Assembly (NCBI RefSeq): GCF_000428945.1
Contig: NZ_AUAX01000003.1
Location: 248,001-312,000 of the forward strand
From: Hamadaea tsunoensis DSM 44101
GTDB lineage: Bacteria; Actinomycetota; Actinomycetes; Mycobacteriales; Micromonosporaceae
Direction: 5' to 3'
Length of the DNA: 64,000 bases
How positions within the stretch are numbered: the stretch's first letter is position 1; the number at the start of each line of letters is the position of its first letter. Below, piece by piece: positions 1-64,000 of this stretch. The position numbers were made by a program, and so were the translations under genes. The notes under the pieces are model-generated. The model was not told the DNA's origin, made no database searches, and worked only from the letters and a program-made list of their open reading frames with translations.

Positions 1-1
1 G

Positions 2-556
2 GTCGTCACCCTCTCCGGTCCACTCTCGACGGCCGGGGTGGCGGGGGCGGCCGCGCTCGTGGCAGCTTATGTGCCGAATCCCATCGTGGCTGGGATCGGT
101 TTCCACGTGGCGTTCGCCCTCTACCTGAACACCCTCTACAACTTGAACCCGTTGATGCCGGTCGACGGGTATCAGGCCCTCTCCGACGCGCTGCGGATGC
201 CGCGGCTGCGCGAGGAGGCCTCCGCGTACTTCACGAAGGGCTTCTGGAAAGATCTGCGCACCGGGAAGCGGCCGGGACTGCGGCAGTGGGGCATGGCGGC
301 CTACGGCATGCTCGCGGTGCTGGGCATGGTCGGCTTCCTGGCCATGGGGGCGTTCAGCTGGCGCAACCGGCTGAGCGGATTGACCGCACAATATCTCCCA
401 CACGGGTACGCGATCCCGGTGGTGATCGTCGGTATCGGCATCATCATGTTCCCGATCTGGTACCGGCTGTACAAGAAAGTGTCCGCAGTGGTCCAGCGAA
501 TGCTGGCGGCGCGTTCCCGTGAACGCGCCGGGCTTGGGGAGGCGACGACCGCATGA
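2..556 (+). CDS. M50-type membrane metalloprotease, C-terminal part (5' truncated by window)
   Basis: The reading frame is open from the first bases, so the start lies upstream of the window and only about 184 C-terminal residues are seen. The fragment has a hydrophobic stretch (FHVAFALYLNTLYNLNP) running into NLNPLMPVDGYQAL. This matches the second zinc-ligand motif (NxxPxxxxDG) of site-2-protease/M50 peptidases of the 'peptide zinc metalloprotease' kind. A soluble stretch follows, then two more membrane segments (about residues 100-120 and 135-155 of the visible part) and a basic tail. The HExxH half of the active site would be upstream and cannot be checked. Its stop overlaps the start of the downstream kinase (ATGA), so the two are probably translationally coupled. 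Substrate unknown. Confidence 0.72.
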   Translation, partial: VVTLSGPLSTAGVAGAAALVAAYVPNPIVAGIGFHVAFALYLNTLYNLNPLMPVDGYQALSDALRMPRLREEASAYFTKGFWKDLRTGKRPGLRQWGMAAYGMLAVLGMVGFLAMGAFSWRNRLSGLTAQYLPHGYAIPVVIVGIGIIMFPIWYRLYKKVSAVVQRMLAARSRERAGLGEATTA

Positions 557-2133
557 GTGGCTGGTCCGTACCGGGATACAGCGAGGTCACCGAACTCGGC
601 CGGGGGGCGTCCGGCCGGGTCGTGCTGGCGACGCACGACAGCACCGGCGTACCGGTGGCGGTCAAGTACCTGGCCGACGAGTTGAAGACCGACGAGCAGT
701 TCCTGCGCGAGTTCCGCGCCGAGGCCCGCATCCTGGCCGAGGTCGACGACCCGAACGTCAGCAAGCTCTACGAGTACATCGAGGAGCCCGGCGGCGCCGC
801 GATCGTCATGGAGCTGGTCAACGGCGTCGCACTGCGCAAGATGCTGCGCGAGCAGGGCCCGACCGAACCCGAGGCGGCCCTCGTCGTCCTCAAGGGATCG
901 CTGCTCGGCCTGGCCGCGGCCCACCGCCACGGCGTCGTGCACCGCGACTACAAGCCGGAGAACGTCCTCGTCGACGGCGAAGGCCGCAGCAAGCTCGCCG
1001 ACTTCGGCATCGCGGTGCGCGCGGGGCGTACCGGCCCGCTCGCCGGCACCCCGAGCTACATGGCGCCCGAGCAGTGGGCGGGCGGCCCGGCCACCCTCCA
1101 GACCGACATCTACGCCGCGACGGCCACCTTCTACGAGTGCCTCACCGGCGCCCCGCCCTTCCGCGCCCCCGGCGACCTGGCCCTGCTGCGCCGCCAGCAC
1201 GAGTCCGCACCCATCCCGGTCGACAACGTCCCCGAAGGCGTACGCGGAATCCTGCGCCGCGGTCTCGCCAAGGACCCCGGCCAGCGCCCGTCCGACGCCG
1301 CGACCTTCGTCCGCGAACTCGACGCGGTCGCGGGCGGCGCGTACGGCGCGGACTGGGAGGAGAACGGCAAGAAGAAGCTCGCCCGCCGGGCCCTGCTGCT
1401 CGCGGCGCTCTTCCCGCTCGCGCTGGCGTCCCTGTCGGGCACGGCGGTGGCCAACACGGGCTTCGGCTCGGGGTTCAGCCGCCTGTCGAGCGGCGTGAAG
1501 AAGGCACTGCTCGCCGGGACGACGACGGTCATCCTGGTCGGCGGCTCGGTCGGCGGATGCGTGGCGTTCAAGCCGTCCAACGCGGCGGACAACACCGCCC
1601 TGCCGTCATCATCGCCGTCGGTGGTGGTCGTGGAATCGCCGTCGGACTCGCCGTCCCCGCTGCCCTCGGACTCTCCGTCGGCGGCTCCTTCAGCGTCGAC
1701 TTCCCCATCGGCAGCGCCCTCGGCGTCACCGAAGAAGTCGCCCAAGGCCTCCCCCAAAGCCTCCCCGAAGACGAGCCCGTCGCCTTCGCCCAGCCCCGCC
1801 TGTACGCCGAGCGGCCGGATCACCGACACCGCAGGAACCGGGACGATCTCCGTCTACTGGGGACTCGCGTCCTGTGCGGCCGGAACGGTCCGGGTGCGGG
1901 TCTGTGGAATCCAGGTCGACAAGGCGGGCACGGCGTACGGAACGGCGACCTGCGGGAGCTGGGGTTCCTTCACCGTCCCCGCCGGCGCCTATTCCAGCAA
2001 GTCGTCGATCGACGTGACGCCGCTCTACAACGACTGCGGCAGCCAGGTGCAGATCCGGCTGTATCTGCAGACGAGCTGGCCGAAGTTCAACGGCGCACCG
2101 ACACTCGTGAGCGACTTCCAGTGCATCAGATGA
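553..2133 (+). CDS. transmembrane serine/threonine protein kinase
   Basis: Hanks-type kinase of 526 aa. The glycine-rich loop is GRGASGRV, the ATP lysine is K38 (VAVK), the catalytic loop is HRDYKPEN (H130-D132, N137), DFG is at 150-152 and APE at 171-173, so the catalytic set is complete and it should be active. After the kinase domain (about 1-260) come a KKK stretch, two hydrophobic segments (about 281-300 and 319-338) and a long Ser/Pro/Ala/Lys-rich linker. The C-terminal extracytoplasmic domain of about 110 aa has six cysteines. The start is fixed by a 4-bp ATGA overlap with the upstream M50-like gene. The gene ends just before a strong hairpin at 2141-2193. The sensor ligand and substrates cannot be read from sequence. 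Confidence 0.95.
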   Translation: MSGWSVPGYSEVTELGRGASGRVVLATHDSTGVPVAVKYLADELKTDEQFLREFRAEARILAEVDDPNVSKLYEYIEEPGGAAIVMELVNGVALRKMLREQGPTEPEAALVVLKGSLLGLAAAHRHGVVHRDYKPENVLVDGEGRSKLADFGIAVRAGRTGPLAGTPSYMAPEQWAGGPATLQTDIYAATATFYECLTGAPPFRAPGDLALLRRQHESAPIPVDNVPEGVRGILRRGLAKDPGQRPSDAATFVRELDAVAGGAYGADWEENGKKKLARRALLLAALFPLALASLSGTAVANTGFGSGFSRLSSGVKKALLAGTTTVILVGGSVGGCVAFKPSNAADNTALPSSSPSVVVVESPSDSPSPLPSDSPSAAPSASTSPSAAPSASPKKSPKASPKASPKTSPSPSPSPACTPSGRITDTAGTGTISVYWGLASCAAGTVRVRVCGIQVDKAGTAYGTATCGSWGSFTVPAGAYSSKSSIDVTPLYNDCGSQVQIRLYLQTSWPKFNGAPTLVSDFQCIR

Positions 2134-2140
2134 TCTCCTG

Positions 2141-2193
2141 ATGTACACAGGAGGGGTGTTTCGGAGGCACTGAAACACCCCTCCTGTGTACAT
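2141..2193. terminator. bidirectional hairpin terminator between convergent genes
   Basis: Two perfect 21-bp arms (2141-2161 and 2173-2193) are separated by an 11-nt loop. It sits 7 bp after the kinase stop and 2 bp before the end of the opposing DUF559 gene. No U-tract follows, as is usual for high-GC actinobacterial terminators. It can fold on either strand. Confidence 0.85.
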
Positions 2194-2195
2194 GG

Positions 2196-3077
2196 TCAAG
2201 ATCGGGCGAGGGACGCGCGGACCGCGGCGAGCAATCTGTCCGGAAAGCGGAGAACGTCGTCGGCGTTGAACCGCAGCACCCGCCAGCCCGCGAGGTGCAG
2301 CTCGTTCTGCCGTTCCATGTCGAAGCGGAACGTGGTCCGATCCCGGTGGTGGTCGCCGTCGTACTCCAGCGCGAGCCGATGTTCGGGGTAGGCGAAGTCG
2401 ACCCGCGCCAGCATGCGGCGACCGGCGAAGATCCGGAACTGGGAGACCGGCGGCGGTAGGCCGCCGTCGACGAGAACGAGACGCATGCGAGTCTCCATCT
2501 GCGACTCCGCCAGCGGATCCGTCTGGGAGACGACCTCGCGCGCCGCGACCATCCCGGGCCATCCCACGTGATCATCGAGATAGGACCGAACGGCGTCGAG
2601 GTGAACCTTCCGCCGCTTGGTGAAGGCGTCCAGCGCGATCACCGCCTCCACTCGCGGAAGAGTTCGCGCCAGGTCGAAGGCGGTCCGTACAGGCATCGTC
2701 ACCGGCACGCCGAAGAGTTCCGTGACATCGTCCGGCGCCAGCGCGGTCCGGTGCGCCTGTACGAGCGACGATGAACGCATACGGGCGGCACCCGGTACGA
2801 GGACGGAAACGGCGTCGGTCGCGCCCAGCGGTACACCCCAGAGTTCGGCGGCGCTCAGCAGGCCGACAGCCGCGCCGGCGGGGAGGATCAGCGCGGTCGC
2901 CTGGCAGCGGAGACGGTGATCCACAGGCAGGTCTCGGTGGACGTACACGTCGGGGAGAAGCCGGATCCACTGGGAGCCGCGCAGCATGGTGCGGGTAAGC
3001 AGGCCATCGGCGATCGCGTCGCGCCCGCGGAACGGTCCGACAAGCAAGGAGCGCGGAAGGCGCGGGGACCGGGGCAT
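2196..3077 (-). CDS. DUF559 (PD-(D/E)XK endonuclease-like) protein
   Basis: About 293 aa. The N-terminal half (LLTRTMLRG...DVYVHRDLPVDH) looks like the AbiEi-type winged-helix region often found in actinobacterial DUF559 proteins. The C-terminal part carries the Vsr-like nuclease core: ESQMETRMR, then RVDFAYPEHRLALEYDGDHH and ELHLAGWRVLRF. The acidic residues in VDF and EYDG are the expected metal ligands. The start is the ATG at 3077, because it shares a base with the stop of the upstream lipoprotein (TGATG), implying coupled translation. Such genes are common and variable in actinobacteria. The biological role is not established, and restriction or defence is only an inference from the fold. 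Confidence 0.8.
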   Translation of the reverse strand: MPRSPRLPRSLLVGPFRGRDAIADGLLTRTMLRGSQWIRLLPDVYVHRDLPVDHRLRCQATALILPAGAAVGLLSAAELWGVPLGATDAVSVLVPGAARMRSSSLVQAHRTALAPDDVTELFGVPVTMPVRTAFDLARTLPRVEAVIALDAFTKRRKVHLDAVRSYLDDHVGWPGMVAAREVVSQTDPLAESQMETRMRLVLVDGGLPPPVSQFRIFAGRRMLARVDFAYPEHRLALEYDGDHHRDRTTFRFDMERQNELHLAGWRVLRFNADDVLRFPDRLLAAVRASLARS

Positions 3078-3991
3078 CAGCCGGCGATCACCTGGAGGTC
3101 CGCGGCACCGCCGGATCCTTCCTCGGCGACGTAGGGCGGCAGCTGGTAGACCCGCACCGCGTCGACGATCAGCGTTTCGGTGGCGAGAGGGCTGTCGGAC
3201 ACCACGTCGAAGGTGAACGTACGCGACCCGCCCGCCCCCAGCGCGCCGACCGGGCATTGGACCACCTCGGCGGCGGTGGCGCAGCCGGACCAGGCCGGGC
3301 CGGCGGCGGACACTCCCTCGGGAAGGTTGATCGAGACCTCGGCGGCGGGGACGCCGAGTGTGCCGAGGTTGCCGACGGTGAAGGTGAGAACGCCGCGATC
3401 CGGCTGCATGGTCAGATCGGCCGAACCGACGACGAGCTTCGCAGCGGGGCCGCCGCCCGGATCGGACACCGCCGTGAAGGCGCCGTGGCTCCAGGAGTAG
3501 ATGCGCCAGTGGGACGAGACGAGGACGGCGATCCGGCCGTCGGGGCGTACGCGGAAGTCGTCGAAGGGTACGCCGCCGATGATGCGGCCGATCGGGTTGA
3601 ACTCCGTGTGCAGGTCGCTGTGGTCGCGGTGGAAGGCGACGAGTTGCCGGGCGCCGGAGCCGCAGGCCAGGAGGGTGACGTAGTCCGGCGTACCGTCGTG
3701 GTCCACGTCGGCCGTCTGGTACGCGGTGATCGCGAGCAACTGCTGGCCGCCGCCGGGATTGTGCTGGCCGAGCCAGATCCGCATCGGGCCGTGGGCGCAC
3801 TTGTCGGAGCCGAAGTCGGGCACGTCCACCACGGCACCGCCGAAGACGCGCAGATCGGCCCCGTTCGGCGTACTCGTGGGAAGGATCGTGGGGAAGACGG
3901 CGACCGGGGTGGGCGACGGCGCCGGGGTCGCGCGGGGATCGCAGCCCGCGAGCAGCAGCAGTGCCGTGACCAGAGCGAGCGTACGCGTCAT
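3077..3991 (-). CDS. secreted lipoprotein with VCBS-like and DUF11-like segments
   Basis: 304 aa from the ATG at 3991. That start gives a compact lipoprotein signal, MTRTLALVTALLLLAGC, with the lipid-acceptor Cys at 17. The longer in-frame start at 4045 would bury the signal behind 18 residues. A Thr/Pro linker is followed by a domain containing an EF-hand/VCBS-like calcium motif (TADVDHDGTPDYV) and then a beta-sandwich resembling DUF11/CARDB surface repeats (LTFTVGNLGTLGVPAAEVSINLP). It is likely tethered to the outer face of the membrane. It overlaps the DUF559 gene by one base. Function unknown. Confidence 0.75.
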   Translation of the reverse strand: MTRTLALVTALLLLAGCDPRATPAPSPTPVAVFPTILPTSTPNGADLRVFGGAVVDVPDFGSDKCAHGPMRIWLGQHNPGGGQQLLAITAYQTADVDHDGTPDYVTLLACGSGARQLVAFHRDHSDLHTEFNPIGRIIGGVPFDDFRVRPDGRIAVLVSSHWRIYSWSHGAFTAVSDPGGGPAAKLVVGSADLTMQPDRGVLTFTVGNLGTLGVPAAEVSINLPEGVSAAGPAWSGCATAAEVVQCPVGALGAGGSRTFTFDVVSDSPLATETLIVDAVRVYQLPPYVAEEGSGGAADLQVIAG

Positions 3992-4145
3992 CGGGGCCTC
4001 CGCAGCCGGTAGGGAAACGGTGCCGGGGCTGAGTCGGGATGTCAACAGTGCGGCCCGGACGTTCGGCCAGTGTGAAGGGTATTCAGCCGGTTGTAGGGTG
4101 ACGCCGATCTAGCGAGCATGGGTCCGACGATCAGCAGGGGGAGCC

Positions 4146-5477
4146 GTGAGTATCGGCACGTGGCAGGAGACGTCCACGGCGGACGGGCGCAAGGTGGGCG
4201 CGCTCGCGCTGCCGCAGCAGACCCAGGATCAGCTGACCCGGGTGGTCGCCGCCGTCAACGCCGTACGCCGGCTGAACCTGCCGGGCGTCGTGCCGATCGC
4301 GGACCTGGTGGGCCATCAGGGCCGGGCGTGGCTCGTGACGCCGAACCCGGTCGGGCCGACGCTGCAGACGCTGGCCGGGCGGCTGACGCCCGGCGGTGTG
4401 GCGACGGTGCTGTCGGACACCGGGCAGACGCTGATGAAGCTGCACGCGGCCGGGATCACCCACGGCGCGCTGGACGCCTCGACGATCGTGCTCAGCTCGG
4501 GCGGCGTCGCGATGCTCAGCGAGGTCGGCATGGCCACCGCGGCCGCCGGGCGTACCGGCAGCGCGCAGGAGGACACCGCCGCCTGGGCCGACCTCGCCCG
4601 CCGGCTCGGGGGCAGCGACCCGACCATCGCCGCCGTCGCCGCCGCGGCCGCCGCCGGTCTGGAGACCGGACTCAAGGTTCTCGCCGCGCACGCGGGCTCG
4701 CTGCCCGGCTTCGGCGACCGCGCCACGCTGGCCGCGCTTCCGCAGACCCCCGCTCCCGTACGCACCGACGTCCCTCCGGCGGAGTCCACGACCCTGCTGC
4801 CCGGCCAGGCCGGCGTGGCGATGTCGGGACAGGCGACCACACCTGAGCCGGCGTACCAGCCGGGGGCGTTCGCGGTTCCCGCCGCACCGGCCGCCGCCCC
4901 GGTCCCGGCGGAGGACGCGGCGACGCAGATGGCCCGGCGTTCCACGGCGCAACCGGTGGCCGCTCCCGCGCCGGTCCAGCGCGCTGCGGACGGGGCGCTG
5001 CGGTTCGGGCAGGGTCCGGTGGCGACGCCGGCCACGCCGACCTGGACGCCGCCGCCCCCGGTGAAGCCGAAGAAGAGCACGTTCAAGCGCGTCACCGGAT
5101 TCCTCAGTGGACTGATCACGGTGGTGCTCGTGGTGATCGCGGCGCTGGTGCTGTGGCAGAAGTTCCACAACCCGGTCGTGCTCAGCGGGGTCACGATCGG
5201 CGACGTCGCTGTCGGCAAGTGCGACTCCCAGGCCGACGTCATCGCCACCGTCGTGACCAACGGCAAGGCGGGCACCTTCACCTACGAGTGGACCGACAGC
5301 GACGGCCACCAGAGCGGGCGGCTCAACCAGAGCGTGCGCGACGGCCAGGGCTCGGTGCAGGTGCACTACTACTGGGGCTTCGCCGGCAAGGGCAAGCACG
5401 ACGGCACGGCGACCATCAACATCATCTCGCCGGGCAAGTACACCGCGACCGGCAAGGTCGCCTACTCCTGCAAGTGA
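4146..5477 (+). CDS. transmembrane pseudokinase
   Basis: 443 aa, GTG start preceded by AGGGGGA. Residues about 30-170 have the spacing of a protein kinase (RRLNLPGVVPIADL, LMKLHAAGITHGALDASTIVL, AWADLARRLGG). However, HRD is replaced by HGA and DFG by SEVG, and no VAIK lysine or glycine loop is evident, so catalysis looks lost. An Ala/Pro-rich linker leads to one membrane helix (about 322-343, FLSGLITVVLVVIAALVLW) and a C-terminal outside domain of about 100 aa with two cysteines that could form a disulfide. It resembles actinobacterial membrane pseudokinases such as the MviN type only in general architecture. The gene ends 16 bp inside the 3' end of the convergent ybjN-like gene. A scaffolding or sensing role is inference. 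Confidence 0.7.
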   Translation: MSIGTWQETSTADGRKVGALALPQQTQDQLTRVVAAVNAVRRLNLPGVVPIADLVGHQGRAWLVTPNPVGPTLQTLAGRLTPGGVATVLSDTGQTLMKLHAAGITHGALDASTIVLSSGGVAMLSEVGMATAAAGRTGSAQEDTAAWADLARRLGGSDPTIAAVAAAAAAGLETGLKVLAAHAGSLPGFGDRATLAALPQTPAPVRTDVPPAESTTLLPGQAGVAMSGQATTPEPAYQPGAFAVPAAPAAAPVPAEDAATQMARRSTAQPVAAPAPVQRAADGALRFGQGPVATPATPTWTPPPPVKPKKSTFKRVTGFLSGLITVVLVVIAALVLWQKFHNPVVLSGVTIGDVAVGKCDSQADVIATVVTNGKAGTFTYEWTDSDGHQSGRLNQSVRDGQGSVQVHYYWGFAGKGKHDGTATINIISPGKYTATGKVAYSCK

Positions 5478-5953
5478 GGTTCGTCCTCGCCGGTGAGGTG
5501 CTTGAACGCCTGGAGGTTGGCCGTGGACTCCCCGCGGCTGACCCGCCAGGCGTACTCGCGGCGGATGGCGTCGGCGAACCCGAGTTCGAGCAGCGGGTCG
5601 AACGACTCGTCGGCGTACGCGAGCACTGACCCGAGCACCCGGTCGAGTTCCCCGGTGGTGACGGCGTGCAGCGGCAGGCGGCCGGTCAGGTAGACGTCGC
5701 CGGCCTGGTCGATGGAGAACGCGACCCCGTAGAGCCGGGCGTTGCGCCGCAGCAGCCAGGCCCAGACCTCTTCGTGGTTCGCGTCGGGGTGACGCATCAC
5801 GAACGCCTCGATCCGCAGCGAGTGCCCGCCCGCGACGAGGTTCACCGTGGTCTTGAGCTTGTGCTGGCCGGGCAGGACGACGACGAGGCCGCCCTGCGGG
5901 GACACCTCGTAGGGGATCTCCAGTTCGTCGAGCAGGGCCCCGACGTCTACCAC
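5462..5953 (-). CDS. YbjN domain-containing protein
   Basis: 163 aa with the YbjN (type III secretion chaperone-like) pattern: short N-terminal helix, [28 protein letters not shown], a long helix with [19 protein letters not shown], then a C-terminal helical region. GTG start at 5953. It overlaps the end of mshA by 7 bp, so it is probably co-translated. The same mshA-ybjN order occurs in M. tuberculosis (Rv0486-Rv0487), which supports the call. The biochemical role of the family is not settled. Its 3' end overlaps the convergent pseudokinase by 16 bp. Confidence 0.88.
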
Positions 5954-7266
5954 GCGCCGGCCAGCTCGGCGTCGTCGCGCAGCGTGAGCCGGCGGCGGTT
6001 GTCGTCCATGGCCTCACGGTAGACGTCCAGCAGCCCCGCCGCCGTACGCGACCACGAGAACGCCCGCGCGTGTTCGACGGCCCCACGGGCGAGATCGAGC
6101 AGCCGGGCAGGCTCGCGGAGCAGGCGTTCGAGGACGAGGCCCCACTCCTGCGGCGCGTGCCCGTCGACGAGTACGCCGCTGATCCCGTCCCGGACGGCCG
6201 TCACGAGACCGCCGACGGCCGCCGCGACGACCGGCGTACCCGTGGCTTGGGCTTCGAGGGCGACGAGGCCGAAGGACTCGTTGTAGGACGGCACCGCGAC
6301 CAGGTCGGCGGCGCGGTAGACGGCGACCAGGTCGTCGCCGCTCTGCGGAGGCAGGAACCGTACGCGGGCCGCGATCCCGAGGTTGGCGGCCAGGTCCATG
6401 AGGGCGGTGGGCCGGTCGAGGCCGCTGCCGCTGGGGCCGCCGACGATGACCACGGTCGTCTGCTCGGCCACCTCGGGCGCGTTCGCGGCGAGTTCGGCGA
6501 GGGCGGACAGCAGTACGTCGGGGGCCTTGAGCGGCTGGATGCGGCCGACGAACGCGATGATGTGACCGCGTTCGGGCAGGCCGAGGCGGCGGCGGGCGGC
6601 CAGCTTGCCGGCGCTCGCGGCGACGCGCGGCAGCGGCCGGAAGCGGTCGAGGTCGACGCCGGGCTCGACCACGCTGACCCGGTCCAGCGGGGCGTCGTAG
6701 AGGTCGATCAGCTCGCGGGCCTCGGTCGGGGTGTTGGCGATGAGCCTGGTCGACTCGGCGACCACCTGTTCCTCGCCGATCACCCGGGCCATCGGCTCGG
6801 CCCGGTCGCCGTCGGCCAGCTGGAGGTTCTTGACCTTGGCGAGGGTGTGCGCGGTGTGCACCAGCGGTACGCCCCAGCGCTCCTTCGCCAGCCAGCCGAC
6901 CTGCCCGGACAGCCAGTAGTGGGAGTGCAGCAGGTCATAGTGGCCCGGCGGGCGGGCGGCCTCCGCACGCAGGACGCCTTGCGTGAAGGCGCACAGCTGG
7001 GCGGGGAGATCTTCCTTGGCGAGCCCCTCGAACGGCCCGGCGTTGACGTGCGTCACGCGTACGCCCGGCGCCACCTCGACGTGCCGCGGCAGCTCGCTGG
7101 AGGTCGTGCGGGTGAAGATCTCGACCTCGACGCCGGCCTCGGCCAGCCGTTTGGAGACTTCGACGATGTAGACGTTCATACCGCCGGCGTCGCCTGTTCC
7201 GGGCTGGTGCAGGGGCGATGTGTGCACCGAGAGGGTCGCGATGCGCCGAGGGGTCCGAGAACTCAC
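5947..7266 (-). CDS. mshA: D-inositol-3-phosphate glycosyltransferase (mycothiol biosynthesis)
   Basis: GT4-family enzyme that transfers GlcNAc from UDP-GlcNAc to 1L-myo-inositol 1-phosphate, the first committed step of mycothiol synthesis. Diagnostic segments are [20 protein letters not shown] near the N-terminus, [11 protein letters not shown], the donor-site region [14 protein letters not shown] and the E-x7-E motif in [15 protein letters not shown] take the GTG at 7266 (439 aa) because GGAG lies 5 nt upstream. An in-frame ATG at 7296 would add 10 residues and is the main alternative. It is followed by the overlapping ybjN-like gene and is divergent from an SDR gene. Confidence 0.95.
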
Positions 7267-7318
7267 GTGCGCTCCAACAGAGAAGAGGGCGTTCATAATC
7301 CCGACACAACCGGCCCGC

Positions 7319-7332
7319 GTGATCCACATCAC
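7319..7332. promoter_or_regulatory. putative CRP/FNR-family operator (GTGA-N6-TCAC)
   Basis: GTGATCCACATCAC is an exact GTGA-N6-TCAC dyad, the core recognised by actinobacterial Crp/GlxR regulators. It lies in the 137-bp divergent region between mshA and the SDR gene. Only the four-base half sites match, and the outer T/A of the full consensus are absent. One such match can arise by chance. Confidence 0.4.
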
Positions 7333-7377
7333 TGTGCGGGCCCGGTCGGCCTGGTGGGTTACCCGGTCCCGCCACGC

Positions 7378-7397
7378 ATCATGCCGGAAGGCATGAT
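7378..7397. promoter_or_regulatory. 8-bp hairpin immediately upstream of SDR start
   Basis: ATCATGCC and GGCATGAT form a perfect 8-bp stem with a GGAA loop, ending 6 nt before the ATG at 7404. No clear Shine-Dalgarno sequence remains between hairpin and start. The hairpin could affect translation or serve as an operator. Function not demonstrated. Confidence 0.35.
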
Positions 7398-7403
7398 CGG
7401 TGT

Positions 7404-8156
7404 ATGCAGAGCGATCTCGCCGTTGTGACCGGCGCCTCCAGCGGCATCGGCGCGGCCACCGCCCGCCGGCTGGCCGCCGAGGGCTTCCACGTGCTCGCTG
7501 CCGCGCGGCGTACGGAGCGGCTGGCCGAGGTGGTCGCGGACATCCAGGCCAAGGGCGGTGCGGCCACCGCCGTCCACCTGGACGTGACCGACGAGGCGGC
7601 GGTCCTGGACTTCGCCGCCGGCCTGGAGAGCCTCGCACTGCTCGTCAACAACGCGGGCGGGGCGAAGGGCGCGGACTCGGTCGCCGACGGTCTGACCGCC
7701 GACTGGCAGTGGATGTTCGACGTCAACGTCCTCGGCACCCTGCGGATGACCCGGGCGCTGCTGCCCGCATTGGAGAAGGGGTCGGGCACGATCGTCAACA
7801 TCGTGTCGACCGCCGGGCACGTCGTCTACGAAGGCGGCGGCGGGTACACCGCGGCCAAGCACGCGCAGCACGCGCTCACCGGAACGCTGCGGCTGGAACT
7901 CAGCGGCCGGCCCGTGCGGGTGATCGAGATCGAGCCGGGCATGGTGCGTACCGACGAGTTCGCGGTCAACCGCTTCGACGGCGACACCGAGAAGGCCGCC
8001 GCCGTCTACGCGGGCGTCGCCGAGCCGCTGGTGGCCGACGACGTCGCCGACTGCGTCGCCTGGTGCGCCACCCGGCCGCACCACGTCAACATCGACCGGC
8101 TCGTGGTCCGCCCACTGGCCCAGGCCGCCCAGCACAAGGTCCACCGCGTGCCGTGA
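7404..8156 (+). CDS. SDR-family NAD(P)-dependent oxidoreductase
   Basis: 250 aa classical short-chain dehydrogenase/reductase. The cofactor loop is [13 protein letters not shown] (residues about 10-22), the structural motif LVNNAGG is present, and the catalytic Ser/Tyr/Lys are in [20 protein letters not shown] (YxxxK). The arginine-rich turn AARRTERL after beta-2 suggests NADP(H) preference. Overall it resembles YdfG-like broad-specificity enzymes, but the substrate is unknown. The gene diverges from mshA, and its stop overlaps the GTG of the downstream methyltransferase (GTGA), so the two are a translational pair. Confidence 0.92.
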
Positions 8157-8920
8157 ACCGCCCGCTCGGCGAGATCACCCGCGGCACCACCAACCCCAAC
8201 CGCCTGCGGCGGGTGGATCGGTGGATCGCGTACCGGCTGGGGCCGGCACTGTCCGCTGTGGAGTCTCCGCTCGTCGTCGACCTCGGTTACGGCGCCACCC
8301 CGATCACCGCCGTGGAACTCGCGTACCGGCTGGCCCGGTTCCGGCCGCGGGTGGTCGGCCTCGAAATCGATCCGGTACGCGTCGCGCAGGCCCAGCCGGC
8401 CGCGGACCCGCCCCGCCTGGAGTTCCGCCGGGGCGGGTTCGAACTGGCGGGCCTGCGGCCGCAGGTCGTCCGCGCCTTCAACGTCCTTCGCCAGTACGAC
8501 GAGTCGGCGGTGCTGGCCGCGTGGCGTACGATGACCGGCTCGCTGGCCGACGGCGGCTGGCTGGTGGAGGGCACCTGTGACGAGCTGGGCCGGCTCGCGA
8601 CGTGGGCGACCCTGCCGGCGGACGCGCAGACGCCGGTGAGCCTGACCCTCGCGGCGCGACTGTCCACGCTGGAGAGTCCCGCGACCTTCGCCGAACGGCT
8701 GCCCAAGGCGCTCATCCATCGCAACGTGCCGGGCGAGCCGGTCCACGAGCTGCTGCGGGCGCTGGACGGCTGCTGGCAGCGGTCGGCCCCGATGGGTGTC
8801 TTCGGGCCCCGGCAGCGCTGGGTGCGGACGGTCGAGGAGTTCCGCGCCCTCGGGTACGCGGTCCTCGACGGCCCGGTCCGCTGGCGCATGGGCGAACTCA
8901 CCCTCCCCTGGCCCGCCTGA
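8153..8920 (+). CDS. class I SAM-dependent methyltransferase-like protein
   Basis: 255 aa starting with a GTG that overlaps the SDR stop by 4 bp. LVVDLGYGATPITAVELA is a variant of methyltransferase motif I, and VVGLEIDPVRV gives the acidic ribose-binding residue at the end of beta-2. AFNVLRQYDE and GGWLVEGTCDELG fit the later strands. The glycine pattern is less canonical than in typical enzymes, so activity is uncertain. Conserved actinobacterial hypothetical methyltransferases look like this. The gene is followed by a long palindromic element rather than another gene. Confidence 0.75.
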   Translation: MNRPLGEITRGTTNPNRLRRVDRWIAYRLGPALSAVESPLVVDLGYGATPITAVELAYRLARFRPRVVGLEIDPVRVAQAQPAADPPRLEFRRGGFELAGLRPQVVRAFNVLRQYDESAVLAAWRTMTGSLADGGWLVEGTCDELGRLATWATLPADAQTPVSLTLAARLSTLESPATFAERLPKALIHRNVPGEPVHELLRALDGCWQRSAPMGVFGPRQRWVRTVEEFRALGYAVLDGPVRWRMGELTLPWPA

Positions 8921-8960
8921 CCCGCCCTGCCCAACCCCGCCCCGCTCCCGCTCCCGCCCG

Positions 8961-9004
8961 GCTACGCGAAGATCCCGCCCGCTCCCGCTACGCGAAGATC
9001 CCGC
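8961..9004. repeat. 18-bp direct repeat with 26-bp period
   Basis: GCTACGCGAAGATCCCGC occurs at 8961-8978 and again at 8987-9004. The second copy runs into the left arm of the palindromic element. Together with the pyrimidine-rich CCCGCTCCCG runs it forms a short degenerate tandem array. Confidence 0.75.
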
Positions 9005-9071
9005 TTGGATCAGGGAAATCACCCGAATCTTGGCCCAAGATTCGGGTGACAACCGTGATCCAAGCGGGATC
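8997..9071. repeat. long palindromic intergenic element, copy A
   Basis: The outer stem is 16 bp (8997-9012 with 9056-9071, perfect). A 6x6-nt internal loop follows, then an inner stem of 15 bp (9019-9033 with 9035-9049, perfect) and a 1-nt centre. The inner arm reads tcacccgaatcttgg, and the same arm recurs at three other places in the window. This copy lies between two convergent genes (methyltransferase and GEVED protein). It may act as a bidirectional terminator, a REP-like element, or both. Confidence 0.9.
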
Positions 9072-9132
9072 TTGGATGCGGCGGCCCGGGCCGCGGCGAG
9101 CGAGCCGGGGTGGGCGGCCGGGGTGGGCGGTG

Positions 9133-10725
9133 TCAGGCGGTGGCGGTGGGGCGGGGCGACGGACGGCGGCGCGGAGACGGGCGGCGGCGGGTGGCGACCG
9201 TGACCGCCGCGCCGACGACCATCAGGCCGAGCCCGGCCTCGATGATGGGCAGCAGGCGCTGGCCCGTGTTCGGCAGGCCCAGCAGGATCTTGTGGTCCTC
9301 GATCTCGCCGCCGTGGATGAACGCCGCCCCGTCCGGCTTCGGGTCCGCGACCGTACCCGGGTAGAGCCGCAGGCGCAGGAAGGTGCTGGTGACACCGCCC
9401 GCCTCCAGGGCCTTCCAGTGCAGGTGCGCGGTGGTGTCAGTGGCCGAGACGGCGACCGTGGCGCGCTCGCCGGTGTCGAAGGTGCCGCTGCCGTTGAAGT
9501 CGACCCAGCCGGCGAGCGTCGCCGCCGCACCCGTGGTGTTGGTGATCGGGACGTCCAGGCCCGGGTCCGCGGTGGAGATCGTGGTACCCGGCGCCACCCC
9601 GTCCTCGTCGTTGACGGGCAGGTTCTTGTCGTCGCCGTCCGCGTTCGGGGTCGGGATGCCGTCCAGGTCGGCGTCGATCAGCTTGCCGATGCGCAGTTCC
9701 TGGCCGGGGTGGTCGACCTCGGTGAAGATGTGGCCGGGACCGTCGTGCGGGTTCAGCGTGTGGTAGCTGTCCGGGGCGTCGCCGAAGTCCGTCGCGACCA
9801 GGCAGTCCGCGCCGTCGTTGATGAGCAGCGCCGGGCCCGGCGTGTACTTCAGCACGGTCGGGTTGGCGTAGGGCGCGTAGATCGCGAAGGTCTCGCTGTA
9901 CGCTCCCGGCTCGCCGTGCGCCAGCTTGCTGTCGACGTCGTTGGCCGACACGTACACGGTGCCGCTGACGTCCTCGACGTAGACCGCGCCGTAGTTCTGC
10001 GACTCGGGCAGCTGCGCGCTGAGATCCTTCACGTCGGTGACCTGGCCGGTCGCCGGGTCGATCGAGACCAGTTCCCGCTTGGTGGTGCCGACCTCCTCCA
10101 GGGCGTACAGCTTGCCGTCGGTCGGATTGAAGTCCCAGTCGCCGATGCGCAGGAAGTTCATGCCCGGCGTCGCCCGGCTCAGCGGAACCATGCTGAGGAT
10201 GTCGCCGACGCTGCCGTCGCTCGGGTCGACGTCGATCGAGATCAGCTCGTTGATCGGGCCGACCAGGCCGGGCTTGTCGGCCGCCGGGTCGCGGGTCAGG
10301 ATCAGCAGGTGGTCCTGATCGTCGACGGTGCCGACGTTCGTCCGGACCACCTGCCCCACCGGTACGCCGTTCAGCGGCCCGAAGTCCGTCGTGTTCCCCT
10401 CGGAGTCCCAGCGTACGAGGGTGTTGTTGTCGGGGTTGGTACGCATTCCCCAGAACACCCGCTGATCGCGGGAGTAGCCGCCGGCGTTGACCGAGCTGCC
10501 GAGGCTCTTGATGGGGACGAACTTCGAGGTGTTGAGGTCGAAGTATCCGTAGGTCGACGTCTTGCCGTCCTCGGATTGCACCTGATAGCCGAGGTTCGGG
10601 CATTCCGCGAACGGGGCTATCGGTGGGGCTATCTCGGCGAAGGCGGCGGCGGCCGGCAGAGCACCGACCGCCGCCGAGCCGACGAGGGTGAGACCGACGA
10701 GGCGACCAATTCGGATAAAGCGCAC
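9133..10725 (-). CDS. secreted GEVED-domain surface protein with LPNTG tail
   Basis: 530 aa, GTG start. A signal peptide (about 1-30) is followed by a beta-propeller-like region (about 35-330) with repeated GDWDFNPTDGKLYALE-type blades. Next comes DCLVATDFGDAPDSY, calcium-like Asp repeats (DADLDGIPTPNADGDD) and a GEVED domain (WVDFNGSGTFDTGERA ... GGEIEDH). The C-terminus is LPNTG (484-488), a hydrophobic helix and an RRRPSPRRR tail, the layout of a sortase-anchored protein. The family pattern resembles DUF6923 proteins, named from memory. It lies 6 bp after its paralogue and is probably co-transcribed with it. Role in cell-wall surface or adhesion is inferred. Confidence 0.85.
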   Translation of the reverse strand: MRFIRIGRLVGLTLVGSAAVGALPAAAAFAEIAPPIAPFAECPNLGYQVQSEDGKTSTYGYFDLNTSKFVPIKSLGSSVNAGGYSRDQRVFWGMRTNPDNNTLVRWDSEGNTTDFGPLNGVPVGQVVRTNVGTVDDQDHLLILTRDPAADKPGLVGPINELISIDVDPSDGSVGDILSMVPLSRATPGMNFLRIGDWDFNPTDGKLYALEEVGTTKRELVSIDPATGQVTDVKDLSAQLPESQNYGAVYVEDVSGTVYVSANDVDSKLAHGEPGAYSETFAIYAPYANPTVLKYTPGPALLINDGADCLVATDFGDAPDSYHTLNPHDGPGHIFTEVDHPGQELRIGKLIDADLDGIPTPNADGDDKNLPVNDEDGVAPGTTISTADPGLDVPITNTTGAAATLAGWVDFNGSGTFDTGERATVAVSATDTTAHLHWKALEAGGVTSTFLRLRLYPGTVADPKPDGAAFIHGGEIEDHKILLGLPNTGQRLLPIIEAGLGLMVVGAAVTVATRRRPSPRRRPSPRPTATA

Positions 10726-10731
10726 GAAACC

Positions 10732-12462
10732 CTAACGAACTCTCCCCGACTCGGGTGACTGCCGCGACCTGCGCATCTTTCGCGGACCGAAGATCAAAGC
10801 CCCGGTGAGCAGGGCCAGTCCGACGAGGACCAGACCGATGCCCAGCATCAGATAGGGCCGCAGGACGAAGCCGGTCTGCGCGAGCAGCGCATCGTTGTAG
10901 TCGATATCGCCGTCGTCATCCCAGTCCTTGGTGGCCGGCGGGACGTCTCCCGTGGCCGCGGCCGGAGGAGCCGCCGCCGGGGCGTTCTGGCGCACCGCCG
11001 TCACCGCCGGGGTCAGCGTCACCTGGTGGTCCTCGACCTCGCCGCCGTTCACCCAGCCGCCCGGCTGCGGGCCGGCTGCCGCCTCGGTGGCCCCGCCCTG
11101 GTAGATCCGCAGGCGCAGGAACGTCTTCGCCGAGGTCGCGAGGGTGAACGCGGGCCAGGTCAAGGTCGCGGAGGTGGCGCTCGCCGCCAAGTCCCTGGTC
11201 GCCCGCTCGTTCGCGTCGAACTTCCCGTTCCGGTTCGCGTCCAGCCAGCCCGCGACCACCGCGGCCAGCCCGGTCGTGTTGGTCACCGGGATCGTCACGC
11301 TGGGGTGGCCCGCCGAGATCTTGGTACCGGCGGGGAGGCCGTCCTCGTCGTTGTCGCCGGGGATGTTGTCGTCGTCCGTCGTCCCGGCGGCGTTGTCGAA
11401 GCCGTCCAGGTCGGCGTCGATCTTCGTACCGAGCCGCAGCTTCATGCCGTGGTGCAGGTAGGACGTGAGGATGTGGGCCGGGCCGCCGGACGCGTCGAGG
11501 GTGCCGTAGGAGTCCGGCGCGTCGCCGAAGTCCGTGGCCACCAGGCAGTCCCCGCCGTCGTTCACGCGCAGGCCCGTCCCCTTCGCGTACGCGGTGACGA
11601 TGACCGGGTCGTGCGTCGTGCGGATCATGAAGGTCTGGCTCTGATCCGTCTTCGCCCCGCCGCTGATGATGTTGTTCGCCGAGACGTACAGGTTCCCGCT
11701 GCCGTCCTCCATGAACGCGGCGCCGTAGTTGTCGCTTTCCGGCAGGTCGGCCGACAGGTCGGCGACGTCCGTGACCACCCCGGTCGCTGGATCGATCTTG
11801 ACGACCTTGCGGAACGCGGAGCTGAGCTCGATCGCGTACAGCAGGCCGTCCTGGTCGAAGACGTCCCAGTCGCCGATGTTGAGGTACGCGACCCCCGGCG
11901 TCGTCCGCGACAGCGTCACGTCGGACAGCACCTGCGTGAAGGTCGGGCTGGCCGGGTTCACGTCGATGCGCATGAGGTGGTTGGCCGGCTCCCGGGTGTG
12001 CACGATCAGCACGTCCCCGTCGACCGTGCCGGCCAGCGCCTCGAACGTCGGCAGTGGCATACCGCCCGCGTCCGTGGGTACGCCGACCTCGTCCAGGTTG
12101 CCCGCGGAGTCGAACCGCACCAGCGCGTCCGGGGCGTTGTCGACCGAGTGCAGCCCCCAGAAGACGAGTTGCGTACGCGAAAGGCCGATCGCGTTGACCA
12201 CGAAGCCGAACTGCTTGATCGGCTGCAGCGTCGCGGTGCCGATGTCGTACCGGTTGAAGGTCGAGCGGCCGCTGCCCATCGGCAGGGTGACCATGTATCC
12301 GTAGTTGGGACAGGTGGCGAACGGCGCGATGGGGGCGCCCAGGGCGGCCTCCACCGGAGCGGCGTGCGCCGGGCGGGCCGTGGTCACCACCGGCGAGGTG
12401 AGAGCCAGAAGAAGTGCGGCGGCGGGCCGGGCCCATCGCCGCATATTGCGCAAAGCTTGCAT
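10732..12462 (-). CDS. secreted GEVED-domain surface protein with LAQTG tail
   Basis: 576-aa paralogue of the downstream gene, with the same block order: signal peptide, propeller-like region starting APFATCPNYGY, LNIGDWDVFDQDGLLYAIE, DCLVATDFGDAPDSY, DADLDGFDNAAGTTDDD, WLDANRNGKFDANERA and GGEVEDH. The tail differs. After an Ala/Pro linker with DWDDDGDIDYND there is LAQTG (527-531), a hydrophobic helix and FGPRKMRRSRQ. LAxTG is the motif of class E sortases common in actinobacteria, whereas the partner has LPNTG. The ATG at 12462 is used, and an internal ATG at 12444 is an alternative. No sortase gene is in the window. Confidence 0.85.
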   Translation of the reverse strand: MQALRNMRRWARPAAALLLALTSPVVTTARPAHAAPVEAALGAPIAPFATCPNYGYMVTLPMGSGRSTFNRYDIGTATLQPIKQFGFVVNAIGLSRTQLVFWGLHSVDNAPDALVRFDSAGNLDEVGVPTDAGGMPLPTFEALAGTVDGDVLIVHTREPANHLMRIDVNPASPTFTQVLSDVTLSRTTPGVAYLNIGDWDVFDQDGLLYAIELSSAFRKVVKIDPATGVVTDVADLSADLPESDNYGAAFMEDGSGNLYVSANNIISGGAKTDQSQTFMIRTTHDPVIVTAYAKGTGLRVNDGGDCLVATDFGDAPDSYGTLDASGGPAHILTSYLHHGMKLRLGTKIDADLDGFDNAAGTTDDDNIPGDNDEDGLPAGTKISAGHPSVTIPVTNTTGLAAVVAGWLDANRNGKFDANERATRDLAASATSATLTWPAFTLATSAKTFLRLRIYQGGATEAAAGPQPGGWVNGGEVEDHQVTLTPAVTAVRQNAPAAAPPAAATGDVPPATKDWDDDGDIDYNDALLAQTGFVLRPYLMLGIGLVLVGLALLTGALIFGPRKMRRSRQSPESGRVR

Positions 12463-12502
12463 AACGGACGTAACGACGGGCCTGAGCTGCTGTGACGAGC
12501 GG

Positions 12503-13543
12503 TCAGAGCTCGCAGTTGACCAGGACCGGCTCCGGCCGCAGGGTCACGCCGAACCGCTCGTGCACGCCGTCGCGTACCTCCTGGGCGAGGGCCAGCAGGT
12601 CCGCCGTGCTCCCGCCCCGGCTCGTCAGCGCCAGCGTGTGCTTGCCCGAGATCGCCGCGCCGGCGCGCGCGTACCCCTTCGCGAAACCGGCGTGCTCGAT
12701 CAGCCAGGCCGCGCTGACCTTCACGACGTCGCCGTCCGGCCACGAGGGCGGCTCGCGGCCGTCGAGCTGCGCCACCAGATGCGCGTACGCCCCGGCGGAC
12801 AGCACCGGGTTGACGAAGAACGAGCCGACCGAGCGGGTGTCGGGGTCGGCCGGGTCGAGCACCATGCCCTTGCCCCGGCGCAGGGCGAGCACGGCGTCCC
12901 GGACCGTCTTCAGTGGAGCGGTGCCGCCCTGTTCTACGCCGACGGCCCGGGCGAGTTCCGCGTACCGGATGGGGGTGGACGTGGTCGAGCGCTGCAGGCG
13001 CAGGCCGACGGAGAGCACGATCCAGCGGTCGCTGTGCTTGAAGCGGCTGGACCGGTACGCGAACCCGCAGTCCGCCGCGGTCAGGTCGACGACGTCGCCG
13101 GTGTGCCGGTCGAGGACGGTGACCCCGGTGATGACCTCGGAGACGTCCTGGCCGTAGGCGCCCACGTTCTGGATGGGCGTGGCGCCGGCCGACCCCGGTA
13201 CGCCGGACAGGCACTCGACGCCGGCCAGCCCCTCGGTGACGGTGTACGCGACCAGTTCGTCCCAGTCCTGCCCGGCCTCGACGACGAGGTCCACGGCGGG
13301 ACCGTCCTCGGCGGACACCGACCATCCCGAGGAGCGAATGAGGACGGCCAGTCCGGGGTAACCGGCATCCGCCACGACGACGTTGCTCCCGCCCGCGAGG
13401 ACGAGAACGGGCTCGTCACCGGCGGACCGGACGGCTGTGACGATCTCCTCGGCGGTACGCGCGACCACGGCGCGCCGGGCGGGACCGCCCAGTCCGAGCG
13501 TTGTCCACGGGGCGAGCGGTACGTCAGGGCTGACCTCAGGCAC
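12503..13543 (-). CDS. murB: UDP-N-acetylenolpyruvoylglucosamine reductase
   Basis: 346 aa flavoenzyme that reduces UDP-GlcNAc-enolpyruvate to UDP-MurNAc with NADPH, in the cytoplasmic stage of peptidoglycan synthesis. Signatures are TTLGLGGPARR, the FAD-binding LAGGSNVVVADAG, the GLAGVECLSGVPGSAGATPIQNVGAYG block, SSRFK and RSVGSFFVNPV with the catalytic serine. EHAGFAKG...ISGKHTLAL closes the fold. This is a type I-like enzyme with the extra actinobacterial segment. GTG start at 13543. It is divergent from the MDMPI-family gene. The GEVED pair begins 40 bp downstream on the same strand, and co-transcription is possible but unproven. Confidence 0.97.
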   Translation of the reverse strand: MPEVSPDVPLAPWTTLGLGGPARRAVVARTAEEIVTAVRSAGDEPVLVLAGGSNVVVADAGYPGLAVLIRSSGWSVSAEDGPAVDLVVEAGQDWDELVAYTVTEGLAGVECLSGVPGSAGATPIQNVGAYGQDVSEVITGVTVLDRHTGDVVDLTAADCGFAYRSSRFKHSDRWIVLSVGLRLQRSTTSTPIRYAELARAVGVEQGGTAPLKTVRDAVLALRRGKGMVLDPADPDTRSVGSFFVNPVLSAGAYAHLVAQLDGREPPSWPDGDVVKVSAAWLIEHAGFAKGYARAGAAISGKHTLALTSRGGSTADLLALAQEVRDGVHERFGVTLRPEPVLVNCEL

Positions 13544-13590
13544 ACAGTCACCCTAAGCTGTGCATCAGGTCGTGGGAGCGGGAGGACCGA

Positions 13591-14382
13591 ATGAGCGGTA
13601 GACACGGTGGCAAGGATTTCTGGCTGGGCGCTCTGAAAACGGAGGTCGCGGACTTCCGGGCCGCGGCGGTCGAGGCGCTCGCCGCCGACCCCGCCATCCC
13701 GGTGCCGTCCTGCCCGGGCTGGACGATGCTTGACCTGGTCCACCATGTGACGTACGTGTACGACCGGTTCCTCTCGCACGTCAGCCGCGGCGTGACCAGC
13801 GACCCGGGCCTCGCCCCGATCAGCGAGGGGACGCCGCCGAGCCACCGGCCGGACGCCGACTCCGCGATCGCCTTCTTCGACGAGCGCGCCGAGCGGCTGC
13901 TGACGACGCTGGCGGCGCTCGACCCGGACATGCCCGCCTGGAACTGGGCGCCGCAGGCCAAGAAGGTCGCCTTCTGGCAGCGCCGAGGTGCCCTGGAGAT
14001 GGCGGTGCACCGTTGGGACGCCGAGATGGCCCTCGCCCGGGCCGAACCGGTCGAGGAGAAGCTGGCCTCCGACGGTGTCAGCGAGGTGCTCGACACCTGG
14101 CTGCCGGCGGGCGGCTCGCGGCGGCTCGGGCCGACCGACCGCTTCGGCGTCGTCCACCTGCTGGCCGACGACATCGGCGACGAGTGGTTCGTGCGGCTGC
14201 GCGGGCCGGGCATCGCCCTGCTCGACACCGGCACGCTGCTCGACGGCGACGACCCCAACGCCCGCGTCGCGGCCAGCGGTTCGGCGTCCGACCTGCTGCT
14301 GACGCTGTTCGGCCGGGTCGACTTCGACGTGCTCGACATCGACGGCGACGAGACGCTGCTGGAGGCGCTGCGGGTCGGCTGA
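13591..14382 (+). CDS. maleylpyruvate isomerase-family (MDMPI/DinB-like) mycothiol-dependent enzyme
   Basis: 263 aa starting at an ATG behind GGGAGGACC. The N-terminal four-helix DinB/MDMPI domain shows VPSCPGWTMLDLVHHVTYVYDRF, and ALEMAVHRWDAEMA supplies further metal-ligand histidines. The C-terminal SCP2-like domain shows RVAASGSASDLLLTLFGR. Family members use mycothiol as cofactor or are annotated so by homology, and mshA in the same window shows that the host makes mycothiol. The true substrate is unknown. Proteins of this family are numerous in actinobacteria and most do not act on maleylpyruvate. Confidence 0.87.
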   Translation: MSGRHGGKDFWLGALKTEVADFRAAAVEALAADPAIPVPSCPGWTMLDLVHHVTYVYDRFLSHVSRGVTSDPGLAPISEGTPPSHRPDADSAIAFFDERAERLLTTLAALDPDMPAWNWAPQAKKVAFWQRRGALEMAVHRWDAEMALARAEPVEEKLASDGVSEVLDTWLPAGGSRRLGPTDRFGVVHLLADDIGDEWFVRLRGPGIALLDTGTLLDGDDPNARVAASGSASDLLLTLFGRVDFDVLDIDGDETLLEALRVG

Positions 14383-14482
14383 TCGGCGAAGACCGGCCCT
14401 TCGGCCAGCCGAGCGGGATCTGTCCCGGGGAGTGGGCGGTGGAGGACATCTCGTATGGTCATCCCAGGAATCGGACGTAGGG

Positions 14483-15493
14483 ATGGTGGCGGTGACCAGT
14501 CGACCCACGCTGGAACAGGTCGCTGAGCGCGCGGGGGTCTCGCGCGCCACCGTTTCACGCGTCGTGAACGGCTCGCCGACGGTCGCGGCCACGATCCGCG
14601 AGTCCGTCCAGCGCGCCATCGCCGAACTCGGGTACGTGCCGAACCAGGCCGCCCGCAGCCTGGTGACGCAGCGTACGGACTCGATCGCGTTGATCCTGCC
14701 GGAGACCGAGTTCCGCGTCTTCTCCGAGGACCAGGCGATCCCCGGCTTCATCCGGGGCGTCTCCCAGGAGCTCGAAGGCGCCGACAAGCAGCTCGTGCTG
14801 ATGGTCGGCGGCTCGCAGGCCTCGCACGACCGGATCGAGCGGTACGCGCTGGCGCGGCATGTCGACGGCGTGATCATCGCTTCGATGCACGGTGCCGACC
14901 CGCTGCCGAACGCCCTGCACCGGATGGGCATCCCGGTCCTGTGCGGCGGCCGGCCGCTCGGCCGCAGCCCCGTCCCCTATGTCGAGGTGGACAACGTCGG
15001 CGGCGCCCGGATGGCCGTCCGGCACCTCCTGCAGAGCGGGCGTACGCGCATCGCGACCGTGGCCGGCCCGCAGGACATGGTCGCCGGGATAGACCGCCTC
15101 AACGGATACCGCGAAGTGCTCCGGGACACCGACCGCCGCTCGATCGTGGCCGTCGGCGACTTCACCCGGGAATCCGGCGCGGTGGCGATGCGGCAGCTGC
15201 TGTCCGACGATCCCCACCTCGACGCGGTCTTCGTGGCCAGCGACCTGATGGCCTTCGGGGCGCTCACCGCGCTGCGGGAGGCCGGCCGGCGCGTACCGGA
15301 CGACGTGGCCCTGGTCGGCTTCGACGACGTCGAGCAGGCCAAGTACGCCGAGCCCCCGCTGACCACCGTCCGCCAGCCGATCATCGGCCAGGGCCGGGAG
15401 ATGGCCCGGCAGCTGCTGCGCCTGGCGGCCGGCGAGGACGTGCCGCACGCGGTGGTCCTCCCGACCGAGATGGTGATCCGAGCCTCCGCATGA
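14483..15493 (+). CDS. LacI-family transcriptional regulator
   Basis: 336 aa. The N-terminal helix-turn-helix is TLEQVAERAGVSRATVSRVV, with the hinge helix segment NQAARSLVTQRTDSIALILP. The periplasmic-binding-protein-like sensor domain contains HVDGVIIASMHG, GVRQSGRT-type loops and VALVGFDDVEQAKYAEPPLTTVRQP, typical of sugar-responsive regulators. The start is the ATG at 14483; a GTG at 14492 is possible, and the longer start at 14432 adds residues unlike the family. No sugar operon adjoins it, so its effector and targets are unknown. A strong terminator follows. Confidence 0.92.
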   Translation: MVAVTSRPTLEQVAERAGVSRATVSRVVNGSPTVAATIRESVQRAIAELGYVPNQAARSLVTQRTDSIALILPETEFRVFSEDQAIPGFIRGVSQELEGADKQLVLMVGGSQASHDRIERYALARHVDGVIIASMHGADPLPNALHRMGIPVLCGGRPLGRSPVPYVEVDNVGGARMAVRHLLQSGRTRIATVAGPQDMVAGIDRLNGYREVLRDTDRRSIVAVGDFTRESGAVAMRQLLSDDPHLDAVFVASDLMAFGALTALREAGRRVPDDVALVGFDDVEQAKYAEPPLTTVRQPIIGQGREMARQLLRLAAGEDVPHAVVLPTEMVIRASA

Positions 15494-15496
15494 CGG

Positions 15497-15526
15497 CGCG
15501 GCCGGGGTTCGAGAACCCCGGCCGCG
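15497..15526. terminator. hairpin terminator between lacI-type gene and RHS gene
   Basis: A 13-bp perfect GC-rich stem (15497-15509 with 15514-15526) with a CGAG loop lies 4 bp after the LacI-type stop and 21 bp before the end of the convergent giant gene. It can serve both strands. Confidence 0.85.
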
Positions 15527-15546
15527 GATTACCTCATCTCACCTCG

Positions 15547-18500
15547 TCATTCGGCGAACCTGTGCTTCGCCCGCTCGACGTAGATCACCATCGCGTCGTA
15601 GTCGTGCTGGGCGTTGGCCAGGCGCTGCCGGTCCCAGTCCAGGCTGCTGGCCGCCATCTCCACCTCGAAGGCCGCGTGCTGCGTACCGTCGTAGTTCGCG
15701 TACGCCTGCTGGAGCGCCTGGGTGTCCTGGTCGATCCGGGCCTGCACCTCCCCGATGTGGTCCTGGGCGGACTGGGCGAGCTTCTCGAAGGACTTCACGA
15801 CCTCGTCGTTGGGGTCGGCCACCGGGGCGGCCGCCGCGGCCGGCTTGGTCGCCGCCGCCTGGACGGTCGACTGGCAGCTCGCCGGGTCGCTCTGGCACTG
15901 CGCCGTCAGCTGCGAGATGTCCTGCCCGGCCGCGGCCGCGTCGAGCAGCGTCGGTAGCGGAACCCCCGCGGCCAGCGCCAGCAGCCCGGCCACGATCGCC
16001 GCCGCGTCCCAGGTGCCGAAGGCCGCCGGGATGTCCCCGCCCGCCGCGGGCGCCGGTGACGCCTGGGTCTGCGCCTGCGTGGCCGCGTCGGGCGCCGGGG
16101 TGTTGGGCGCCGGCTTGTCGCCGGACGAGGTCCCGGTGCTGTCCGCCTTGGCCGCCTGCGCCTTGAGCTCCTCCAGCTTCAGCCGCTCGTCGGTGAGCAC
16201 GTGCTGGGCGTACTCCTTCTCGGCGTGCTGCAGCAGGGTCTTCTCGTGGTCGGCCAGCCCGTGGGCGCCTCCCTCCTCGTACGCCTCACCGGCCTCGGCG
16301 AACTCGTTGAAGGAGTCCTGCACGTAGCTGTTCCACCACAGGCAGGCCGCGTCGCATTCGGTGAACCCGGACGGGTCGGTGAAGCTCAGCGGGCTGTTGT
16401 GGACGTACGCGTACGGGTCGGCCGCCGGCAGGTGCAGCGGATCGGCGGACAGGAACGCGTGCTGCGCCGGGTCGTACACGCGGCCGCCCAGGTCGATCAG
16501 GCGGAGGTCGTCGGCGTGGTCGTCACCGGCGAAGCCGCGCCGGACATCGCCACCGGCGGTCGCCAGCGGAGTGCCGTCGGCCTGCGTACGCGCGCCGAAG
16601 GGCTCGTAGTACAGCCGCTCGGCCACGGCACCCGCCCCGTCGAGGGTCGCCGTCACCGAACCGAGGGCGTCGTGGACGGCGTACTCGGTCGTGGTGGTGC
16701 TGCCCGCGTAGACGACCTGGCCGACCGGGCCGTCGGTGCCCTGGACGAAGAACACGTCCGTCGTGCTCCCGCCGGTGACCCGGTGCTCGTACAGGCCGGG
16801 AATGGTGAAGGTGCTCGCGGTCGGCGAGGTCTGCTTCACCCGGGCCCCGAAGGCGTCGTACGCGAACGTCGTCGTCACGCCGCCGACGGTCACCGATTTC
16901 GGCAGGTCCCGAGCGGTGAACGTGGTGGTACGCCCGTCGCCCTGGGTCTGGCGGCCCTCGCCGTCGTAGTACGACTTGGCCGAGGTGCCGCCGGCCGTCG
17001 TGATGGTGGTCAGCGTGTGCGGCTGGCCGCCGTTGAAGTTGCCGTACGTCCGCGTCTCGGTGACCGTCCCGTTCTTCGTGATCGAGGTGAGGTCGCCGAC
17101 CGGGTCGTAGGCGTACCCCGTGGTGTCGTTGTTCAGCTGCCAAGACGTGAGCTGTCCGGCGGCGTCGTAGCCGAACGACTCGGTCCGCCCGGTGACGCTG
17201 TCGGTCCGGCCGGTGACGAGGCCGTCGGCCTGGTACGCGTACGTCAGGTCCTGCACGGGTCCGCCCGGTCCGCCGACCGAGATCTCGTGCAGCCGCCCGG
17301 ACGGCGAGTCGTACGCCATCGTCAGGTTGGCCGCTCCCAGCGTGGCCGACTGGAGCGCGGAGTTCGGCGTACGCGAGAGGACTGTCCACAGTGAACGCGG
17401 CTGCCCGGTGGTGACGTCGGAGACCGAGCTGGTCGCGCCGAACTGGGTGTAGCCGTAGCCGACGGTGAACCGCGACCGCCCGGGAACCGCGGGGTACGCG
17501 GTGCTCGCGAGCCGGTTGTTGGCCCCGTACGCCTGATCGACGTGGTACGCGGCGCCGGTGGTGGTGTCGGTGTAGTCGGTGCCGACCGCGCGGCCGTTCG
17601 TGTCGTAGCGGTACCCGGTGAGGATCCCGTCGGCGCTCATCGCGGCGGCGAGCTTGCCGACGCCGTGCGCGGCGGTGTCGTAGGTGAACGTCGCCGTCCC
17701 GTCGGCATCGGTACGCGACACGGACCGGCCGAGGTCGTCGTAGCCGAAGGCGATGGTCGAGCCGGTCGCCACGGCGGTCTGCTGCCGCAGGTCACCCGTG
17801 CCGTAGTAGGTGTCGGTGGTCCGGCCGGTGTCCGGGTCGTCGACCTGGACCTGCCGTCCCTCGACGTCGTAGGCGTGCGCGGTCTGGTGCCCCTGCGCGT
17901 CGATCGCCGTCCACAGCAGGCCGAAGGGGCCGTACTGGTAGGTGGTCGTCGCCCCGCCGATGGTGCTCGCGGTGAGCCGGCCGTTCACGTCGAAGGTCGT
18001 GTCGGTCTGCGCACCCGCGGGTGAGAGGGCCTTCTCGGTGAACATCGTGTAGGTGTTCTTGGCGATCGAGCCGTCCGGCTGCGATTGCGCGACGAGCCGG
18101 TCGAGGCTGTCGTACCCGAACGCCGTCGTGCCGCCCGGCGCGGGCACCGTCCGGCTCGCGAGCCGGCCCAGCGCGTCGTACCTGCTGGTGGTCGTGGCGG
18201 TCTGGCCGTTGAAGGCCGTCTGTCCACTCGCGATGGTGCGGCCCAGCGCGTCCGCCGTCGAGCTGACGATCCGCGGCATCAGCGGCGCCGCGCCGATCTG
18301 ACCGCTCGTCACGGTCCCGTTCGTGCCGCCGGCCGTGTCGGGCCGGTCGGCGTACGTGACGGTCGTGGGATCCTGGCCGTCGGCCGTCGTGTGCACGGTC
18401 CGGCCCAGCGCGTCGAACGTCGCCGTCGCCTGCACGCCGTTCACGTCCTCGCTCGCCACCACCACGCCGTACGCGGGGTACACGACCTGCCAGGAAGCCG

Positions 18501-21500
18501 GCCGGTACGCGGGATCGGCATGCTCGGCCCAGCTCTGGTACGCGTCCATCCACTCGTTCGGCTGGCCCGCGAACGGCGCCGCGTACACGAAGTGGGTGAC
18601 CCGGTCGGGCAGGCCGGCGGCCGTGGTCAGCACCGAGTCGACCGTGCCGAAGTCGTTGAGCACGAACGAGGTCGCCTTCGTGACGTCCGGGTTAGCGTTC
18701 CCCTTCTCCACCCACGCCGCCGTCAGCCGGCCGAGCGCGTCGAACTCCCGATCGGTGGTACGCGTGACCGCGGCCGGCTGGTTCGCGGCGACGGCCGACG
18801 TCGTGGCCTGGTGGGTGGCGAGCGAGACCAGCCAGTCCCCCACGCGGTTGTCGTAGTCGGTGTGCACGGTCGTCGTGTCGCCGGCCGCCACCGCGGTGAC
18901 GCTGTCGGTCAGGTTCCCGAAGTCGTCGTAGGTGAACGTCCGGTCCGTACGCTTCGGCGCGTGGGCCGGTTCGACGATGCCGCTCACGTGCTCCGTGGCG
19001 GTCGCCGGGCCGAGCGGGCCCCACGTCATGGTGGCGTTCTGCTCCCATTCGAGCTCGGCGCTCGTCTTCGGGAACACCGCGTACGTGGTCGAGCCGTTGA
19101 GGTGGCGCAGCTCGTAGGTGCTGCTCGTTCGGGTGATCCGGGCGTTGACCGTGGCGGGCTTGCGGCCCGGCCAGCTGCCGGCCAGGATCGGCACGGCCGT
19201 CGTCACGCTGAGCGGGCGCTCCACGGACGGGTAGTACTGACCGTCCACACGCGACTTGTGCAGCTGGAAGTTGTAGGTCGTCTCGGCCGGCCGCTGCGGA
19301 TCCCAGACCCGCATGGTGCCGAACCCGAGGAACCCGCGGCCCCGCGAGTCGAACGCCGGGTCCTCGTACGCGTACTGCAGCGTGTAGCCGTCCGCCGTGT
19401 TCGCGGGGTCCAGCAGGTGCCGGCGGTCGACGACCTGGCGTACGACCGTCTGCCCACCGCGTACGCAGCGCACGGGATAGGTGCACGTGTAGTTGGCGAG
19501 CTTCTCGGGGTGGTCGGACCAGGAGTTGCTGTAGGTGACCGTCTCGGCCGCCCAGTTCGTGTCCTCGTCGGTCACCTTGACGAGCGTGTCCGGGTAGGAC
19601 GGATTCTGCGTCAGCAGCAGCTGGTGCCCGCCGCTCACCCGCACCACGTCGGTACGCCCGTCGCCGGTGAAGTCCCCGGCCAGCGAGAGCGACCGGCCGG
19701 CGTTCGGGTCGACCGTGCCGCCGTCGGCCGCCAGGTTCGCCCCGCCGAAGGTGCCGTCCCCGTTGGAGATCAGCACGGTCGTGGCGTTGTTCGTGAAGAC
19801 GACCAGATCCGCGCGGCCGTCGCCGTTGAGGTCCGCGGGGCGCAGGTCGGCGTACTCGTCGTGGAAGATGTTCGGCGTGTGGGAGTCCACGACCAGGCCC
19901 GCGCCGGTGTTCCAGAGCAGGGCGGCCGAGCGGTCCCAGGTGTTCGTGTTCGGGTCGAGGTGGTTGGGCACCAGCAGGTAGTCGTCCAGCCCGTCACTGT
20001 TGAAGTCCGCGTTGACGACCCGGTAGTGACTGATCTGCGGGAGCGCCTTCGCGTACACGACACTGCCGATCTTGTCCGACTCCGGGTGCCCGACGGGCAG
20101 CCCGCCCGAGTCCAGGTGCAGGACCCACGGGTCATAGCTGCAACCCACCGCGGAATAGGACTGGCCCACCACGTCCGCCCGGCCGTCGCCGTCGGCGTCC
20201 GTCACCCGTGGCGCCGGGCAGGTCCCGTTGCCGTTCGCCGGGCCGTCCGCGTAGTTCGAGGGCATCGGAGCGTCGAAACCGTTGCCGTTGTTGAGGCGTA
20301 CCGAGTAGTACTTCAGGCCGCCGGCCACGACGTCGTCGGTGATGTAGTCGGCCAGGCCGTCGCCGTTGAGGTCGGCGAAGACCGTGTTGGCCGAGGCGCT
20401 GATCGCGATCCCGGTGTCCACGAACTTCTGCGAGGCGTCCCAGTCGAACAGCTTCGCCTGGTCCGTGGGGAACTGCGCGGCCATGCTGATCGCGCCGGTG
20501 CCCCGGCGGTCCATCGCGCGGCTCGTCATCAGGTTGACGTTGGCCGGCCAGCCCACGGAGGCGGCGGTCACCGAGGTCTCGTCGGCGAGTGGGGTCACCG
20601 CGCCCGTGGCCGCATCGGTCTTGCCGCGCCGGGCCAGGATCGGGCTGTTCGCGTCCGTGGTCCCACCGGGTGTCCACAGCAGATCGTCGGTGCCGTCGCC
20701 GTCGAGGTCCAGCACCTGGCCCAGCGGCGGGCGGGTCTGCCCGGTCTGGAACCCCGGGAGTACGCCGAGATCCGTCTGCGTGAACGACGGCACCTGCGCG
20801 GCCGGCTGCTGCCACGTGAACTGCTTGGCCCGCAGGCAGCCGCCGAGCTGGCCGCACTTGGCGACCGAGGTCAGGAGGCTGCGACCCGACGGGCTGGTCG
20901 TGTACTGGAGGGTGTAGTACCAGACGGCCGAGGTGACGGCCGGGTTCGGCGCCGACATCGTGACCGTCTTCAGCCGCTTCGTCGAGGCGTAGCGCACGCC
21001 GTTCGCGTACCGGAACGAACTGTCCGGCCGCGCCTCGTACGCGAAGTCCACCGCGCGTACGCCGGCCAGCGGGGTGCCGCCGACGTGCTCGGTGTAGACG
21101 ATCTTCTTCGGCAGGATCTCCAGTCCGTAGTTCCCGGCCGTGACGTCCCACTGGTACGACAGCTGGTTGCCGGAGCGGTCGCGGTCGGTGGCGAGCAGCC
21201 AGGCGACGCGTACGGCGGCGGTCTGCTGGTCGCCCGTGGTGGGGCCGGGATCCCAGCCGACACCCGAGGTCACCCGGGTCGCCGTCTGCGGCAGGTAGGT
21301 GCGGATGCGGCCGTCCTTCGTGCGTACCTCGAAGGAATCGGGGCCGGACGCGGCCGTGGCCGCCGTGGCGGTGGCCGTGATCCGGGCGAACGAGTCCTGC
21401 TCGGTGCGGTACTCGGCGAAGGTCTGCGGCGGGTCGCCCGGGATCGGGCCGAGCTGGGCCAGTTCCTGGCCGTCGAGGCAGAAGCGGTCGGTCGAGTCGT

Positions 21501-21924
21501 ACTTGACCCCGGCTACGACGCCGTCCGTGGACAACCTGTGTCCACAGCGGACGATCTGCGATCCGGCGCCGCTCAGCGACCAGCCGACACCGGCGGTGCC
21601 GTTGCCGCTCCCGCTGTCGTAGTTCAGGCTCAGCGCCGGCTGCACACCCGCGCGGCCCGCCGGAACGTCCAGCGGGATCGTGTACACGAACGAGCCGCTG
21701 GGGGTCACGTCCCAGGAGCCCGGCAGGTAACCGACATGGCCGACGGCGGCCTGGATCGGCGTACCCGGGACGGTCATCGCCTCCGGCAGCGCGGGCGCGC
21801 CGTTCGGCAGGGGTGAGGCGAGGGCCGGCCCGGCGAGGCCGGCGGTGGTCGTGGACAGCGCCAGGCTCAGCGCGAGGAGGTGAATCAGCGAGCGCTTCCG
21901 GTACGCCCGCGGCGTGGTACGCAT
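15547..21924 (-). CDS. giant secreted SpvB/VCBS/RHS (YD-repeat) protein
   Basis: 2125 aa. A Sec signal peptide (about 1-37) precedes an SpvB/TcaB-like N-terminal region (SGSFVYTIPLDVPAGRAGVQ, LNYDSGSGNG). FG-GAP/VCBS calcium repeats follow (about 390-800; DLDGDGTDDLLW, DLNGDGLADYIT, DADGDGRADVV, DFNSDGLDDYLL). A long series of YD repeats (about 1000-1780) with YDxxGR units ends in the RHS core signature (DDLRLIDLGGRVYDP, SADPLHLPAADPYAYVHNSPLSFTDPSG, to about 1850). The variable tail of about 275 aa has an EFAEAGEAYEEGG helix, a Pro/Ala linker, a hydrophobic segment (VAGLLALAAGVPL) and a terminal coiled coil. No nuclease, deaminase or other toxin motif was recognised, and no candidate immunity gene lies downstream (the next gene is convergent). 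Confidence 0.93.
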   Translation of the reverse strand: MRTTPRAYRKRSLIHLLALSLALSTTTAGLAGPALASPLPNGAPALPEAMTVPGTPIQAAVGHVGYLPGSWDVTPSGSFVYTIPLDVPAGRAGVQPALSLNYDSGSGNGTAGVGWSLSGAGSQIVRCGHRLSTDGVVAGVKYDSTDRFCLDGQELAQLGPIPGDPPQTFAEYRTEQDSFARITATATAATAASGPDSFEVRTKDGRIRTYLPQTATRVTSGVGWDPGPTTGDQQTAAVRVAWLLATDRDRSGNQLSYQWDVTAGNYGLEILPKKIVYTEHVGGTPLAGVRAVDFAYEARPDSSFRYANGVRYASTKRLKTVTMSAPNPAVTSAVWYYTLQYTTSPSGRSLLTSVAKCGQLGGCLRAKQFTWQQPAAQVPSFTQTDLGVLPGFQTGQTRPPLGQVLDLDGDGTDDLLWTPGGTTDANSPILARRGKTDAATGAVTPLADETSVTAASVGWPANVNLMTSRAMDRRGTGAISMAAQFPTDQAKLFDWDASQKFVDTGIAISASANTVFADLNGDGLADYITDDVVAGGLKYYSVRLNNGNGFDAPMPSNYADGPANGNGTCPAPRVTDADGDGRADVVGQSYSAVGCSYDPWVLHLDSGGLPVGHPESDKIGSVVYAKALPQISHYRVVNADFNSDGLDDYLLVPNHLDPNTNTWDRSAALLWNTGAGLVVDSHTPNIFHDEYADLRPADLNGDGRADLVVFTNNATTVLISNGDGTFGGANLAADGGTVDPNAGRSLSLAGDFTGDGRTDVVRVSGGHQLLLTQNPSYPDTLVKVTDEDTNWAAETVTYSNSWSDHPEKLANYTCTYPVRCVRGGQTVVRQVVDRRHLLDPANTADGYTLQYAYEDPAFDSRGRGFLGFGTMRVWDPQRPAETTYNFQLHKSRVDGQYYPSVERPLSVTTAVPILAGSWPGRKPATVNARITRTSSTYELRHLNGSTTYAVFPKTSAELEWEQNATMTWGPLGPATATEHVSGIVEPAHAPKRTDRTFTYDDFGNLTDSVTAVAAGDTTTVHTDYDNRVGDWLVSLATHQATTSAVAANQPAAVTRTTDREFDALGRLTAAWVEKGNANPDVTKATSFVLNDFGTVDSVLTTAAGLPDRVTHFVYAAPFAGQPNEWMDAYQSWAEHADPAYRPASWQVVYPAYGVVVASEDVNGVQATATFDALGRTVHTTADGQDPTTVTYADRPDTAGGTNGTVTSGQIGAAPLMPRIVSSTADALGRTIASGQTAFNGQTATTTSRYDALGRLASRTVPAPGGTTAFGYDSLDRLVAQSQPDGSIAKNTYTMFTEKALSPAGAQTDTTFDVNGRLTASTIGGATTTYQYGPFGLLWTAIDAQGHQTAHAYDVEGRQVQVDDPDTGRTTDTYYGTGDLRQQTAVATGSTIAFGYDDLGRSVSRTDADGTATFTYDTAAHGVGKLAAAMSADGILTGYRYDTNGRAVGTDYTDTTTGAAYHVDQAYGANNRLASTAYPAVPGRSRFTVGYGYTQFGATSSVSDVTTGQPRSLWTVLSRTPNSALQSATLGAANLTMAYDSPSGRLHEISVGGPGGPVQDLTYAYQADGLVTGRTDSVTGRTESFGYDAAGQLTSWQLNNDTTGYAYDPVGDLTSITKNGTVTETRTYGNFNGGQPHTLTTITTAGGTSAKSYYDGEGRQTQGDGRTTTFTARDLPKSVTVGGVTTTFAYDAFGARVKQTSPTASTFTIPGLYEHRVTGGSTTDVFFVQGTDGPVGQVVYAGSTTTTEYAVHDALGSVTATLDGAGAVAERLYYEPFGARTQADGTPLATAGGDVRRGFAGDDHADDLRLIDLGGRVYDPAQHAFLSADPLHLPAADPYAYVHNSPLSFTDPSGFTECDAACLWWNSYVQDSFNEFAEAGEAYEEGGAHGLADHEKTLLQHAEKEYAQHVLTDERLKLEELKAQAAKADSTGTSSGDKPAPNTPAPDAATQAQTQASPAPAAGGDIPAAFGTWDAAAIVAGLLALAAGVPLPTLLDAAAAGQDISQLTAQCQSDPASCQSTVQAAATKPAAAAAPVADPNDEVVKSFEKLAQSAQDHIGEVQARIDQDTQALQQAYANYDGTQHAAFEVEMAASSLDWDRQRLANAQHDYDAMVIYVERAKHRFAE

Positions 21925-21939
21925 GACGGTTCCCTTTCG

Positions 21940-21967
21940 CAGCGACGGGCCGGGTTGCCCGTCGCTG
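21940..21967 (-). promoter_or_regulatory. hairpin in the 5' leader of the RHS gene
   Basis: A 10-bp perfect stem (21940-21949 with 21958-21967) with an 8-nt loop lies 15 nt upstream of the RHS start codon on the minus strand, just before the AAGGGAAC ribosome-binding stretch. It could modulate translation or mRNA stability. Whether it is regulatory is inference. Confidence 0.45.
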
Positions 21968-22069
21968 GAACGGTGTCATCCGTCGATACCCCGGGGCCTG
22001 AGCAAGCGCTACTCAAACTCCCGCCCGCCCATTGCTCACCCGCCTCACGATCCCGCTGAGCTCGCCCTC

Positions 22070-22148
22070 ATGATCCCGTTTGGATCAGGGAAATCACCCG
22101 AATCTTGGGCCATGATTCGGGTGAAAAACCTGATCCAAACGGGATCAT
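22070..22148. repeat. long palindromic intergenic element, copy B
   Basis: The outer stem is 20 bp and perfect (22070-22089 with 22129-22148). The inner stem tcacccgaatcttgg/ccatgattcgggtga has one mismatch. Relative to copy A the outer stem changes CGCTTGG to CGTTTGG on one side and CCAAGCG to CCAAACG on the other, a compensated pair. It lies 28 bp after the nuoN stop and about 145 bp upstream of the RHS start, so it could end the nuo transcript. The remainder of 21968-22069 shows no gene. Confidence 0.9.
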
Positions 22149-22176
22149 GGAGCAGGCGCGGCGCGAGGAGGGCGGC

Positions 22177-23583
22177 TCAGGGGCGGGCGAGGGAGAAGAT
22201 CACCTGGGGGGCGAAGCCGGCCACGACCGCCGCGAGCGTCAGCACACCCAGCACGACCGAGCCGAGCACCGCGCGCGGCGCCGCCGCCGTCCCGCTCCGG
22301 TACAACGGCAGGAGCGCCCGCAGGTACACCGCGAGCCCGACCACGGCCGCGACCGCCACGACCGCCACCATCGCCCACGCCCGCGCATCCACCAGCGCAC
22401 GCAGGACGAACACCTTCGCGAACAGGCCCGCCAGCGCGGGCGGCAGCCCGGCCAGACCCACCACGGCGAACGCCAGCGCCGCCGAACGCAGCGGCGCCGA
22501 GCGGCCGATGCCCGCGTACTCGGCGAGGTCGCCGCCGTCGGCCCCGGCCGGCCGCAGGCTGATCACTCCGGCGAAGGCCCCGAGCTCCACGATCAGATAG
22601 ATCACCGTGTACGCGACCGTCGCCGTCACCAGGTCCGCCGGTGCGGCGTGGCCGAGGGCGGCCAGCGGGGCGAGCAGGAATCCGGCCTGCGCGATCGAGG
22701 ACCAGGCCAGCAGCCGGACCATCCGCCGCTGCCGCAGCGCGACCAGGCTTCCGGCCAGCAAGGTCAGCCCGGCCAGTACGCCGAGCGCCGGACCGGTCAC
22801 GTGGTACCAGGCCGGCCCCGCGCCCACGACGACGTACAGCAGCGCGAAGATGCCGCCGAGCTTCGAAGCCGTCGACAGGTACGCGGCCACCGGCAGCGGC
22901 GCACCGTCGTAGGTGGACGGTGCCCAGGCGTGGGCCGGCACGACCGCGACCTTGAACGCCAGACCGGCGATCAGCAGCACCAGGCCGGCCCCGGCGAGCG
23001 GCCGCGCCGGACCGGAGACGTCGAGGGCCGTCGTGAGGGCGCTGAGGCGTACCTCGCCGGTGGCGGCGTAGACGAGGGCGGCGCCGAGCAGGGTCACGGC
23101 GGTCGCGATCACGCTGGTCAGCAGGAACGTCACCGACGCCTGGGCCGACTCGACGGACTTGCGCCGCAGCCCGACCAGCACGTAGAGCGGCAGGGTCAGC
23201 GTCTCCAGCGCCACGATCAGGGCGATCAGGTCACGGGCGCCGCCGAGCGCCACGCCGCCGGTCATGGAGGCGGTGAGCAGGAACGCGTACTCCCCGGCCG
23301 GGATCTCGCCGAGGCGCAGGGTGGGCACGGAGAGCAGCAGGACCACGGCGGTGATCACGGCCATGGCCACGGCGACCAGGGTCGCGGGCCGGTCGAAGAC
23401 CCAGGAGCAGGCGGTGTCGTCGCAGAACGCTTTGCCGCGCCGGGTCAACGCGGCCCCGACGGCGGTCGCGGCCGCGCCGAGGACCCCCGCGCCGACGGTG
23501 ACCGCCACTCGGGCGAACACCAGGTCGCAGAGGAAGACCAGGACGGCCGTACCCGCGGCCAGGTAGACCGGCAGCAGGCTCAC
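22177..23583 (-). CDS. nuoN: NADH-quinone oxidoreductase subunit N
   Basis: 468 aa antiporter-like membrane subunit of complex I with about 14 hydrophobic helices. Recognisable motifs are LIALIVALETLTLPLYVLVGLRR (with the conserved TM5 glutamate), LAFKVAVVPAHAWAPSTYDGAPLPVAAYLSTASKLGG (Lys and His/Trp of the proton channel) and LLAWSSIAQAGFLLAP. The GTG at 23583 is chosen because earlier in-frame GTGs would overlap nuoM; it gives VSLLPVYL as the N-terminus. It is the last gene of nuoI-J-K-L-M-N, starting 11 bp after nuoM, and is followed by palindrome copy B. Confidence 0.95.
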   Translation of the reverse strand: MSLLPVYLAAGTAVLVFLCDLVFARVAVTVGAGVLGAAATAVGAALTRRGKAFCDDTACSWVFDRPATLVAVAMAVITAVVLLLSVPTLRLGEIPAGEYAFLLTASMTGGVALGGARDLIALIVALETLTLPLYVLVGLRRKSVESAQASVTFLLTSVIATAVTLLGAALVYAATGEVRLSALTTALDVSGPARPLAGAGLVLLIAGLAFKVAVVPAHAWAPSTYDGAPLPVAAYLSTASKLGGIFALLYVVVGAGPAWYHVTGPALGVLAGLTLLAGSLVALRQRRMVRLLAWSSIAQAGFLLAPLAALGHAAPADLVTATVAYTVIYLIVELGAFAGVISLRPAGADGGDLAEYAGIGRSAPLRSAALAFAVVGLAGLPPALAGLFAKVFVLRALVDARAWAMVAVVAVAAVVGLAVYLRALLPLYRSGTAAAPRAVLGSVVLGVLTLAAVVAGFAPQVIFSLARP

Positions 23584-23594
23584 CGCGTCACCCC

Positions 23595-25079
23595 TCACCG
23601 GGTCACCGCCTCGATCTCGTCGGCCTGCAGGGAGTGTGCGGCGACCTCGCTGACCAGCGCGGGGACCACGCCGAGCAGGAGGGCGAGCAGGACGAGCGGC
23701 GCCCAGGCCCAGCGCTCGGCCCGGCTGACCGCCGCGATGCCGGTGACGGCGGATGTGGCCGGACCGTGCGCGACCCGCCGCAGCAGCCGCAGCAGGTACG
23801 CGGCCGTCAGCGCCCCGCCGACCGCGGCGATCGCGCCGAGGGCGATCCAGCCGTGTCCCAGCTGGACGGAGGCCACCACGGCGAACGCCTCGCCCCAGAA
23901 GCCGGCCAGGCCGGGCAGGCCGAGGCTGGCCAGGGCGGCGAAGCCGAGCACGCCGGCCATCGCCGGGGAACTCTCGCGCAGCCCGCCGAGGTCGTCGAGC
24001 CAGCCCGTGTGCGTACGGTCCTTGATCGCCCCGGCCAGGAAGAACAGCAGTCCGGTGATCACGCCGTGCGCGACGTTGCCCAGCAGCGCGGCCTGCACCC
24101 CGGTCGAGTGGGCGAGCCCGCCGCTCGTGGCGCCCGCGGCGATCCCGAGCAGCACGAAACCCATGTGCCCCACGCTCGAGTACGCGATCAGCCGCTTCAG
24201 CTCGCTCTGCGCCAGGCAGACCAGCGAGCCGATGATGATCGCGGCGACGGCCAGCACGCCGAGGACGGGGGCCACCGCCCTCGCGCCCTCGGGCAGGACG
24301 CCGAGCCCGACCCGGATCAGCCCGTAGGTGCCCATCTTCAGCAGGACGCCGGCGAGGATCACGCTGCCGACCGTCGGCGCCTCGGTATGCGCGTCGGGCA
24401 GCCAGGTGTGCAGCGGCCACAGCGGAGCCTTCACCGCGAAGGCGACGGCGACGACCGCGAAGAGGGCGATCTGCGTACCGCGGGTGAGGGTGGGGTGCTG
24501 GGTCAGGGTCACGATGTCGAACGAGCCGGCCCGCAGGCCGATCCCGAGGACGCCGATCAGCAGCAGCACCGAGCCGGACAGGGTGTACAGCGCGAACTTG
24601 CGGGCCGCCCGCTGCCGGTCCGGGCCGCCCCAGCCGGCGATCACCGCGTACATGGGCAGCAGGACGACCTCGAACGCGATGAAGAAGACGATCAGGTCCA
24701 GGCCGGTGAACACGCCCATCAGGCCGACCTCGATGGCCAGCAGCAGCGCGCTCAACCTCGCGGTGTCCGGCCCTTCGCCGGCCGGGCGCCACAGCGTGTA
24801 CGCGCAGCACAGCAGCGTCAGCAGCGCGGTCAGCACGACCAGCGGGTACGAGACGCCGTCCACCCCGAGATGGAAGCGGATCCCGAGATCGGGCAGCCAC
24901 GCCGCGTCGACCTCATGCCACATCCCCGCGCCCCGGTCGAAGGCCAGCGGAACGACGGCCGCCAGGGTCAAGGCGGCCGCGACGGTGGCGGCGATCCGGC
25001 CGGCCCGGCCGCCCAGGACGAATCCGGCGACGGCGCCGAGCAGCGGCACGACGAGAAGTCCGATCAACAGCGCGCTCAT
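23595..25079 (-). CDS. nuoM: NADH-quinone oxidoreductase subunit M
   Basis: 494 aa, about 14 transmembrane helices. Motifs typical of NuoM are DGVSYPLVVLTALLTLLC, FIAFEVVLLPMYAVIAGWGG (essential TM5 Glu), VKAPLWPLHTWLPDAHTEAPTVGSVILAGVLLKMGTYGLIR (channel Lys and His) and KRLIAYSSVGHMGFVLLGI. It is a proton-translocating antiporter-like subunit in the membrane arm. The start overlaps the nuoL stop by 4 bp (ATGA). Confidence 0.97.
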   Translation of the reverse strand: MSALLIGLLVVPLLGAVAGFVLGGRAGRIAATVAAALTLAAVVPLAFDRGAGMWHEVDAAWLPDLGIRFHLGVDGVSYPLVVLTALLTLLCCAYTLWRPAGEGPDTARLSALLLAIEVGLMGVFTGLDLIVFFIAFEVVLLPMYAVIAGWGGPDRQRAARKFALYTLSGSVLLLIGVLGIGLRAGSFDIVTLTQHPTLTRGTQIALFAVVAVAFAVKAPLWPLHTWLPDAHTEAPTVGSVILAGVLLKMGTYGLIRVGLGVLPEGARAVAPVLGVLAVAAIIIGSLVCLAQSELKRLIAYSSVGHMGFVLLGIAAGATSGGLAHSTGVQAALLGNVAHGVITGLLFFLAGAIKDRTHTGWLDDLGGLRESSPAMAGVLGFAALASLGLPGLAGFWGEAFAVVASVQLGHGWIALGAIAAVGGALTAAYLLRLLRRVAHGPATSAVTGIAAVSRAERWAWAPLVLLALLLGVVPALVSEVAAHSLQADEIEAVTR

Positions 25080-26872
25080 CGGAGGAGTCCGTTCAGGGCG
25101 AAGACGAGGACGGACACGGCCGCCAGCATGAGCACCCCGGCCAGCGCCCGCGGCAGGCCCGCCCGGTGCCAGCGGGCGAGCCCGGTGCCGGCGGCGAGCG
25201 TACCGGCGCCGATCCCGGTGACGATGCCGTCCACTCCGGACTCGTCGGCGAACCGCGTGACCCGGGCGAGCAGTTGCACCGGGCGGACGACGAGGACGTC
25301 CTGCACGGCGTCGAGACCGAAGGCGCCCGCGACGAACGGCCGGACGCCGCCGAGGACGGTCGCCGGGTCACCCGTACGCTTCCAGCTCCACCACGAGGCC
25401 GCGATGCCGAGCGCGACGAGCAGGATCGGCAGCAGCGCGACCGGGTCCAGCTCGGTCAGATGATGATTCACCAGGTACGCCCCGAACCCCAGTCCGGCCG
25501 CCGGAACGGCCAGCACGATGACCGGCGCCTGCATCGTCCAGCCCGGGGTGTGCACGTGATCGTTGTATCCGGGACCGAAGAAGACCTTGAGCCAGAGGCG
25601 CGTCGCGTACCAGGCGGTGACGAACGTGCCGACCAGGCCGGCCAGGTAGACGAGCAGCGCCGTGCCGCCGGACCCGTGCTGCGCCGCGCCGAGGATGGCC
25701 TCCTTGCTCCAGAACCCGGCGAGCGGGGGAACCCCGGCGAGCGCCGCGAGCCCGATCGTCATGCACCAGAACGTCACCGGCAGTACGCCGCGCAGCCCGC
25801 CCATCCGCGACATGAGGTTCGTGCCGACGGCGTGGATGACGCAGCCCGCCGCGAGGAACAGCAGCGCCTTGAAGGCGGCGTGGGTGAGCAGGTGGAAGAG
25901 CGCCGCGTCGGGCGCTCCGACGGCGAGCGCGCCGGTCATGTAGCCGAGCTGGCTGACCGTCGACCAGGCGAGGACCCGCTTGATGTCGTCCTGCGCGGTG
26001 GCCGCGAAGGCGCCGAGCAGCAGCGTGATCGCGGCCATGACGCCGAGCACGGTCAGCACCGCGGGCGCGGCCAGGAACACCGGGTAAAGCCGGAAGACCA
26101 CGTAGACACCGGCCGCCACCATCGTCGCGGCGTGGATCAACGCGGAGATCGGCGTCGGGCCGGCCATCGCGTCCGGCAACCAGGTGTGCAGCGGGAACTG
26201 CGCGCTCTTGCCGGCGACCCCGGCGAGCAGCAGCAGGGCGGCCGCGAGGACGACGCCGGAACTCATCCGCGGCAGCGCCGCGAAGACGTCGCCGATCCGG
26301 AAGCTGCCCGCCTGCACGCCGAGCAGCGCGATCCCGAGCAGGAATCCCACATCGCCGGTACGCGTCACCAGGAACGCCTTCACCGCCGCGGCGGGCGCCT
26401 CGGGAAGACGGCGATCGTGCGCGATGAGCAGGTACGAGCAGGCGCCCATCACCTCCCAGCCGAGGAGCACCAGGATCAGGTCCTCGCCGACGACCACGGC
26501 CAGCATCGCCGCGGTGAACAGGCTGATCTGGGCGGCGTACGGGCCGTAGCGGTCGTCGCCCGCGAGATAGCCGATCGAGTAGACCTGGACGGCCAGCGCC
26601 ACGATCGTGACGGCCAGTCCGACATACAGCGCCCGGGAGTCGACGGCGACCGCGTACGTGACCTGGAAGTCGCCGATCCGGACCCAGTTCAGGGCCTTCT
26701 CGACCGGATCGCCGTCGACGAGCAGCAGAACGACGAAGAGCAGCGCGACCGCCGCACCCGCGACCCCGAGGGCCGCTCCGAGCAGGCGGTTGCCCCGCGG
26801 CGTCAGCAGGCCGACGAGCCCGGCGACCGCCGGAACCACCGGCAGCAGCAGAGCGAGCAGGTCAGACGTCAT
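25076..26872 (-). CDS. nuoL: NADH-quinone oxidoreductase subunit L
   Basis: 598 aa, the distal antiporter-like subunit. Motifs are VGEDLILVLLGWEVMGACSYLLI, GKSAQFPLHTWLPDAMAGPTPISALIHAATMVAAGVYVV, DDIKRVLAWSTVSQLGYM and LFHLLTHAAFKALLFLAAGCVIH, then a C-terminal extension forming the lateral helix. It is shorter than some family members, but all core helices appear present. It overlaps nuoK by 11 bp upstream and nuoM by 4 bp downstream. Confidence 0.97.
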   Translation of the reverse strand: MTSDLLALLLPVVPAVAGLVGLLTPRGNRLLGAALGVAGAAVALLFVVLLLVDGDPVEKALNWVRIGDFQVTYAVAVDSRALYVGLAVTIVALAVQVYSIGYLAGDDRYGPYAAQISLFTAAMLAVVVGEDLILVLLGWEVMGACSYLLIAHDRRLPEAPAAAVKAFLVTRTGDVGFLLGIALLGVQAGSFRIGDVFAALPRMSSGVVLAAALLLLAGVAGKSAQFPLHTWLPDAMAGPTPISALIHAATMVAAGVYVVFRLYPVFLAAPAVLTVLGVMAAITLLLGAFAATAQDDIKRVLAWSTVSQLGYMTGALAVGAPDAALFHLLTHAAFKALLFLAAGCVIHAVGTNLMSRMGGLRGVLPVTFWCMTIGLAALAGVPPLAGFWSKEAILGAAQHGSGGTALLVYLAGLVGTFVTAWYATRLWLKVFFGPGYNDHVHTPGWTMQAPVIVLAVPAAGLGFGAYLVNHHLTELDPVALLPILLVALGIAASWWSWKRTGDPATVLGGVRPFVAGAFGLDAVQDVLVVRPVQLLARVTRFADESGVDGIVTGIGAGTLAAGTGLARWHRAGLPRALAGVLMLAAVSVLVFALNGLLR

Positions 26873-27191
26873 GGGTCGCCTCCGGCTGATGCTCGTCCAG
26901 CGGGACCTCGTCGACGTTGATCCGCGCCTTCAACCGGAACAGCTGCAACACGACCGCCAGGCCCACGCCGATCTCGGCGGCCGCGAGCACGATCACGAAG
27001 AGCACGAAGATCTGCCCGGTCGGTGCCGTCTTCGGCAGGGTCGCGTCGGCCGTGATGAAGATCAGGTTGACGGCGTTGAGCAGCAGCTCGACCGACATCA
27101 GCAGCAGGATCGCATTCCGCCGCCGCAGTACGCCGATCACGCCGAGGCCGAACAGGACGCTGGCGACGGCGTACGGGATGAAGGGGTGCAT
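26862..27191 (-). CDS. nuoK: NADH-quinone oxidoreductase subunit K
   Basis: 109 aa with three hydrophobic helices. RRNAILLLMSVELLLNAVNLIFI carries the conserved glutamate of TM2, and FVLFVIVLAAAEIGVGLAVVLQLFR the second conserved glutamate in TM3; both belong to the proton path. Start ATG at 27191, directly adjacent to the nuoJ stop. It overlaps nuoL by 11 bp, so the block is tightly coupled. Confidence 0.97.
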   Translation of the reverse strand: MHPFIPYAVASVLFGLGVIGVLRRRNAILLLMSVELLLNAVNLIFITADATLPKTAPTGQIFVLFVIVLAAAEIGVGLAVVLQLFRLKARINVDEVPLDEHQPEATHDV

Positions 27192-27686
27192 CTACTTGGC
27201 CCCTCTACTGACGACGACCGCCCCGACCAGCGCGCTGAGCAGCAGGATGGAGACGACCTCGAAGGGCAGCACCCAGCTGGTGAAGATCGGGCCGCCGACC
27301 GTCTCGGCGTTGCCGTGCTGCGCCGGCAGGGCGTACTTCGTCCACCCGTACGCGACCGCGAACAGCGTGCCCAGGCTGAGCCCCACGCCGACCCCGACCA
27401 CACTCGCCGGCCCGACCTTGCGGTCGAGGTCCGGACTCGGCCCGATCGGCGCCCGGGTGAGCATGACGGCGAACAGCAGCAGCACGACGACCGCGCCGAG
27501 GTAGATCAGCACCTGCGTCCAGGCCACCAGCTCGGCCGTGAGCAGCAGGTACTCCGCGGCCAGGGCACCCAGGCAGACCACGAGCCACAAGCCCGCGCGC
27601 ACGACCTGGTTGGTGGCGACCACCGCCCAGCCCGCACCCACCGCGACCAGGCCTATCCCGGCGAGCAGAAGATCAAGGCCGGTCAT
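27192..27686 (-). CDS. nuoJ: NADH-quinone oxidoreductase subunit J
   Basis: 164 aa starting [12 protein letters not shown] at the ATG that overlaps the nuoI stop (ATGA). Five hydrophobic helices are present, with [30 protein letters not shown] as the characteristic TM3 region that forms the pi-bulge helix of complex I. This start is preferred over upstream in-frame codons because it follows nuoI exactly. Confidence 0.95.
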
Positions 27687-28201
27687 GCGGCGGCCGATTT
27701 CTTCGCGGCGTTCTGCTCCTCCTTGGCGGGCTCGCCCATCGGATCGTGCGCGGGCGGCGGCGGCACGGTCGCCACCCACTCCCCCAGCCGATCCTTGTCG
27801 TGCACGAGATCGCGGATGTCGTACTCGGCGTACTCGAACTCGGGTGACCAGTAGAGCGCGTCGAACGGGCAGGCCTCGATGCAGATGCCGCAATACATGC
27901 AGAGCGAGAAGTCGATGTCGAAGCGGTCGAGGACGTTGCGCTGGCGCGGCCGGGCAGCCCCCGGCACCAGCACTTCCTCTTTGTGCGAGTCGATGTAGAT
28001 GCACCAGTCGGGGCACTCGCGCGAGCAGAGCATGCACACCGTGCAGTTCTCCGCGAGCAGCGCGATCACCCCCCGCGACCGCGGCGGCAGTTCCGGTGCC
28101 ACATCCGGGTACTGCTGAGTGGTCGACCGGCGGGTCATCGTCTTCAACGTGACCGCCAGACCCTTCGCCAGTCCCGACCCGGGGAAACCGCCCGCACTCA
28201 T
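27683..28201 (-). CDS. nuoI: NADH-quinone oxidoreductase subunit I (2x[4Fe-4S] ferredoxin)
   Basis: 172 aa. It carries two complete cluster motifs, [12 protein letters not shown] and [12 protein letters not shown], the N6a/N6b relay of the peripheral arm. ATG at 28201 chosen, with an AGGGG ribosome-binding stretch about a dozen bases upstream; an in-frame upstream start at 28240 is possible but less likely. It is the first gene of the nuoI-N piece. In a standard operon nuoH would sit immediately upstream, but here a divergent three-gene cassette lies there and nuoH is about 7.9 kb away. Confidence 0.95.
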
Positions 28202-28256
28202 GGCCACATCATCCCCTGCTGAAGGGGCGCGCGCGAGCACCGGGGGTCCGGCCGAC

Positions 28257-28332
28257 CGTTCGGCTCATTGCCAGCCCGGTTGATCATCGATACGGTCCGG
28301 TGGCATTTCGCATTCTCACGGGGAGGATCGCC
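28257..28332 (+). promoter_or_regulatory. duplicated 5' leader/promoter region, copy 1
   Basis: CGTTCGGCTCATTGCC (28257-28272) is followed about 18-19 nt later by ATCGATA and then by CGCATTCTCACGGGGAGGA. The same series precedes the second paralogue (from 30922). Conservation of non-coding positions suggests that promoter and ribosome-binding site were duplicated with the gene. Sigma-factor boxes are not assigned. The divergent nuoI starts at 28201. Confidence 0.5.
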
Positions 28333-30840
28333 GTGCGTCGTCTCGCCGGGATCATCGTTCTTCTGCTGACCGCCTCGCTGCTCGGAGCACCCAGTCCGGC
28401 ACAGGCGGTCACCTCGAACACATCATCATCGAGTACGCCCAACAGCCTCACCACACCGCCCGGTCAGGAGCGCACGTTCTCCGGGACCGTACGCGACACC
28501 GCCGGCCAGCCCATCGAGGGCGCCTGCGTGGACGTGCAGGGCTCGCTGACGGCGTACTTCGCGCACGCCTGCACCGACGCGGCCGGTCACTACGAGATCG
28601 GCGACGTTTCGACCGTCCCGGCCTCCTACCGGCTGCACGCCTCGGCGGTCGGCCACGCCGCCCGGTGGTGGCCGAACGGGGCGCAGATCAGCGGCGCCCA
28701 GGTCGTCGCCCTCCCGGTCGCGGGTCAGGCTCGGACGGTGGATTTCGTGCTGCCGTCCACCGCGGAGGCCAGCGGGAAGATCACCGGAACGGTCCGCCGG
28801 CAGGACGGTACGCCCGCGTCCGGGGCCATCGTGCGGGCCTTCCTGGACACCACGGTGCCGGCTGTCCAGATCGCGTACACCGTGACGGACGGTTCGTACA
28901 CTCTGGACGGTCTGGTCGCCGGGCAGTACCGGATCCAGGTCAGCGGGGCCGGCTACCCGGTCCAGTACGTTCCCGGGCAGCCCGACCTGGCCTCGGCCGC
29001 ACCGCAGACCGTGACAACGGCCGCGGCGACCACGGTGAACGAGACCTTCCTCGCCCTGGCGACCATTCCGCCGGCGACGATGGGCAGCCTCAGCGGCACG
29101 GTCCACGATCCGGCCGGTACGCCGGTCGCGGGAGCCACCGTCGCGCTGTGGGGATCGCTGGCCTACGAGTCCGCGGCCCTCATGCAGACGGTGACCGACC
29201 AGAACGGCCACTACGCCCTCACGGGTCTGGCCCAGGCCAGCCAGACTTACTACGTGCGGACCAGCGCCCCCGGCTACGCGACCGCCTGGAGTGCCGGCAA
29301 CGTCACGCCCGTCACCAACAGCCTGCCTCCGGTCGACACGATCCGGGACGTCACCGTGCGGCCCGGCGTCGGCGCGATCACAGGTACGCTGCGTGACTTC
29401 GACGGCGGAGTGCCGCCGCGTACCTCGCTGGTCTTCACCTCGCTGGACGGTTCCCTGACCTTCAACACGGTCAGCTGGTTCAACGGCCACTTCGAGCTGC
29501 CCAACGTGCCCGCCGGTCAGTACCGGCTCACGCTCGAGCCCTACACGCGGCCGTACCAGTACTGGCCGGGCGGGCGTACGCCCCAGGAGTACGGCACCTT
29601 CACGGTGGCCGACCACACCTCGACCGATCTGCGCGAGACGCTGCTCAGCCCGGCCCGTATCGAGGCCACGGTGCTGGATGACGTGACCGGCCAGCCGATC
29701 ACCACCGCGTGCGTCCTCACCGGCACGAGTGGCTGGACCGCCTGCGCTCCCGCCATCGCCCCCGGCGTGTACGCCCACGACGACTTCACGCAAGCGCTGA
29801 ACTTCCCCAGCGTGTCGGCCACCGACGGGCCGTACCACTTCATCGCCTCCAGCGGGCCGGCGGCGGCGACGATCGGGCAGACCGCCAAGGTCACCATCCG
29901 GATGAAGCCGGGCGCGCAGCTCGCGTTCGACTACACCGTTCCGTCAGGCGCACAAGGCCCGACACAGATCTGCTACAGCGCGACGACCTCGGCCCCGTTC
30001 CAGTACGACAACGGCGACCGCAGCGCGGCCTGCCCGACCGTCTCCGGCGGGCACGCGCTGCTCGGCCCGATCCGGCCGGGCAGCCACGTCAACGTCTTCC
30101 TGCAGGCGCCGACCGGAGCCAGCGACCTCGGCGCGCAGTGGGTGACCGGCTCCGGCGGCGGCGGCGATCAGCGCGAAGCCACCGACTTCACGTTCGTCGC
30201 CGGGCAGACGACGAACGGGCCGAGCCAGCACCTGCTCTACAGCGGCTCGATCCAGGGCACGGTCACCGGCCCCGGTGCGACGTCGCAGGTCTGCCCCGGT
30301 CCGGTCTACACCGGCTACCTCAACTGCGGCGCCGGGGCGTACACGCAGCCGAAGCTGGGGCCGTACCGCTGGCCGGTGTCCCTCGCGCTGTACGGCGGAG
30401 GCCAGGTGGCCGGCTGGTCGGGGGCCGGCACCAACCGCTTCAACGCCGGATACGTCCAGGTCACGAGCGGTGGTTCCGCCCAGGCCGACATCCGGCTGCG
30501 GTCGCTGTCGCCGATCGGGGTGACCGTCGCGGGCGTACCCACGAACACGTGGACCCTCGTCGCGTTCGACCCGGTGACAGGTGACCGGGTTTCGGACATC
30601 GGCACCAACCGGGGGACGTACGACAGTATCTGGGTGCCCGGCCAGGTCGTCCTCAAGCTGAGCGCGCCCGCGATGGCCCAGCCGTGCTACGTCAGCATTC
30701 CGCAGCCCGCGCTGCCCGGCCGGCGCTCCCAGCCGAGCTACGTGATCAACCCGGTGGCGCAGCTGACGATCACACCCGGCGTCAACTGCCGGTCGGATAT
30801 CACGCCGAGCCTGCAGCCAGGATCGGCCACCCGCCGCTGA
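28333..30840 (+). CDS. secreted carboxypeptidase-regulatory-like repeat protein, paralogue 1
   Basis: About 835 aa from the GTG at 28333 (GGGGAGGA 5 nt upstream), which gives the compact signal peptide MRRLAGIIVLLLTASLLGAP...AQA. A GTG at 28300 in the same frame is an alternative. At least four carboxypeptidase-regulatory-like/CNA-B-like beta domains follow (FSGTVRDTAGQPIEGACVDVQG, ITGTVRRQDGTPASGA, LSGTVHDPAGTPVAGA, ITGTLRDFDGG), each with GHYxIGD/GxYxLxGL motifs. A C-terminal half with GALYGG-type strands and a shared end PGRRSQPSYVI...PSLQPG follows. There is no membrane anchor or sortase motif, so it is presumably released. Function unknown. It is first of three tandem paralogues and has its own terminator. 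Confidence 0.85.
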   Translation: MRRLAGIIVLLLTASLLGAPSPAQAVTSNTSSSSTPNSLTTPPGQERTFSGTVRDTAGQPIEGACVDVQGSLTAYFAHACTDAAGHYEIGDVSTVPASYRLHASAVGHAARWWPNGAQISGAQVVALPVAGQARTVDFVLPSTAEASGKITGTVRRQDGTPASGAIVRAFLDTTVPAVQIAYTVTDGSYTLDGLVAGQYRIQVSGAGYPVQYVPGQPDLASAAPQTVTTAAATTVNETFLALATIPPATMGSLSGTVHDPAGTPVAGATVALWGSLAYESAALMQTVTDQNGHYALTGLAQASQTYYVRTSAPGYATAWSAGNVTPVTNSLPPVDTIRDVTVRPGVGAITGTLRDFDGGVPPRTSLVFTSLDGSLTFNTVSWFNGHFELPNVPAGQYRLTLEPYTRPYQYWPGGRTPQEYGTFTVADHTSTDLRETLLSPARIEATVLDDVTGQPITTACVLTGTSGWTACAPAIAPGVYAHDDFTQALNFPSVSATDGPYHFIASSGPAAATIGQTAKVTIRMKPGAQLAFDYTVPSGAQGPTQICYSATTSAPFQYDNGDRSAACPTVSGGHALLGPIRPGSHVNVFLQAPTGASDLGAQWVTGSGGGGDQREATDFTFVAGQTTNGPSQHLLYSGSIQGTVTGPGATSQVCPGPVYTGYLNCGAGAYTQPKLGPYRWPVSLALYGGGQVAGWSGAGTNRFNAGYVQVTSGGSAQADIRLRSLSPIGVTVAGVPTNTWTLVAFDPVTGDRVSDIGTNRGTYDSIWVPGQVVLKLSAPAMAQPCYVSIPQPALPGRRSQPSYVINPVAQLTITPGVNCRSDITPSLQPGSATRR

Positions 30841-30851
30841 CCGGAGGCATC

Positions 30852-30885
30852 AAGGGACGGCCCGCCACCCGGCAGGCCGTCCCTT
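30852..30885 (+). terminator. hairpin terminator after paralogue 1
   Basis: An 11-bp perfect stem (30852-30862 with 30875-30885) with a 12-nt loop sits 11 nt after the stop. The loop and distal arm resemble the terminator after paralogue 3 (36040-36071), so it was probably duplicated with the genes. Confidence 0.8.
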
Positions 30886-30921
30886 ACTGTTGATCAGCCC
30901 CGAAAGGAAGACCCCGCCGTA

Positions 30922-31001
30922 CGTTCGGCTCATTGCCGGGCATCTCCAAGATCGATAACGTGCCGAGGGCATTTTCGCGCATTCTCACGGGGAGGATCGC
31001 C
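30922..31001 (+). promoter_or_regulatory. duplicated 5' leader/promoter region, copy 2
   Basis: It repeats the layout of 28257-28332: CGTTCGGCTCATTGCC (30922-30937), then ATCGATA and the CGCATTCTCACGGGGAGGA leader directly before the GTG. The spacer sequences differ, so the shared blocks stand out as conserved. Confidence 0.5.
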
Positions 31002-33485
31002 GTGCGTCGTCTCGCCTCGGCCGTCGCCGTTCTTCTGACCGCCTCGCTGCTGGGAGCCCCGGTTCCGGCCCAGGCCGTCCCATCCGGCCCATCATCGGGT
31101 ACGCCGGCCGATCTCATCACTCCACCCGACCAGGACCGGAAGATCGTGGGCACCGTACGCGACACCGCCGGCCGGCCGATCGCGGGAGCCTGCGTCGACG
31201 CTCACACGAACTCGTCCCCGTGGCTCTACCTCGACCATGTCTGCACCGACTCGGCCGGCCGTTACGAGATGGACAACGTGCTGGCGGACTTCGGCTACCG
31301 GTTGGAGGTGTCCGCGGTGGGGTACGCCACCCGCTGGTGGCCGTCGGCCGTGGACTTCGGCGACGCCCGGGCGGTGGTCGGCGGCGGACCGGGGTCGAGC
31401 ACGACCGCGGACATCGTCCTGCCGTCGCCGGCGGAGGCGTCAGGCCGCGTCGCCGGAACGGTGCGCCGCCAAGACGGCACACCCGCGGTCGATGTACGCG
31501 TACGGGTGCAGACGCCGGACAACGTGGCCGTGGCGGTCGCGTACACCGGGACGGATGGAAGCTACGCCTTGACCGGCCTGGTCTCCGGCCAGTACATCGT
31601 GAGCATGTTCGGAGACGGCTACCCGCAGCAGTTCGTCCCGGGCAAGACGAAGGTGGCCGAGGCGCAACCGCAGACGGTCGTCACCGGGCAGACGACCACC
31701 GTGGACGAGACCTTCCTGCCCCTGCCCACCATCCCTTCTTCCACCCTGCACGGTATCAGCGGGACGGTGCGGAACCCGGCCGGTGCCGGCGTGGCCGGTG
31801 CCACGGTGGAGGTCTGGCCGCCCGCTACCTGGGGCATGGCTCCGCTCGCCCGAGCCGTGACCGATCAAGCCGGCCACTACACCGTGCCGGGCCTCTTTCA
31901 CCTCGTCGGCACGTTCTACCTGCGCACCACCGCGCCAGGGTATGTCGCGACCTGGGGCGCGAACGGCGTGATGCCGTCGACGATCCAGACCGGCACGGCC
32001 GATGTCGTCAAGGACGTGGTGCTGCGCTCGGGGGGTGCGGTCACCGGCACGGTACGCGACTTCGACGGGAGCGCGCCGCCACTGACCCAGCTGTCCTTCA
32101 CCTCGCTCGACGGCTCCGTGAGCTTCTCGACGTACGCGTGGATCGACGGCCACATCGAGGTGCCGAACGTTCCGAGCGGCACCTACAAAATCACGATGAC
32201 GCACTCCGACCGTCCGGCGGAGTACTGGCCGGGCACTGTGGATCCCGACCGGCAAACCACGATCACCGTGACCGACGGAGCTGTGACGAACCTCGACGGC
32301 ATCCTGGCGGCCCCGGCCCGGATCGAGGCCACCGTCCTCGACGACGCGACCGGGCAGCCGATCTCGGGAGCCTGCGTACGGCCGCCGTCGGGTGAATGGT
32401 CGGACTGCGCGCCGGCCACCGCCCCTGGCGTGTACACGTTCGACTCCTTCACCAGTGATCAGAGCTACTCCTATGTCGTCGCCACCCTTGCCCCCTACTA
32501 CTTCAGCGGTCAGTCAGGTCCGATCGCCGCGGCACGGGGGCAGACGACGAAGATCACCATCCGGCTCCGGCCGGGCGCGCTGCTCGCGTTCGATGTCACC
32601 GTGCCCGCGGATGCTGCGGCACCCACCGTCGTCTGCTTCGTCTCGGACGCCGGCGTACCCTTCGCGACCAGGGGTTCCGACGCCGGCTGTGGCGCCGTGA
32701 CCGCCGGTCGTGTGCTGCTGGGACCGATCGAGCCGGGCCAGGCGCAGGTCTTCCTCCTTTCCCCGGGCGGCTCCAGCGGCCTCGGGGCACTGTGGATGAC
32801 CACGGTCGGCGGTGGAGGCGACCAGCGCGAAGCCGTCCGCTTCACGTTCACCGCCGGGCAGACGACCACCGGACCTGTCCAGCACTTCCTCTACAGCGGA
32901 TCGGTTCGGGGCACGGTGAGCGGACCCGGCGCCGGCACCGAGACAGTCTGCCCGGGCGGGCCCAGCGACGGCGGATACAGCTGCGCCATCGGGTCGTACA
33001 CCCGGTCCCACCTGGGGCCCTACCGCTGGCCGGTCTCGGTCTTCCTGTCATCGAGCCGGACGATCGTCGGCTGGAGCGGAGCGGGGACCAACCGCTACAA
33101 CGCGGGCTACGTTCAGGTCGTCAGCGGTCAGACCGCCGAGGCCGACATCCGCCTGCGGCCGGTGTCGGAGATGGTGGTCACGGCGGTCGGCGTACCGGTG
33201 AACACCTGGACGCTGACCGCGTTCGACCCCGTCACCGGCGACCGAGTCTCGGCCACGGGGGCCGGGTCGCCGCTCCAGCTGACCGGAGAGGCCGTGCTCC
33301 GGTTCAGCTCGCCGTCGATGGCCCAGCCTTGCTACGTCAGCATTCCGCAGCCCGCGCTGCCCGGCCGGCGCTCCCAGCCGAGCTACGTGATCGACCCGGT
33401 AGCGCAGCTGACGATCACACCCGGCGTCAACTGCCGGCCGGACATCATGCCGAGCCTGCAGCCAGGATCGGGCACGCGCCGCTAA
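31002..33485 (+). CDS. secreted carboxypeptidase-regulatory-like repeat protein, paralogue 2
   Basis: About 827 aa from the GTG at 31002, which has the same GGGGAGGATCGCC leader as its neighbours. In-frame starts at 30933 (ATG) and 30960 (GTG) would lengthen the signal peptide. Domain order is the same as paralogue 1: signal peptide, KIVGTVRDTAGRPIAGACVDAH, RVAGTVRRQDGTPAVDVRV, ISGTVRNPAGAGVAGA, VTGTVRDFDGSAPP, then the shared C-terminal region. The last 160 bp are almost identical to paralogue 1, unlike the rest, which suggests gene conversion. No terminator separates it from paralogue 3 (21-bp gap), so they are likely co-transcribed. Function unknown. Confidence 0.85.
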   Translation: MRRLASAVAVLLTASLLGAPVPAQAVPSGPSSGTPADLITPPDQDRKIVGTVRDTAGRPIAGACVDAHTNSSPWLYLDHVCTDSAGRYEMDNVLADFGYRLEVSAVGYATRWWPSAVDFGDARAVVGGGPGSSTTADIVLPSPAEASGRVAGTVRRQDGTPAVDVRVRVQTPDNVAVAVAYTGTDGSYALTGLVSGQYIVSMFGDGYPQQFVPGKTKVAEAQPQTVVTGQTTTVDETFLPLPTIPSSTLHGISGTVRNPAGAGVAGATVEVWPPATWGMAPLARAVTDQAGHYTVPGLFHLVGTFYLRTTAPGYVATWGANGVMPSTIQTGTADVVKDVVLRSGGAVTGTVRDFDGSAPPLTQLSFTSLDGSVSFSTYAWIDGHIEVPNVPSGTYKITMTHSDRPAEYWPGTVDPDRQTTITVTDGAVTNLDGILAAPARIEATVLDDATGQPISGACVRPPSGEWSDCAPATAPGVYTFDSFTSDQSYSYVVATLAPYYFSGQSGPIAAARGQTTKITIRLRPGALLAFDVTVPADAAAPTVVCFVSDAGVPFATRGSDAGCGAVTAGRVLLGPIEPGQAQVFLLSPGGSSGLGALWMTTVGGGGDQREAVRFTFTAGQTTTGPVQHFLYSGSVRGTVSGPGAGTETVCPGGPSDGGYSCAIGSYTRSHLGPYRWPVSVFLSSSRTIVGWSGAGTNRYNAGYVQVVSGQTAEADIRLRPVSEMVVTAVGVPVNTWTLTAFDPVTGDRVSATGAGSPLQLTGEAVLRFSSPSMAQPCYVSIPQPALPGRRSQPSYVIDPVAQLTITPGVNCRPDIMPSLQPGSGTRR

Positions 33486-33545
33486 CCAGAGAACACAGGA
33501 GGTACCGTGCCGAAGGCATCTCGCATTCTCACGGGGAGGATCGCC

Positions 33546-36026
33546 GTGCGTCGTCTCGCCGCGACCCTGACACTGCTGCTCACCGCCGCGCTGCTCGGAG
33601 CGCCCGCGCCCGCCCAGGCGGTCACACCATCCGGTACGCGTACCGGCCTCACCACGTCGCCCGACGTCGCCCGGAGGATCGTCGGCACGGTACGGGACAG
33701 CTCCGGCCTGCCCCTCGCCGGCGCCTGCGTGGATGTCCACTACAACCAGTGGCAGTTCTTCGCGCACGCGTGCACCGACGCCGCCGGGCACTACGAGGTC
33801 GGCGGCATCTCCGACCAGCTCGCCATCTACCGGATGCAGGCCGCCGCGCCCGGGTACGCCGCCCGCTGGTGGCCTGCCTCGGTGGAGTACAACGGCAGCA
33901 AGCCGGTGACCGTACCGGCGCCCGGGGTTCCGCGTACGGTCGATTTCGTCCTGCCGACGATGGCCGAGGCGAGCGGGACGATCACGGGAACGATCCGGCG
34001 TCAGGACGGCACACCCGCCTCCGGCGCTGTCGTGCAGGTGTACACGGCCACGGGCGACGACATCGAAACGGTGTACACCAGGTTGGATGGAAGCTACAAC
34101 CTCGGCGGGCTGACCGCGGGGCAGTACCGGATACAGGTCTACGGGGCGGGCTACCCGACCCAGTACGTCCCCGGCCGGACCACGTTCGCCGACGCCCAGC
34201 CGCAGACCGTGACGGCCGGCGCCACGACCACCGTGAACGAGACGTTCCTGCCGGTGACGCCGATCCCGCCGGCGACGACGGGCAGCCTGACCGGGACCGT
34301 ACGCGATCCCGCCGGGGCCGCCATCGCGGGCGCCGACGTCCAGCTCTTGAGCCCGTTGGCGTATACGGCTGAGACGGTGGCCCAGACGGTGACCGACCAG
34401 GACGGGCGTTTCACCCTGACCGGCCTCGCGCAGGATGATCTGGCCTACTACCTGCGTACCAGCGCGGCTGGTTACGCAAGCGCGTGGGGAACCGGCACCG
34501 TCACGCCGTCGAGCATCAGCGTCAGCCCTGCCGGTTCGGCGGTCAGCGTCGTCCTGCGGCCCGGCGCCGGTGCCATCACCGGCACACTGCACGACTTCGA
34601 CGGCGGTACGCCACCGCGTACACGGCTGAACTTCGCGTCCGTCGACGAGACGGTCTCCTTCACCACCTACGCCTGGTTCGACGGCCACTTCGAGATTCCC
34701 GACGTGCCGGCCGGGCAGTATCGGTTGACGCTCGTGCCCACCAGCCGCCTGACGCAGTACTGGCCGGGAACGACCGATCCCGCGAAGAGCGGAACCATCA
34801 CGGTGACCGACAAGACCACGACCGACGTCCAGGAGACGCTCGTCGCACCGGCCCGCATCGAGGTCACCGTGCTGGACGACGTGACCGGGCAGCCGGTCAC
34901 GGGGGCCTGCGTCAAGGGCAACACCACCTCGTGGTCGGCCTGTGCCCCGGCGATCGCGGCCGGCGTCTACGCGTACGACTCCACCGCCGCCTCGACGAGC
35001 TTCACCTCCGTGACCGCCAGCCGCACGCCCACCTACTTCCCAGCCTCGTCAGGGAAAGTCTCGGCGGTCCTCGGACAGACGACGAAGGTCACCCTCCGGC
35101 TGCGGCCGGGTGCGGTTCTGGCCCTCGACTACACGGTTCCCGCGAACGCTTACAGCCCGTCGCAGATCTGCTTCCACGCCGTCACGGCAGCTCCTTTCCA
35201 GCCCGACCGGGCCACCGACGCCTGCCCGACGGTGAGCGGCGGGCATGCTCTGCTCGGCCCGATCCCGGCCGGCTCCGCGCAGGTGCTGCTGTACCTGATA
35301 GTCAACACCAATCTCGGCGCGCTCTGGGTCACGGACGCCGGCGGCGGCGGTGACCAGCGGCAGGCGACCCGGTTCACCTTCGTAGCGGGTCAGACCACCA
35401 CCGGGCCGACGCAGCATCTCCTCCCGAGCGGGTCGATCAACGGCACGGTGACCGGTCCGGGCTCCACCGACCTGGTGTGCCCAGGCCCTGTCATCACCGG
35501 CTACGGCAGCTGCGCGACCGGCAGCTACACCCAGTCCGGCCTAGGCCCGTACCGCTGGCCCGTGTCGCTCTCGCTGTCGCCGTTCGGGCAGGTGGTGGGC
35601 TGGACCGGACCGGGTGCCAACCGCTTCGACGCAGGCTACGTCCAGGTCACCAGCGGCCAGGCCGCCCAGGCTGACATCCGGCTGCGGCCGCTGTCGCAGA
35701 TGTGGCTGACCGTGCAGGGCGTCCCGGCGAACACGTGGACGCTCACCGCCTTCGACCCCGTGACCGGTGACCGGGTCGCGGATGTCGGTGTCGGACGTGG
35801 ACTGTTCGAGTCCATCTCGGTGCCGGGCCAGGTCGTGCTGATGCTCAGCGCGCCGTCGCTGGCCCAGCCGTGCTACGTCACCGTTGCGCGGTCGGCGGCG
35901 CCCGGCCGCCGCCCCCAGCCGAGCTACGTCATCGATCCGGTGGATCGACTGACGATCACCCCCGGGGCGGACTGTCGATCGGACATCACACCGAGCTTGC
36001 AGCAGGGTCACGCCACCCGGCGCTGA
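33546..36026 (+). CDS. secreted carboxypeptidase-regulatory-like repeat protein, paralogue 3
   Basis: About 826 aa from GTG 33546 (conserved GGGGAGGA leader). The GTG at 33507 also has an excellent AGGAGGT site 5 nt upstream, so the longer start (839 aa, MPKASRILTGRIAVRRLAA...) is equally plausible here. The domain series matches its neighbours (RIVGTVRDSSGLPLAGACVDVHY, ITGTIRRQDGTPASGAVVQV, LTGTVRDPAGAAIAGADVQL, ITGTLHDFDGGTPPR). The C-terminus carries PGRRPQPSYVIDPVDRL rather than the converted version shared by copies 1 and 2. It is probably secreted, and its role is unknown. It ends at a terminator before the convergent nuoH. Confidence 0.85.
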   Translation: MRRLAATLTLLLTAALLGAPAPAQAVTPSGTRTGLTTSPDVARRIVGTVRDSSGLPLAGACVDVHYNQWQFFAHACTDAAGHYEVGGISDQLAIYRMQAAAPGYAARWWPASVEYNGSKPVTVPAPGVPRTVDFVLPTMAEASGTITGTIRRQDGTPASGAVVQVYTATGDDIETVYTRLDGSYNLGGLTAGQYRIQVYGAGYPTQYVPGRTTFADAQPQTVTAGATTTVNETFLPVTPIPPATTGSLTGTVRDPAGAAIAGADVQLLSPLAYTAETVAQTVTDQDGRFTLTGLAQDDLAYYLRTSAAGYASAWGTGTVTPSSISVSPAGSAVSVVLRPGAGAITGTLHDFDGGTPPRTRLNFASVDETVSFTTYAWFDGHFEIPDVPAGQYRLTLVPTSRLTQYWPGTTDPAKSGTITVTDKTTTDVQETLVAPARIEVTVLDDVTGQPVTGACVKGNTTSWSACAPAIAAGVYAYDSTAASTSFTSVTASRTPTYFPASSGKVSAVLGQTTKVTLRLRPGAVLALDYTVPANAYSPSQICFHAVTAAPFQPDRATDACPTVSGGHALLGPIPAGSAQVLLYLIVNTNLGALWVTDAGGGGDQRQATRFTFVAGQTTTGPTQHLLPSGSINGTVTGPGSTDLVCPGPVITGYGSCATGSYTQSGLGPYRWPVSLSLSPFGQVVGWTGPGANRFDAGYVQVTSGQAAQADIRLRPLSQMWLTVQGVPANTWTLTAFDPVTGDRVADVGVGRGLFESISVPGQVVLMLSAPSLAQPCYVTVARSAAPGRRPQPSYVIDPVDRLTITPGADCRSDITPSLQQGHATRR

Positions 36027-36039
36027 GGCTCGGTCGCAG

Positions 36040-36071
36040 GAGGACGGTTCGCCACCTGGCGGGCCGTCCTC
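36040..36071. terminator. hairpin terminator after paralogue 3 / facing nuoH
   Basis: An 8-bp perfect stem GAGGACGG/CCGTCCTC (36040-36047 with 36064-36071) with a 16-nt loop containing GCCACC. It resembles the terminator after paralogue 1. It lies between convergent genes (nuoH ends at 36091). Confidence 0.7.
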
Positions 36072-36090
36072 TTGCCGTTGAGGAACAAGG

Positions 36091-37050
36091 TCAGCGGGCG
36101 ATGTTTACACCCGCCGTGAGGATCAGCTGCGCCAGCGCCACCGGCACCAGGATCAGCCAGCACAGCTTCTGCAGCTGGTCCTCCCGGAGCCGCGGATAGG
36201 ACACCCGCAGCCAGATCACGACGAACGCCACCGCGAACGTCTTCACGAGCATCCAGATCCAGCCGATCGCGTCCGGCCCGGGACCTTTCCACCCGCCCAG
36301 GAACAGCACCGCCGTGAGCGCCGCGATCACCACGATGCCGACGTACTCGGCGAGCAGGAAGAACGCGAAGCGCAGGCCCGTGTATTCGGTCATGTAGCCG
36401 AAGACCAGCTCGGAGTCGGCGATCGGCATGTCGAACGGCGGGCGGCGGATCTCGGCGACGCCGGCCACGAAGAAGACCGCCAGGGCCGGCAGCTGCCAGG
36501 CGAGCCACCACGGCTGCCAGGCGTGCACGATGCCGGACAGCGACAGGGTCCCGGCCGCCATGGCCACGCTCGCCGCCGACAGCACCAGCGGCAGCTCGTA
36601 CGCCATCAGCTGCGCCGCCGCCCGCAGAGCGCCCAGGAGGGAGTACTTGTTGGCGGAGGCCCAGCCGGACATGAGCACGGCGACGACGCCGATACCGAGG
36701 ACGGCGAGGACGAAGAAGAGGCCGACGTCGAGGGACTGTCCGACCAGGTCACCCGGGCCGAGCGGGATCACCATGAGGGCCATGAGGTACGGGATCAGCG
36801 CGACGACCGGTGCCCAGCGGAAGACCGGGCGGTCGGCGGCGCGCGGCGTGACGTCCTCCTTCTGCGCGAACTTCACGCCGTCGGCGACCAGCTGCGCCCA
36901 GCCGTGGAACGCGCCGGCGTACATGGGGCCGAGGCGGCCCTGCATGTGCGCCATGACCTTGTGCTCGGTCTGCCCGACGATCAGCGGCAGCACCAGGAAC
37001 GCGACGAACACGCCGGCCACGCGGATCGCGAGTTCGAGCCAGACGGGCAT
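36091..37050 (-). CDS. nuoH: NADH-quinone oxidoreductase subunit H
   Basis: 319 aa membrane subunit that forms the quinone chamber at the arm junction. Signatures are GQTEHKVMAHMQGRLGPMYAGAFHGWAQLVADGVKFAQKED, GVVAVLMSGWASANKYSLLGALRAAAQLMAYELPLVLS and AEIRRPPFDMPIADSELVFGYMTEYTGLRFAFFLLAEYVGI. ATG at 37050 selected because it shares a base with the nuoC stop (TGATG). In the usual order nuoD-E-F-G would separate C and H, but here they are absent. nuoI is not next, and the gene ends against the convergent paralogue cassette. Confidence 0.97.
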   Translation of the reverse strand: MPVWLELAIRVAGVFVAFLVLPLIVGQTEHKVMAHMQGRLGPMYAGAFHGWAQLVADGVKFAQKEDVTPRAADRPVFRWAPVVALIPYLMALMVIPLGPGDLVGQSLDVGLFFVLAVLGIGVVAVLMSGWASANKYSLLGALRAAAQLMAYELPLVLSAASVAMAAGTLSLSGIVHAWQPWWLAWQLPALAVFFVAGVAEIRRPPFDMPIADSELVFGYMTEYTGLRFAFFLLAEYVGIVVIAALTAVLFLGGWKGPGPDAIGWIWMLVKTFAVAFVVIWLRVSYPRLREDQLQKLCWLILVPVALAQLILTAGVNIAR

Positions 37051-37676
37051 CAGTCCTCCGCCCCGGGAGCCGCTTCGGGGGCCGTAGCCGCCCGGTGAGC
37101 GGCCGGACCCCACTCCTCCGGCGAGGGTACGCCCGGCGGGCGTACCGGGGCGCGCTTCGCGGAGCCGGACTCGGACTCGCCCGGCTCCTTCGCGCCCGGC
37201 CACGGCTTCGCGACCCGGCTGGCCAGGATGAACTCCTTACGCAGCGGGTGGCCCTCGAACTCGGGCGGCAGCAGCAGCGGCGGGAGTTCGCCGGGGAAGC
37301 CGATGCCGAACATCTCGAACGTCTCCCGCTCGTGCCAGGCGGCGCCGGGATAGACGTCCACAACGGACGGCAGCGACGGCTCCGACCGGCCGAGCCGCGT
37401 GCGCACGAGTACGCCGAACCGCTCCGCGGTGGACCACAGGTGCGCGAGGACGGCGAAGCCCTCGGGAAGCTCGTCGACGGCCGACAGCCAGTCGAAGAAG
37501 TCGCAGCCGAGCCGGTCGCGGGCGACGGTCAGGGCGGCCGGCCAGGAATCCGCCGGCACGTCCACGACCGCCCGCGCGTACGCGTTGCCGGCCGAGACGC
37601 CCGCCGTGACGCCGTCCGCCACACCGGCCGCCGCCAGCAGCTCGGTCAGGCGCGCGCCGACCTCCTCGGGAGTCAT
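37050..37676 (-). CDS. nuoC: NADH-quinone oxidoreductase subunit C
   Basis: 208 aa of the 30-kDa subunit family. CDFFDWLSAVDELPEGFAVLAHLWS and VDVYPGAAWHERETFEMFGIGFPGE...LLLPPEFEGHPLRKEF are the PS00542-like core. A Pro/Gly/Glu-rich C-terminal tail of about 50 residues extends beyond the core and does not resemble NuoD, so it is not a C-D fusion. It is 1-bp coupled to nuoH downstream and sits 52 bp after nuoB. Confidence 0.95.
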   Translation of the reverse strand: MTPEEVGARLTELLAAAGVADGVTAGVSAGNAYARAVVDVPADSWPAALTVARDRLGCDFFDWLSAVDELPEGFAVLAHLWSTAERFGVLVRTRLGRSEPSLPSVVDVYPGAAWHERETFEMFGIGFPGELPPLLLPPEFEGHPLRKEFILASRVAKPWPGAKEPGESESGSAKRAPVRPPGVPSPEEWGPAAHRAATAPEAAPGAED

Positions 37677-37728
37677 GGCCCGATCCTAGGCGAGCAGCAG
37701 CCCGGGGGTCGTGTCGGTCGGGCCGGGG

Positions 37729-38253
37729 TCACTCCGGACGGCGTACCGACGGGGCGGTCAGGGCCAGCGGGTCGGGGCGGTCGACGCCGCCGAGACCGGA
37801 CTCCTCGGCCGCGATCTTCTCTTGCAAGCGCAGGATGCCGTGCAGCAGTGCCTCCGGCCGGGGCGGGCAGCCGGGCACGTAGACGTCGACCGGGATGATC
37901 TGGTCGACGCCCTTGGTGACCGAGTAGCTGTCCCAGTAGGGGCCGCCGCAGTTGCTGCACGCGCCGAACGAGATGACGTACTTCGGCTCGGGCATCTGGT
38001 CGTAGAGGCGCTTGACGGCCGGGGCCATCTTGTCGGTGACCGTGCCGCTGACGATCATCAGGTCGGCCTGCCGGGGCCCGTGCGCGAACGGGATGACGCC
38101 GAGGCGCATGAAGTCGTGCCGGCCCATGCTCGTCGCGATGAACTCGATCGCGCAGCAGGCGAGGCCGAAGTTGAACACCCACAGCGAGTATCGGCGGCCC
38201 CAGTTCAGCACGAACTTGATCGGGTGGCCGAGGACCGCGGGCAGCTGCACCAT
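37729..38253 (-). CDS. nuoB: NADH-quinone oxidoreductase subunit B
   Basis: 174 aa carrying cluster N2, the last Fe-S centre before quinone. The four ligands are intact: adjacent C33-C34 ([10 protein letters not shown]), C99 (GACSNCGG) and C129 ([14 protein letters not shown]). The remaining fold is standard. No nuoA precedes it; instead an MFS transporter gene on the same strand ends 9 bp upstream, so nuoB-C-H may be read through from that gene. Confidence 0.96.
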
Positions 38254-38262
38254 GAGCTCAGA

Positions 38263-39621
38263 CTACGCCGGGGCGGAAGCCGGGACCGGCTCCGGGACCG
38301 CGGTGTAGCCGCGCAGGAAGACGAGCGCCAGGCCCACGATGATCGCCGGGACCAGGGTGAAGCCCAGCAGCACGCCGCGCTCGGCGAGCGCGCTCTGCGC
38401 CGCCGCCACGCCCGTGCTCGACGGCACGTAGTGGAACAGCTGCAGCACCGTGCCGAAGATCCCCGGCCCGAGCGCCAGGCCGAGCGTCTCCCCGGCCGTC
38501 CACACGCCCGTGAACACCCCGCCCTGCCTTTTCCCGGTACGCGCTTCGTCGGCCGCGATGCAGTCGGGCAGCATCGCGAGACCGAAGAGCTGCTGGCCGG
38601 CGTACCCGAATCCCATGATCGCGACGAGCACGTAGACCACGAAGCGGGGCACGAACGGGGCGCTGACCAGGGCGAGCGTCGCGGCCGTGAGCGTGGCGGA
38701 GGCGAGCACGTAGCCGCGCAGCTTGCCCAGCTTGTCGCCGACCCGGCGCCAGAAGGGGGTGACGACCAGGGCGGGCGAGACGACGGTGATGAACAGCATG
38801 GTCGTGGCGTCGTGCTGGTGCAGCACGTGGTCTGCGAAGTACTGCACCCCGGCGAGCATGCACGCGACCCCGGCCGCCTGCACCACGAAACACGCCACCA
38901 GTACGCGGAACGGCCGGTTCGCCGCGGCCACCCGCAGCTGGGCGCGCAGCGACGGTTCGGCCGCCGTGACCTCGCCGAGCGGCGCGTTCGCGGTGCCGTA
39001 GAACGCGCAGAGCGTGCCGACGACCATGATCGCGGCGACGAAGACGCCCATCGCCCGGTGGCCGGGGATGCCGCCGCCGCCCAGGTCGACGACCAGCGGC
39101 GCGATCGCGCCGGAGACCAGGATGGCGGTCGCCAGCATCACCACCCGCCAGGTCATCAGCCGCGTACGCTCCGAGCTGGTCGAGGTCATCTCGGCCGGCA
39201 TGGAGCCGTAAGGGACCTGGAAGAAGGCGAAGGCCGTCGCGGTGAGCAGGAACGTCGCCGCGACGTAGACCACGGCGCCGGACCGGCCGAACGGCGCGGC
39301 GAACATCAGCGCGAACAGCACCGCCAGGGTCAGCCCGGCGAAGAGCAGGTAGGGCCGGCGGGCGCCCCAGCGGGTCTGCGTCCGGTCCGAGATCCGCCCG
39401 ACGGTCGGGTTCGCGACGACGTCCCAGGCCTTCGGCAGCAGCACGAGCAACCCGGCCGCCGCCGCGGGTACGCCCAGCGTGTCGGTCAGGTACGGCAGCA
39501 GCAGCAACCCGGGAACCGTGCCGAAAGCGCCCGTCACCAAGGATCCCAGGGAATACCCGATGCGGACACGAGGCGGCAGGGGCGCGCGGGCCGGCGCCTG
39601 ATTGGCCACACTGGTCTGCAT
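38263..39621 (-). CDS. MFS transporter, GPH-like (sugar:cation symporter type)
   Basis: About 452 aa with 12 predicted helices. RIGYSLGSLVTGAFGTVPGLLLLPYLTDTLG, LLVLLPKAWDVVANPTVGRISDRTQTRWGARRPYLL and FFQVPYGSMPAEMTSTSSERTRLMTWR are typical of the glycoside-pentoside-hexuronide:cation symporter group. ATG at 39621 is used (GGAAG just upstream), and 39633 is an alternative. Its start lies within a few bases of the divergent gamma-glutamyltransferase start, so the two 5' ends nearly overlap. The substrate is unknown. It ends 9 bp before nuoB. Confidence 0.87.
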   Translation of the reverse strand: MQTSVANQAPARAPLPPRVRIGYSLGSLVTGAFGTVPGLLLLPYLTDTLGVPAAAAGLLVLLPKAWDVVANPTVGRISDRTQTRWGARRPYLLFAGLTLAVLFALMFAAPFGRSGAVVYVAATFLLTATAFAFFQVPYGSMPAEMTSTSSERTRLMTWRVVMLATAILVSGAIAPLVVDLGGGGIPGHRAMGVFVAAIMVVGTLCAFYGTANAPLGEVTAAEPSLRAQLRVAAANRPFRVLVACFVVQAAGVACMLAGVQYFADHVLHQHDATTMLFITVVSPALVVTPFWRRVGDKLGKLRGYVLASATLTAATLALVSAPFVPRFVVYVLVAIMGFGYAGQQLFGLAMLPDCIAADEARTGKRQGGVFTGVWTAGETLGLALGPGIFGTVLQLFHYVPSSTGVAAAQSALAERGVLLGFTLVPAIIVGLALVFLRGYTAVPEPVPASAPA

Positions 39622-39631
39622 GGGCGCTTCC

Positions 39632-41131
39632 ATGGGCACAGAGCGTACGGGAGTGAGAAAGAGTCGCGTATCGGCCGGGGTGGCCGCCGGACATCCGGCG
39701 ACCGTCGAGGCCGGTCTGCGCGTCCTGGTGGAGGGCGGCAACGCCGTCGACGCCGCCGTCGCCGCCACCTTCGCTTCGTGCGCCACCGAGACCATCCTGT
39801 GCGGCCTGGGCGGCGGCGGATTCGCCACCGTCTTCTCCGCCGACTCCGGCAGCGTCGCCGTCCTCGACTTCTTCTGCGCCGTACCGGGCCTCGACGGCGG
39901 CGTCGCCGGACCGATGGTCCCCGTCGAGGTCTACTTCGGCGAGGTGCCGATCGACTACGAGATCGGTGGCGCGTCGGTCGCCGTGCCGGGCGTACCGGCG
40001 GGCTGCGCGGAACTGCACCGCCGCTTCGGCTCGCTGCCGTGGGCCGAGATCGTGCGGCCGGCGTACGAACTCGCCCGGTCGGGGGCACCGATCCCGGTAC
40101 CGCAGGCCGAGGCGCTGCACTCGATCCGGGCCGCCATGACCATCGGCGACGGCGCCCGGGCGTACGCGCCGACGGGCCGGCTCCTCGAAGGCGGCGACCT
40201 GCTCCTGCACCCTGGGCTGGCGGACGCGTTCGCCCTGCTCGGGACCGGCATCGACGAGTGGGACGGGCACACCCGACCGCTCATCGCCGACGGCGTACGC
40301 GCGGCCGGCGGGGCGCTCGGCCGGCGCGATCTGGCGGACTACCGCGTCATCTCCCGCCCCGTACGCTCGGCCACGCTCGCCGGGCGGCACGTCTGCGGCC
40401 GGCTGGACCTGAACCGGACCCTGCCCACCTTCGCGGCGCTCCCCGAGATCTCGGCCCTGTCCCGGCCGGAACGCGCGGTCGCGCTCGCGAAGACGCTCCG
40501 GGACAACGGCCACCGGCCGGCGTCCGCCACCGAGGCCGTCTTCGACGTCGAGCCCGAGGGGCACGATTTCGACCCGCCGCCCCGGGAGCCGCTGCGACGC
40601 GGCGAGACGACCAACATCTCGGTCGTCGACCGGCACGGCAACGCCTGCGTCGTCACGCACACCCTCGGGCTCGGCTCCGGGGTCTGGCTGCCGGGGCTCG
40701 GCGTACACCTGAATTCGATGTTGGGTGAAGGTGAGCTGGTGGCCGGCGATCTGGCCGCGGGCGACCGGGTGCACTCGATGATGTCGCCGCTGGTGGTGCT
40801 GGCGCCCGGCGGGCAGCTGGAGCTGGCGATCGGCGCGGCCGGCGCGTCGCGGATCCGGTCGGCGCTGCTCAGCACCCTCGTGCCCTACCTGGTCGACGGT
40901 CGCTCGGTCCCGGCCGCCGTCGGTACGCCGCGCCTGCACGTCGCCGAGAACACCGCGCACCTGGAGCCGAACTATCCGGCGGCGGACGAGGAGGCGCTGG
41001 TCGGCGCGGGATTCGAGATCGAGCGGTGGGAGAAGACGCACCACTTCTTCGGCGCGGTCAGCGCGGTGGGGCGCGGCGGGGTGGCGGGTGACCCCCGCCG
41101 CGGCGGCGCCGCCCGCGCCTACCCGGCCTGA
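39632..41131 (+). CDS. gamma-glutamyltransferase family protein
   Basis: 499 aa Ntn-hydrolase. GHPATVEAGLRVLVEGGNAVDAAVAATF and GLGGGGFATVF match the large-subunit start. RRGETTNISVVDRHGNACVVTHTLG contains the autoprocessing site, with the second Thr expected as the new N-terminal nucleophile. GLGSGVWLPGLGVHLNSML and the C-terminal GAAGASRIRSALL follow. No signal peptide is visible, so this may be a cytoplasmic member. The ATG at 39632 is used; a GTG at 39653 with a GGGA upstream is possible and would leave more room for promoters. Substrate (glutathione is not expected in a mycothiol producer) is unknown. Palindrome copy C follows. Confidence 0.87.
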   Translation: MGTERTGVRKSRVSAGVAAGHPATVEAGLRVLVEGGNAVDAAVAATFASCATETILCGLGGGGFATVFSADSGSVAVLDFFCAVPGLDGGVAGPMVPVEVYFGEVPIDYEIGGASVAVPGVPAGCAELHRRFGSLPWAEIVRPAYELARSGAPIPVPQAEALHSIRAAMTIGDGARAYAPTGRLLEGGDLLLHPGLADAFALLGTGIDEWDGHTRPLIADGVRAAGGALGRRDLADYRVISRPVRSATLAGRHVCGRLDLNRTLPTFAALPEISALSRPERAVALAKTLRDNGHRPASATEAVFDVEPEGHDFDPPPREPLRRGETTNISVVDRHGNACVVTHTLGLGSGVWLPGLGVHLNSMLGEGELVAGDLAAGDRVHSMMSPLVVLAPGGQLELAIGAAGASRIRSALLSTLVPYLVDGRSVPAAVGTPRLHVAENTAHLEPNYPAADEEALVGAGFEIERWEKTHHFFGAVSAVGRGGVAGDPRRGGAARAYPA

Positions 41132-41158
41132 CACCCCTTGCACGCTACGGCCGCTCCT

Positions 41159-41236
41159 TGATCCCGGTCGGATCAGGGAAATCACCCGAATCTTGGGCCA
41201 AGATTCGGGTGAGAACCGTGATCTAAACTGGATCTT
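41159..41236. repeat. long palindromic intergenic element, copy C
   Basis: The inner stem tcacccgaatcttgg/ccaagattcgggtga is perfect (41182-41196 with 41198-41212, one-base centre). The outer stem GATCCCGGTCGGATCA versus TGATCTAAACTGGATC is degraded, with several mismatches, unlike the other copies. It lies between the convergent gamma-glutamyltransferase gene and proA. Confidence 0.85.
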
Positions 41237-41255
41237 GAGGAACCCACGCGGAGCG

Positions 41256-42500
41256 TCAGCGGATGTGGCCGGCGCCCGTGACGACGTACTTCGTGGAGGT
41301 CAGCTCGGGCAGGCCCATCGGGCCGCGCGCGTGCAGCTTCTGGGTCGAGATGCCGATCTCCGCGCCGAAGCCGAACTCCCCGCCGTCGACGAACCGGGTC
41401 GACGCGTTGACCAGGACCGCCGCCGCGTCCACCCGAGCCGTGAACTCCTGCGCGGCCGCCAGCGATCCGGTGATGATCGCCTCGCTGTGCCCCGTCCCGT
41501 ACGCCGCGATGTGCTCGATCGCCGCGTCCACGGACGACACGACGGCCGCCGAGAGATCCAGCGACAGGTACTCCGTCGCGAAGTCCTCGGCTGTCGCCGC
41601 GACGACCTCGCCGAACGCCGCCACCTCGGGCGTACCGTGCACGGTCACGCCGGCCTCGGCCAGCGCGACCAGCGCCGACGGCAGGAACGCGGCGGCCGCG
41701 TCGGCGTGCACCAGCAGCGACTCGGCCGCGTTGCAGACCGAGGGCCGCGACGTCTTGGCGTTCAGCAGGATGCTCAGCGCCATGTCCAGGTCGGCGGACG
41801 CGTCGACGTAGATGTGGCAGTTGCCCACGCCGGTCTCGATCACCGGCACCGTCGACCCCTCGACCACGCTGCGGATCAGGCCCGCGCCGCCGCGCGGGAT
41901 CAGCACGTCGACCAGGCCGCGGGCCCGCATGAGCTCGCCCACGCTCTCCCGCGAGGACGCGTCGACCAGCTGGATCGCGTCGGCCGGCAGCCCGGTCTTC
42001 GCGACCGCCTCGCGCAGCACGGCCACGATCGCCGCGTTCGAGTGCGCCGCGCTCGACGAACCCCGCAGCAGCACCGCGTTGCCCGACTTCAGGGTCAGCC
42101 CGGCCGCGTCCGCCGTCACGTTCGGCCGTGCCTCATAGATGATGCCGACCACGCCGAACGGCACGCGTACCTGGCGCAGCTGCAGGCCGTTGGGCAGCGT
42201 CGAGCCGCGCACGACCTCGCCCACCGGGTCCGCGAGCGCGACCATCTGCCGCAGCCCGTCGGCGATCCCGGCCAGCCGCGCCGGCGTCAGCGTCAACCGG
42301 TCCACGATCGACTCGCTGGTCCCCGCCTCCCGCGCCGCCGCGACGTCCCGCTCGTTCGCCTCCAGAATTTCCGGCGTACGCGCAGCCAGCGATTCGGCCA
42401 TCGTCAGCAGGGCCTCGTCCTTGACGGCCCGCGGCGCGGTCGCGAGGATCCGGGCGGCCGCCCGGGCGAGTTGGGCCTGCTGCGCGACTGTCTGCGTCAT
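41256..42500 (-). CDS. proA: gamma-glutamyl phosphate reductase
   Basis: 414 aa NADPH-dependent enzyme that converts gamma-glutamyl phosphate to glutamate semialdehyde in proline synthesis. Motifs are [39 protein letters not shown], the catalytic cysteine in [16 protein letters not shown], and the C-terminal [34 protein letters not shown]. It begins 7 bp after proB, in one operon. Palindrome copy C is 20 bp past the stop. Confidence 0.98.
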
Positions 42501-42507
42501 GGCTGCC

Positions 42508-43614
42508 TCATTTCAGGATGACGAGATCGTCGCGGTGGACGACCTCACGTTCGTAGCCGGGACCGAGGGTCGCGGCGAGTTCCACCGTGGACCGGCCGAG
42601 CAGGCCCGGCAGTTCGAGGGCGTCGTAGTTGACCAGTCCGCGGGCCACCGGGTGGCCGGTGCCGTCCACGAGATCGACCGGATCACCGGCCGCGAAGGCG
42701 CCGTCGACCGCGGTGATCCCGGCCGGCAGCAGCGACTTGCGCCGTTCGACCACGGCGGCCACCGCCCCGGCGTCGAGATGCAGGCGGCCCCGGGCGGCCG
42801 TCGCGTGGGCCAGCCAGAACAGGCGGGCCGACGCGCGTACGGGATGGGGGGTGAAAAGTGTGCCCACCTCCTCGCCGCGCAGGGCCTCGGCCGCCCGCGG
42901 CGCGGCGGTCAGGACGACCGGGATGCCGGCGCCGTTCGCGATGCGCGCGGCCTCCACCTTGGTGACCATGCCGCCGGTGCCGACGCCCGCCTTCCCCGCG
43001 GCGCCGATGGTGATCCCGGCGAGATCGTCCTCGCCCCGGACCAGCTCGACGCGGCGCGAGGCCGGGTCGCGGGGGTCGCCGGTGTACAGAGCGTCCACAT
43101 CGGACAGCAGGACCAGCAGCTCCGCCTCGACCAGCGCGGCCACCAGGGCGGCCAGCCGGTCGTTGTCGCCGAACCGGATCTCGTCGGTGGCGACGGTGTC
43201 GTTCTCGTTGACGATCGGGACCACGCCGAGATCGAGCAGCCGCTGGAGCGTACGCCGGGCGTTGCGGTAGTGCGAGCGCCGCGTGAGGTCGTCGACGGTG
43301 AGCAGCACCTGCCCGACGGTTCGCCCGTGCGCCCCGAACGCGGCCGTGTACGCGTGCATCAGCAGGCCCTGCCCGACGCTCGCCGAGGCCTGCTGGGTGG
43401 CGAGGTCCCGCGGTCGGCGCGGCAGTCCGAGCGGGGCCAGGCCGGCCGCGATGGCGCCCGAGGAGACGAGGATGACCTGCTTCGCCCCGCCCGCGACGAG
43501 CGCGGTGACCAGGGCGTTGAGCCGATCCGGGTCGAGGCCGCCCGCGGCGGTGGTCAGGGACGAGGAGCCGACCTTGACCACGATGCGCCGGGCCGACGTG
43601 ACAGTCTGCCGCAC
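42508..43614 (-). CDS. proB: glutamate 5-kinase with PUA domain
   Basis: 368 aa. The amino-acid-kinase domain starts [14 protein letters not shown], followed by [57 protein letters not shown] and [21 protein letters not shown] (allosteric and active-site regions). A C-terminal PUA domain follows ([19 protein letters not shown]). It catalyses the first step of proline synthesis, normally feedback-inhibited by proline. GTG start at 43614. It precedes proA by 7 bp and is divergent from an alkyltransferase-like gene. Confidence 0.97.
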
Positions 43615-43674
43615 CCGACCATTCTGACCTGCGCCGATCGGTGGCCGTCGGAGGCTTCCCATAGTGTGGGGGCC

Positions 43675-43998
43675 GTGGACTCCGACGAATACCGCGAGCT
43701 CGTCCTTCAGCTGGTCGAGCGGATACCACCGGGCCGGGTCATGACCTACGGCGCCATCGCCGAGTACCTGGCCGACGTGTCGGGCCGGTGCTCTGCCCGC
43801 CAGGTCGGCACGATCATGGCCCGCTACGGCGCCGGCGTGCCCTGGCACCGGGTCGTCAACTCGTCCGGCCGGGTGGTTCCCGGCCATGAGCAGCGGGCGA
43901 CCGAGCGGCTGGCGGCCGAGGGCGTGCCGCTGCGGGCCGGCCGGGTGATCATCAAGACGGCCGCCTGGTACCCCGAAGATCACACGGTCGGCGGTTGA
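43675..43998 (+). CDS. alkyltransferase-like (ATL) protein of the MGMT family
   Basis: 107 aa, GTG start. It has the Ogt/MGMT DNA-binding fold: RIPPGRVMTYGAIAEYL, SARQVGTIMARY, then VPWHRVVNSSGRVVPG. The active-site PCHR of true methyltransferases is replaced by PWHR, the hallmark of ATL proteins. These bind O6-alkylguanine without repairing it and recruit nucleotide-excision repair. The length fits ATLs. It stands alone between divergent proB and the barrel protein gene downstream. Confidence 0.9.
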   Translation: MDSDEYRELVLQLVERIPPGRVMTYGAIAEYLADVSGRCSARQVGTIMARYGAGVPWHRVVNSSGRVVPGHEQRATERLAAEGVPLRAGRVIIKTAAWYPEDHTVGG

Positions 43999-44031
43999 GG
44001 ACACGCACGGTAGCCGTCTAGCCTTCACAGC

Positions 44032-44853
44032 GTGATCGACATTGATGCCGCCATCGGGTTCGTGGTGGCCAAGGGGGACCATGTCGACCGCGCACGCCTC
44101 TCGTATCTGCGTACGGGCGCGCTGCCGGCCGAGGCGGTCCTCGAACGGGCTGAGAACGGCCAGGCGTACAACGGCGGCTGGCCCGCGTTCTGGGCCGAGC
44201 AGGTGGCATCCGTCGATGCGACCTGCTTCCATCTCGCGGAACTCGACGACCTCGGCGCGCTCGGCCGCCCCAGTGCCCGCCGGGCGCTCGACTGGCTCGC
44301 CACCCGCCAGCAGGCCAACGGCCTGTGGGAAGAGGACAAGTCGCTGGCGGCCGTCGCCCCGGACTGGGCCCGGCCCGGCGACCCCGAAGCCGCGCTGTAC
44401 ATCACCGCCAACGCCGCGTACTGGCTGACGGTCGCCGGACTCGACGCCCGGTCGGCGGGACCGCTCGACGAGCGACCCGGCGGCGCGTACGCGGGAATGG
44501 TGGTCCAGGCCGCCGAGGCGCTGCGGGAGCAGGTGCAGCCGGACGGGACGATGCCGACCTTCCTCGTCGCGACCTGGCTGACCGCGGCCGTCCTCTACCG
44601 GCAGGACATGTTCTACGAGTCGGTACGCCTGCACCAGCGGCTCATCGACCGCATGCCCGAACTGAGCGCGGCCGACGCCGCGTGGCTGGCCGCCTCGAAC
44701 CGGCGGGTCGGCGTACGCGACGACGACCGCCTGATCATCACGTCCATGCTGCGCCTGCGCGAGCTCCAGCGGACGGACGGCGGCTTCACCAGCGACGACG
44801 GGGACGCCTTCGACGTGCACACGACCCTGATGGCGATCCGCGCCTGCCGATAG
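44032..44853 (+). CDS. terpene cyclase/prenyltransferase-like alpha-alpha barrel protein
   Basis: 273 aa, GTG start. It consists of repeated helix pairs with short Gly/Trp turns (QAYNGGWPAFWAEQ, WLATRQQANGLWEEDKS, LRELQRTDGGFTSDDGD), the pattern of squalene-hopene cyclase or prenyltransferase beta-subunit half barrels. The catalytic DxDD of cyclases is not present in recognisable form, and no metal-ligand set of a prenyltransferase was seen, so no enzymatic function is assigned. No terpene genes adjoin. A strong terminator follows. Confidence 0.65.
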   Translation: MIDIDAAIGFVVAKGDHVDRARLSYLRTGALPAEAVLERAENGQAYNGGWPAFWAEQVASVDATCFHLAELDDLGALGRPSARRALDWLATRQQANGLWEEDKSLAAVAPDWARPGDPEAALYITANAAYWLTVAGLDARSAGPLDERPGGAYAGMVVQAAEALREQVQPDGTMPTFLVATWLTAAVLYRQDMFYESVRLHQRLIDRMPELSAADAAWLAASNRRVGVRDDDRLIITSMLRLRELQRTDGGFTSDDGDAFDVHTTLMAIRACR

Positions 44854-44863
44854 GAGTCATACG

Positions 44864-44895
44864 AAAGGCCCCGCCTCGAAGGAGGCGGGGCCTTT
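44864..44895. terminator. strong bidirectional hairpin terminator
   Basis: A perfect 14-bp stem AAAGGCCCCGCCTC/GAGGCGGGGCCTTT (44864-44877 with 44882-44895) with a GAAG loop. The A and T ends give both strands a short U-tract. It lies between the convergent barrel-protein gene and moeZ. Confidence 0.95.
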
Positions 44896-44905
44896 GACGT
44901 TCATC

Positions 44906-46087
44906 TCAATAAGTCGGCAAGCTCGGGTCGACCTGCTTGATCCAGGCCAGGACGCCGCCCTGGACGTGCACCGCGTTCGAGAAGCCGGCCTGCTTGAGCG
45001 CGGCCAGCGCCTCGGCCGAGCGGACGCCCGACTTGCAGTGCAGCACGATCTGCCGGTCCTGCGGCAGCGTGGACAGCGCCGCGCCGGACAGGATGTCGCC
45101 CTTGGGGATCAGCGTCGAGCCGGGGATCCGGACGATCTCGAACTCGGCCGGCTCCCGGACGTCGACGAGGAAGATGTCCTTGCCGGCGTCCTGCCACTCC
45201 TTCAGCTCACCCGCGGTGATCGTCGCCTCGGCCGCGGCCGCCTGCGCCTCCGGAGACACCGCGCCGCAGAAGTCCTCGTAGTCCTCGAGGAGCTCGGTCT
45301 GCGTCGCGTTCTCGCCGCACAGCACGCAGTTCGGGTCCTTGCGTACCTTGATCTTGCGGTACGTCATGTCCAGGGCGTCGTAGACCATCAGCGAACCGAC
45401 GAGCGGCTCGCCGATGCCGGCCAGCAGCTTGATGGCCTCGGTGACCTGGATCGCCCCGATGCTCGCGCACAGGACGCCGAGGACGCCGCCCTCGGCGCAG
45501 CTCGGCACCATGCCGGGCGGCGGCGGCTCCGGGTAGAGGCAGCGGTAGCAGGGACCGTGCTCGGACCAGAAGACGCTGGCCTGGCCGTCGAAGCGGTAGA
45601 TCGAGCCCCACACGTACGGCTTGTCCAGCAGCACGGCCGCGTCGTTGACGAGGTAGCGCGTGGCGAAGTTGTCGGTGCCGTCCACGATCAGGTCGTACTC
45701 GCGGAAGATGTCGAAGACGTTCTCCCGGTCGAGCGCGGTGTCGTGGATCTGCACGGTGACGTACGGGTTGATCTCGCGGATCGAGGCGGCGGCCGACTCG
45801 GACTTCTTGCGCCCGACGTCGGACTGGCCGTGGATGATCTGGCGCTGGAGGTTCGACTCGTCGACCGTGTCGAACTCGACGATGCCGAGCGTCCCGACAC
45901 CCGCCGCGGCCAGGTACATCAGCGCGGGCGAGCCCAGGCCACCGGCGCCGACGCAGAGCACCTTGGCGTTCTTGAGCCGCTTCTGCCCCTCGACCCCGAC
46001 ATCGGGGATGATCAGGTGGCGTGAATAGCGGCGGATCTCGTCGACCGAAAGCGACTCGGCCGGCTCGACCAGCGGCGGCAAAGACAC
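44906..46087 (-). CDS. moeZ: adenylyltransferase/sulfurtransferase MoeZ
   Basis: 393 aa E1-like protein. The ThiF/MoeB domain has VLCVGAGGLGSPALMYLAAAGVG (ATP loop), EFDTVDESNLQRQ and two CxxC zinc pairs (CYRCLYP, CVLCG). The C-terminal rhodanese domain has FLVDVREPAEFE and the persulfide cysteine in HCKSGVRS. It activates and thiocarboxylates MoaD-type and CysO-type carriers for molybdopterin and cysteine synthesis. The GTG at 46087 is preferred (CAGGAAC just upstream; VSLPPLVEPA matches the usual N-terminus and the 392-aa M. tuberculosis homologue). An upstream ATG at 46123 is in frame. Confidence 0.96.
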   Translation of the reverse strand: MSLPPLVEPAESLSVDEIRRYSRHLIIPDVGVEGQKRLKNAKVLCVGAGGLGSPALMYLAAAGVGTLGIVEFDTVDESNLQRQIIHGQSDVGRKKSESAAASIREINPYVTVQIHDTALDRENVFDIFREYDLIVDGTDNFATRYLVNDAAVLLDKPYVWGSIYRFDGQASVFWSEHGPCYRCLYPEPPPPGMVPSCAEGGVLGVLCASIGAIQVTEAIKLLAGIGEPLVGSLMVYDALDMTYRKIKVRKDPNCVLCGENATQTELLEDYEDFCGAVSPEAQAAAAEATITAGELKEWQDAGKDIFLVDVREPAEFEIVRIPGSTLIPKGDILSGAALSTLPQDRQIVLHCKSGVRSAEALAALKQAGFSNAVHVQGGVLAWIKQVDPSLPTY

Positions 46088-46204
46088 GGTTCCTGCCTTT
46101 CCGTGGGAATGGTTGCAGCCCATTCTTGCTCGCGCATGGGAATTCGCGCCATGACGTCTACCACGTGGGACGCGGGAATATTCAGCGGCCGTGATATCGG
46201 CTCG

Positions 46205-47806
46205 TCACGGTATCGGCGGTCCGGTGACCCGCTTGCCGTCGACATAAGGCCAGCCGTTGGCGACGCAGCCCTTGAGCCCGAGCGTCTGCTGCTCCATCAC
46301 CGGGGCCGGACCCCCCGGGCCGGTGCACGCCTCGTGGTAGAGGCCGAGCTGGTGGCCGACCTCGTGGTTGATCGCGTAGTCCTGGTAGGTCTCCAGGCCC
46401 GCGCCGTACTCCGGTACGCCGGTCAGCCAGCGCGCGAGATTGATGATCACCTGTCCGGGCAGCCGGCACGACGTGTACTTGTCCGTGTGGAGTCCGCCGA
46501 CCGCGCACATCTTCTCGGAGGTGGCCGGCGTCGCGAGGTAGATGACGAACTCGTGCGTCGCCCCCTGCGGTACGCGCTGCCACTTCACCTTGGAGCCGGC
46601 GATCCAGCTGCGGGGGTCGCCGAGGATCCGGTCGACCGTCGCGGCGAACGGGGCCACGTCCTGCCCGACGCCGTTCTCCACCGCCACCTGGAATTTGCGC
46701 AGCGTGCCCGAGGTGCCGAGGACCTTGCCGGTGCCCGCCGCGTACGCGAAGGTGCCCGGGCCGGTCTGCGGAACGCTCTCCGGCGCGACGGCCTGGATCG
46801 GGGACGTGGACGGGGCGCCGCCGGAATCGGGCTGCCCCGCGACCGACGCTCCCGAACTCGGCTGCGCCGTGCTGCCGTCGGCGGTGGTCTGCGGCTCGGC
46901 GTGGCCTCCGCGTACCAGGAGGTAGCCGATGGTCGTGGCGACGAACAGCAGCACGACGATCAGCACCGTACGCCGTCGCCGCTGCGCCTTCAGCCGGGCC
47001 GCTCGACGCTGCCGGCGGGGACCGTCGCCGCGGCCGCCGTCGCGGGGCTGGCGCGGCGGCAGCCACTCCCCGGTCGGCGCGTCGGCGTACCCGGTTCCGG
47101 CGCCGTCCTCGCGTTCCCGGGGCGAGTCGTAGCTCCGGCCGGTCGAGGAGGTCTGGGCCGCGTCGTACGTCTGGGCGGGCTGGTAGCCGGTGTCGTAGGT
47201 CTGGCCGGTGCCGCTCCGCGGTCGCACCGACGCCGGATCGCCGGCCCGGCGCGCGCCCGCACCGGGCATCGTGGTCAGGTCGCCGCGCCCGCCGTAGCCG
47301 TCGTCGTCGCTTCGGTCCAGGCCGCGACCGGAGCCACGGTCGAAGCCGGCGCCGTAGGTGTCTTCGTAGTCGCGCGGGCGGGCTTCCTCGGGCGCGACGC
47401 GGCGCGGCCTCGTCTCGGCCGCCCAGTCACGGCCGTAACCGTCTTCCTGGAGGTAGCCGTCCTGCCCGTAACCGCTCTGCCCGTAGCTGCTCTGCCCGTA
47501 GCTGCTCTGCCCGTAGCCGGTCTGCCCGTAACCGCTCTGCCCTTGGCCGGTGTGGCCGTAGCCGCTCGATGCGTAGCCGTCCTGCCCGGGATCGGTCCGC
47601 CCGTAGGTTTCCTGCCCGTGGCGGCGCTGGTCGTCGGGATGGTCCGTGGCGGCATAACGTTCCTCGGGCGCGTACCCGCCGTCGAAGGAACCGTAGGGGC
47701 GGCCCGGCTCGGAATCGTGCCGGTCGGGCTGGCGGCCGGCACCGCGGCGCGTATCGCCGCCGTGACGCGACGGCTCGGAGGGCGGTTGCCGGCGGTCGTA
47801 GCTCAT
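46205..47806 (-). CDS. DUF3152 transmembrane protein with HExxHxxGxxH metalloprotease motif
   Basis: 533 aa. The cytoplasmic N-terminus (1-279) is highly polar and low complexity, including five consecutive 5-residue (S/T)(G/S)YGQ repeats at 91-115 and further Tyr/Gly-rich sequence. One membrane helix (280-298) follows, then a Ser/Pro linker and the DUF3152 domain (about 350-533). The extracellular domain carries [11 protein letters not shown] (481-491), the zinc-binding signature of metzincin-like peptidases, with four cysteines around it. The M. tuberculosis homologue next to moeZ (Rv3207c) is much shorter, so the long N-terminal extension is lineage-specific. Proteolytic activity is predicted, not shown. 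Confidence 0.85.
47462..47536 (-). repeat. 15-bp coding tandem repeat (SGYGQ units)
   Basis: Five adjacent 15-bp units encode [20 protein letters not shown] and SGYGQ in the DUF3152 gene. Units are near-identical at the DNA level (variants of CTGCCCGTAGCTGCT on the plus strand), so copy number could vary by slippage without a frameshift. Confidence 0.85.
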
Positions 47807-47894
47807 GACGCGCTCCAGACTGCCATACGCCTGCCGCGAAGATGCGTACCGGCGGCCCGAATCGGCGCCAAGTTCATCAAACCGGTGCCGTTCG

Positions 47895-48848
47895 CTACAC
47901 AGCGTGCGCGGCGTCCAGCAGTCCCAGCACCGCGCGCGCCACGGTCCGCGGGACCTCCATCTGGGCGACGTGTCCCACGTCCGGCAGGAGCAGCAGCCGC
48001 GCGTCGGGAATCGCCCGGGCCACGCGCGGTGCGACGCGTACATCCACCAGGCGGTCGCGCATCCCGGCGATGACCAGCGCGGGCATCGTCAGCGTACGCG
48101 CCATGGCCCACAACGATCCGGCACCCGGCAGCTGCGCGCGCAGGAAGCTCAACACCAGACCCCGCAAGGCACCCGTGTACGCGGACGCGAAATGCCCGAC
48201 CTCGTAACGCCGACGCACCTCGTCGACCGCCTCGGCGAGACGCTGCGGCGGAATGGCGCCCGGATCGGCGTAGCAGGCGGCCAGCACCTCGACGGCCAGC
48301 GCCTCCGGCTCCATCGCCCGGATACGCCGGGCCGCCAGCAGATCAGCCCTGGGCAGCGCCAGGAACGGCACGACCCGCCCCTGCAGCGACCGCCGGGGAT
48401 CCAGGAACGGCATGGCCGGCGAGATCAACGTCAGCGTACGCACGAGGTCCGGCCGCAGGGCGGCGACGCGTACGACGACGGAACCGCCGAGCGAGTTGCC
48501 GACCAGGTGCACCGGGCCGCGGCCGGTGGTCTGGATCAGGCCGATCACCGCGCGGCAGAGCGCGGTCTGGGAGTAGCTGCGGGCGGGATCGCTGTAGCCG
48601 AAGCCGGGCAGGTCGACGGCCATGCCGTCGAGCCGGTCGGCGAGCAGCCCGGCCAGATCGGTCCAGTTCTGGGAGGAACCGCCGAGACCGTGCACGTAGA
48701 GGGCGGCTTCGGCGGCCGGCGTACGCGCCGGCGTCTCGCGGACGAACAGGCCGATGGGGCCGACCTCGATGCGACGCCCGGGCCACGGCGGCACCAGGGG
48801 ACCTTCGGGGGGCAGGACGTCCTCGGTGGCGAGCGCCGCCCGCCTCAT
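47895..48848 (-). CDS. alpha/beta hydrolase
   Basis: 317 aa. [21 protein letters not shown] is the oxyanion strand, [17 protein letters not shown] has the nucleophile serine (GNSLGG), [10 protein letters not shown] supplies the acid and [12 protein letters not shown] the catalytic histidine, so the triad is complete. Substrate unknown. The ATG at 48848 overlaps the stop of a possible 27-aa ORF upstream (ATGA). It sits in the moeZ-DUF3152-hydrolase-TetR neighbourhood conserved in actinobacteria. Confidence 0.9.
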
Positions 48849-48928
48849 GCGATCGCCTGTTCCCCGCCGATCGCGGTGCTCCCGGCGACGACCCCCGCGA
48901 TCGTGCTGTCCTCGGTCGTCATGCTCAT
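48845..48928 (-). CDS. possible 27-aa small ORF coupled to the hydrolase
   Basis: An ATG at 48928 opens a 27-residue frame (MSMTTEDSTIAGVVAGST...) whose TGA overlaps the hydrolase ATG by 4 bp. It fills the gap between the long disordered protein (stop 48934) and the hydrolase. No good ribosome-binding site is seen, but a start just after the preceding stop could be served by termination-reinitiation. It may be a coupling ORF or fortuitous. Confidence 0.35.
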   Translation of the reverse strand: MSMTTEDSTIAGVVAGSTAIGGEQAIA

Positions 48929-48933
48929 GATTG

Positions 48934-51900
48934 TCACGGCAGCAGGGCGGTGAGGCGGCGGTTCACCGCCGCGAGCGTCGCGCGTACCACGGCCTGGCGG
49001 GGGTCGCCGGAGACCAGCGCCGACCCGGCCAGCTGCTCGACCCAGCCGTTGCAGACCATGAGCACCACGACCACGGCCACCTCGCAACTGCCCATCGGCA
49101 CGATCGCGGCCTGCTCGACGTAGCAGTGCCCGCGGCCCTGCGACTCCTCGGGCAGCTCGGACAGCAGCTCGTCGACCGCGTTGGCGGCGGCCGCCGCGCA
49201 CAGCCGCAGCACGTACCCGTCGACCGCCGGCCCGTTCGAGACGCCCAGCGCGACCTTCTCGCCGGCGACGAGGCGTACCTCGACGGTGGCGTCCATGCCG
49301 AACGTGCTCACCTGTACGTGATCGAGGACGACCCGGCGGCCCGGCTCGGCCGGGGTCAGCGCCGGCGGCCGGTTCGGCTCCGGCGGCTCGTCGGGCCGCA
49401 TCCGCTCCGTCGACGTGCCGCCGCGCAGCTCCGAGGGGTAGCGGCCGCGTACCGAGACCGGATGGCGGCGGCGCGGCTCGCGCGGCGCGGAACTGGCTGG
49501 GACCAGACCGGGCGGCAACGGCGGCGCGCCGCGCTGGGCGGGCGTCACCGGAGCCTGCCGGCTCGGCGGGAACGGGCCCTCCGGCCGGTATCCGCCCGGC
49601 TGCGTGGGCACGGTCTGACCGGCCGGCGACGCGGGCCGGGCGTCCGGACCCGGCTCAGCCGGCCGGCTCTCGGCCTGCCGCTGCTCCTCCGCCCGGATCT
49701 GCTCGGCGACCCGGTTCGGGTCCAGGGCGGCCGGAGGTTCGGCGACGAGGCCCATGCGCTCGTTGAGCATCCGGGCGACCACCCGGCTCACGTACGCCGG
49801 ATCGGCCCCGTCGGCCAGGTCCAGCCGCAGGTTGTGCCCGCCGGTCGGGGACGCCTTCAGCTGCGCGTCGCGTACGCCGGGAACGTCGCGGACGGCCGAC
49901 AGCACGGCGGCGATGTCGAAGAAGTCGGGGCGGTCGGTGGCCGGCACGTCGTCGCGCCGCAGCCCGGAGGCGATCCGGGAGAGCGCGGGCGCCGGTGCCG
50001 GCGGCTCGACCGTGGGCTCGGAGAGCCGGGGCACGTCGGGCTCCGCCGGTACGCGCTGCGGCAACCCGTGCCCGTGCGGCTGCTGTTCCGCCCAGCCGGC
50101 CTGCTCGGCCCAGGGGGATTCGCCGACGGGGTGGCCGTCCGGATGGGTTCCGCCGTGCGTCATGACCCCGGAAGAATGCCCGGCACGAGAAGGATCGATG
50201 TGACCGGGGTCGTCCTCCTCGGCGGGCCGGCCCGCCGGGTTCGGCTGGGCCGGACCCTGCCTGCCCGCTGCGGGCGGTCCGGCCTGTGCGGACGCACCGG
50301 CGGCGAAGCCGTCGATCCCATTGTGGAGAGACTCTCGTTCCGGACCGTCGGCGGGACGGCGGCCGGGGACGTCACCGAGCGGGCTCGGCTCGCCCTGGGC
50401 GGCCGCCATGCCGGGCGCGGGAGTCCCGGGCCGGTGCGATTCAGGCCGGTGCGATTCGGGCCGGTGCGGCTCGGGAACGGGCGCGCCGGGGCCGGCCATC
50501 GCCGCGCCTCGGTTGTCGGCGACGCCATGAGTGTCGTCGCCGGGCCGTGGATCGGTCGCGCCGTGCAGGCGGGCGACCGGCTGGCCGTTCGCACCGCCAC
50601 GACCGCCCGCGCCGTGGTCGCTCGCGTCGCCGAGCGGATCCGCACCGCCACGGTTGTCCGCACCGCCACGGGAATCCGCCTCGTGGCGGGTGCCGGGGCC
50701 TTGAGTGAGGCGTGGGTGATTCGGGTCGCCGAGATGGTTCGCCGCCGGCTGACGGAACTCGGGCTCGCCCAGGCCCGCTGGGCTGTGGACGGGCGCGACC
50801 TCCGGCGGGCTCGCCGGCCCCGGGCGGACAACGCCGCGCAGCGGGTCCGCCGCGTCCTGCTGCCCTGCTCCCTGGTGGCCGGCTCCCTGATGGCCGGTGT
50901 CCTGATGACCCGGCCCGTGCTGTCCGGCGCCCGGGCGGGCCGTGTTCTGCGGACTGAGGCCCTCCTGACCGGCGGCCTGCGGACCGGGGTACTGGTGGCC
51001 CACGTTCCGGTGCCCGGTGTTCTGGTACCCGGCGCTGGGGGCTCCGGTGTTCTGGTACCCGGTGTTCTGGACTCTCGTGTTCTGCGGTCCGGACGGCGGA
51101 CCGGCGTTCGGCAGCCCGTCGCCCTGGCGGGCGGCGCCTCGAAGACCGGCATCGTCATGAGTGGCGTCCGGGTGGGCAGGGCCGGCCGGCTCCGCCTGAC
51201 GGTCACTGTGCGGGCCCGCGTCGGCCGGACCATGCGCGCCACCGTACTGCCCGCCGGCTGCGGGTCCACCGGCTAAGGGGCGACCGGCGACGGCCGCGCC
51301 GAAGACCGGGCCACCCGGGTCCGCGTGCACCGGGCTGCCCGGCGCGGCCGCGTTCCCGTTCGGCACCACCGCGGGCAGAACCGGACCACCGTGTGTCGCC
51401 ACCCGGGGCCGCCCATCGGCGTCGCCGTCGCGCGCGGGGCGTACGGGTGCGGGAGAGGTCGGCGGGGCGGTCGGAGCGGGCGGGAGCGCCTCTGCTGCGG
51501 GCAGAGCCCCCGATCCCGGATATCCGGGACCTCTACCGTTTTGTCCGGCGTAAACCGGGCCACCCGAGGAAGGCTCCGCGGGAGGACCCGCGGGGACGAA
51601 ACCGTTCGGCTGCGGCGGCGTACCGAGGGTGCCGTAGGAGCCGGTGCCGGACCGGAGCGCACCGGACGGGCGCTCGGACCGGTGCGGCGGACCGTCCGGA
51701 GCGGTCGGGCCCGCGTACGCCTCCAGGGGTCGGAACTCCGGCACAGGGCCCTGCTCGATCGGCTCGAATCCGGCCGGCGTACGCGTACGCCCGGGTCCGC
51801 CCGACACGGGAGCAGCAGGTTCGGGACTGGGCTGCGGGTACACCGGATAGGTCGACGGCCGCGGAGCGGGCGGCGCGGACGGCACCGACGGGACGTCCAG

Positions 51901-52380
51901 CAGTCGGGCGAACGGGTTCGGCGTGCCCTGCGGCGGCGTCGGCTCGGTCAGCGGGCGCTCGGCGCCGTACGCGAACGGCGTGCCGTGCGTGACCGGCGGG
52001 GCGTCCAGCAGCGGGTGGTCGTACGGGAGGATCTCGTCGTCGGGCAGGACGCTGTAGTCCGGCGCCGGCAGGATCCCATAATCCGGGAGGGACGCGGATT
52101 CGCCCGGAGGAATGGCCTCTTCCTCGACGGGCGCGCGGACGCCGGCATCGGCGAGCATCTCCGCGTAGCGCGGCGGAGTCTGAGCGGTACGGGAGTTACG
52201 CAGGGCGTCCATCCCCCGGCGCCAGGCCGGCACGACCGAGTCGGACTCGGGTTCCAGCGCGGAGCCCGCACCGGACCAGCCTTCCCAGCCGTTCGCCTGT
52301 GGCGGTTCCCCCTTGCCCTCAGGTTGGTGACCGTTGTGATGAGCGGGGGTACTCCCGCCCGTTTGTCCAGTTACGTCCAC
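48934..52380 (-). CDS. very long disordered Pro/Gly-rich protein with small conserved C-terminal domain
   Basis: 1148 aa, GTG start. Residues 1 to about 820 are low complexity (Pro, Gly, Ala, His, Gln), with stretches such as GYQNTG/GHQGAG repeats around 430-510, and show no folded motif. A conserved part begins near 830 (DFFDIAAVLSAVRDVPGVRDAQL...HNLRLDLADGADPAYVSRVVARML). After another linker, the last 140 residues form a domain (VVLDHVQVSTFGMDATVEVRL, GVSNGPAVDGYVLRLCAAAAANAVDELL, ... RATLAAVNRRLTALLP). I do not recognise this family. There is no signal peptide or membrane helix, so it should be cytoplasmic. The gene is divergent from tetR. Confidence 0.8.
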   Translation of the reverse strand: MDVTGQTGGSTPAHHNGHQPEGKGEPPQANGWEGWSGAGSALEPESDSVVPAWRRGMDALRNSRTAQTPPRYAEMLADAGVRAPVEEEAIPPGESASLPDYGILPAPDYSVLPDDEILPYDHPLLDAPPVTHGTPFAYGAERPLTEPTPPQGTPNPFARLLDVPSVPSAPPAPRPSTYPVYPQPSPEPAAPVSGGPGRTRTPAGFEPIEQGPVPEFRPLEAYAGPTAPDGPPHRSERPSGALRSGTGSYGTLGTPPQPNGFVPAGPPAEPSSGGPVYAGQNGRGPGYPGSGALPAAEALPPAPTAPPTSPAPVRPARDGDADGRPRVATHGGPVLPAVVPNGNAAAPGSPVHADPGGPVFGAAVAGRPLAGGPAAGGQYGGAHGPADAGPHSDRQAEPAGPAHPDATHDDAGLRGAARQGDGLPNAGPPSGPQNTRVQNTGYQNTGAPSAGYQNTGHRNVGHQYPGPQAAGQEGLSPQNTARPGAGQHGPGHQDTGHQGAGHQGAGQQDAADPLRGVVRPGPASPPEVAPVHSPAGLGEPEFRQPAANHLGDPNHPRLTQGPGTRHEADSRGGADNRGGADPLGDASDHGAGGRGGANGQPVARLHGATDPRPGDDTHGVADNRGAAMAGPGAPVPEPHRPESHRPESHRPGTPAPGMAAAQGEPSPLGDVPGRRPADGPERESLHNGIDGFAAGASAQAGPPAAGRQGPAQPNPAGRPAEEDDPGHIDPSRAGHSSGVMTHGGTHPDGHPVGESPWAEQAGWAEQQPHGHGLPQRVPAEPDVPRLSEPTVEPPAPAPALSRIASGLRRDDVPATDRPDFFDIAAVLSAVRDVPGVRDAQLKASPTGGHNLRLDLADGADPAYVSRVVARMLNERMGLVAEPPAALDPNRVAEQIRAEEQRQAESRPAEPGPDARPASPAGQTVPTQPGGYRPEGPFPPSRQAPVTPAQRGAPPLPPGLVPASSAPREPRRRHPVSVRGRYPSELRGGTSTERMRPDEPPEPNRPPALTPAEPGRRVVLDHVQVSTFGMDATVEVRLVAGEKVALGVSNGPAVDGYVLRLCAAAAANAVDELLSELPEESQGRGHCYVEQAAIVPMGSCEVAVVVVLMVCNGWVEQLAGSALVSGDPRQAVVRATLAAVNRRLTALLP

Positions 52381-52392
52381 CGTGCGCTCCTC

Positions 52393-52415
52393 GGTAGCCC
52401 ATGGGTGAGGCTACC
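52393..52415. promoter_or_regulatory. inverted repeat in the divergent tetR promoter region
   Basis: GGTAGCC (52393-52399) and GGCTACC (52409-52415), with a 9-nt spacer, lie between the divergent starts of the 1148-aa gene (52380) and tetR (52514). The position suits a TetR operator controlling both genes, but the symmetry is short. Confidence 0.35.
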
Positions 52416-52513
52416 TTGTTAGGGGAAGCGCGATAAGTTGCAACGGCGGGAGAATTTCATCCACCCGCACGAGGGGCGTACCCAACCCGCGCCCTGAGGA
52501 GAGGACGAGAGCC

Positions 52514-53179
52514 ATGACACCGGCGACGAACGGCGCGCGGGCCGCGGGCCGACCGACCCGGATGCCCCGCTCCGCCCGGCGATCGCAACTGCTCGCAGCG
52601 GCGCAGGACGTCTTCGTGGCGCAGGGGTACCACGCGGCCGCGATGGACGACATCGCGGAGCGGGCCGGCGTCTCCAAGCCCGTGCTCTACCAGCACTTCC
52701 CCGGCAAGCTCGAGCTCTACCTCGCGCTGCTGGACACCCACTGCGACGCGTTCATCGACCAGATCCAGGGCGCCATGGCGGCGACCAACGACAACAAGGA
52801 ACGCGTACGCGGGGCCACGCACGCGTACTTCGACTTCGTGTCGCACGAGTCCGAGGCGTTCCGCCTGGTCTTCGAGTCGGACCTGCGCAACGACCCGGCC
52901 GTACGCGAGCGTGTCGACCGTGTCGAGAAGGCCAGCGTCGAGGCGATCACCGAGACGATCATGTCCGACACCGGCGTCGACCGTGCCCGGGCGGAGCTGC
53001 TCGCGGCCGGGCTGACCGGGATCTCCCAGGTCGCCGCGCGGTACTGGCTGACCGGCGGCCGCGAGATCATGCAGGAGGAGGCCGAGCGGCTGATCTCCTC
53101 CCTGTCCTGGCGGGGCATCGCCAGCTTCCCCCTCGGCGGCTTCGACCACGCCGGACCGGGCGAGCCGGCGGACTACTAG
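52514..53179 (+). CDS. TetR-family transcriptional regulator
   Basis: 221 aa; ATG 6-7 nt after a GAGGAGAGGACGAG stretch. The N-terminal helix-turn-helix is RRSQLLAAAQDVFVAQGYHAAAMDDIAERAGVSKPVLYQHFPGKLELY. The C-terminal ligand domain has AYFDFVSHESEAFRLVFESDLRND and RYWLTGGREIMQEEAERLISSLSWRG. By position (before DUF3107, after moeZ/DUF3152) it corresponds to the M. tuberculosis Rv3208 type. The ligand is unknown. A terminator follows. Confidence 0.95.
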   Translation: MTPATNGARAAGRPTRMPRSARRSQLLAAAQDVFVAQGYHAAAMDDIAERAGVSKPVLYQHFPGKLELYLALLDTHCDAFIDQIQGAMAATNDNKERVRGATHAYFDFVSHESEAFRLVFESDLRNDPAVRERVDRVEKASVEAITETIMSDTGVDRARAELLAAGLTGISQVAARYWLTGGREIMQEEAERLISSLSWRGIASFPLGGFDHAGPGEPADY

Positions 53180-53184
53180 CCCAT

Positions 53185-53213
53185 TCACCCGAGCGCGAAC
53201 ACGCCTCGGGTGA
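53185..53213. terminator. hairpin terminator after tetR
   Basis: A 9-bp perfect stem TCACCCGAG/CTCGGGTGA (53185-53193 with 53205-53213) with an 11-nt loop, 6 nt after the TetR stop. Confidence 0.7.
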
Positions 53214-53295
53214 GCCCGGTACGCGACCGCCCGCGCGCTACTGTTCGCTCAGGCGGTCGTGGGAGCGCCGCCCTGATGCGAGGAGGATCCTGTCC

Positions 53296-53523
53296 GTGGA
53301 GGTCAAGATCGGAGTTCAGTTCGCCCCCCGCGAGCTGGTGCTGGAGAGCGGGCAGTCCCAGGCCGAGGTCGAGGCGACGGTCACCGAGGCGTTCAACTCG
53401 GACGGCGGCGTGCTGAGCCTGACCGATGAGAAGGGCCGGCGCGTGCTCGTCCCGGTCTCGAAGATCGCGTACGTGGAGATCGCCGAGGCCCAGCAGCGCC
53501 CGGTCGGCTTCACGCCCCGCTGA
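53296..53523 (+). CDS. DUF3107 small protein
   Basis: 75 aa, GTG start behind GAGGAGGATC. It is a compact acidic/basic protein (MEVKIGVQFAPRELVLESGQS ... VLVPVSKIAYVEIAE), an ortholog-like match to the TB9.4/Rv3208A family always found near TetR and RhlE in actinobacteria. Function is unknown. It is convergent with the ferritin-like gene. Confidence 0.92.
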   Translation: MEVKIGVQFAPRELVLESGQSQAEVEATVTEAFNSDGGVLSLTDEKGRRVLVPVSKIAYVEIAEAQQRPVGFTPR

Positions 53524-53545
53524 CCCGGCCCCGCGGCCGAGGTCC

Positions 53546-54208
53546 TCAGTTGTTCAAGCCCACGGCGGCCATCCGGTCGCCGTGGGCTTGCTTCAACCGG
53601 TCGAACAGTTCGGCTCCGCCGTCCCCGAGCAGCACCACCAGGTCGGCGTGCTCCTCCGCGACGCGTACCGCCTGGGAGAGGGCCTCGCCGACGAGCCGGC
53701 GCGCCCACATCGACAGCCGGCTGGCCGCCTTCGGGTCGGCGGCGACCGCGGCCCGGATCTCGTCCCGCGCGAAGTCGTCGTACGCGTTCGCGTGCAGCAC
53801 GCGCAGCACCAGGTCCCGGTCGACAGGACCGACGGACGCGGCCACCTCGCGGTAGAAGTCGTCGGCGATCCCGTCCCCGATGTACGCCTTCGTCAGCGCC
53901 TCCAGCCAGTCGGTCGGCTCGGTCGCCTCGTGGTATTCGACGAGCGCCTCGACGAAGGGGGCCATCGTGCCGGCCGGGTCGAGGCCGAGTTCGCCGAGCC
54001 GGTCGGCGATCTGCCGGTAGTTGCCGATCTCGACCGCCGCCATCTCGCAGAGCACGGCGCGCCGGTGCAGGTCGGGGGCCAGCCGGGCATCCGCGGCCAT
54101 CCGGTCGAAGGCCAGCAGCTGCGCGTACGCGAGCAGGCCGAGCAGGTCCCGGACGCCGGGTTCGAGTGTGTTCTGCGACACGTCCGGAAGGGTAGCGCGC
54201 CGCGACAC
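53546..54208 (-). CDS. ferritin-like (MiaE-related) fold protein
   Basis: 220 aa, all-helical. GLLAYAQLLAFDRMAADARLAPDLHRRAVLCEMAAVEIGNYRQI and LHANAYDDFARDEI show Glu/His spacings of a four-helix diiron bundle as in tRNA-hydroxylase (MiaE)-like and ferritin-like proteins. A complete set of diiron ligands is not certain. GTG at 54208 is used, and a GTG at 54181 (VSQNTLEPGV) is a good alternative. The same gene lies between DUF3107 and the RhlE helicase in M. tuberculosis (Rv3210c). Confidence 0.78.
   Translation of the reverse strand: MSRRATLPDVSQNTLEPGVRDLLGLLAYAQLLAFDRMAADARLAPDLHRRAVLCEMAAVEIGNYRQIADRLGELGLDPAGTMAPFVEALVEYHEATEPTDWLEALTKAYIGDGIADDFYREVAASVGPVDRDLVLRVLHANAYDDFARDEIRAAVAADPKAASRLSMWARRLVGEALSQAVRVAEEHADLVVLLGDGGAELFDRLKQAHGDRMAAVGLNN
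53555..53590 (+). terminator. terminator for DUF3107 buried in the 3' end of the ferritin-like gene
   Basis: A perfect 13-bp stem (53555-53567 with 53578-53590) with a 10-nt loop starts 32 nt after the DUF3107 stop, entirely inside the coding end of the convergent gene. It fits a plus-strand terminator constrained to coincide with codons. Confidence 0.65.
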
Positions 54209-54535
54209 GGCACGGAACGCGCGGAGAACGCTCGATAATGATCAATATGGGGAACAGTCGGCGCGTACCCGTAGTTGTGATCGGGTGACTACCCAGTGCG
54301 CGCGGACATGGTTTCGGGCTACGATGGGTTGGTTGTCGCGGGCTGATCGGGCTCGCGGACACGTGCGGCCCCCGGGGATCACCGCACGGGCGACGGCGTG
54401 AGCCGGCGACCCGCCCTGGTGTGCGGCCGACGTGATTCAGGAGCGCGAAACCACCGCGCTACATACACAGCGCGCCCCAGACAGACGCTTTTCATTTGAG
54501 GCGGGGCGCACCGAGAGAGGGCACCCCACAACTCC
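54209..54535 (+). promoter_or_regulatory. long non-coding leader/promoter region of the DEAD-box helicase
   Basis: The 327 bp between divergent genes hold no convincing ORF. A GCGCCCC/GGGGCGC stem (54472-54478 with 54503-54509) encloses a less GC-rich loop that includes CTTTTCATTTGAGG, and ends 27 nt before the start codon. Long structured leaders are typical of cold-regulated DEAD-box helicase genes. Transcription start and folding are not known. Confidence 0.5.
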
Positions 54536-56128
54536 ATGAGCACCACGTCAACCTTTGCTGATCTGGGCGTCCGCCCGGAGACAGTCGTCGCGCTGACCGA
54601 AATCGGAATCACGCACGCGTTCGCCATTCAGGAGTACGCGCTGCCCATCGCCATGCGTGGCGCCGACCTGATCGGCCAGGCGCCGACGGGTACCGGCAAG
54701 ACGTTCGGGTTCGGCCTGCCCCTCGTGGACCGTGTGCTGAACCCGGAAGAGGGCGGCGACGGCACGCCTCAGGCGCTCGTCGTCGTACCCACCCGCGAGC
54801 TGGGCCTGCAGGTCTCGAAGGACCTCCAGGCGGCCGGCCGGCTGCGCAACATCCGCGTGCTGCCGATCTACGGCGGCGTGGCGTACGAGCCGCAGATCGA
54901 GGCGCTCCGCAAGGGCGTCGAGATCCTGGTGGCCACGCCCGGCCGACTCCTCGACCTCATCAAGCAGAAGCACCTGAAGCTCGACCGGATCAAGGCGATC
55001 GTCCTCGACGAGGCCGACCGCATGCTGGACCTCGGCTTCCTCGACGATGTCGAGAAGATCCTCTCGCTGCTGCCCGAGCAGCGGCAGACCATGCTCTTCT
55101 CGGCCACCATGCCGGACGCGATCGTCACGCTGGCGCGCCGCTTCCTGCACTCCCCGATCACCGTCCACGCGGGACACTCGGAGGAGCCGGGCGTCAGCCC
55201 GCAGACGAAGCAGTTCGTCTACCGCACGCACTCCCTCAACAAGCTGGAGATGCTGGCCCGCATCCTGCAGGCCAAGGACCGCGGCCTCACGATGATCTTC
55301 AGCCGGACCAAGCGCAACTGCGACCGGGTCACCGAGGACCTCGACTTCCGCGGCTTCGCGGCGGCCGCCGTCCACGGCGACCTCAACCAGGGCGCCCGCG
55401 AGCGGGCCCTGCGCGCGTTCCGGGCCGGCAAGATCGACGTCCTGGTCGCCACCGACGTCGCCGCCCGCGGCATCGACATCTCCGGCGTCACGCACGTCGT
55501 CAACTTCGACTGCCCCGAGGACCCCGAGACCTACGTGCACCGCATCGGGCGTACGGGTCGGGCGGGGGCCACCGGCGTCGCGGTGACGTTCGTGGACTGG
55601 GAGGACATGCCGCGTTGGCGCATCATCGACAAGACTCTCGAGATCGGTGAGCCGGAGCCCCGCGAGACCTACCACACCTCCGAGTGGCTCTACACCGACC
55701 TCGACATTCCGACCGACGCCATGTCCACCCTGCCTTCCGCGCAGCGGTCCCGCGAGGGCCTCTCCGCCGAGAAGGAGGAAGACCTCGGCGGCGGTGGCCG
55801 CCGCGGTCGTGGCGCGCCGGCGGCCCGTCCCGCCGCCAAGACCCGCTCCCGCCGACCCGCCGGTACGCGCGAAGCAGCCCCGGTCGTCGCCACGGAGTCC
55901 GCCGAGCCCGCCGAGTCCGACGAGACGGCGACCCGCCAGCGGCGGCGCCGCCGCAACGGCGAAGTGGTCTCGGGCGACCCGACGGTCATCACGTTCTCCG
56001 ACACCGGTGGCCCCGACGGCCCGACCGAGCCCGTCGCCTCCGTCGCGTCCGACGCCGGCGCCGCCAAGCCACGCCGCCGCCGTCGCCGCAGCGGAGCCGG
56101 CCGCAAGCCGGACGCCCCGGAGGCCTGA
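54536..56128 (+). CDS. DEAD-box ATP-dependent RNA helicase (RhlE-like)
   Basis: 530 aa. All core motifs are present: Q motif (HAFAIQEYALP), Walker A APTGTGKT, PTRELGLQ, TPGRLLD, DEAD in VLDEADRMLDLGF, SAT in LFSATM, then TMIFSRTKRNCDRV, DVAARGIDISGV and HRIGRTGRAG. The C-terminal 140 residues are a low-complexity Arg/Ala-rich tail (RQRRRRRNGE, KPRRRRRRSGAGRK) likely to bind RNA. It is similar in setting to M. tuberculosis Rv3211. It acts in RNA unwinding in ribosome assembly or decay, by family knowledge. Confidence 0.95.
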   Translation: MSTTSTFADLGVRPETVVALTEIGITHAFAIQEYALPIAMRGADLIGQAPTGTGKTFGFGLPLVDRVLNPEEGGDGTPQALVVVPTRELGLQVSKDLQAAGRLRNIRVLPIYGGVAYEPQIEALRKGVEILVATPGRLLDLIKQKHLKLDRIKAIVLDEADRMLDLGFLDDVEKILSLLPEQRQTMLFSATMPDAIVTLARRFLHSPITVHAGHSEEPGVSPQTKQFVYRTHSLNKLEMLARILQAKDRGLTMIFSRTKRNCDRVTEDLDFRGFAAAAVHGDLNQGARERALRAFRAGKIDVLVATDVAARGIDISGVTHVVNFDCPEDPETYVHRIGRTGRAGATGVAVTFVDWEDMPRWRIIDKTLEIGEPEPRETYHTSEWLYTDLDIPTDAMSTLPSAQRSREGLSAEKEEDLGGGGRRGRGAPAARPAAKTRSRRPAGTREAAPVVATESAEPAESDETATRQRRRRRNGEVVSGDPTVITFSDTGGPDGPTEPVASVASDAGAAKPRRRRRRSGAGRKPDAPEA

Positions 56129-56139
56129 CGAGCATCGCC

Positions 56140-56175
56140 CGAACGGCGCGACCCCACCCGGGGACGCGCCGTTCG
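56140..56175 (+). terminator. hairpin terminator after the helicase gene
   Basis: A perfect 11-bp stem CGAACGGCGCG/CGCGCCGTTCG (56140-56150 with 56165-56175) with a 14-nt loop, 11 nt after the stop. Confidence 0.85.
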
Positions 56176-56234
56176 ACCATTCCCGGCCGCGTCAACCGCC
56201 CGGGATCGGCGTCCCGTCGTGGGAAGCTGGGCGG

Positions 56235-57263
56235 ATGGAGACCGTGCACACCGTCCTCGTCGCCCTCGCCGAGCGGTACGCCTTCGCCGACCTCGCCGCG
56301 CTGGTCGGCGACGGGGCGGGCGGCACCGGCCTGTCCGTTCATGATGTGGCGCGCATCCAGCAGCTGTGCGCCTTCGGTCAGCGGCTGCTGGATCTGGACG
56401 CCGAGGACTTCGGGGTCGCCGATGCCGCCGCCGGGGCGAACGTCGAGCACCGGATAGCCGACAGTGTGAGCGGTGATCGCGTACCGGAGGAATTGAGGCA
56501 GCGCGCGTTGGAGTGCCGGATGCCCCAGTCCGCCCGGGAACAGGATCGCGGGGCGCTGGCCTCGCTGGTTCCGGCGTACTCGTTGTTGCTGGAGGTCATC
56601 CAGGTGCGGTGGCTGCGCCGGGAGACCAGTGCGCTCGTCGCCGCCGTCCACATCATCAGCGAGTACGCGCCCCTGCTCGTCTGGGAGCGGGTGCTGGGCC
56701 ACGCCGGTGATCCCCTGCGGCTGCCGGAGCAGGTGAACGGCGAGCACAGCCTGTGGGGCGACTTCGAGGGCCGCGAGTGTCCACATACGAAGGCCGAGAA
56801 GTCCGCGGCCCAGCGGGTGCTGCGGGTGGCGCACGAGCCGCCGAGTGGCTGGCGGGCGTACCTGGACCGGCAGCATTCCAACACTTCGCACGCGTTGGGC
56901 GTCTGCGCGGGTGCGTGTCCGCGCCCGTGCTCGGTGCTGACCCGGTGGACCGCGGACGACCGTGAGCTGCTCGGGGTCGGCAGCCGGCTCGCGGCCACGT
57001 TGAACGACTCGTCCCTGGTGAAGCTCCGGCATGCGGCCCCGGTCGGCCACGGCTTCGGGGTGCCTTCGCGCTCGGAGATCATTCAGGCGTGGGAGCGGGG
57101 AAGGGCGAGCCTGGCCCGCCACGCCCCCGCGGTCGCCGAGGAGGACGGCTTTCCGCTGCCGGGCTTCGCCGCCCTGGTCAGCGCCTTCGCCGGCCGGCCT
57201 GTGAAGCCCGCGACCCTGCTCGCGGACACCGCCGAAGCCATCACCCGCGAACTCCTCAAATAG
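56235..57263 (+). CDS. conserved hypothetical helical protein
   Basis: 342 aa from the ATG at 56235. It is mostly alpha-helical (METVHTVLVALAERYAFADLAALV; SLVPAYSLLLEVIQVRWLRRETSALVAAVHIISEYAPLLVWERVLGHAGDP), with a cysteine cluster in the middle (GVCAGACPRPCSVL, about 232-245) that could bind a metal. There is no signal peptide or membrane helix. I do not recognise the family. Location next to the RhlE block suggests an actinobacterial conserved gene. It ends 40 bp before palindrome copy D. Confidence 0.75.
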   Translation: METVHTVLVALAERYAFADLAALVGDGAGGTGLSVHDVARIQQLCAFGQRLLDLDAEDFGVADAAAGANVEHRIADSVSGDRVPEELRQRALECRMPQSAREQDRGALASLVPAYSLLLEVIQVRWLRRETSALVAAVHIISEYAPLLVWERVLGHAGDPLRLPEQVNGEHSLWGDFEGRECPHTKAEKSAAQRVLRVAHEPPSGWRAYLDRQHSNTSHALGVCAGACPRPCSVLTRWTADDRELLGVGSRLAATLNDSSLVKLRHAAPVGHGFGVPSRSEIIQAWERGRASLARHAPAVAEEDGFPLPGFAALVSAFAGRPVKPATLLADTAEAITRELLK

Positions 57264-57300
57264 CCCCCCACGCTCCGCCCCCACCCCCGAGCCCAGCCCC

Positions 57301-57380
57301 AAGATCCCGCTTGGATCAGGGAAATCACCCGAATCTTGGGCCATGATTCGGGTGATTTCCCTGATCCAAACCAGATCAAG
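57301..57380. repeat. long palindromic intergenic element, copy D
   Basis: This is the most complete copy: a perfect 25-bp inverted repeat (57311-57335 with 57345-57369) and a 9-nt centre. Here the internal loop of the other copies is also paired (GGGAAA with TTTCCC). Outer flanks AAGATCCCGC and CCAGATCAAG are imperfect. It lies between convergent genes and runs into a tandem array. Confidence 0.92.
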
Positions 57381-57498
57381 CGCAGCCCCCACCCAGCTCA
57401 AGCGCAGCCCCACCCGGATCAAGCGCAGCCCCACCTGGATCAAGCACAGCCCCACCCAGATCAAGCGCGGCCTCACCCGGATCGAGCGCGGCCCCGCG
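57374..57498. repeat. 21-bp tandem repeat array
   Basis: About six units of a 21-bp sequence (consensus GATCAAGCGCAGCCCCACCC plus one base) run from palindrome D to 2 bp before the copA stop codon. Units diverge slightly (CAGC to CGGC, CAAG to CGAG), the first has an inserted base and the last is short. Because 21 is a multiple of three, the array is open in several frames, giving false ORFs. Confidence 0.88.
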
Positions 57499-57500
57499 GA

Positions 57501-59639
57501 TCAGGGGCGGAAGCGGAAGAGGCGCAGGCTGTTCAGGACGACGAAGATGCTGCTGAAGGCCATCGCCAACCCGGCCAGTACCGGCGTCACCAGTCCGAAC
57601 GCCGCCAGCGGGATCAGCACCACGTTGTACGCGAACGCCCAGAACAGGTTCTGCCGGATGTTGCGCAGCGTCGCCCGTGACAGCCGGATGGCGTCCGCGG
57701 CCGCGGTGAGGTCGCCGCGTACCAGGGTGATGTCGGCCGCCTCGATCGCGGCATCGGTGCCGGTGCCCATGGCGAGGCCGAGGTCCGCCGCCGCCAGCGC
57801 GGCCGCGTCGTTGACGCCGTCGCCGACCATCGCGACCACGCGGCCCTTGTCTCGCAACGATCGCACCGCCGCGACCTTGCCTTCGGGCAGGACGCCGGCG
57901 ATCACGTCCGAGGCCGGGATGCCGACCTCGGCGGCGGCCCGTTCCGCGGGGCCGGTCGCGTCGCCGGTGAGCAGGATCGGGCGTAGTCCCAGACCGCGCA
58001 GCCGTTGTACGGCGGCGGCGGAGGTCGGCTTGACGGTGTCGCCGACGGTCAGCCACTCCGCGAACTCTCCGTCGACCGCCACTCCCACCACGGTCGCGTC
58101 GACAACCGGTGGCTCCACAAAGGATGGATAGGACGCCAGCATTGACGGCCGGCCGACCAAGACCTGGTGACCGTCGACCACGCCCGACGCGCCCAACCCC
58201 GGCAGCGCCTGGAACTCGGTGACCGGCGCGGTTTCGGGGGCCGCCTCGACGATGGCCCGGGCGATGGGGTGTTCGCTGGCTCGTTCGACGCTCGCCGCGT
58301 ACATCAGGATGGTGGGCGAGGGAGAACCGAGCAGCCGCATGGTGCCGGTGGTGACGGTGCCGGTCTTGTCCAGCAGGATCGTGTCGGCGCGGCGGGTGGA
58401 TTCCAGCACCTCGGGCCCGCGGATCAGTACGCCGAGCTGGGCTCCTCGTCCCGTGCCCACGAGCAGCGCGGTGGGGGTCGCGAGGCCGAGGGCGCACGGG
58501 CAGGCCACGATGAGCACGGCGACGGCGGCGGTGAACGCGGCCGTGACGTTGCCGGTGACGGCGACCCACAGGACGAAGGTCAGCACGGCGGCGACGATGA
58601 CGGCCGGGACGAAGACGGCGCTGATCCGGTCGGCGAGCCGCTGGACCGGGGCCTTGCCCGACTGCGCCTCGGTGACCAGCCGCGCCATCTGCGCGAGCTG
58701 GGTGTCCGCGCCGACCCGGGTCGCGCGGACCAGCAGCCGGCCGCCCGCGTTGACGGTCGCGCCGATCACGGTGTCGCCGGGGCCGACCTCGACCGGCACG
58801 CTCTCGCCGGTGAGCAGGCTCGCGTCGACCGCGCTCTGCCCTTCCTCGACGGTGCCGTCGGTCGCGATCTTCTCACCGGGGCGGACCAGGAAGACGTCGC
58901 CGGTCTTCAGGGAGCCGATCGGCACCGGGCGCTCGTGCCCGTCCTCCCACAGGGTCGCCGACTTCGCGCCGAGGTGCAGCAGCGCCCGCAGCGCCGAGCC
59001 CGCCCGCCGCTTCGCGCGGTGCTCGAACCACCGCCCGGCCAGCAGGAACGTCGTCAGCGCCGAGCCCACCTCCAGGTAGAGGTGCGTCTCGGTGGCCGAG
59101 CCCGCGAACAGGTCCAGCGGCATCTTCATGCCCGGCTCGCCCGCGCCGCCGAACACCAGCGCGTACAGGCTCCACAGGTAGGAGGCCGCCACACCGAGGC
59201 TGATCAGCGTGTCCATCGTCGCGGTCGCGTGCCGCGCGTTGAGCAGCGCCGCGCGGTGGAAGGGCCACGCGCCCCACGTCACCACCGGGGTCGCCAAGAT
59301 CAGGACAACCCATTGCCAGTACGCGAACTGCAGCGCCGGAATCATGCTGAGCGCCACGACGGGCACGGTCAGCAGAGTACTCACGACCAGCCGCGTACGC
59401 AGCGGATCGGGCTCCTCGACCGGTTCGAGGGCCGGCGGCGCGGCCGTGTACCCGGTCGCCTCGACGGTCGCGACGAGGTCGTCGACGCTGATGCCCGGCG
59501 CGTACGCGACGTGGGCCGTCTCGGTCGCGTAGTTGACCGACGCGGTGACGCCGTCCATCCGGTTGAGCTTCTTCTCGACGCGGGCTGCGCAGGTGGCGCA
59601 GGTCATCCCGCCGATCGAGAGTTCGATGATCGATTCCAT
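57501..59639 (-). CDS. copA: copper-translocating P1B-type ATPase
   Basis: 712 aa. One N-terminal HMA domain ([17 protein letters not shown]14/C17) is followed by paired helices and the actuator domain ([16 protein letters not shown]). Next come the CPC ion site in [21 protein letters not shown], the phosphorylated Asp in [19 protein letters not shown] of the nucleotide domain and [10 protein letters not shown]. The CPC motif and linkage to csoR/copZ make Cu(I) export the best function. It is the last gene of the csoR operon, 60 bp after the His/Met-rich gene. Confidence 0.95.
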
Positions 59640-59699
59640 GGAGTCCTCCCATCCGGCAGGCCCACCATCAGGCGGGCGCGCGGTCGGATGCGACGACGG

Positions 59700-60665
59700 T
59701 CAGTTCCCGATGGTCAAGGTGAACGGTGCGGAGTGCACCTGCCCGTCCACCTGGAAGTCGAAGAACATCCGGTACGTCCCGGTGCTGGGCGCGGTCGCCC
59801 AGAATTTCACCGCGCCACCCGCGAGTGCGGTCTCGGGGTGGGTGTGCAGGTACGCCAGGTCGAGCTGGCGCAGGAAGACGAGGTGGCCGAAGCTGCCGAG
59901 GTAGGGCTGCACGGTCACCGGCGAGCCGTTCTGGTAGACGCGGAACAGCAGCGGTGCCGTCGCGCCGATCTGCGGCGTCCCCTCGTAGGAGACGGTGTAT
60001 CCGTCCACGTCGACCGTGCGCGTCGCGGCCGGCAGAGCCACCGGCTGGTACGCCCCGGCGACGGTGAGGTCGGTGCCGAGCGTGACGGCGGTCATCGCGC
60101 CGGCCGCGCCGATCGCGGTGAAGTCGGCGACCGCCCGGTACATCCCCGGCGCCGCCAGGTTCATCTTGACCGTCCACGTGCCGTCGGGCGCCATGACCGG
60201 GTGCAGGTGCTGGTAGCCGGACAGGTCCCGGCGGGCGACCACGAAGTGCAGCGGCCGGTCGTTGACGACCGCGAAGGTCGTCGTCGGCTTGGCGTCCGGT
60301 CCCGTGATCACGAAGCTGAACGTCTGCTCGCCCTGCGCGTACGCGGTCTGCTTCGGGACCAGCGTGTAGCCGGCCATGCTGATCGAGAGGCCGCCGACCT
60401 CGCTGCCCATCGTGCCCATGTTGGCGTGGGTGTGCGGCATCGACTCGTTGAACGTGGTGCTCACGTTCGGGGTCGTGCCGCTCGGCGACGCGCTGGCACC
60501 GGTCGTCGCCTTGCCGAGCGCGAATCCGGCGATGAGCGCCACGGCGACCCCGCCGACGATCAGGCCCACCCGGGCGTTGCTGGCCGGTGCGGGCCGGGTC
60601 GTGCCGGGCGGAGTCACCCCGGCGGCATCGGTTGCCGCCGGGGAGCCGGTGACCGGCTCAGCCAT
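59700..60665 (-). CDS. membrane-anchored His/Met-containing protein of the copper operon
   Basis: 321 aa. A Pro/Ala-rich cytoplasmic N-terminus and one membrane helix (about 33-52, VGLIVGGVAVALIAGFALG) precede an extracytoplasmic part. That part starts with a His/Met segment (MPHTHANMGTMGSEVGG) and continues as two beta-sandwich repeats. The repeats carry LHFVVARRDLSGYQHLHPVM and LVFLRQLDLAYLHTHPE, that is, recurring HxHP motifs. Position between copZ and copA and the His/Met content suggest an extracytoplasmic copper-binding protein. Similar proteins appear beside copper genes in actinobacteria but have no standard name. Starts 8 bp inside the copZ end. Confidence 0.75.
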   Translation of the reverse strand: MAEPVTGSPAATDAAGVTPPGTTRPAPASNARVGLIVGGVAVALIAGFALGKATTGASASPSGTTPNVSTTFNESMPHTHANMGTMGSEVGGLSISMAGYTLVPKQTAYAQGEQTFSFVITGPDAKPTTTFAVVNDRPLHFVVARRDLSGYQHLHPVMAPDGTWTVKMNLAAPGMYRAVADFTAIGAAGAMTAVTLGTDLTVAGAYQPVALPAATRTVDVDGYTVSYEGTPQIGATAPLLFRVYQNGSPVTVQPYLGSFGHLVFLRQLDLAYLHTHPETALAGGAVKFWATAPSTGTYRMFFDFQVDGQVHSAPFTLTIGN

Positions 60666-60876
60666 CGATACCGGCCAGCTCGTAGCCGGCCTCGTCGACC
60701 GCCGTGCGGACCTCGTCGACCGGCAGCGGGGCGTCGCTGACGACCTTCGCGGTCCCGGCCGGAACGTCCACGTCCACCGTGCGTACGCCGGCCAGCAGCG
60801 TCAGCTCACCGGTGACCGCCTGCGCGCAGTGGCCGCAGGTCATGCCCTTGATCTGGTACGTCGTCTCGACAGACAT
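60658..60876 (-). CDS. copZ: copper chaperone, HMA domain
   Basis: 72 aa single heavy-metal-associated domain, MSVETTYQIKGMTCGHCAQAV with C14 and C17 binding Cu(I), then a typical beta-alpha-beta-beta-alpha-beta pattern (VRTVDVDVPAGTAKVVSD, VDEVRTAVDEAGYEL). GGGAG precedes the ATG at 60876. It delivers copper to CopA or CsoR by family knowledge. It begins 28 bp after csoR. Confidence 0.95.
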   Translation of the reverse strand: MSVETTYQIKGMTCGHCAQAVTGELTLLAGVRTVDVDVPAGTAKVVSDAPLPVDEVRTAVDEAGYELAGIDG

Positions 60877-60904
60877 CGAAAGCTCCCTCGCTCTACGGGA
60901 AAAC

Positions 60905-61219
60905 CTAGCGGACGAGGCGGGCGATGGCGTCGGCCGCCTCCTTGACCTTCGGCTGCGGGTCACCCTCCCGGGCCGCCTGCACGACGCAGTGCCCGAGGTG
61001 CCCTTCCAGAAGGCCGACCGCGACCGCCTGCAGCGCCTTCGTGGCCGCAGAGATCTGAGTCAGCACGTCGATGCAGTACGTGTCCTGCTCCACCATGCGC
61101 TGGATGCCACGCACCTGCCCCTCGACCCGCCGCAACCGGCTGAGCAGCGCGGCCTTGTCCTCGGCGGCGCTGTAGCTGTGCGGGCCGGCGTGGGTGGCAG
61201 GGGCAATTGCTTCTGTCAT
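60905..61219 (-). CDS. csoR: copper-sensing transcriptional repressor CsoR
   Basis: 104 aa, DUF156 fold (LSRLRRVEGQVRGIQRMVEQDTYCIDVLTQISAAT). The Cu(I) ligands C49, H74 and C78 are all present (TYC..., GHLGHC). The ATG at 61219 is chosen because it lies just after a perfect operator; a longer in-frame start at 61285 would begin beyond the operator. First gene of csoR-copZ-(His/Met protein)-copA, so autoregulated. Confidence 0.95.
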   Translation of the reverse strand: MTEAIAPATHAGPHSYSAAEDKAALLSRLRRVEGQVRGIQRMVEQDTYCIDVLTQISAATKALQAVAVGLLEGHLGHCVVQAAREGDPQPKVKEAADAIARLVR

Positions 61220-61229
61220 GCCACCAACT

Positions 61230-61246
61230 ATACCCCCTGGGGGTAT
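61230..61246. promoter_or_regulatory. CsoR operator
   Basis: ATACCCCCTGGGGGTAT has 8-bp arms around a single T, matching the GC-flanked TACCCCnnGGGGTA-type dyad bound by CsoR. It lies 11 bp upstream of csoR, and its last base is the first base of the upstream gene's stop codon complement. The -35/-10 must therefore lie in the 3' end of the methyltransferase gene or overlap the dyad. Confidence 0.9.
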
Positions 61247-62355
61247 CAGCGCAAGAGCTCCGCCAGGTGCGGTGTCACGGGCCACTCCGCGCTCAGCGCC
61301 GCCAGGTCCGCGTCGTCCGATTTTCCGGTACGCACCGCCTTGAGCAGCAGGTTGCGGGGAGTATGGGCCGAGTCGACGAACTCCACGACGTCGACGGCGT
61401 ACCCGCGCCCGCGCAGGATCGCCGAGCGGTACGCGTCGGTCAGCACGTCGGCGAACCGCTCGCGCAGGATGCCCGACCGGGTCAGCGCGCTCGTACGCCC
61501 GCTCGCCCGCAGCTGCCGCGAGAGGTCCTTGTGGCAGCAGGGCGCCGCCAGGATCCAGTGCGCGTCCCAGCCGACCGCCCGGGCGAGCGCCTCATCGGTC
61601 GCGGTGTCGCAGGCGTGCAGGGCCAGCACGAGATCCGCCCCGCCGGGGACCGTCGCGTCCAGGATCGTCCCGGCGACGAACTCCAACCCGGTGAAGCCGA
61701 GCTGGCGGGCCAGGGCGGAGTTGCGGTCGCGCTGGTCCTCGCGTACGTCGACGCCGGTCAGGTGGATCTCGGGGACCCGGTCGCTCAGGTACCGGTACGC
61801 CGCGAACGTCAGGTACGCGTTCCCGCAGCCGAGGTCGACCACGCGCAACGGCGAGGGCAGCTCGGCCGGCAGGGTCGCGTCGAGGGCCCGCAGGAAGGCG
61901 TCCACCTGCCGGCGTTTGCGGGCGTCCCCGCCGATCACGTCGAACAGCGGGTCGCCGGGGTCGATCAGGTGTTCCTTGGCCCGGTCGTGCCCGGCCACGG
62001 TCGCCGGGGCCGCCACGGGTCCGCCGACCGACAGCAGGACCTTGCCCTTCTTGCTGGTCTGCACCTTCACGGTGCGGCCGGCCGTCTCGACGTGCCAGTT
62101 CCGGAAGCCGTCCCCGAGCAGCTCGTCGACCCCGGTCACGGCCTCCTCGCCGAGCGCGAGCGTACGCGTCGTCGGGCGTACACCGTCCTCGAAGACGATC
62201 TGGAGGGCGGGCCCGCGCTTGACCACGACCGGGCGCACGACGGCGCGATGGATTCCCGGGTCGGGCCGGCCGGAGGCCACGGCCCGGAGGAGACCGTCGT
62301 CGAGCAACGCGCCACGCAGCTCGGCGGCGGCCTCTTCCCATGTCACAGCACCCAC
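61246..62355 (-). CDS. class I SAM-dependent methyltransferase (Methyltransf_32-like)
   Basis: 369 aa, GTG start at 62355. The N-terminal half (TWEEAAAELRGALLDDGLLRAVASG ... RTVKVQTSKKGKVLLSVGG) is a substrate-binding region. The C-terminal half has motif I VVDLGCGNAYLTFAAY, motif II LTGVDVREDQRDRNSALARQLG and ADLVLALHACDTATDEALA...APCCHKDL. These Cys/His motifs are typical of the PF13679-like family found in bacteria and eukaryotes. The substrate is unknown. Start 26 bp after pirin, and its stop overlaps the CsoR operator. Confidence 0.87.
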   Translation of the reverse strand: MGAVTWEEAAAELRGALLDDGLLRAVASGRPDPGIHRAVVRPVVVKRGPALQIVFEDGVRPTTRTLALGEEAVTGVDELLGDGFRNWHVETAGRTVKVQTSKKGKVLLSVGGPVAAPATVAGHDRAKEHLIDPGDPLFDVIGGDARKRRQVDAFLRALDATLPAELPSPLRVVDLGCGNAYLTFAAYRYLSDRVPEIHLTGVDVREDQRDRNSALARQLGFTGLEFVAGTILDATVPGGADLVLALHACDTATDEALARAVGWDAHWILAAPCCHKDLSRQLRASGRTSALTRSGILRERFADVLTDAYRSAILRGRGYAVDVVEFVDSAHTPRNLLLKAVRTGKSDDADLAALSAEWPVTPHLAELLR

Positions 62356-62381
62356 ACGGGCCAGCCTATCGCCGCGGCGGA

Positions 62382-63359
62382 TCAGGCGGTCTTGAGGTGG
62401 TCCGGGCCGTGACCGGCCGGGATGACCCCGAGCTTGCCCGCCTGGAAGTCCTCGAACGCCTGGACGAGTTCCGCCTTGGTGTTCATGACGAACGGCCCGT
62501 ACGCGGCCACCGGCTCGCGGATCGGCTGCCCGCCGAGGATCAGCACGTCCATCTTCGGGCTGCGGCTCTCCTGGCTCTTCGCCGCCTCGATCGTGAGCAC
62601 GTCGCCGGCGCCGAACACCGCGAGCTGGCCGAGGCCGACGGGCTGGCGCTTGGGGCCGACGTGACCGGACCCGGCCAGCGTGTAGACGAGCGCGTTGAAG
62701 TCCGGCCGCCAGGGCAGGCGCAGCTGCGCGCCCGGCTCCAGCGTGGCGTGGACCAGCGCGATCGGGGTGTGCGTGACGCCCGGACCCGGGTGCCCCGCGA
62801 CCTCGCCCGCGATGACCCGCAGCAGGACGCCGCCGTCCGGCGAGCTGAGCAGGGAGACCTGCTGCGCCCGGATGTCCTGGTAGCGCGGCGCGGCCATCTT
62901 CAGCTTGCCGGGGAGGTTCACCCACAGCTGGAAGCCGTGGAACAGCCCGCCCGACACGACCAGGTCCTCGGGCGGCGCCTCGATGTGCAGCAGGCCGCTG
63001 CCCGCTGTCATCCACTGCGTGTCGCCGTTGGTGATCAGCCCGCCGCCGCCGTGCGAGTCCTGGTGGCGGAAGGTCCCGTCGAGCAGATAGGTGACGGTCT
63101 CGAAGCCGCGGTGCGGGTGCCACGGGGTGCCCTTGGGCTCGCCCGGGGCGTACTCGACCTCGCCCATCTGGTCCATGTGGATGAAGGGGTCGAGGTGACG
63201 GAGGTCGACGCCCGCGAAGGCCCGGCGGACGGGGAACCCCTCGCCTTCGAAGCCGCTCGGGGCGGTCGTCACGGAGACGACCGGGCGCTCGGCGGCAGTG
63301 ACGTCCGGCTCCGGTACGCGGGGCAGGACGAGCATGTTCTCAACCGTGATCGCTGGCAT
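62382..63359 (-). CDS. pirin family protein
   Basis: 325 aa bicupin. The metal-binding His set is in DPFIHMDQMG, GTPWHPHRGFETVTYLLDGTFRHQDSHGGGG and AGSGLLHIEAPPEDLV; PGLFHGFQLWVNLP ends the first cupin. Start MPAITVENML at the ATG 63359; the upstream ATG at 63377 adds six atypical residues. Bacterial pirins include quercetin dioxygenase-like enzymes. Function here unknown. A palindrome upstream may be a MarR-type operator. Confidence 0.95.
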   Translation of the reverse strand: MPAITVENMLVLPRVPEPDVTAAERPVVSVTTAPSGFEGEGFPVRRAFAGVDLRHLDPFIHMDQMGEVEYAPGEPKGTPWHPHRGFETVTYLLDGTFRHQDSHGGGGLITNGDTQWMTAGSGLLHIEAPPEDLVVSGGLFHGFQLWVNLPGKLKMAAPRYQDIRAQQVSLLSSPDGGVLLRVIAGEVAGHPGPGVTHTPIALVHATLEPGAQLRLPWRPDFNALVYTLAGSGHVGPKRQPVGLGQLAVFGAGDVLTIEAAKSQESRSPKMDVLILGGQPIREPVAAYGPFVMNTKAELVQAFEDFQAGKLGVIPAGHGPDHLKTA

Positions 63360-63378
63360 GGTGAGAGCATAGCACATG

Positions 63379-63402
63379 TAGTTGATGCTTCAACTAGTTG
63401 AA
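63379..63402. promoter_or_regulatory. putative MarR-type operator upstream of pirin
   Basis: TAGTTGATGCTTCAACTA (63379-63396; 7-bp arms) overlaps a perfect 14-bp palindrome TTCAACTAGTTGAA (63389-63402). AT-rich dyads of this type are common operators for MarR regulators of pirin/quinone-response genes. No MarR gene is in the window. Confidence 0.5.
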
Positions 63403-63495
63403 CCGATCACTCGCTCACGTTCCATAGAATGTCCGATACGAGACCTATCCGACAGTTGCGTGAGGTATCGGCCTTTCGTTAGCCACAGCGTGTCG

Positions 63496-64000
63496 ATGCT
63501 CGCCAGCGCCCCGACGCGCCTACTGAAGGCCGCGGCCCTTCTCAGCGCCGCCGTCGCCCTCGTTCTCGGGGCCGCCCCGGCGACCGCCGCGCCCAACCCG
63601 ACTCCCCAGCCGCTGACCCGCCAGCAGCTGGTCGACCGCATCGACAAGGCCTCCGACCAGCTCGAAGTCGTCGTGGAGAGGTACAACCAGCTGCACGACG
63701 ACCTGCAGACGACGGTCGCTCAGATCGGCGTACTGCGGCGGCAGCTGGGCCCCTTGGAGAAGCAGGTCGCGGCGCACCGGGCCACGGTCGGGGTGATCGC
63801 CACGGCGGCGTACACCAGCGGCGGGGCCAACGCGTACAACATGCTGCTGCACTCGTCGTCCACCGAGGATGTGCTCGACCAGCTCATGGTGATCCAGCTG
63901 CTCGCCGACGACCAGCGCAGCCAGATCAGCTCGCTGCAGCGCGTACGCCAGGAGTTCCAGGACGCCCAGGCGACCTTGAGCACGCTGGTGAGCCAGGGCC
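63496..64000 (+). CDS. secreted coiled-coil protein, NlpC/P60-type N-terminus (3' truncated by window)
   Basis: The first 168 residues are visible, from the ATG at 63496 (a GTG 6 bp upstream is an alternative). A signal peptide, MLASAPTRLLKAAALLSAAVALVLGAAPATAA, is followed by a long coiled coil (LTRQQLVDRIDKASDQLEVVVERYNQLHDDLQTTVAQIGVLRRQLGPLEKQVAAHR ...). This architecture precedes NlpC/P60 cell-wall endopeptidase domains (RipA-like), which would lie beyond the window. No ydaO riboswitch is seen in the short upstream region. Confidence 0.75.
   Translation, partial: MLASAPTRLLKAAALLSAAVALVLGAAPATAAPNPTPQPLTRQQLVDRIDKASDQLEVVVERYNQLHDDLQTTVAQIGVLRRQLGPLEKQVAAHRATVGVIATAAYTSGGANAYNMLLHSSSTEDVLDQLMVIQLLADDQRSQISSLQRVRQEFQDAQATLSTLVSQG

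Follow-up and report, generated by a model that had tools for sequence, protein, structure and literature searches.

A palindromic repeat family at gene 3' ends in Hamadaea tsunoensis DSM 44101 and its relatives

Introduction

The ERIC, Correia/NEMIS, RUP and BOX elements are lineage-specific hairpin repeats of about 100 bp that lie near or in transcripts. The element described here occurs four times in the window, the whole stretch of 64,000 nucleotides of Hamadaea tsunoensis DSM 44101 that was analysed. Compared by description rather than by sequence, it resembles them in size, hairpin form and lineage specificity, but target duplication was not detected for it.

REP and BIME repeats are high-copy, palindromic and intergenic, and lie mostly in convergent or unidirectional gaps, downstream of coding regions (PMC3733652). 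The Hamadaea element is also high in copy number and found in convergent and tandem gaps; it differs in being 81 bp long, against 20-40 bp for a REP, in showing no GTAG/CGTC tag at its ends and in having no Y1 transposase match in four genomes. Streptomyces clavuligerus has stable transcript ends without U residues, the HS-U-lack class, which were likened to I-shaped terminators (PMC8269248). Both have a stable stem downstream of a gene with fewer than three U after it, but the Hamadaea hairpins, numbering hundreds, come from one repeat family and are predicted here from sequence. IS1272 targets inverted repeats and replaces them without target duplication (PMC5678879). The Hamadaea element is likewise an inverted repeat for which no target duplication was detected, but IS1272 is an IS with its own transposase, whereas Hamadaea has two IS1182-family fragments below the cut-off, in one congener (G003) only.

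In E. coli, most inverted repeats close to the ends of genes belong to intrinsic terminators (PMC6060812). Short abundant transcripts at 3'-UTR palindromes of Streptomyces coelicolor and E. coli were described as decay intermediates (PMC4681348), which bears on a reading of such hairpins as exonuclease blocks. RepRanger tabulates palindromes in three Actinomycetota, namely Arthrobacter, Acidipropionibacterium and Acidimicrobium, and its text does not contain the words Streptomyces, Micromonospor or RAYT (PMC12306157). No report of the repeats described here, or of palindromic repeats in Hamadaea, was found in the open-licence literature.

Four copies in the window

The sequence-only reading of the window had described four related elements, three of them between convergent genes and one after the nuo operon, each with an outer stem, an internal loop and an inner stem. 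A covariance model built from 56 copies, the four window copies included, sets their limits as given below. Gene limits here and throughout come from a home-made gene caller, not from published annotation.

8994-9074, unstranded: copy 1, 81 bp, in the gap between two predicted genes that converge, 8153-8920 (+) and 9133-10581 (-); R1 match, 93.5 bits
22069-22149, unstranded: copy 2, 81 bp, in a tandem gap, 27 bp past the nuoN stop codon; R1 match, 99.9 bits
41157-41237, unstranded: copy 3, 81 bp, between a convergent gamma-glutamyltranspeptidase-like gene, 39680-41131 (+), and proA, 41256-42500 (-); R1 match, 79.7 bits
57300-57380, unstranded: copy 4, 81 bp, its middle a nearly perfect palindrome, between convergent genes 56235-57263 (+) and 57501-59639 (-), the latter coding for a copper-type P-type ATPase; R1 match, 85.6 bits (-) and 82.5 bits (+)

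All four elements were recovered where that reading had put them, and with the predicted genes its gene context was borne out for the convergent copies 1, 3 and 4 and for copy 2 after nuoN (22177-23583, minus strand; best family TIGR01770 at 258 bits, under its cut-off of 333). Copy 2 also lies upstream of an RHS/SpvB-type gene on the same strand as nuoN. The described shape is real, although the middle of copy 4 is a nearly continuous stem because the same allele stands in both of its inner arms. Each copy matches the covariance model on either strand, and the next-best match in the window is marginal (44864-44895, E 0.013). Stretches of 91 nt around copies 1, 2, 3 and 4 fold at -65.4, -62.3, -49.0 and -51.9 kcal/mol, with z scores of -11.1, -10.4, -6.7 and -8.6; none of the 200 dinucleotide shuffles made for each was equally stable.

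Copy number and layout in the genome

The 15-nt core was found, within one mismatch, at 322 places in the 9.48-Mb genome, a core present in both arms being counted twice. A sample of 1,250,833 bases on three contigs, the window included, was searched with nhmmer seeded with the four copies. After merging there were 60 hits at E up to 1e-4, comprising 57 full-length copies, among which the low-scoring copies at C1:16019 and C4:180708 were kept by hand, and three partial ones, of which two are the halves of a single interrupted copy. Extrapolated, the genome holds about 430 copies. The suggestion that the four copies belong to a genome-wide family is confirmed by these 57 full copies in 1.25 Mb and the 322 core places. 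The proposed search with a covariance model, run on four Hamadaea genomes, gave at least 150, 133, 148 and 148 matches.

Alignment A1 holds 56 copies, one of the 57 having been excluded since it spans two sequence pieces. It has 81 columns with a single gap in a single copy, a mean column identity of 90% and a median pairwise identity among own copies of 0.86; the copies are homologous, of common descent. From the left, the layout is CAAGATCCCGTTT, GGATCAGGG, AAATCACCC, GAATCTTGG and one centre base, followed by the mirror image, in which the variable segment of the right arm is usually different. The ends are mostly CNNG..CNNG. The parts are placed in copy 2 as follows.

22082..22090, plus strand: GGATCAGGG box, A1 columns 14-22, partner columns 60-68
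22091..22099, plus strand: 9-nt variable segment AAATCACCC, columns 23-31, partner columns 51-59, variable between species
22100..22108, plus strand: GAATCTTGG core, columns 32-40

In the own copies 91.9% of cells are paired. Cells changed on both sides number 36, against 18.9 +/- 3.1 in shuffled alignments (0 of 500 shuffles reach this), an excess that kinship between copies can inflate; they fall in 8 of 29 pairs, against 5.3 shuffled (9 of 500 reach it). The 9-nt segments of own copies pair in 40% of cells, and their two-sided changes do not exceed the shuffled number (5 against 6.1). For the segments of 132 congener copies the paired share is 84%, and two-sided cells number 68 where shuffles give 52.1 +/- 4.7 (0 of 200 shuffles). 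With 55 own and 132 congener copies taken together, the outer flank has 205 two-sided cells where shuffles give 84, and the variable segment has 174 where they give 111 (0 of 200 in both), an excess that mainly reflects the difference between the two clades. The GGATCAGGG box has no two-sided excess in either the own or the congener set, because it hardly varies. The pairing data therefore indicate conservation of the boxes and of both stems, outer and inner, with variation by species in the intervening segment.

Among the 57 copies the alleles in left and right arms are A/B in 32, A/B2 in 15, B2/A in 1 and A/A in 8, with 1 unassigned; in the commonest arrangement the left arm carries allele A and the right arm B or a variant of B. 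No B/B copy occurs among the 57, allele calling being fuzzy. Correction of one arm from the other by template switching was rejected for the own genome, in which 1 of 55 distinct copies has identical 9-nt segments. In congeners it may still operate, because 41 of 132 copies carry identical segments in both arms.

Position relative to genes

The claimed bias to 3' ends holds in the larger sample. Of 57 copies, 31 lie in convergent gaps, 24 in tandem gaps and none in divergent gaps; two are unclassified, one being near a sample edge and one overlapping a predicted gene. Divergent gaps make up 36% of intergenic bases yet hold none of the 55 classified copies (p = 5e-11), and convergent gaps make up 21% yet hold 31 (p 8e-9). 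Nineteen of the 24 tandem copies are closer to the 3' end of the upstream gene (p 0.007), and by HMM strand the two orientations are equal in tandem gaps (12 and 12). Rather than a family confined to the window or indifferent to gene ends, the search found 322 core places and a strong 3' bias.

Both flanks are 30 bp or shorter in 15 of the 31 convergent gaps, leaving scant space for a second large hairpin. From stop codon to stem the median distance is 18 bp in convergent gaps (31 cases) and 38 bp in tandem gaps (24 cases), where ordinary hairpins have medians of 11 bp (27 cases, p 0.08) and 14.5 bp (40 cases, p 0.16); the distance is within the range of ordinary hairpins or somewhat greater, the difference not being significant. 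The window has seven convergent gaps of at least 40 bp, three with the element, three with an ordinary strong hairpin and one (36027-36090) with neither. Of the 86 gene ends that face a copy, one has at least three U among the 8 nt past the stem, and the copies are therefore not canonical intrinsic terminators.

Relatives in Hamadaea and other Micromonosporaceae

The exact sequence of the element is specific to the window species. With one mismatch allowed, its left arm has 262 matches in the window genome; of the 353 other genomes in the family, 2 have a single match each. The layout is nevertheless common to four Hamadaea genomes (the window genome, G000, and its congeners G001 to G003, of the family Micromonosporaceae), all of which have the GGATCAGGG box, a 9-nt variable segment and the GAATCTTGG core, mirrored. 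The core GAATCTTGGNNNNNGATTC occurs at 86, 65, 153 and 101 places in G000, G003, G001 and G002, and at one or two places in 7 of 350 other genomes. The covariance model matches each congener at no fewer than 133 places, at E up to 0.001. A congener pattern matched at least 120 stretches, in the Hamadaea Bin8.36 and Bin2.24 records, among the matches listed. The congener search patterns fixed the boxes, and one also fixed part of the variable segment, so the invariance of congener boxes is partly by construction.

A second genus of the family (g17) has a palindrome of its own with the arm GCAGTTTCGGGGAAA, found in 11 of 11 genomes searched at 13 to 370 places. The full palindrome is present in 27 of 30 loci examined, which, counted by eye, represent 19 distinct elements, 10 of them convergent, 7 tandem, none divergent and 2 unclassed. 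Three species of g17 carry copies with GAATCTTGG + N4 + GATTC at 55, 33 and 25 places. The GAATCTTGG copies examined in g17 were found by patterns fixing the boxes, so that box invariance is partly by construction there too. In the arm-based sample GAATCTTGG was seen, by eye, in 1 of 19 distinct copies. The GAATCTTGG core common to g17 and Hamadaea may reflect either descent or coincidence.

Turnover between species

Median protein identity is 80% between the window genome and G003, 78% between it and G002, and 93% between G002 and G003. The last two were compared at conserved gene pairs, gaps above 600 bp being dropped. A GATC-bearing hairpin stands at 23 convergent or tandem sites, at 11 of them in both species (5 convergent and 6 tandem) and at 12 in one species only (5 and 7); among divergent pairs, one has it in both and one in a single species. 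Hairpins with GATC occur in 2 of 48 divergent gaps in G002 and 0 of 43 in G003. Sharing is above chance (p 0.009 convergent, 5e-6 tandem), with about half of the sites still discordant, and the elements therefore turn over fast. The window genome and G003 share tandem sites significantly (p 0.002) and convergent sites not significantly (p 0.14); between the window genome and G002 neither kind of site reaches significance.

The gap of the other species lacks a strong hairpin at 4 convergent and 8 tandem discordant sites between the window genome and G003, and at 0 convergent and 4 tandem sites between G002 and G003, which argues against a strict need for the element. On contig C3 of the sample, 11 of 15 element-bearing gaps have neighbours that are adjacent in G003 too. 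Read by eye, three of these sites in G003 have a hairpin of the same layout in other letters, four have a hairpin of a different kind, and at the remaining four the gap measures 0-27 bp. Among the alignments listed, G002 carries an element with filler, about 120 bp, near 142606 of C56, where the stop codons nearly abut in G003, and at 43920 and 123134 G002 and G003 carry different families. Turnover at shared sites is evident from these comparisons, and mobility may be its cause.

Mobility and origin

Y1 (RAYT) transposase, PF01797, has no match in any of the four Hamadaea genomes, which are 99.5, 100, 97 and 87% complete, and is present in 5 of 14 control genomes; mobilisation by RAYT is not supported. 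Replacement of hairpins of the IS1182 type was likewise rejected, the only matches being the two G003 fragments below the cut-off, with none in the other three genomes. The search for a mobiliser or autonomous partner covered these two families, RAYT and IS1182. No target duplication stands out in 688 offset/length tests, the best values being 2.4 over 57 own copies and 2.9 over 152 congener copies, and no GTAG or CGTC tag was seen at the ends or any tag conserved in the flanks. Insertion into the middle of older hairpins was rejected, since of 16 flank positions beyond CNNG in own copies a single one, -16/+16, pairs above shuffles (z 2.2). The pairing that congeners show immediately outside GGATC (z up to 3.0) is the element's own GCGCT end, and stray values occur there at -14/+14 (z 3.1) and -16/+16 (z -2.8). 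A phage origin was rejected after one 27-letter pattern gave no match in viral_contigs.

The description of the elements as REP/MITE-like or terminator elements thus stands in part: the family is REP/MITE-like and biased to 3' ends, unlike hairpins of unique sequence, but membership of the REP, MITE or terminator classes is not supported, as no REP tag was seen at the ends, no Y1 transposase was matched, no target duplication was detected and U-tracts are nearly absent. The data suggest that REP/MITE and terminator need not be alternatives, and that this may be a spreading element at positions where other gene ends have ordinary hairpins.

Interpretation

The explanation we hold, with a confidence just above even, is that a lineage-specific, non-autonomous palindromic repeat has been spreading in Hamadaea and is retained at gene 3' ends as a hairpin that lacks U and works both ways. 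Such a repeat would spread inside Hamadaea genomes, as the species comparison suggests, and would survive almost exclusively downstream of stop codons. Its long hairpin may form a U-less transcript 3' end, working in both directions, for one gene or two facing genes, and would act as a terminator, as a block to 3' exonucleases, or as both. The analyses show a hairpin with paired changes, a 3' location and a species-specific sequence. An element that is only tolerated would likewise be expected at 3' ends, which counts against this explanation. If it is true, hundreds of gene-end hairpins per genome derive from one repeat family, and close species have swapped in other sequences with the layout unchanged. 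Two questions would then become testable: the means by which high-GC actinobacteria end their transcripts in the absence of U-tracts, and the route by which short palindromes spread in genomes where a REP-type transposase is not found.

A serious but somewhat unlikely rival is a selfish repeat that inserts widely, is purged from genes and promoters, and persists in 3' gaps without use. The species-specific sequence, the equal orientations in tandem gaps, the near lack of U-tracts and the discordant presence in close species, often against a gap without a strong hairpin, all agree with it. However, such a repeat would have to be missing from the divergent gaps, with over a third of intergenic bases, in all 55 classified cases; its stop-codon distances fall within the ordinary-hairpin range, and 15 of 31 convergent gaps are scarcely longer than the element itself. 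A more speculative proposal, which we consider rather doubtful, is that the two-box hairpin (GGATCAGGG and GAATCTTGG at a fixed 9-nt spacing) serves as substrate for an enzyme not yet described, which swaps 3'-end hairpins and so renews the gene-end signals of the genus species by species; the other-armed family, with a GAATCTTGG core in some species, would have done likewise in the second Micromonosporaceae genus.

It is quite unlikely that the copies are DNA-level sites, either cruciforms or binding sites for a protein (a nucleoid protein or gyrase) between convergent genes, where supercoils meet, with the GATC boxes as recognition motif. Several palindrome families of Hamadaea, unrelated to one another, do have GATC in their stems, and the GGATCAGGG box is near-invariant in own copies, more so than pairing requires; but tandem 3' ends are used too, and a Dam/GATC link was rejected, a D12-class (Dam-type) methylase being unmatched in G000, G001 and G002 and having two weak matches in G003. 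A dispersed family of small-RNA or riboregulator genes would fit the stable, conserved fold but is very improbable, since no Rfam family matches the window at gathering score, the window copies match the model on both strands, and the stretch scanned for a consensus sigma-70-like promoter, 8900-9200, holds none. Ordinary terminators alike by chance or convergence, which their location after stop codons would suit, have next to no chance: homology over 56 copies and 81 columns with one gap refutes this, and the left arm, frequent here and nearly absent from the rest of the family, speaks against it.

Other hairpin families

A second family in the window genome consists of CGACGATCTTGCGCGAATG and its mirror around an asymmetric interior. 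Its 31 copies in the sample comprise 14 convergent, 13 tandem, 3 divergent and 1 other. Gaps with a GATC-bearing strong stem number 83. The window family occupies 49 of them and other sequences 34, some of the latter being unique GC-rich hairpins with GATC at the tip. Among 175 gaps sampled from five other genera, 3 had GATC-bearing strong stems and 43 had other strong stems.

Interrupted copies of the window family

Two copies of the 81-bp palindromic family of the window were found to be interrupted in the H. tsunoensis genome:

Contig C1, 202045-202690 (locus L039): copy split at its centre by other palindromes
Contig C1, 264376-264466 (locus L042): copy split at its centre, with the other half absent

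The interrupting sequence in these copies is approximately 0.5 kb long and is composed of other palindromes, of the TTGATCAAATACCG type among others, and its outer ends resemble inverted repeats. The window-family element may be an insertion target of a larger, non-coding palindromic element.

In addition, some predicted gaps of 0.8-1 kb in this genome are made up of nested inverted-repeat mosaics with common ends:

Contig C4, 102877-103707 in sample coordinates (contig coordinates are 120000 higher): mosaic gap
Contig C1, 148570-149553: mosaic gap
Contig C1, 91376-92171: mosaic gap

GATC and loop-borne sequence

Among the sampled gaps, convergent ones had roughly double the GATC density of divergent ones in both H. 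tsunoensis (13.9 versus 7.2 per kb; genes, 8.1) and the congener G003 (14.7 versus 6.4 per kb; genes, 8.8). Among the repeated palindrome families listed from these gaps, most contain GATC in their stems.

On contig C1 of G003, a piece of approximately 42 nt resembling GCCGGGGAGCGCTTGCGCGAGCCGCCAGGAGTGCAGTCAG lies within palindrome loops near 5252931 and 5148169 (loci L085 and L080 respectively), and is also found alone at other places. No Y1 (REP-type) transposase that would account for this piece was found in the four Hamadaea genomes searched.

Other features of the window

Imperfect tandem repeats with a unit like GGATCAAGCGCAGCCCCACCC occupy 57380-57500, immediately after the family copy at 57300-57380. 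At 28528-36026 lies a tandem array of three paralogues whose carboxypeptidase regulatory-like domains are repeated. A gene at 15547-21924, which adjoins nuoN, encodes a 2125-aa protein of the SpvB/RHS type with SpvB, FG-GAP, TcdB middle and RHS repeat matches.
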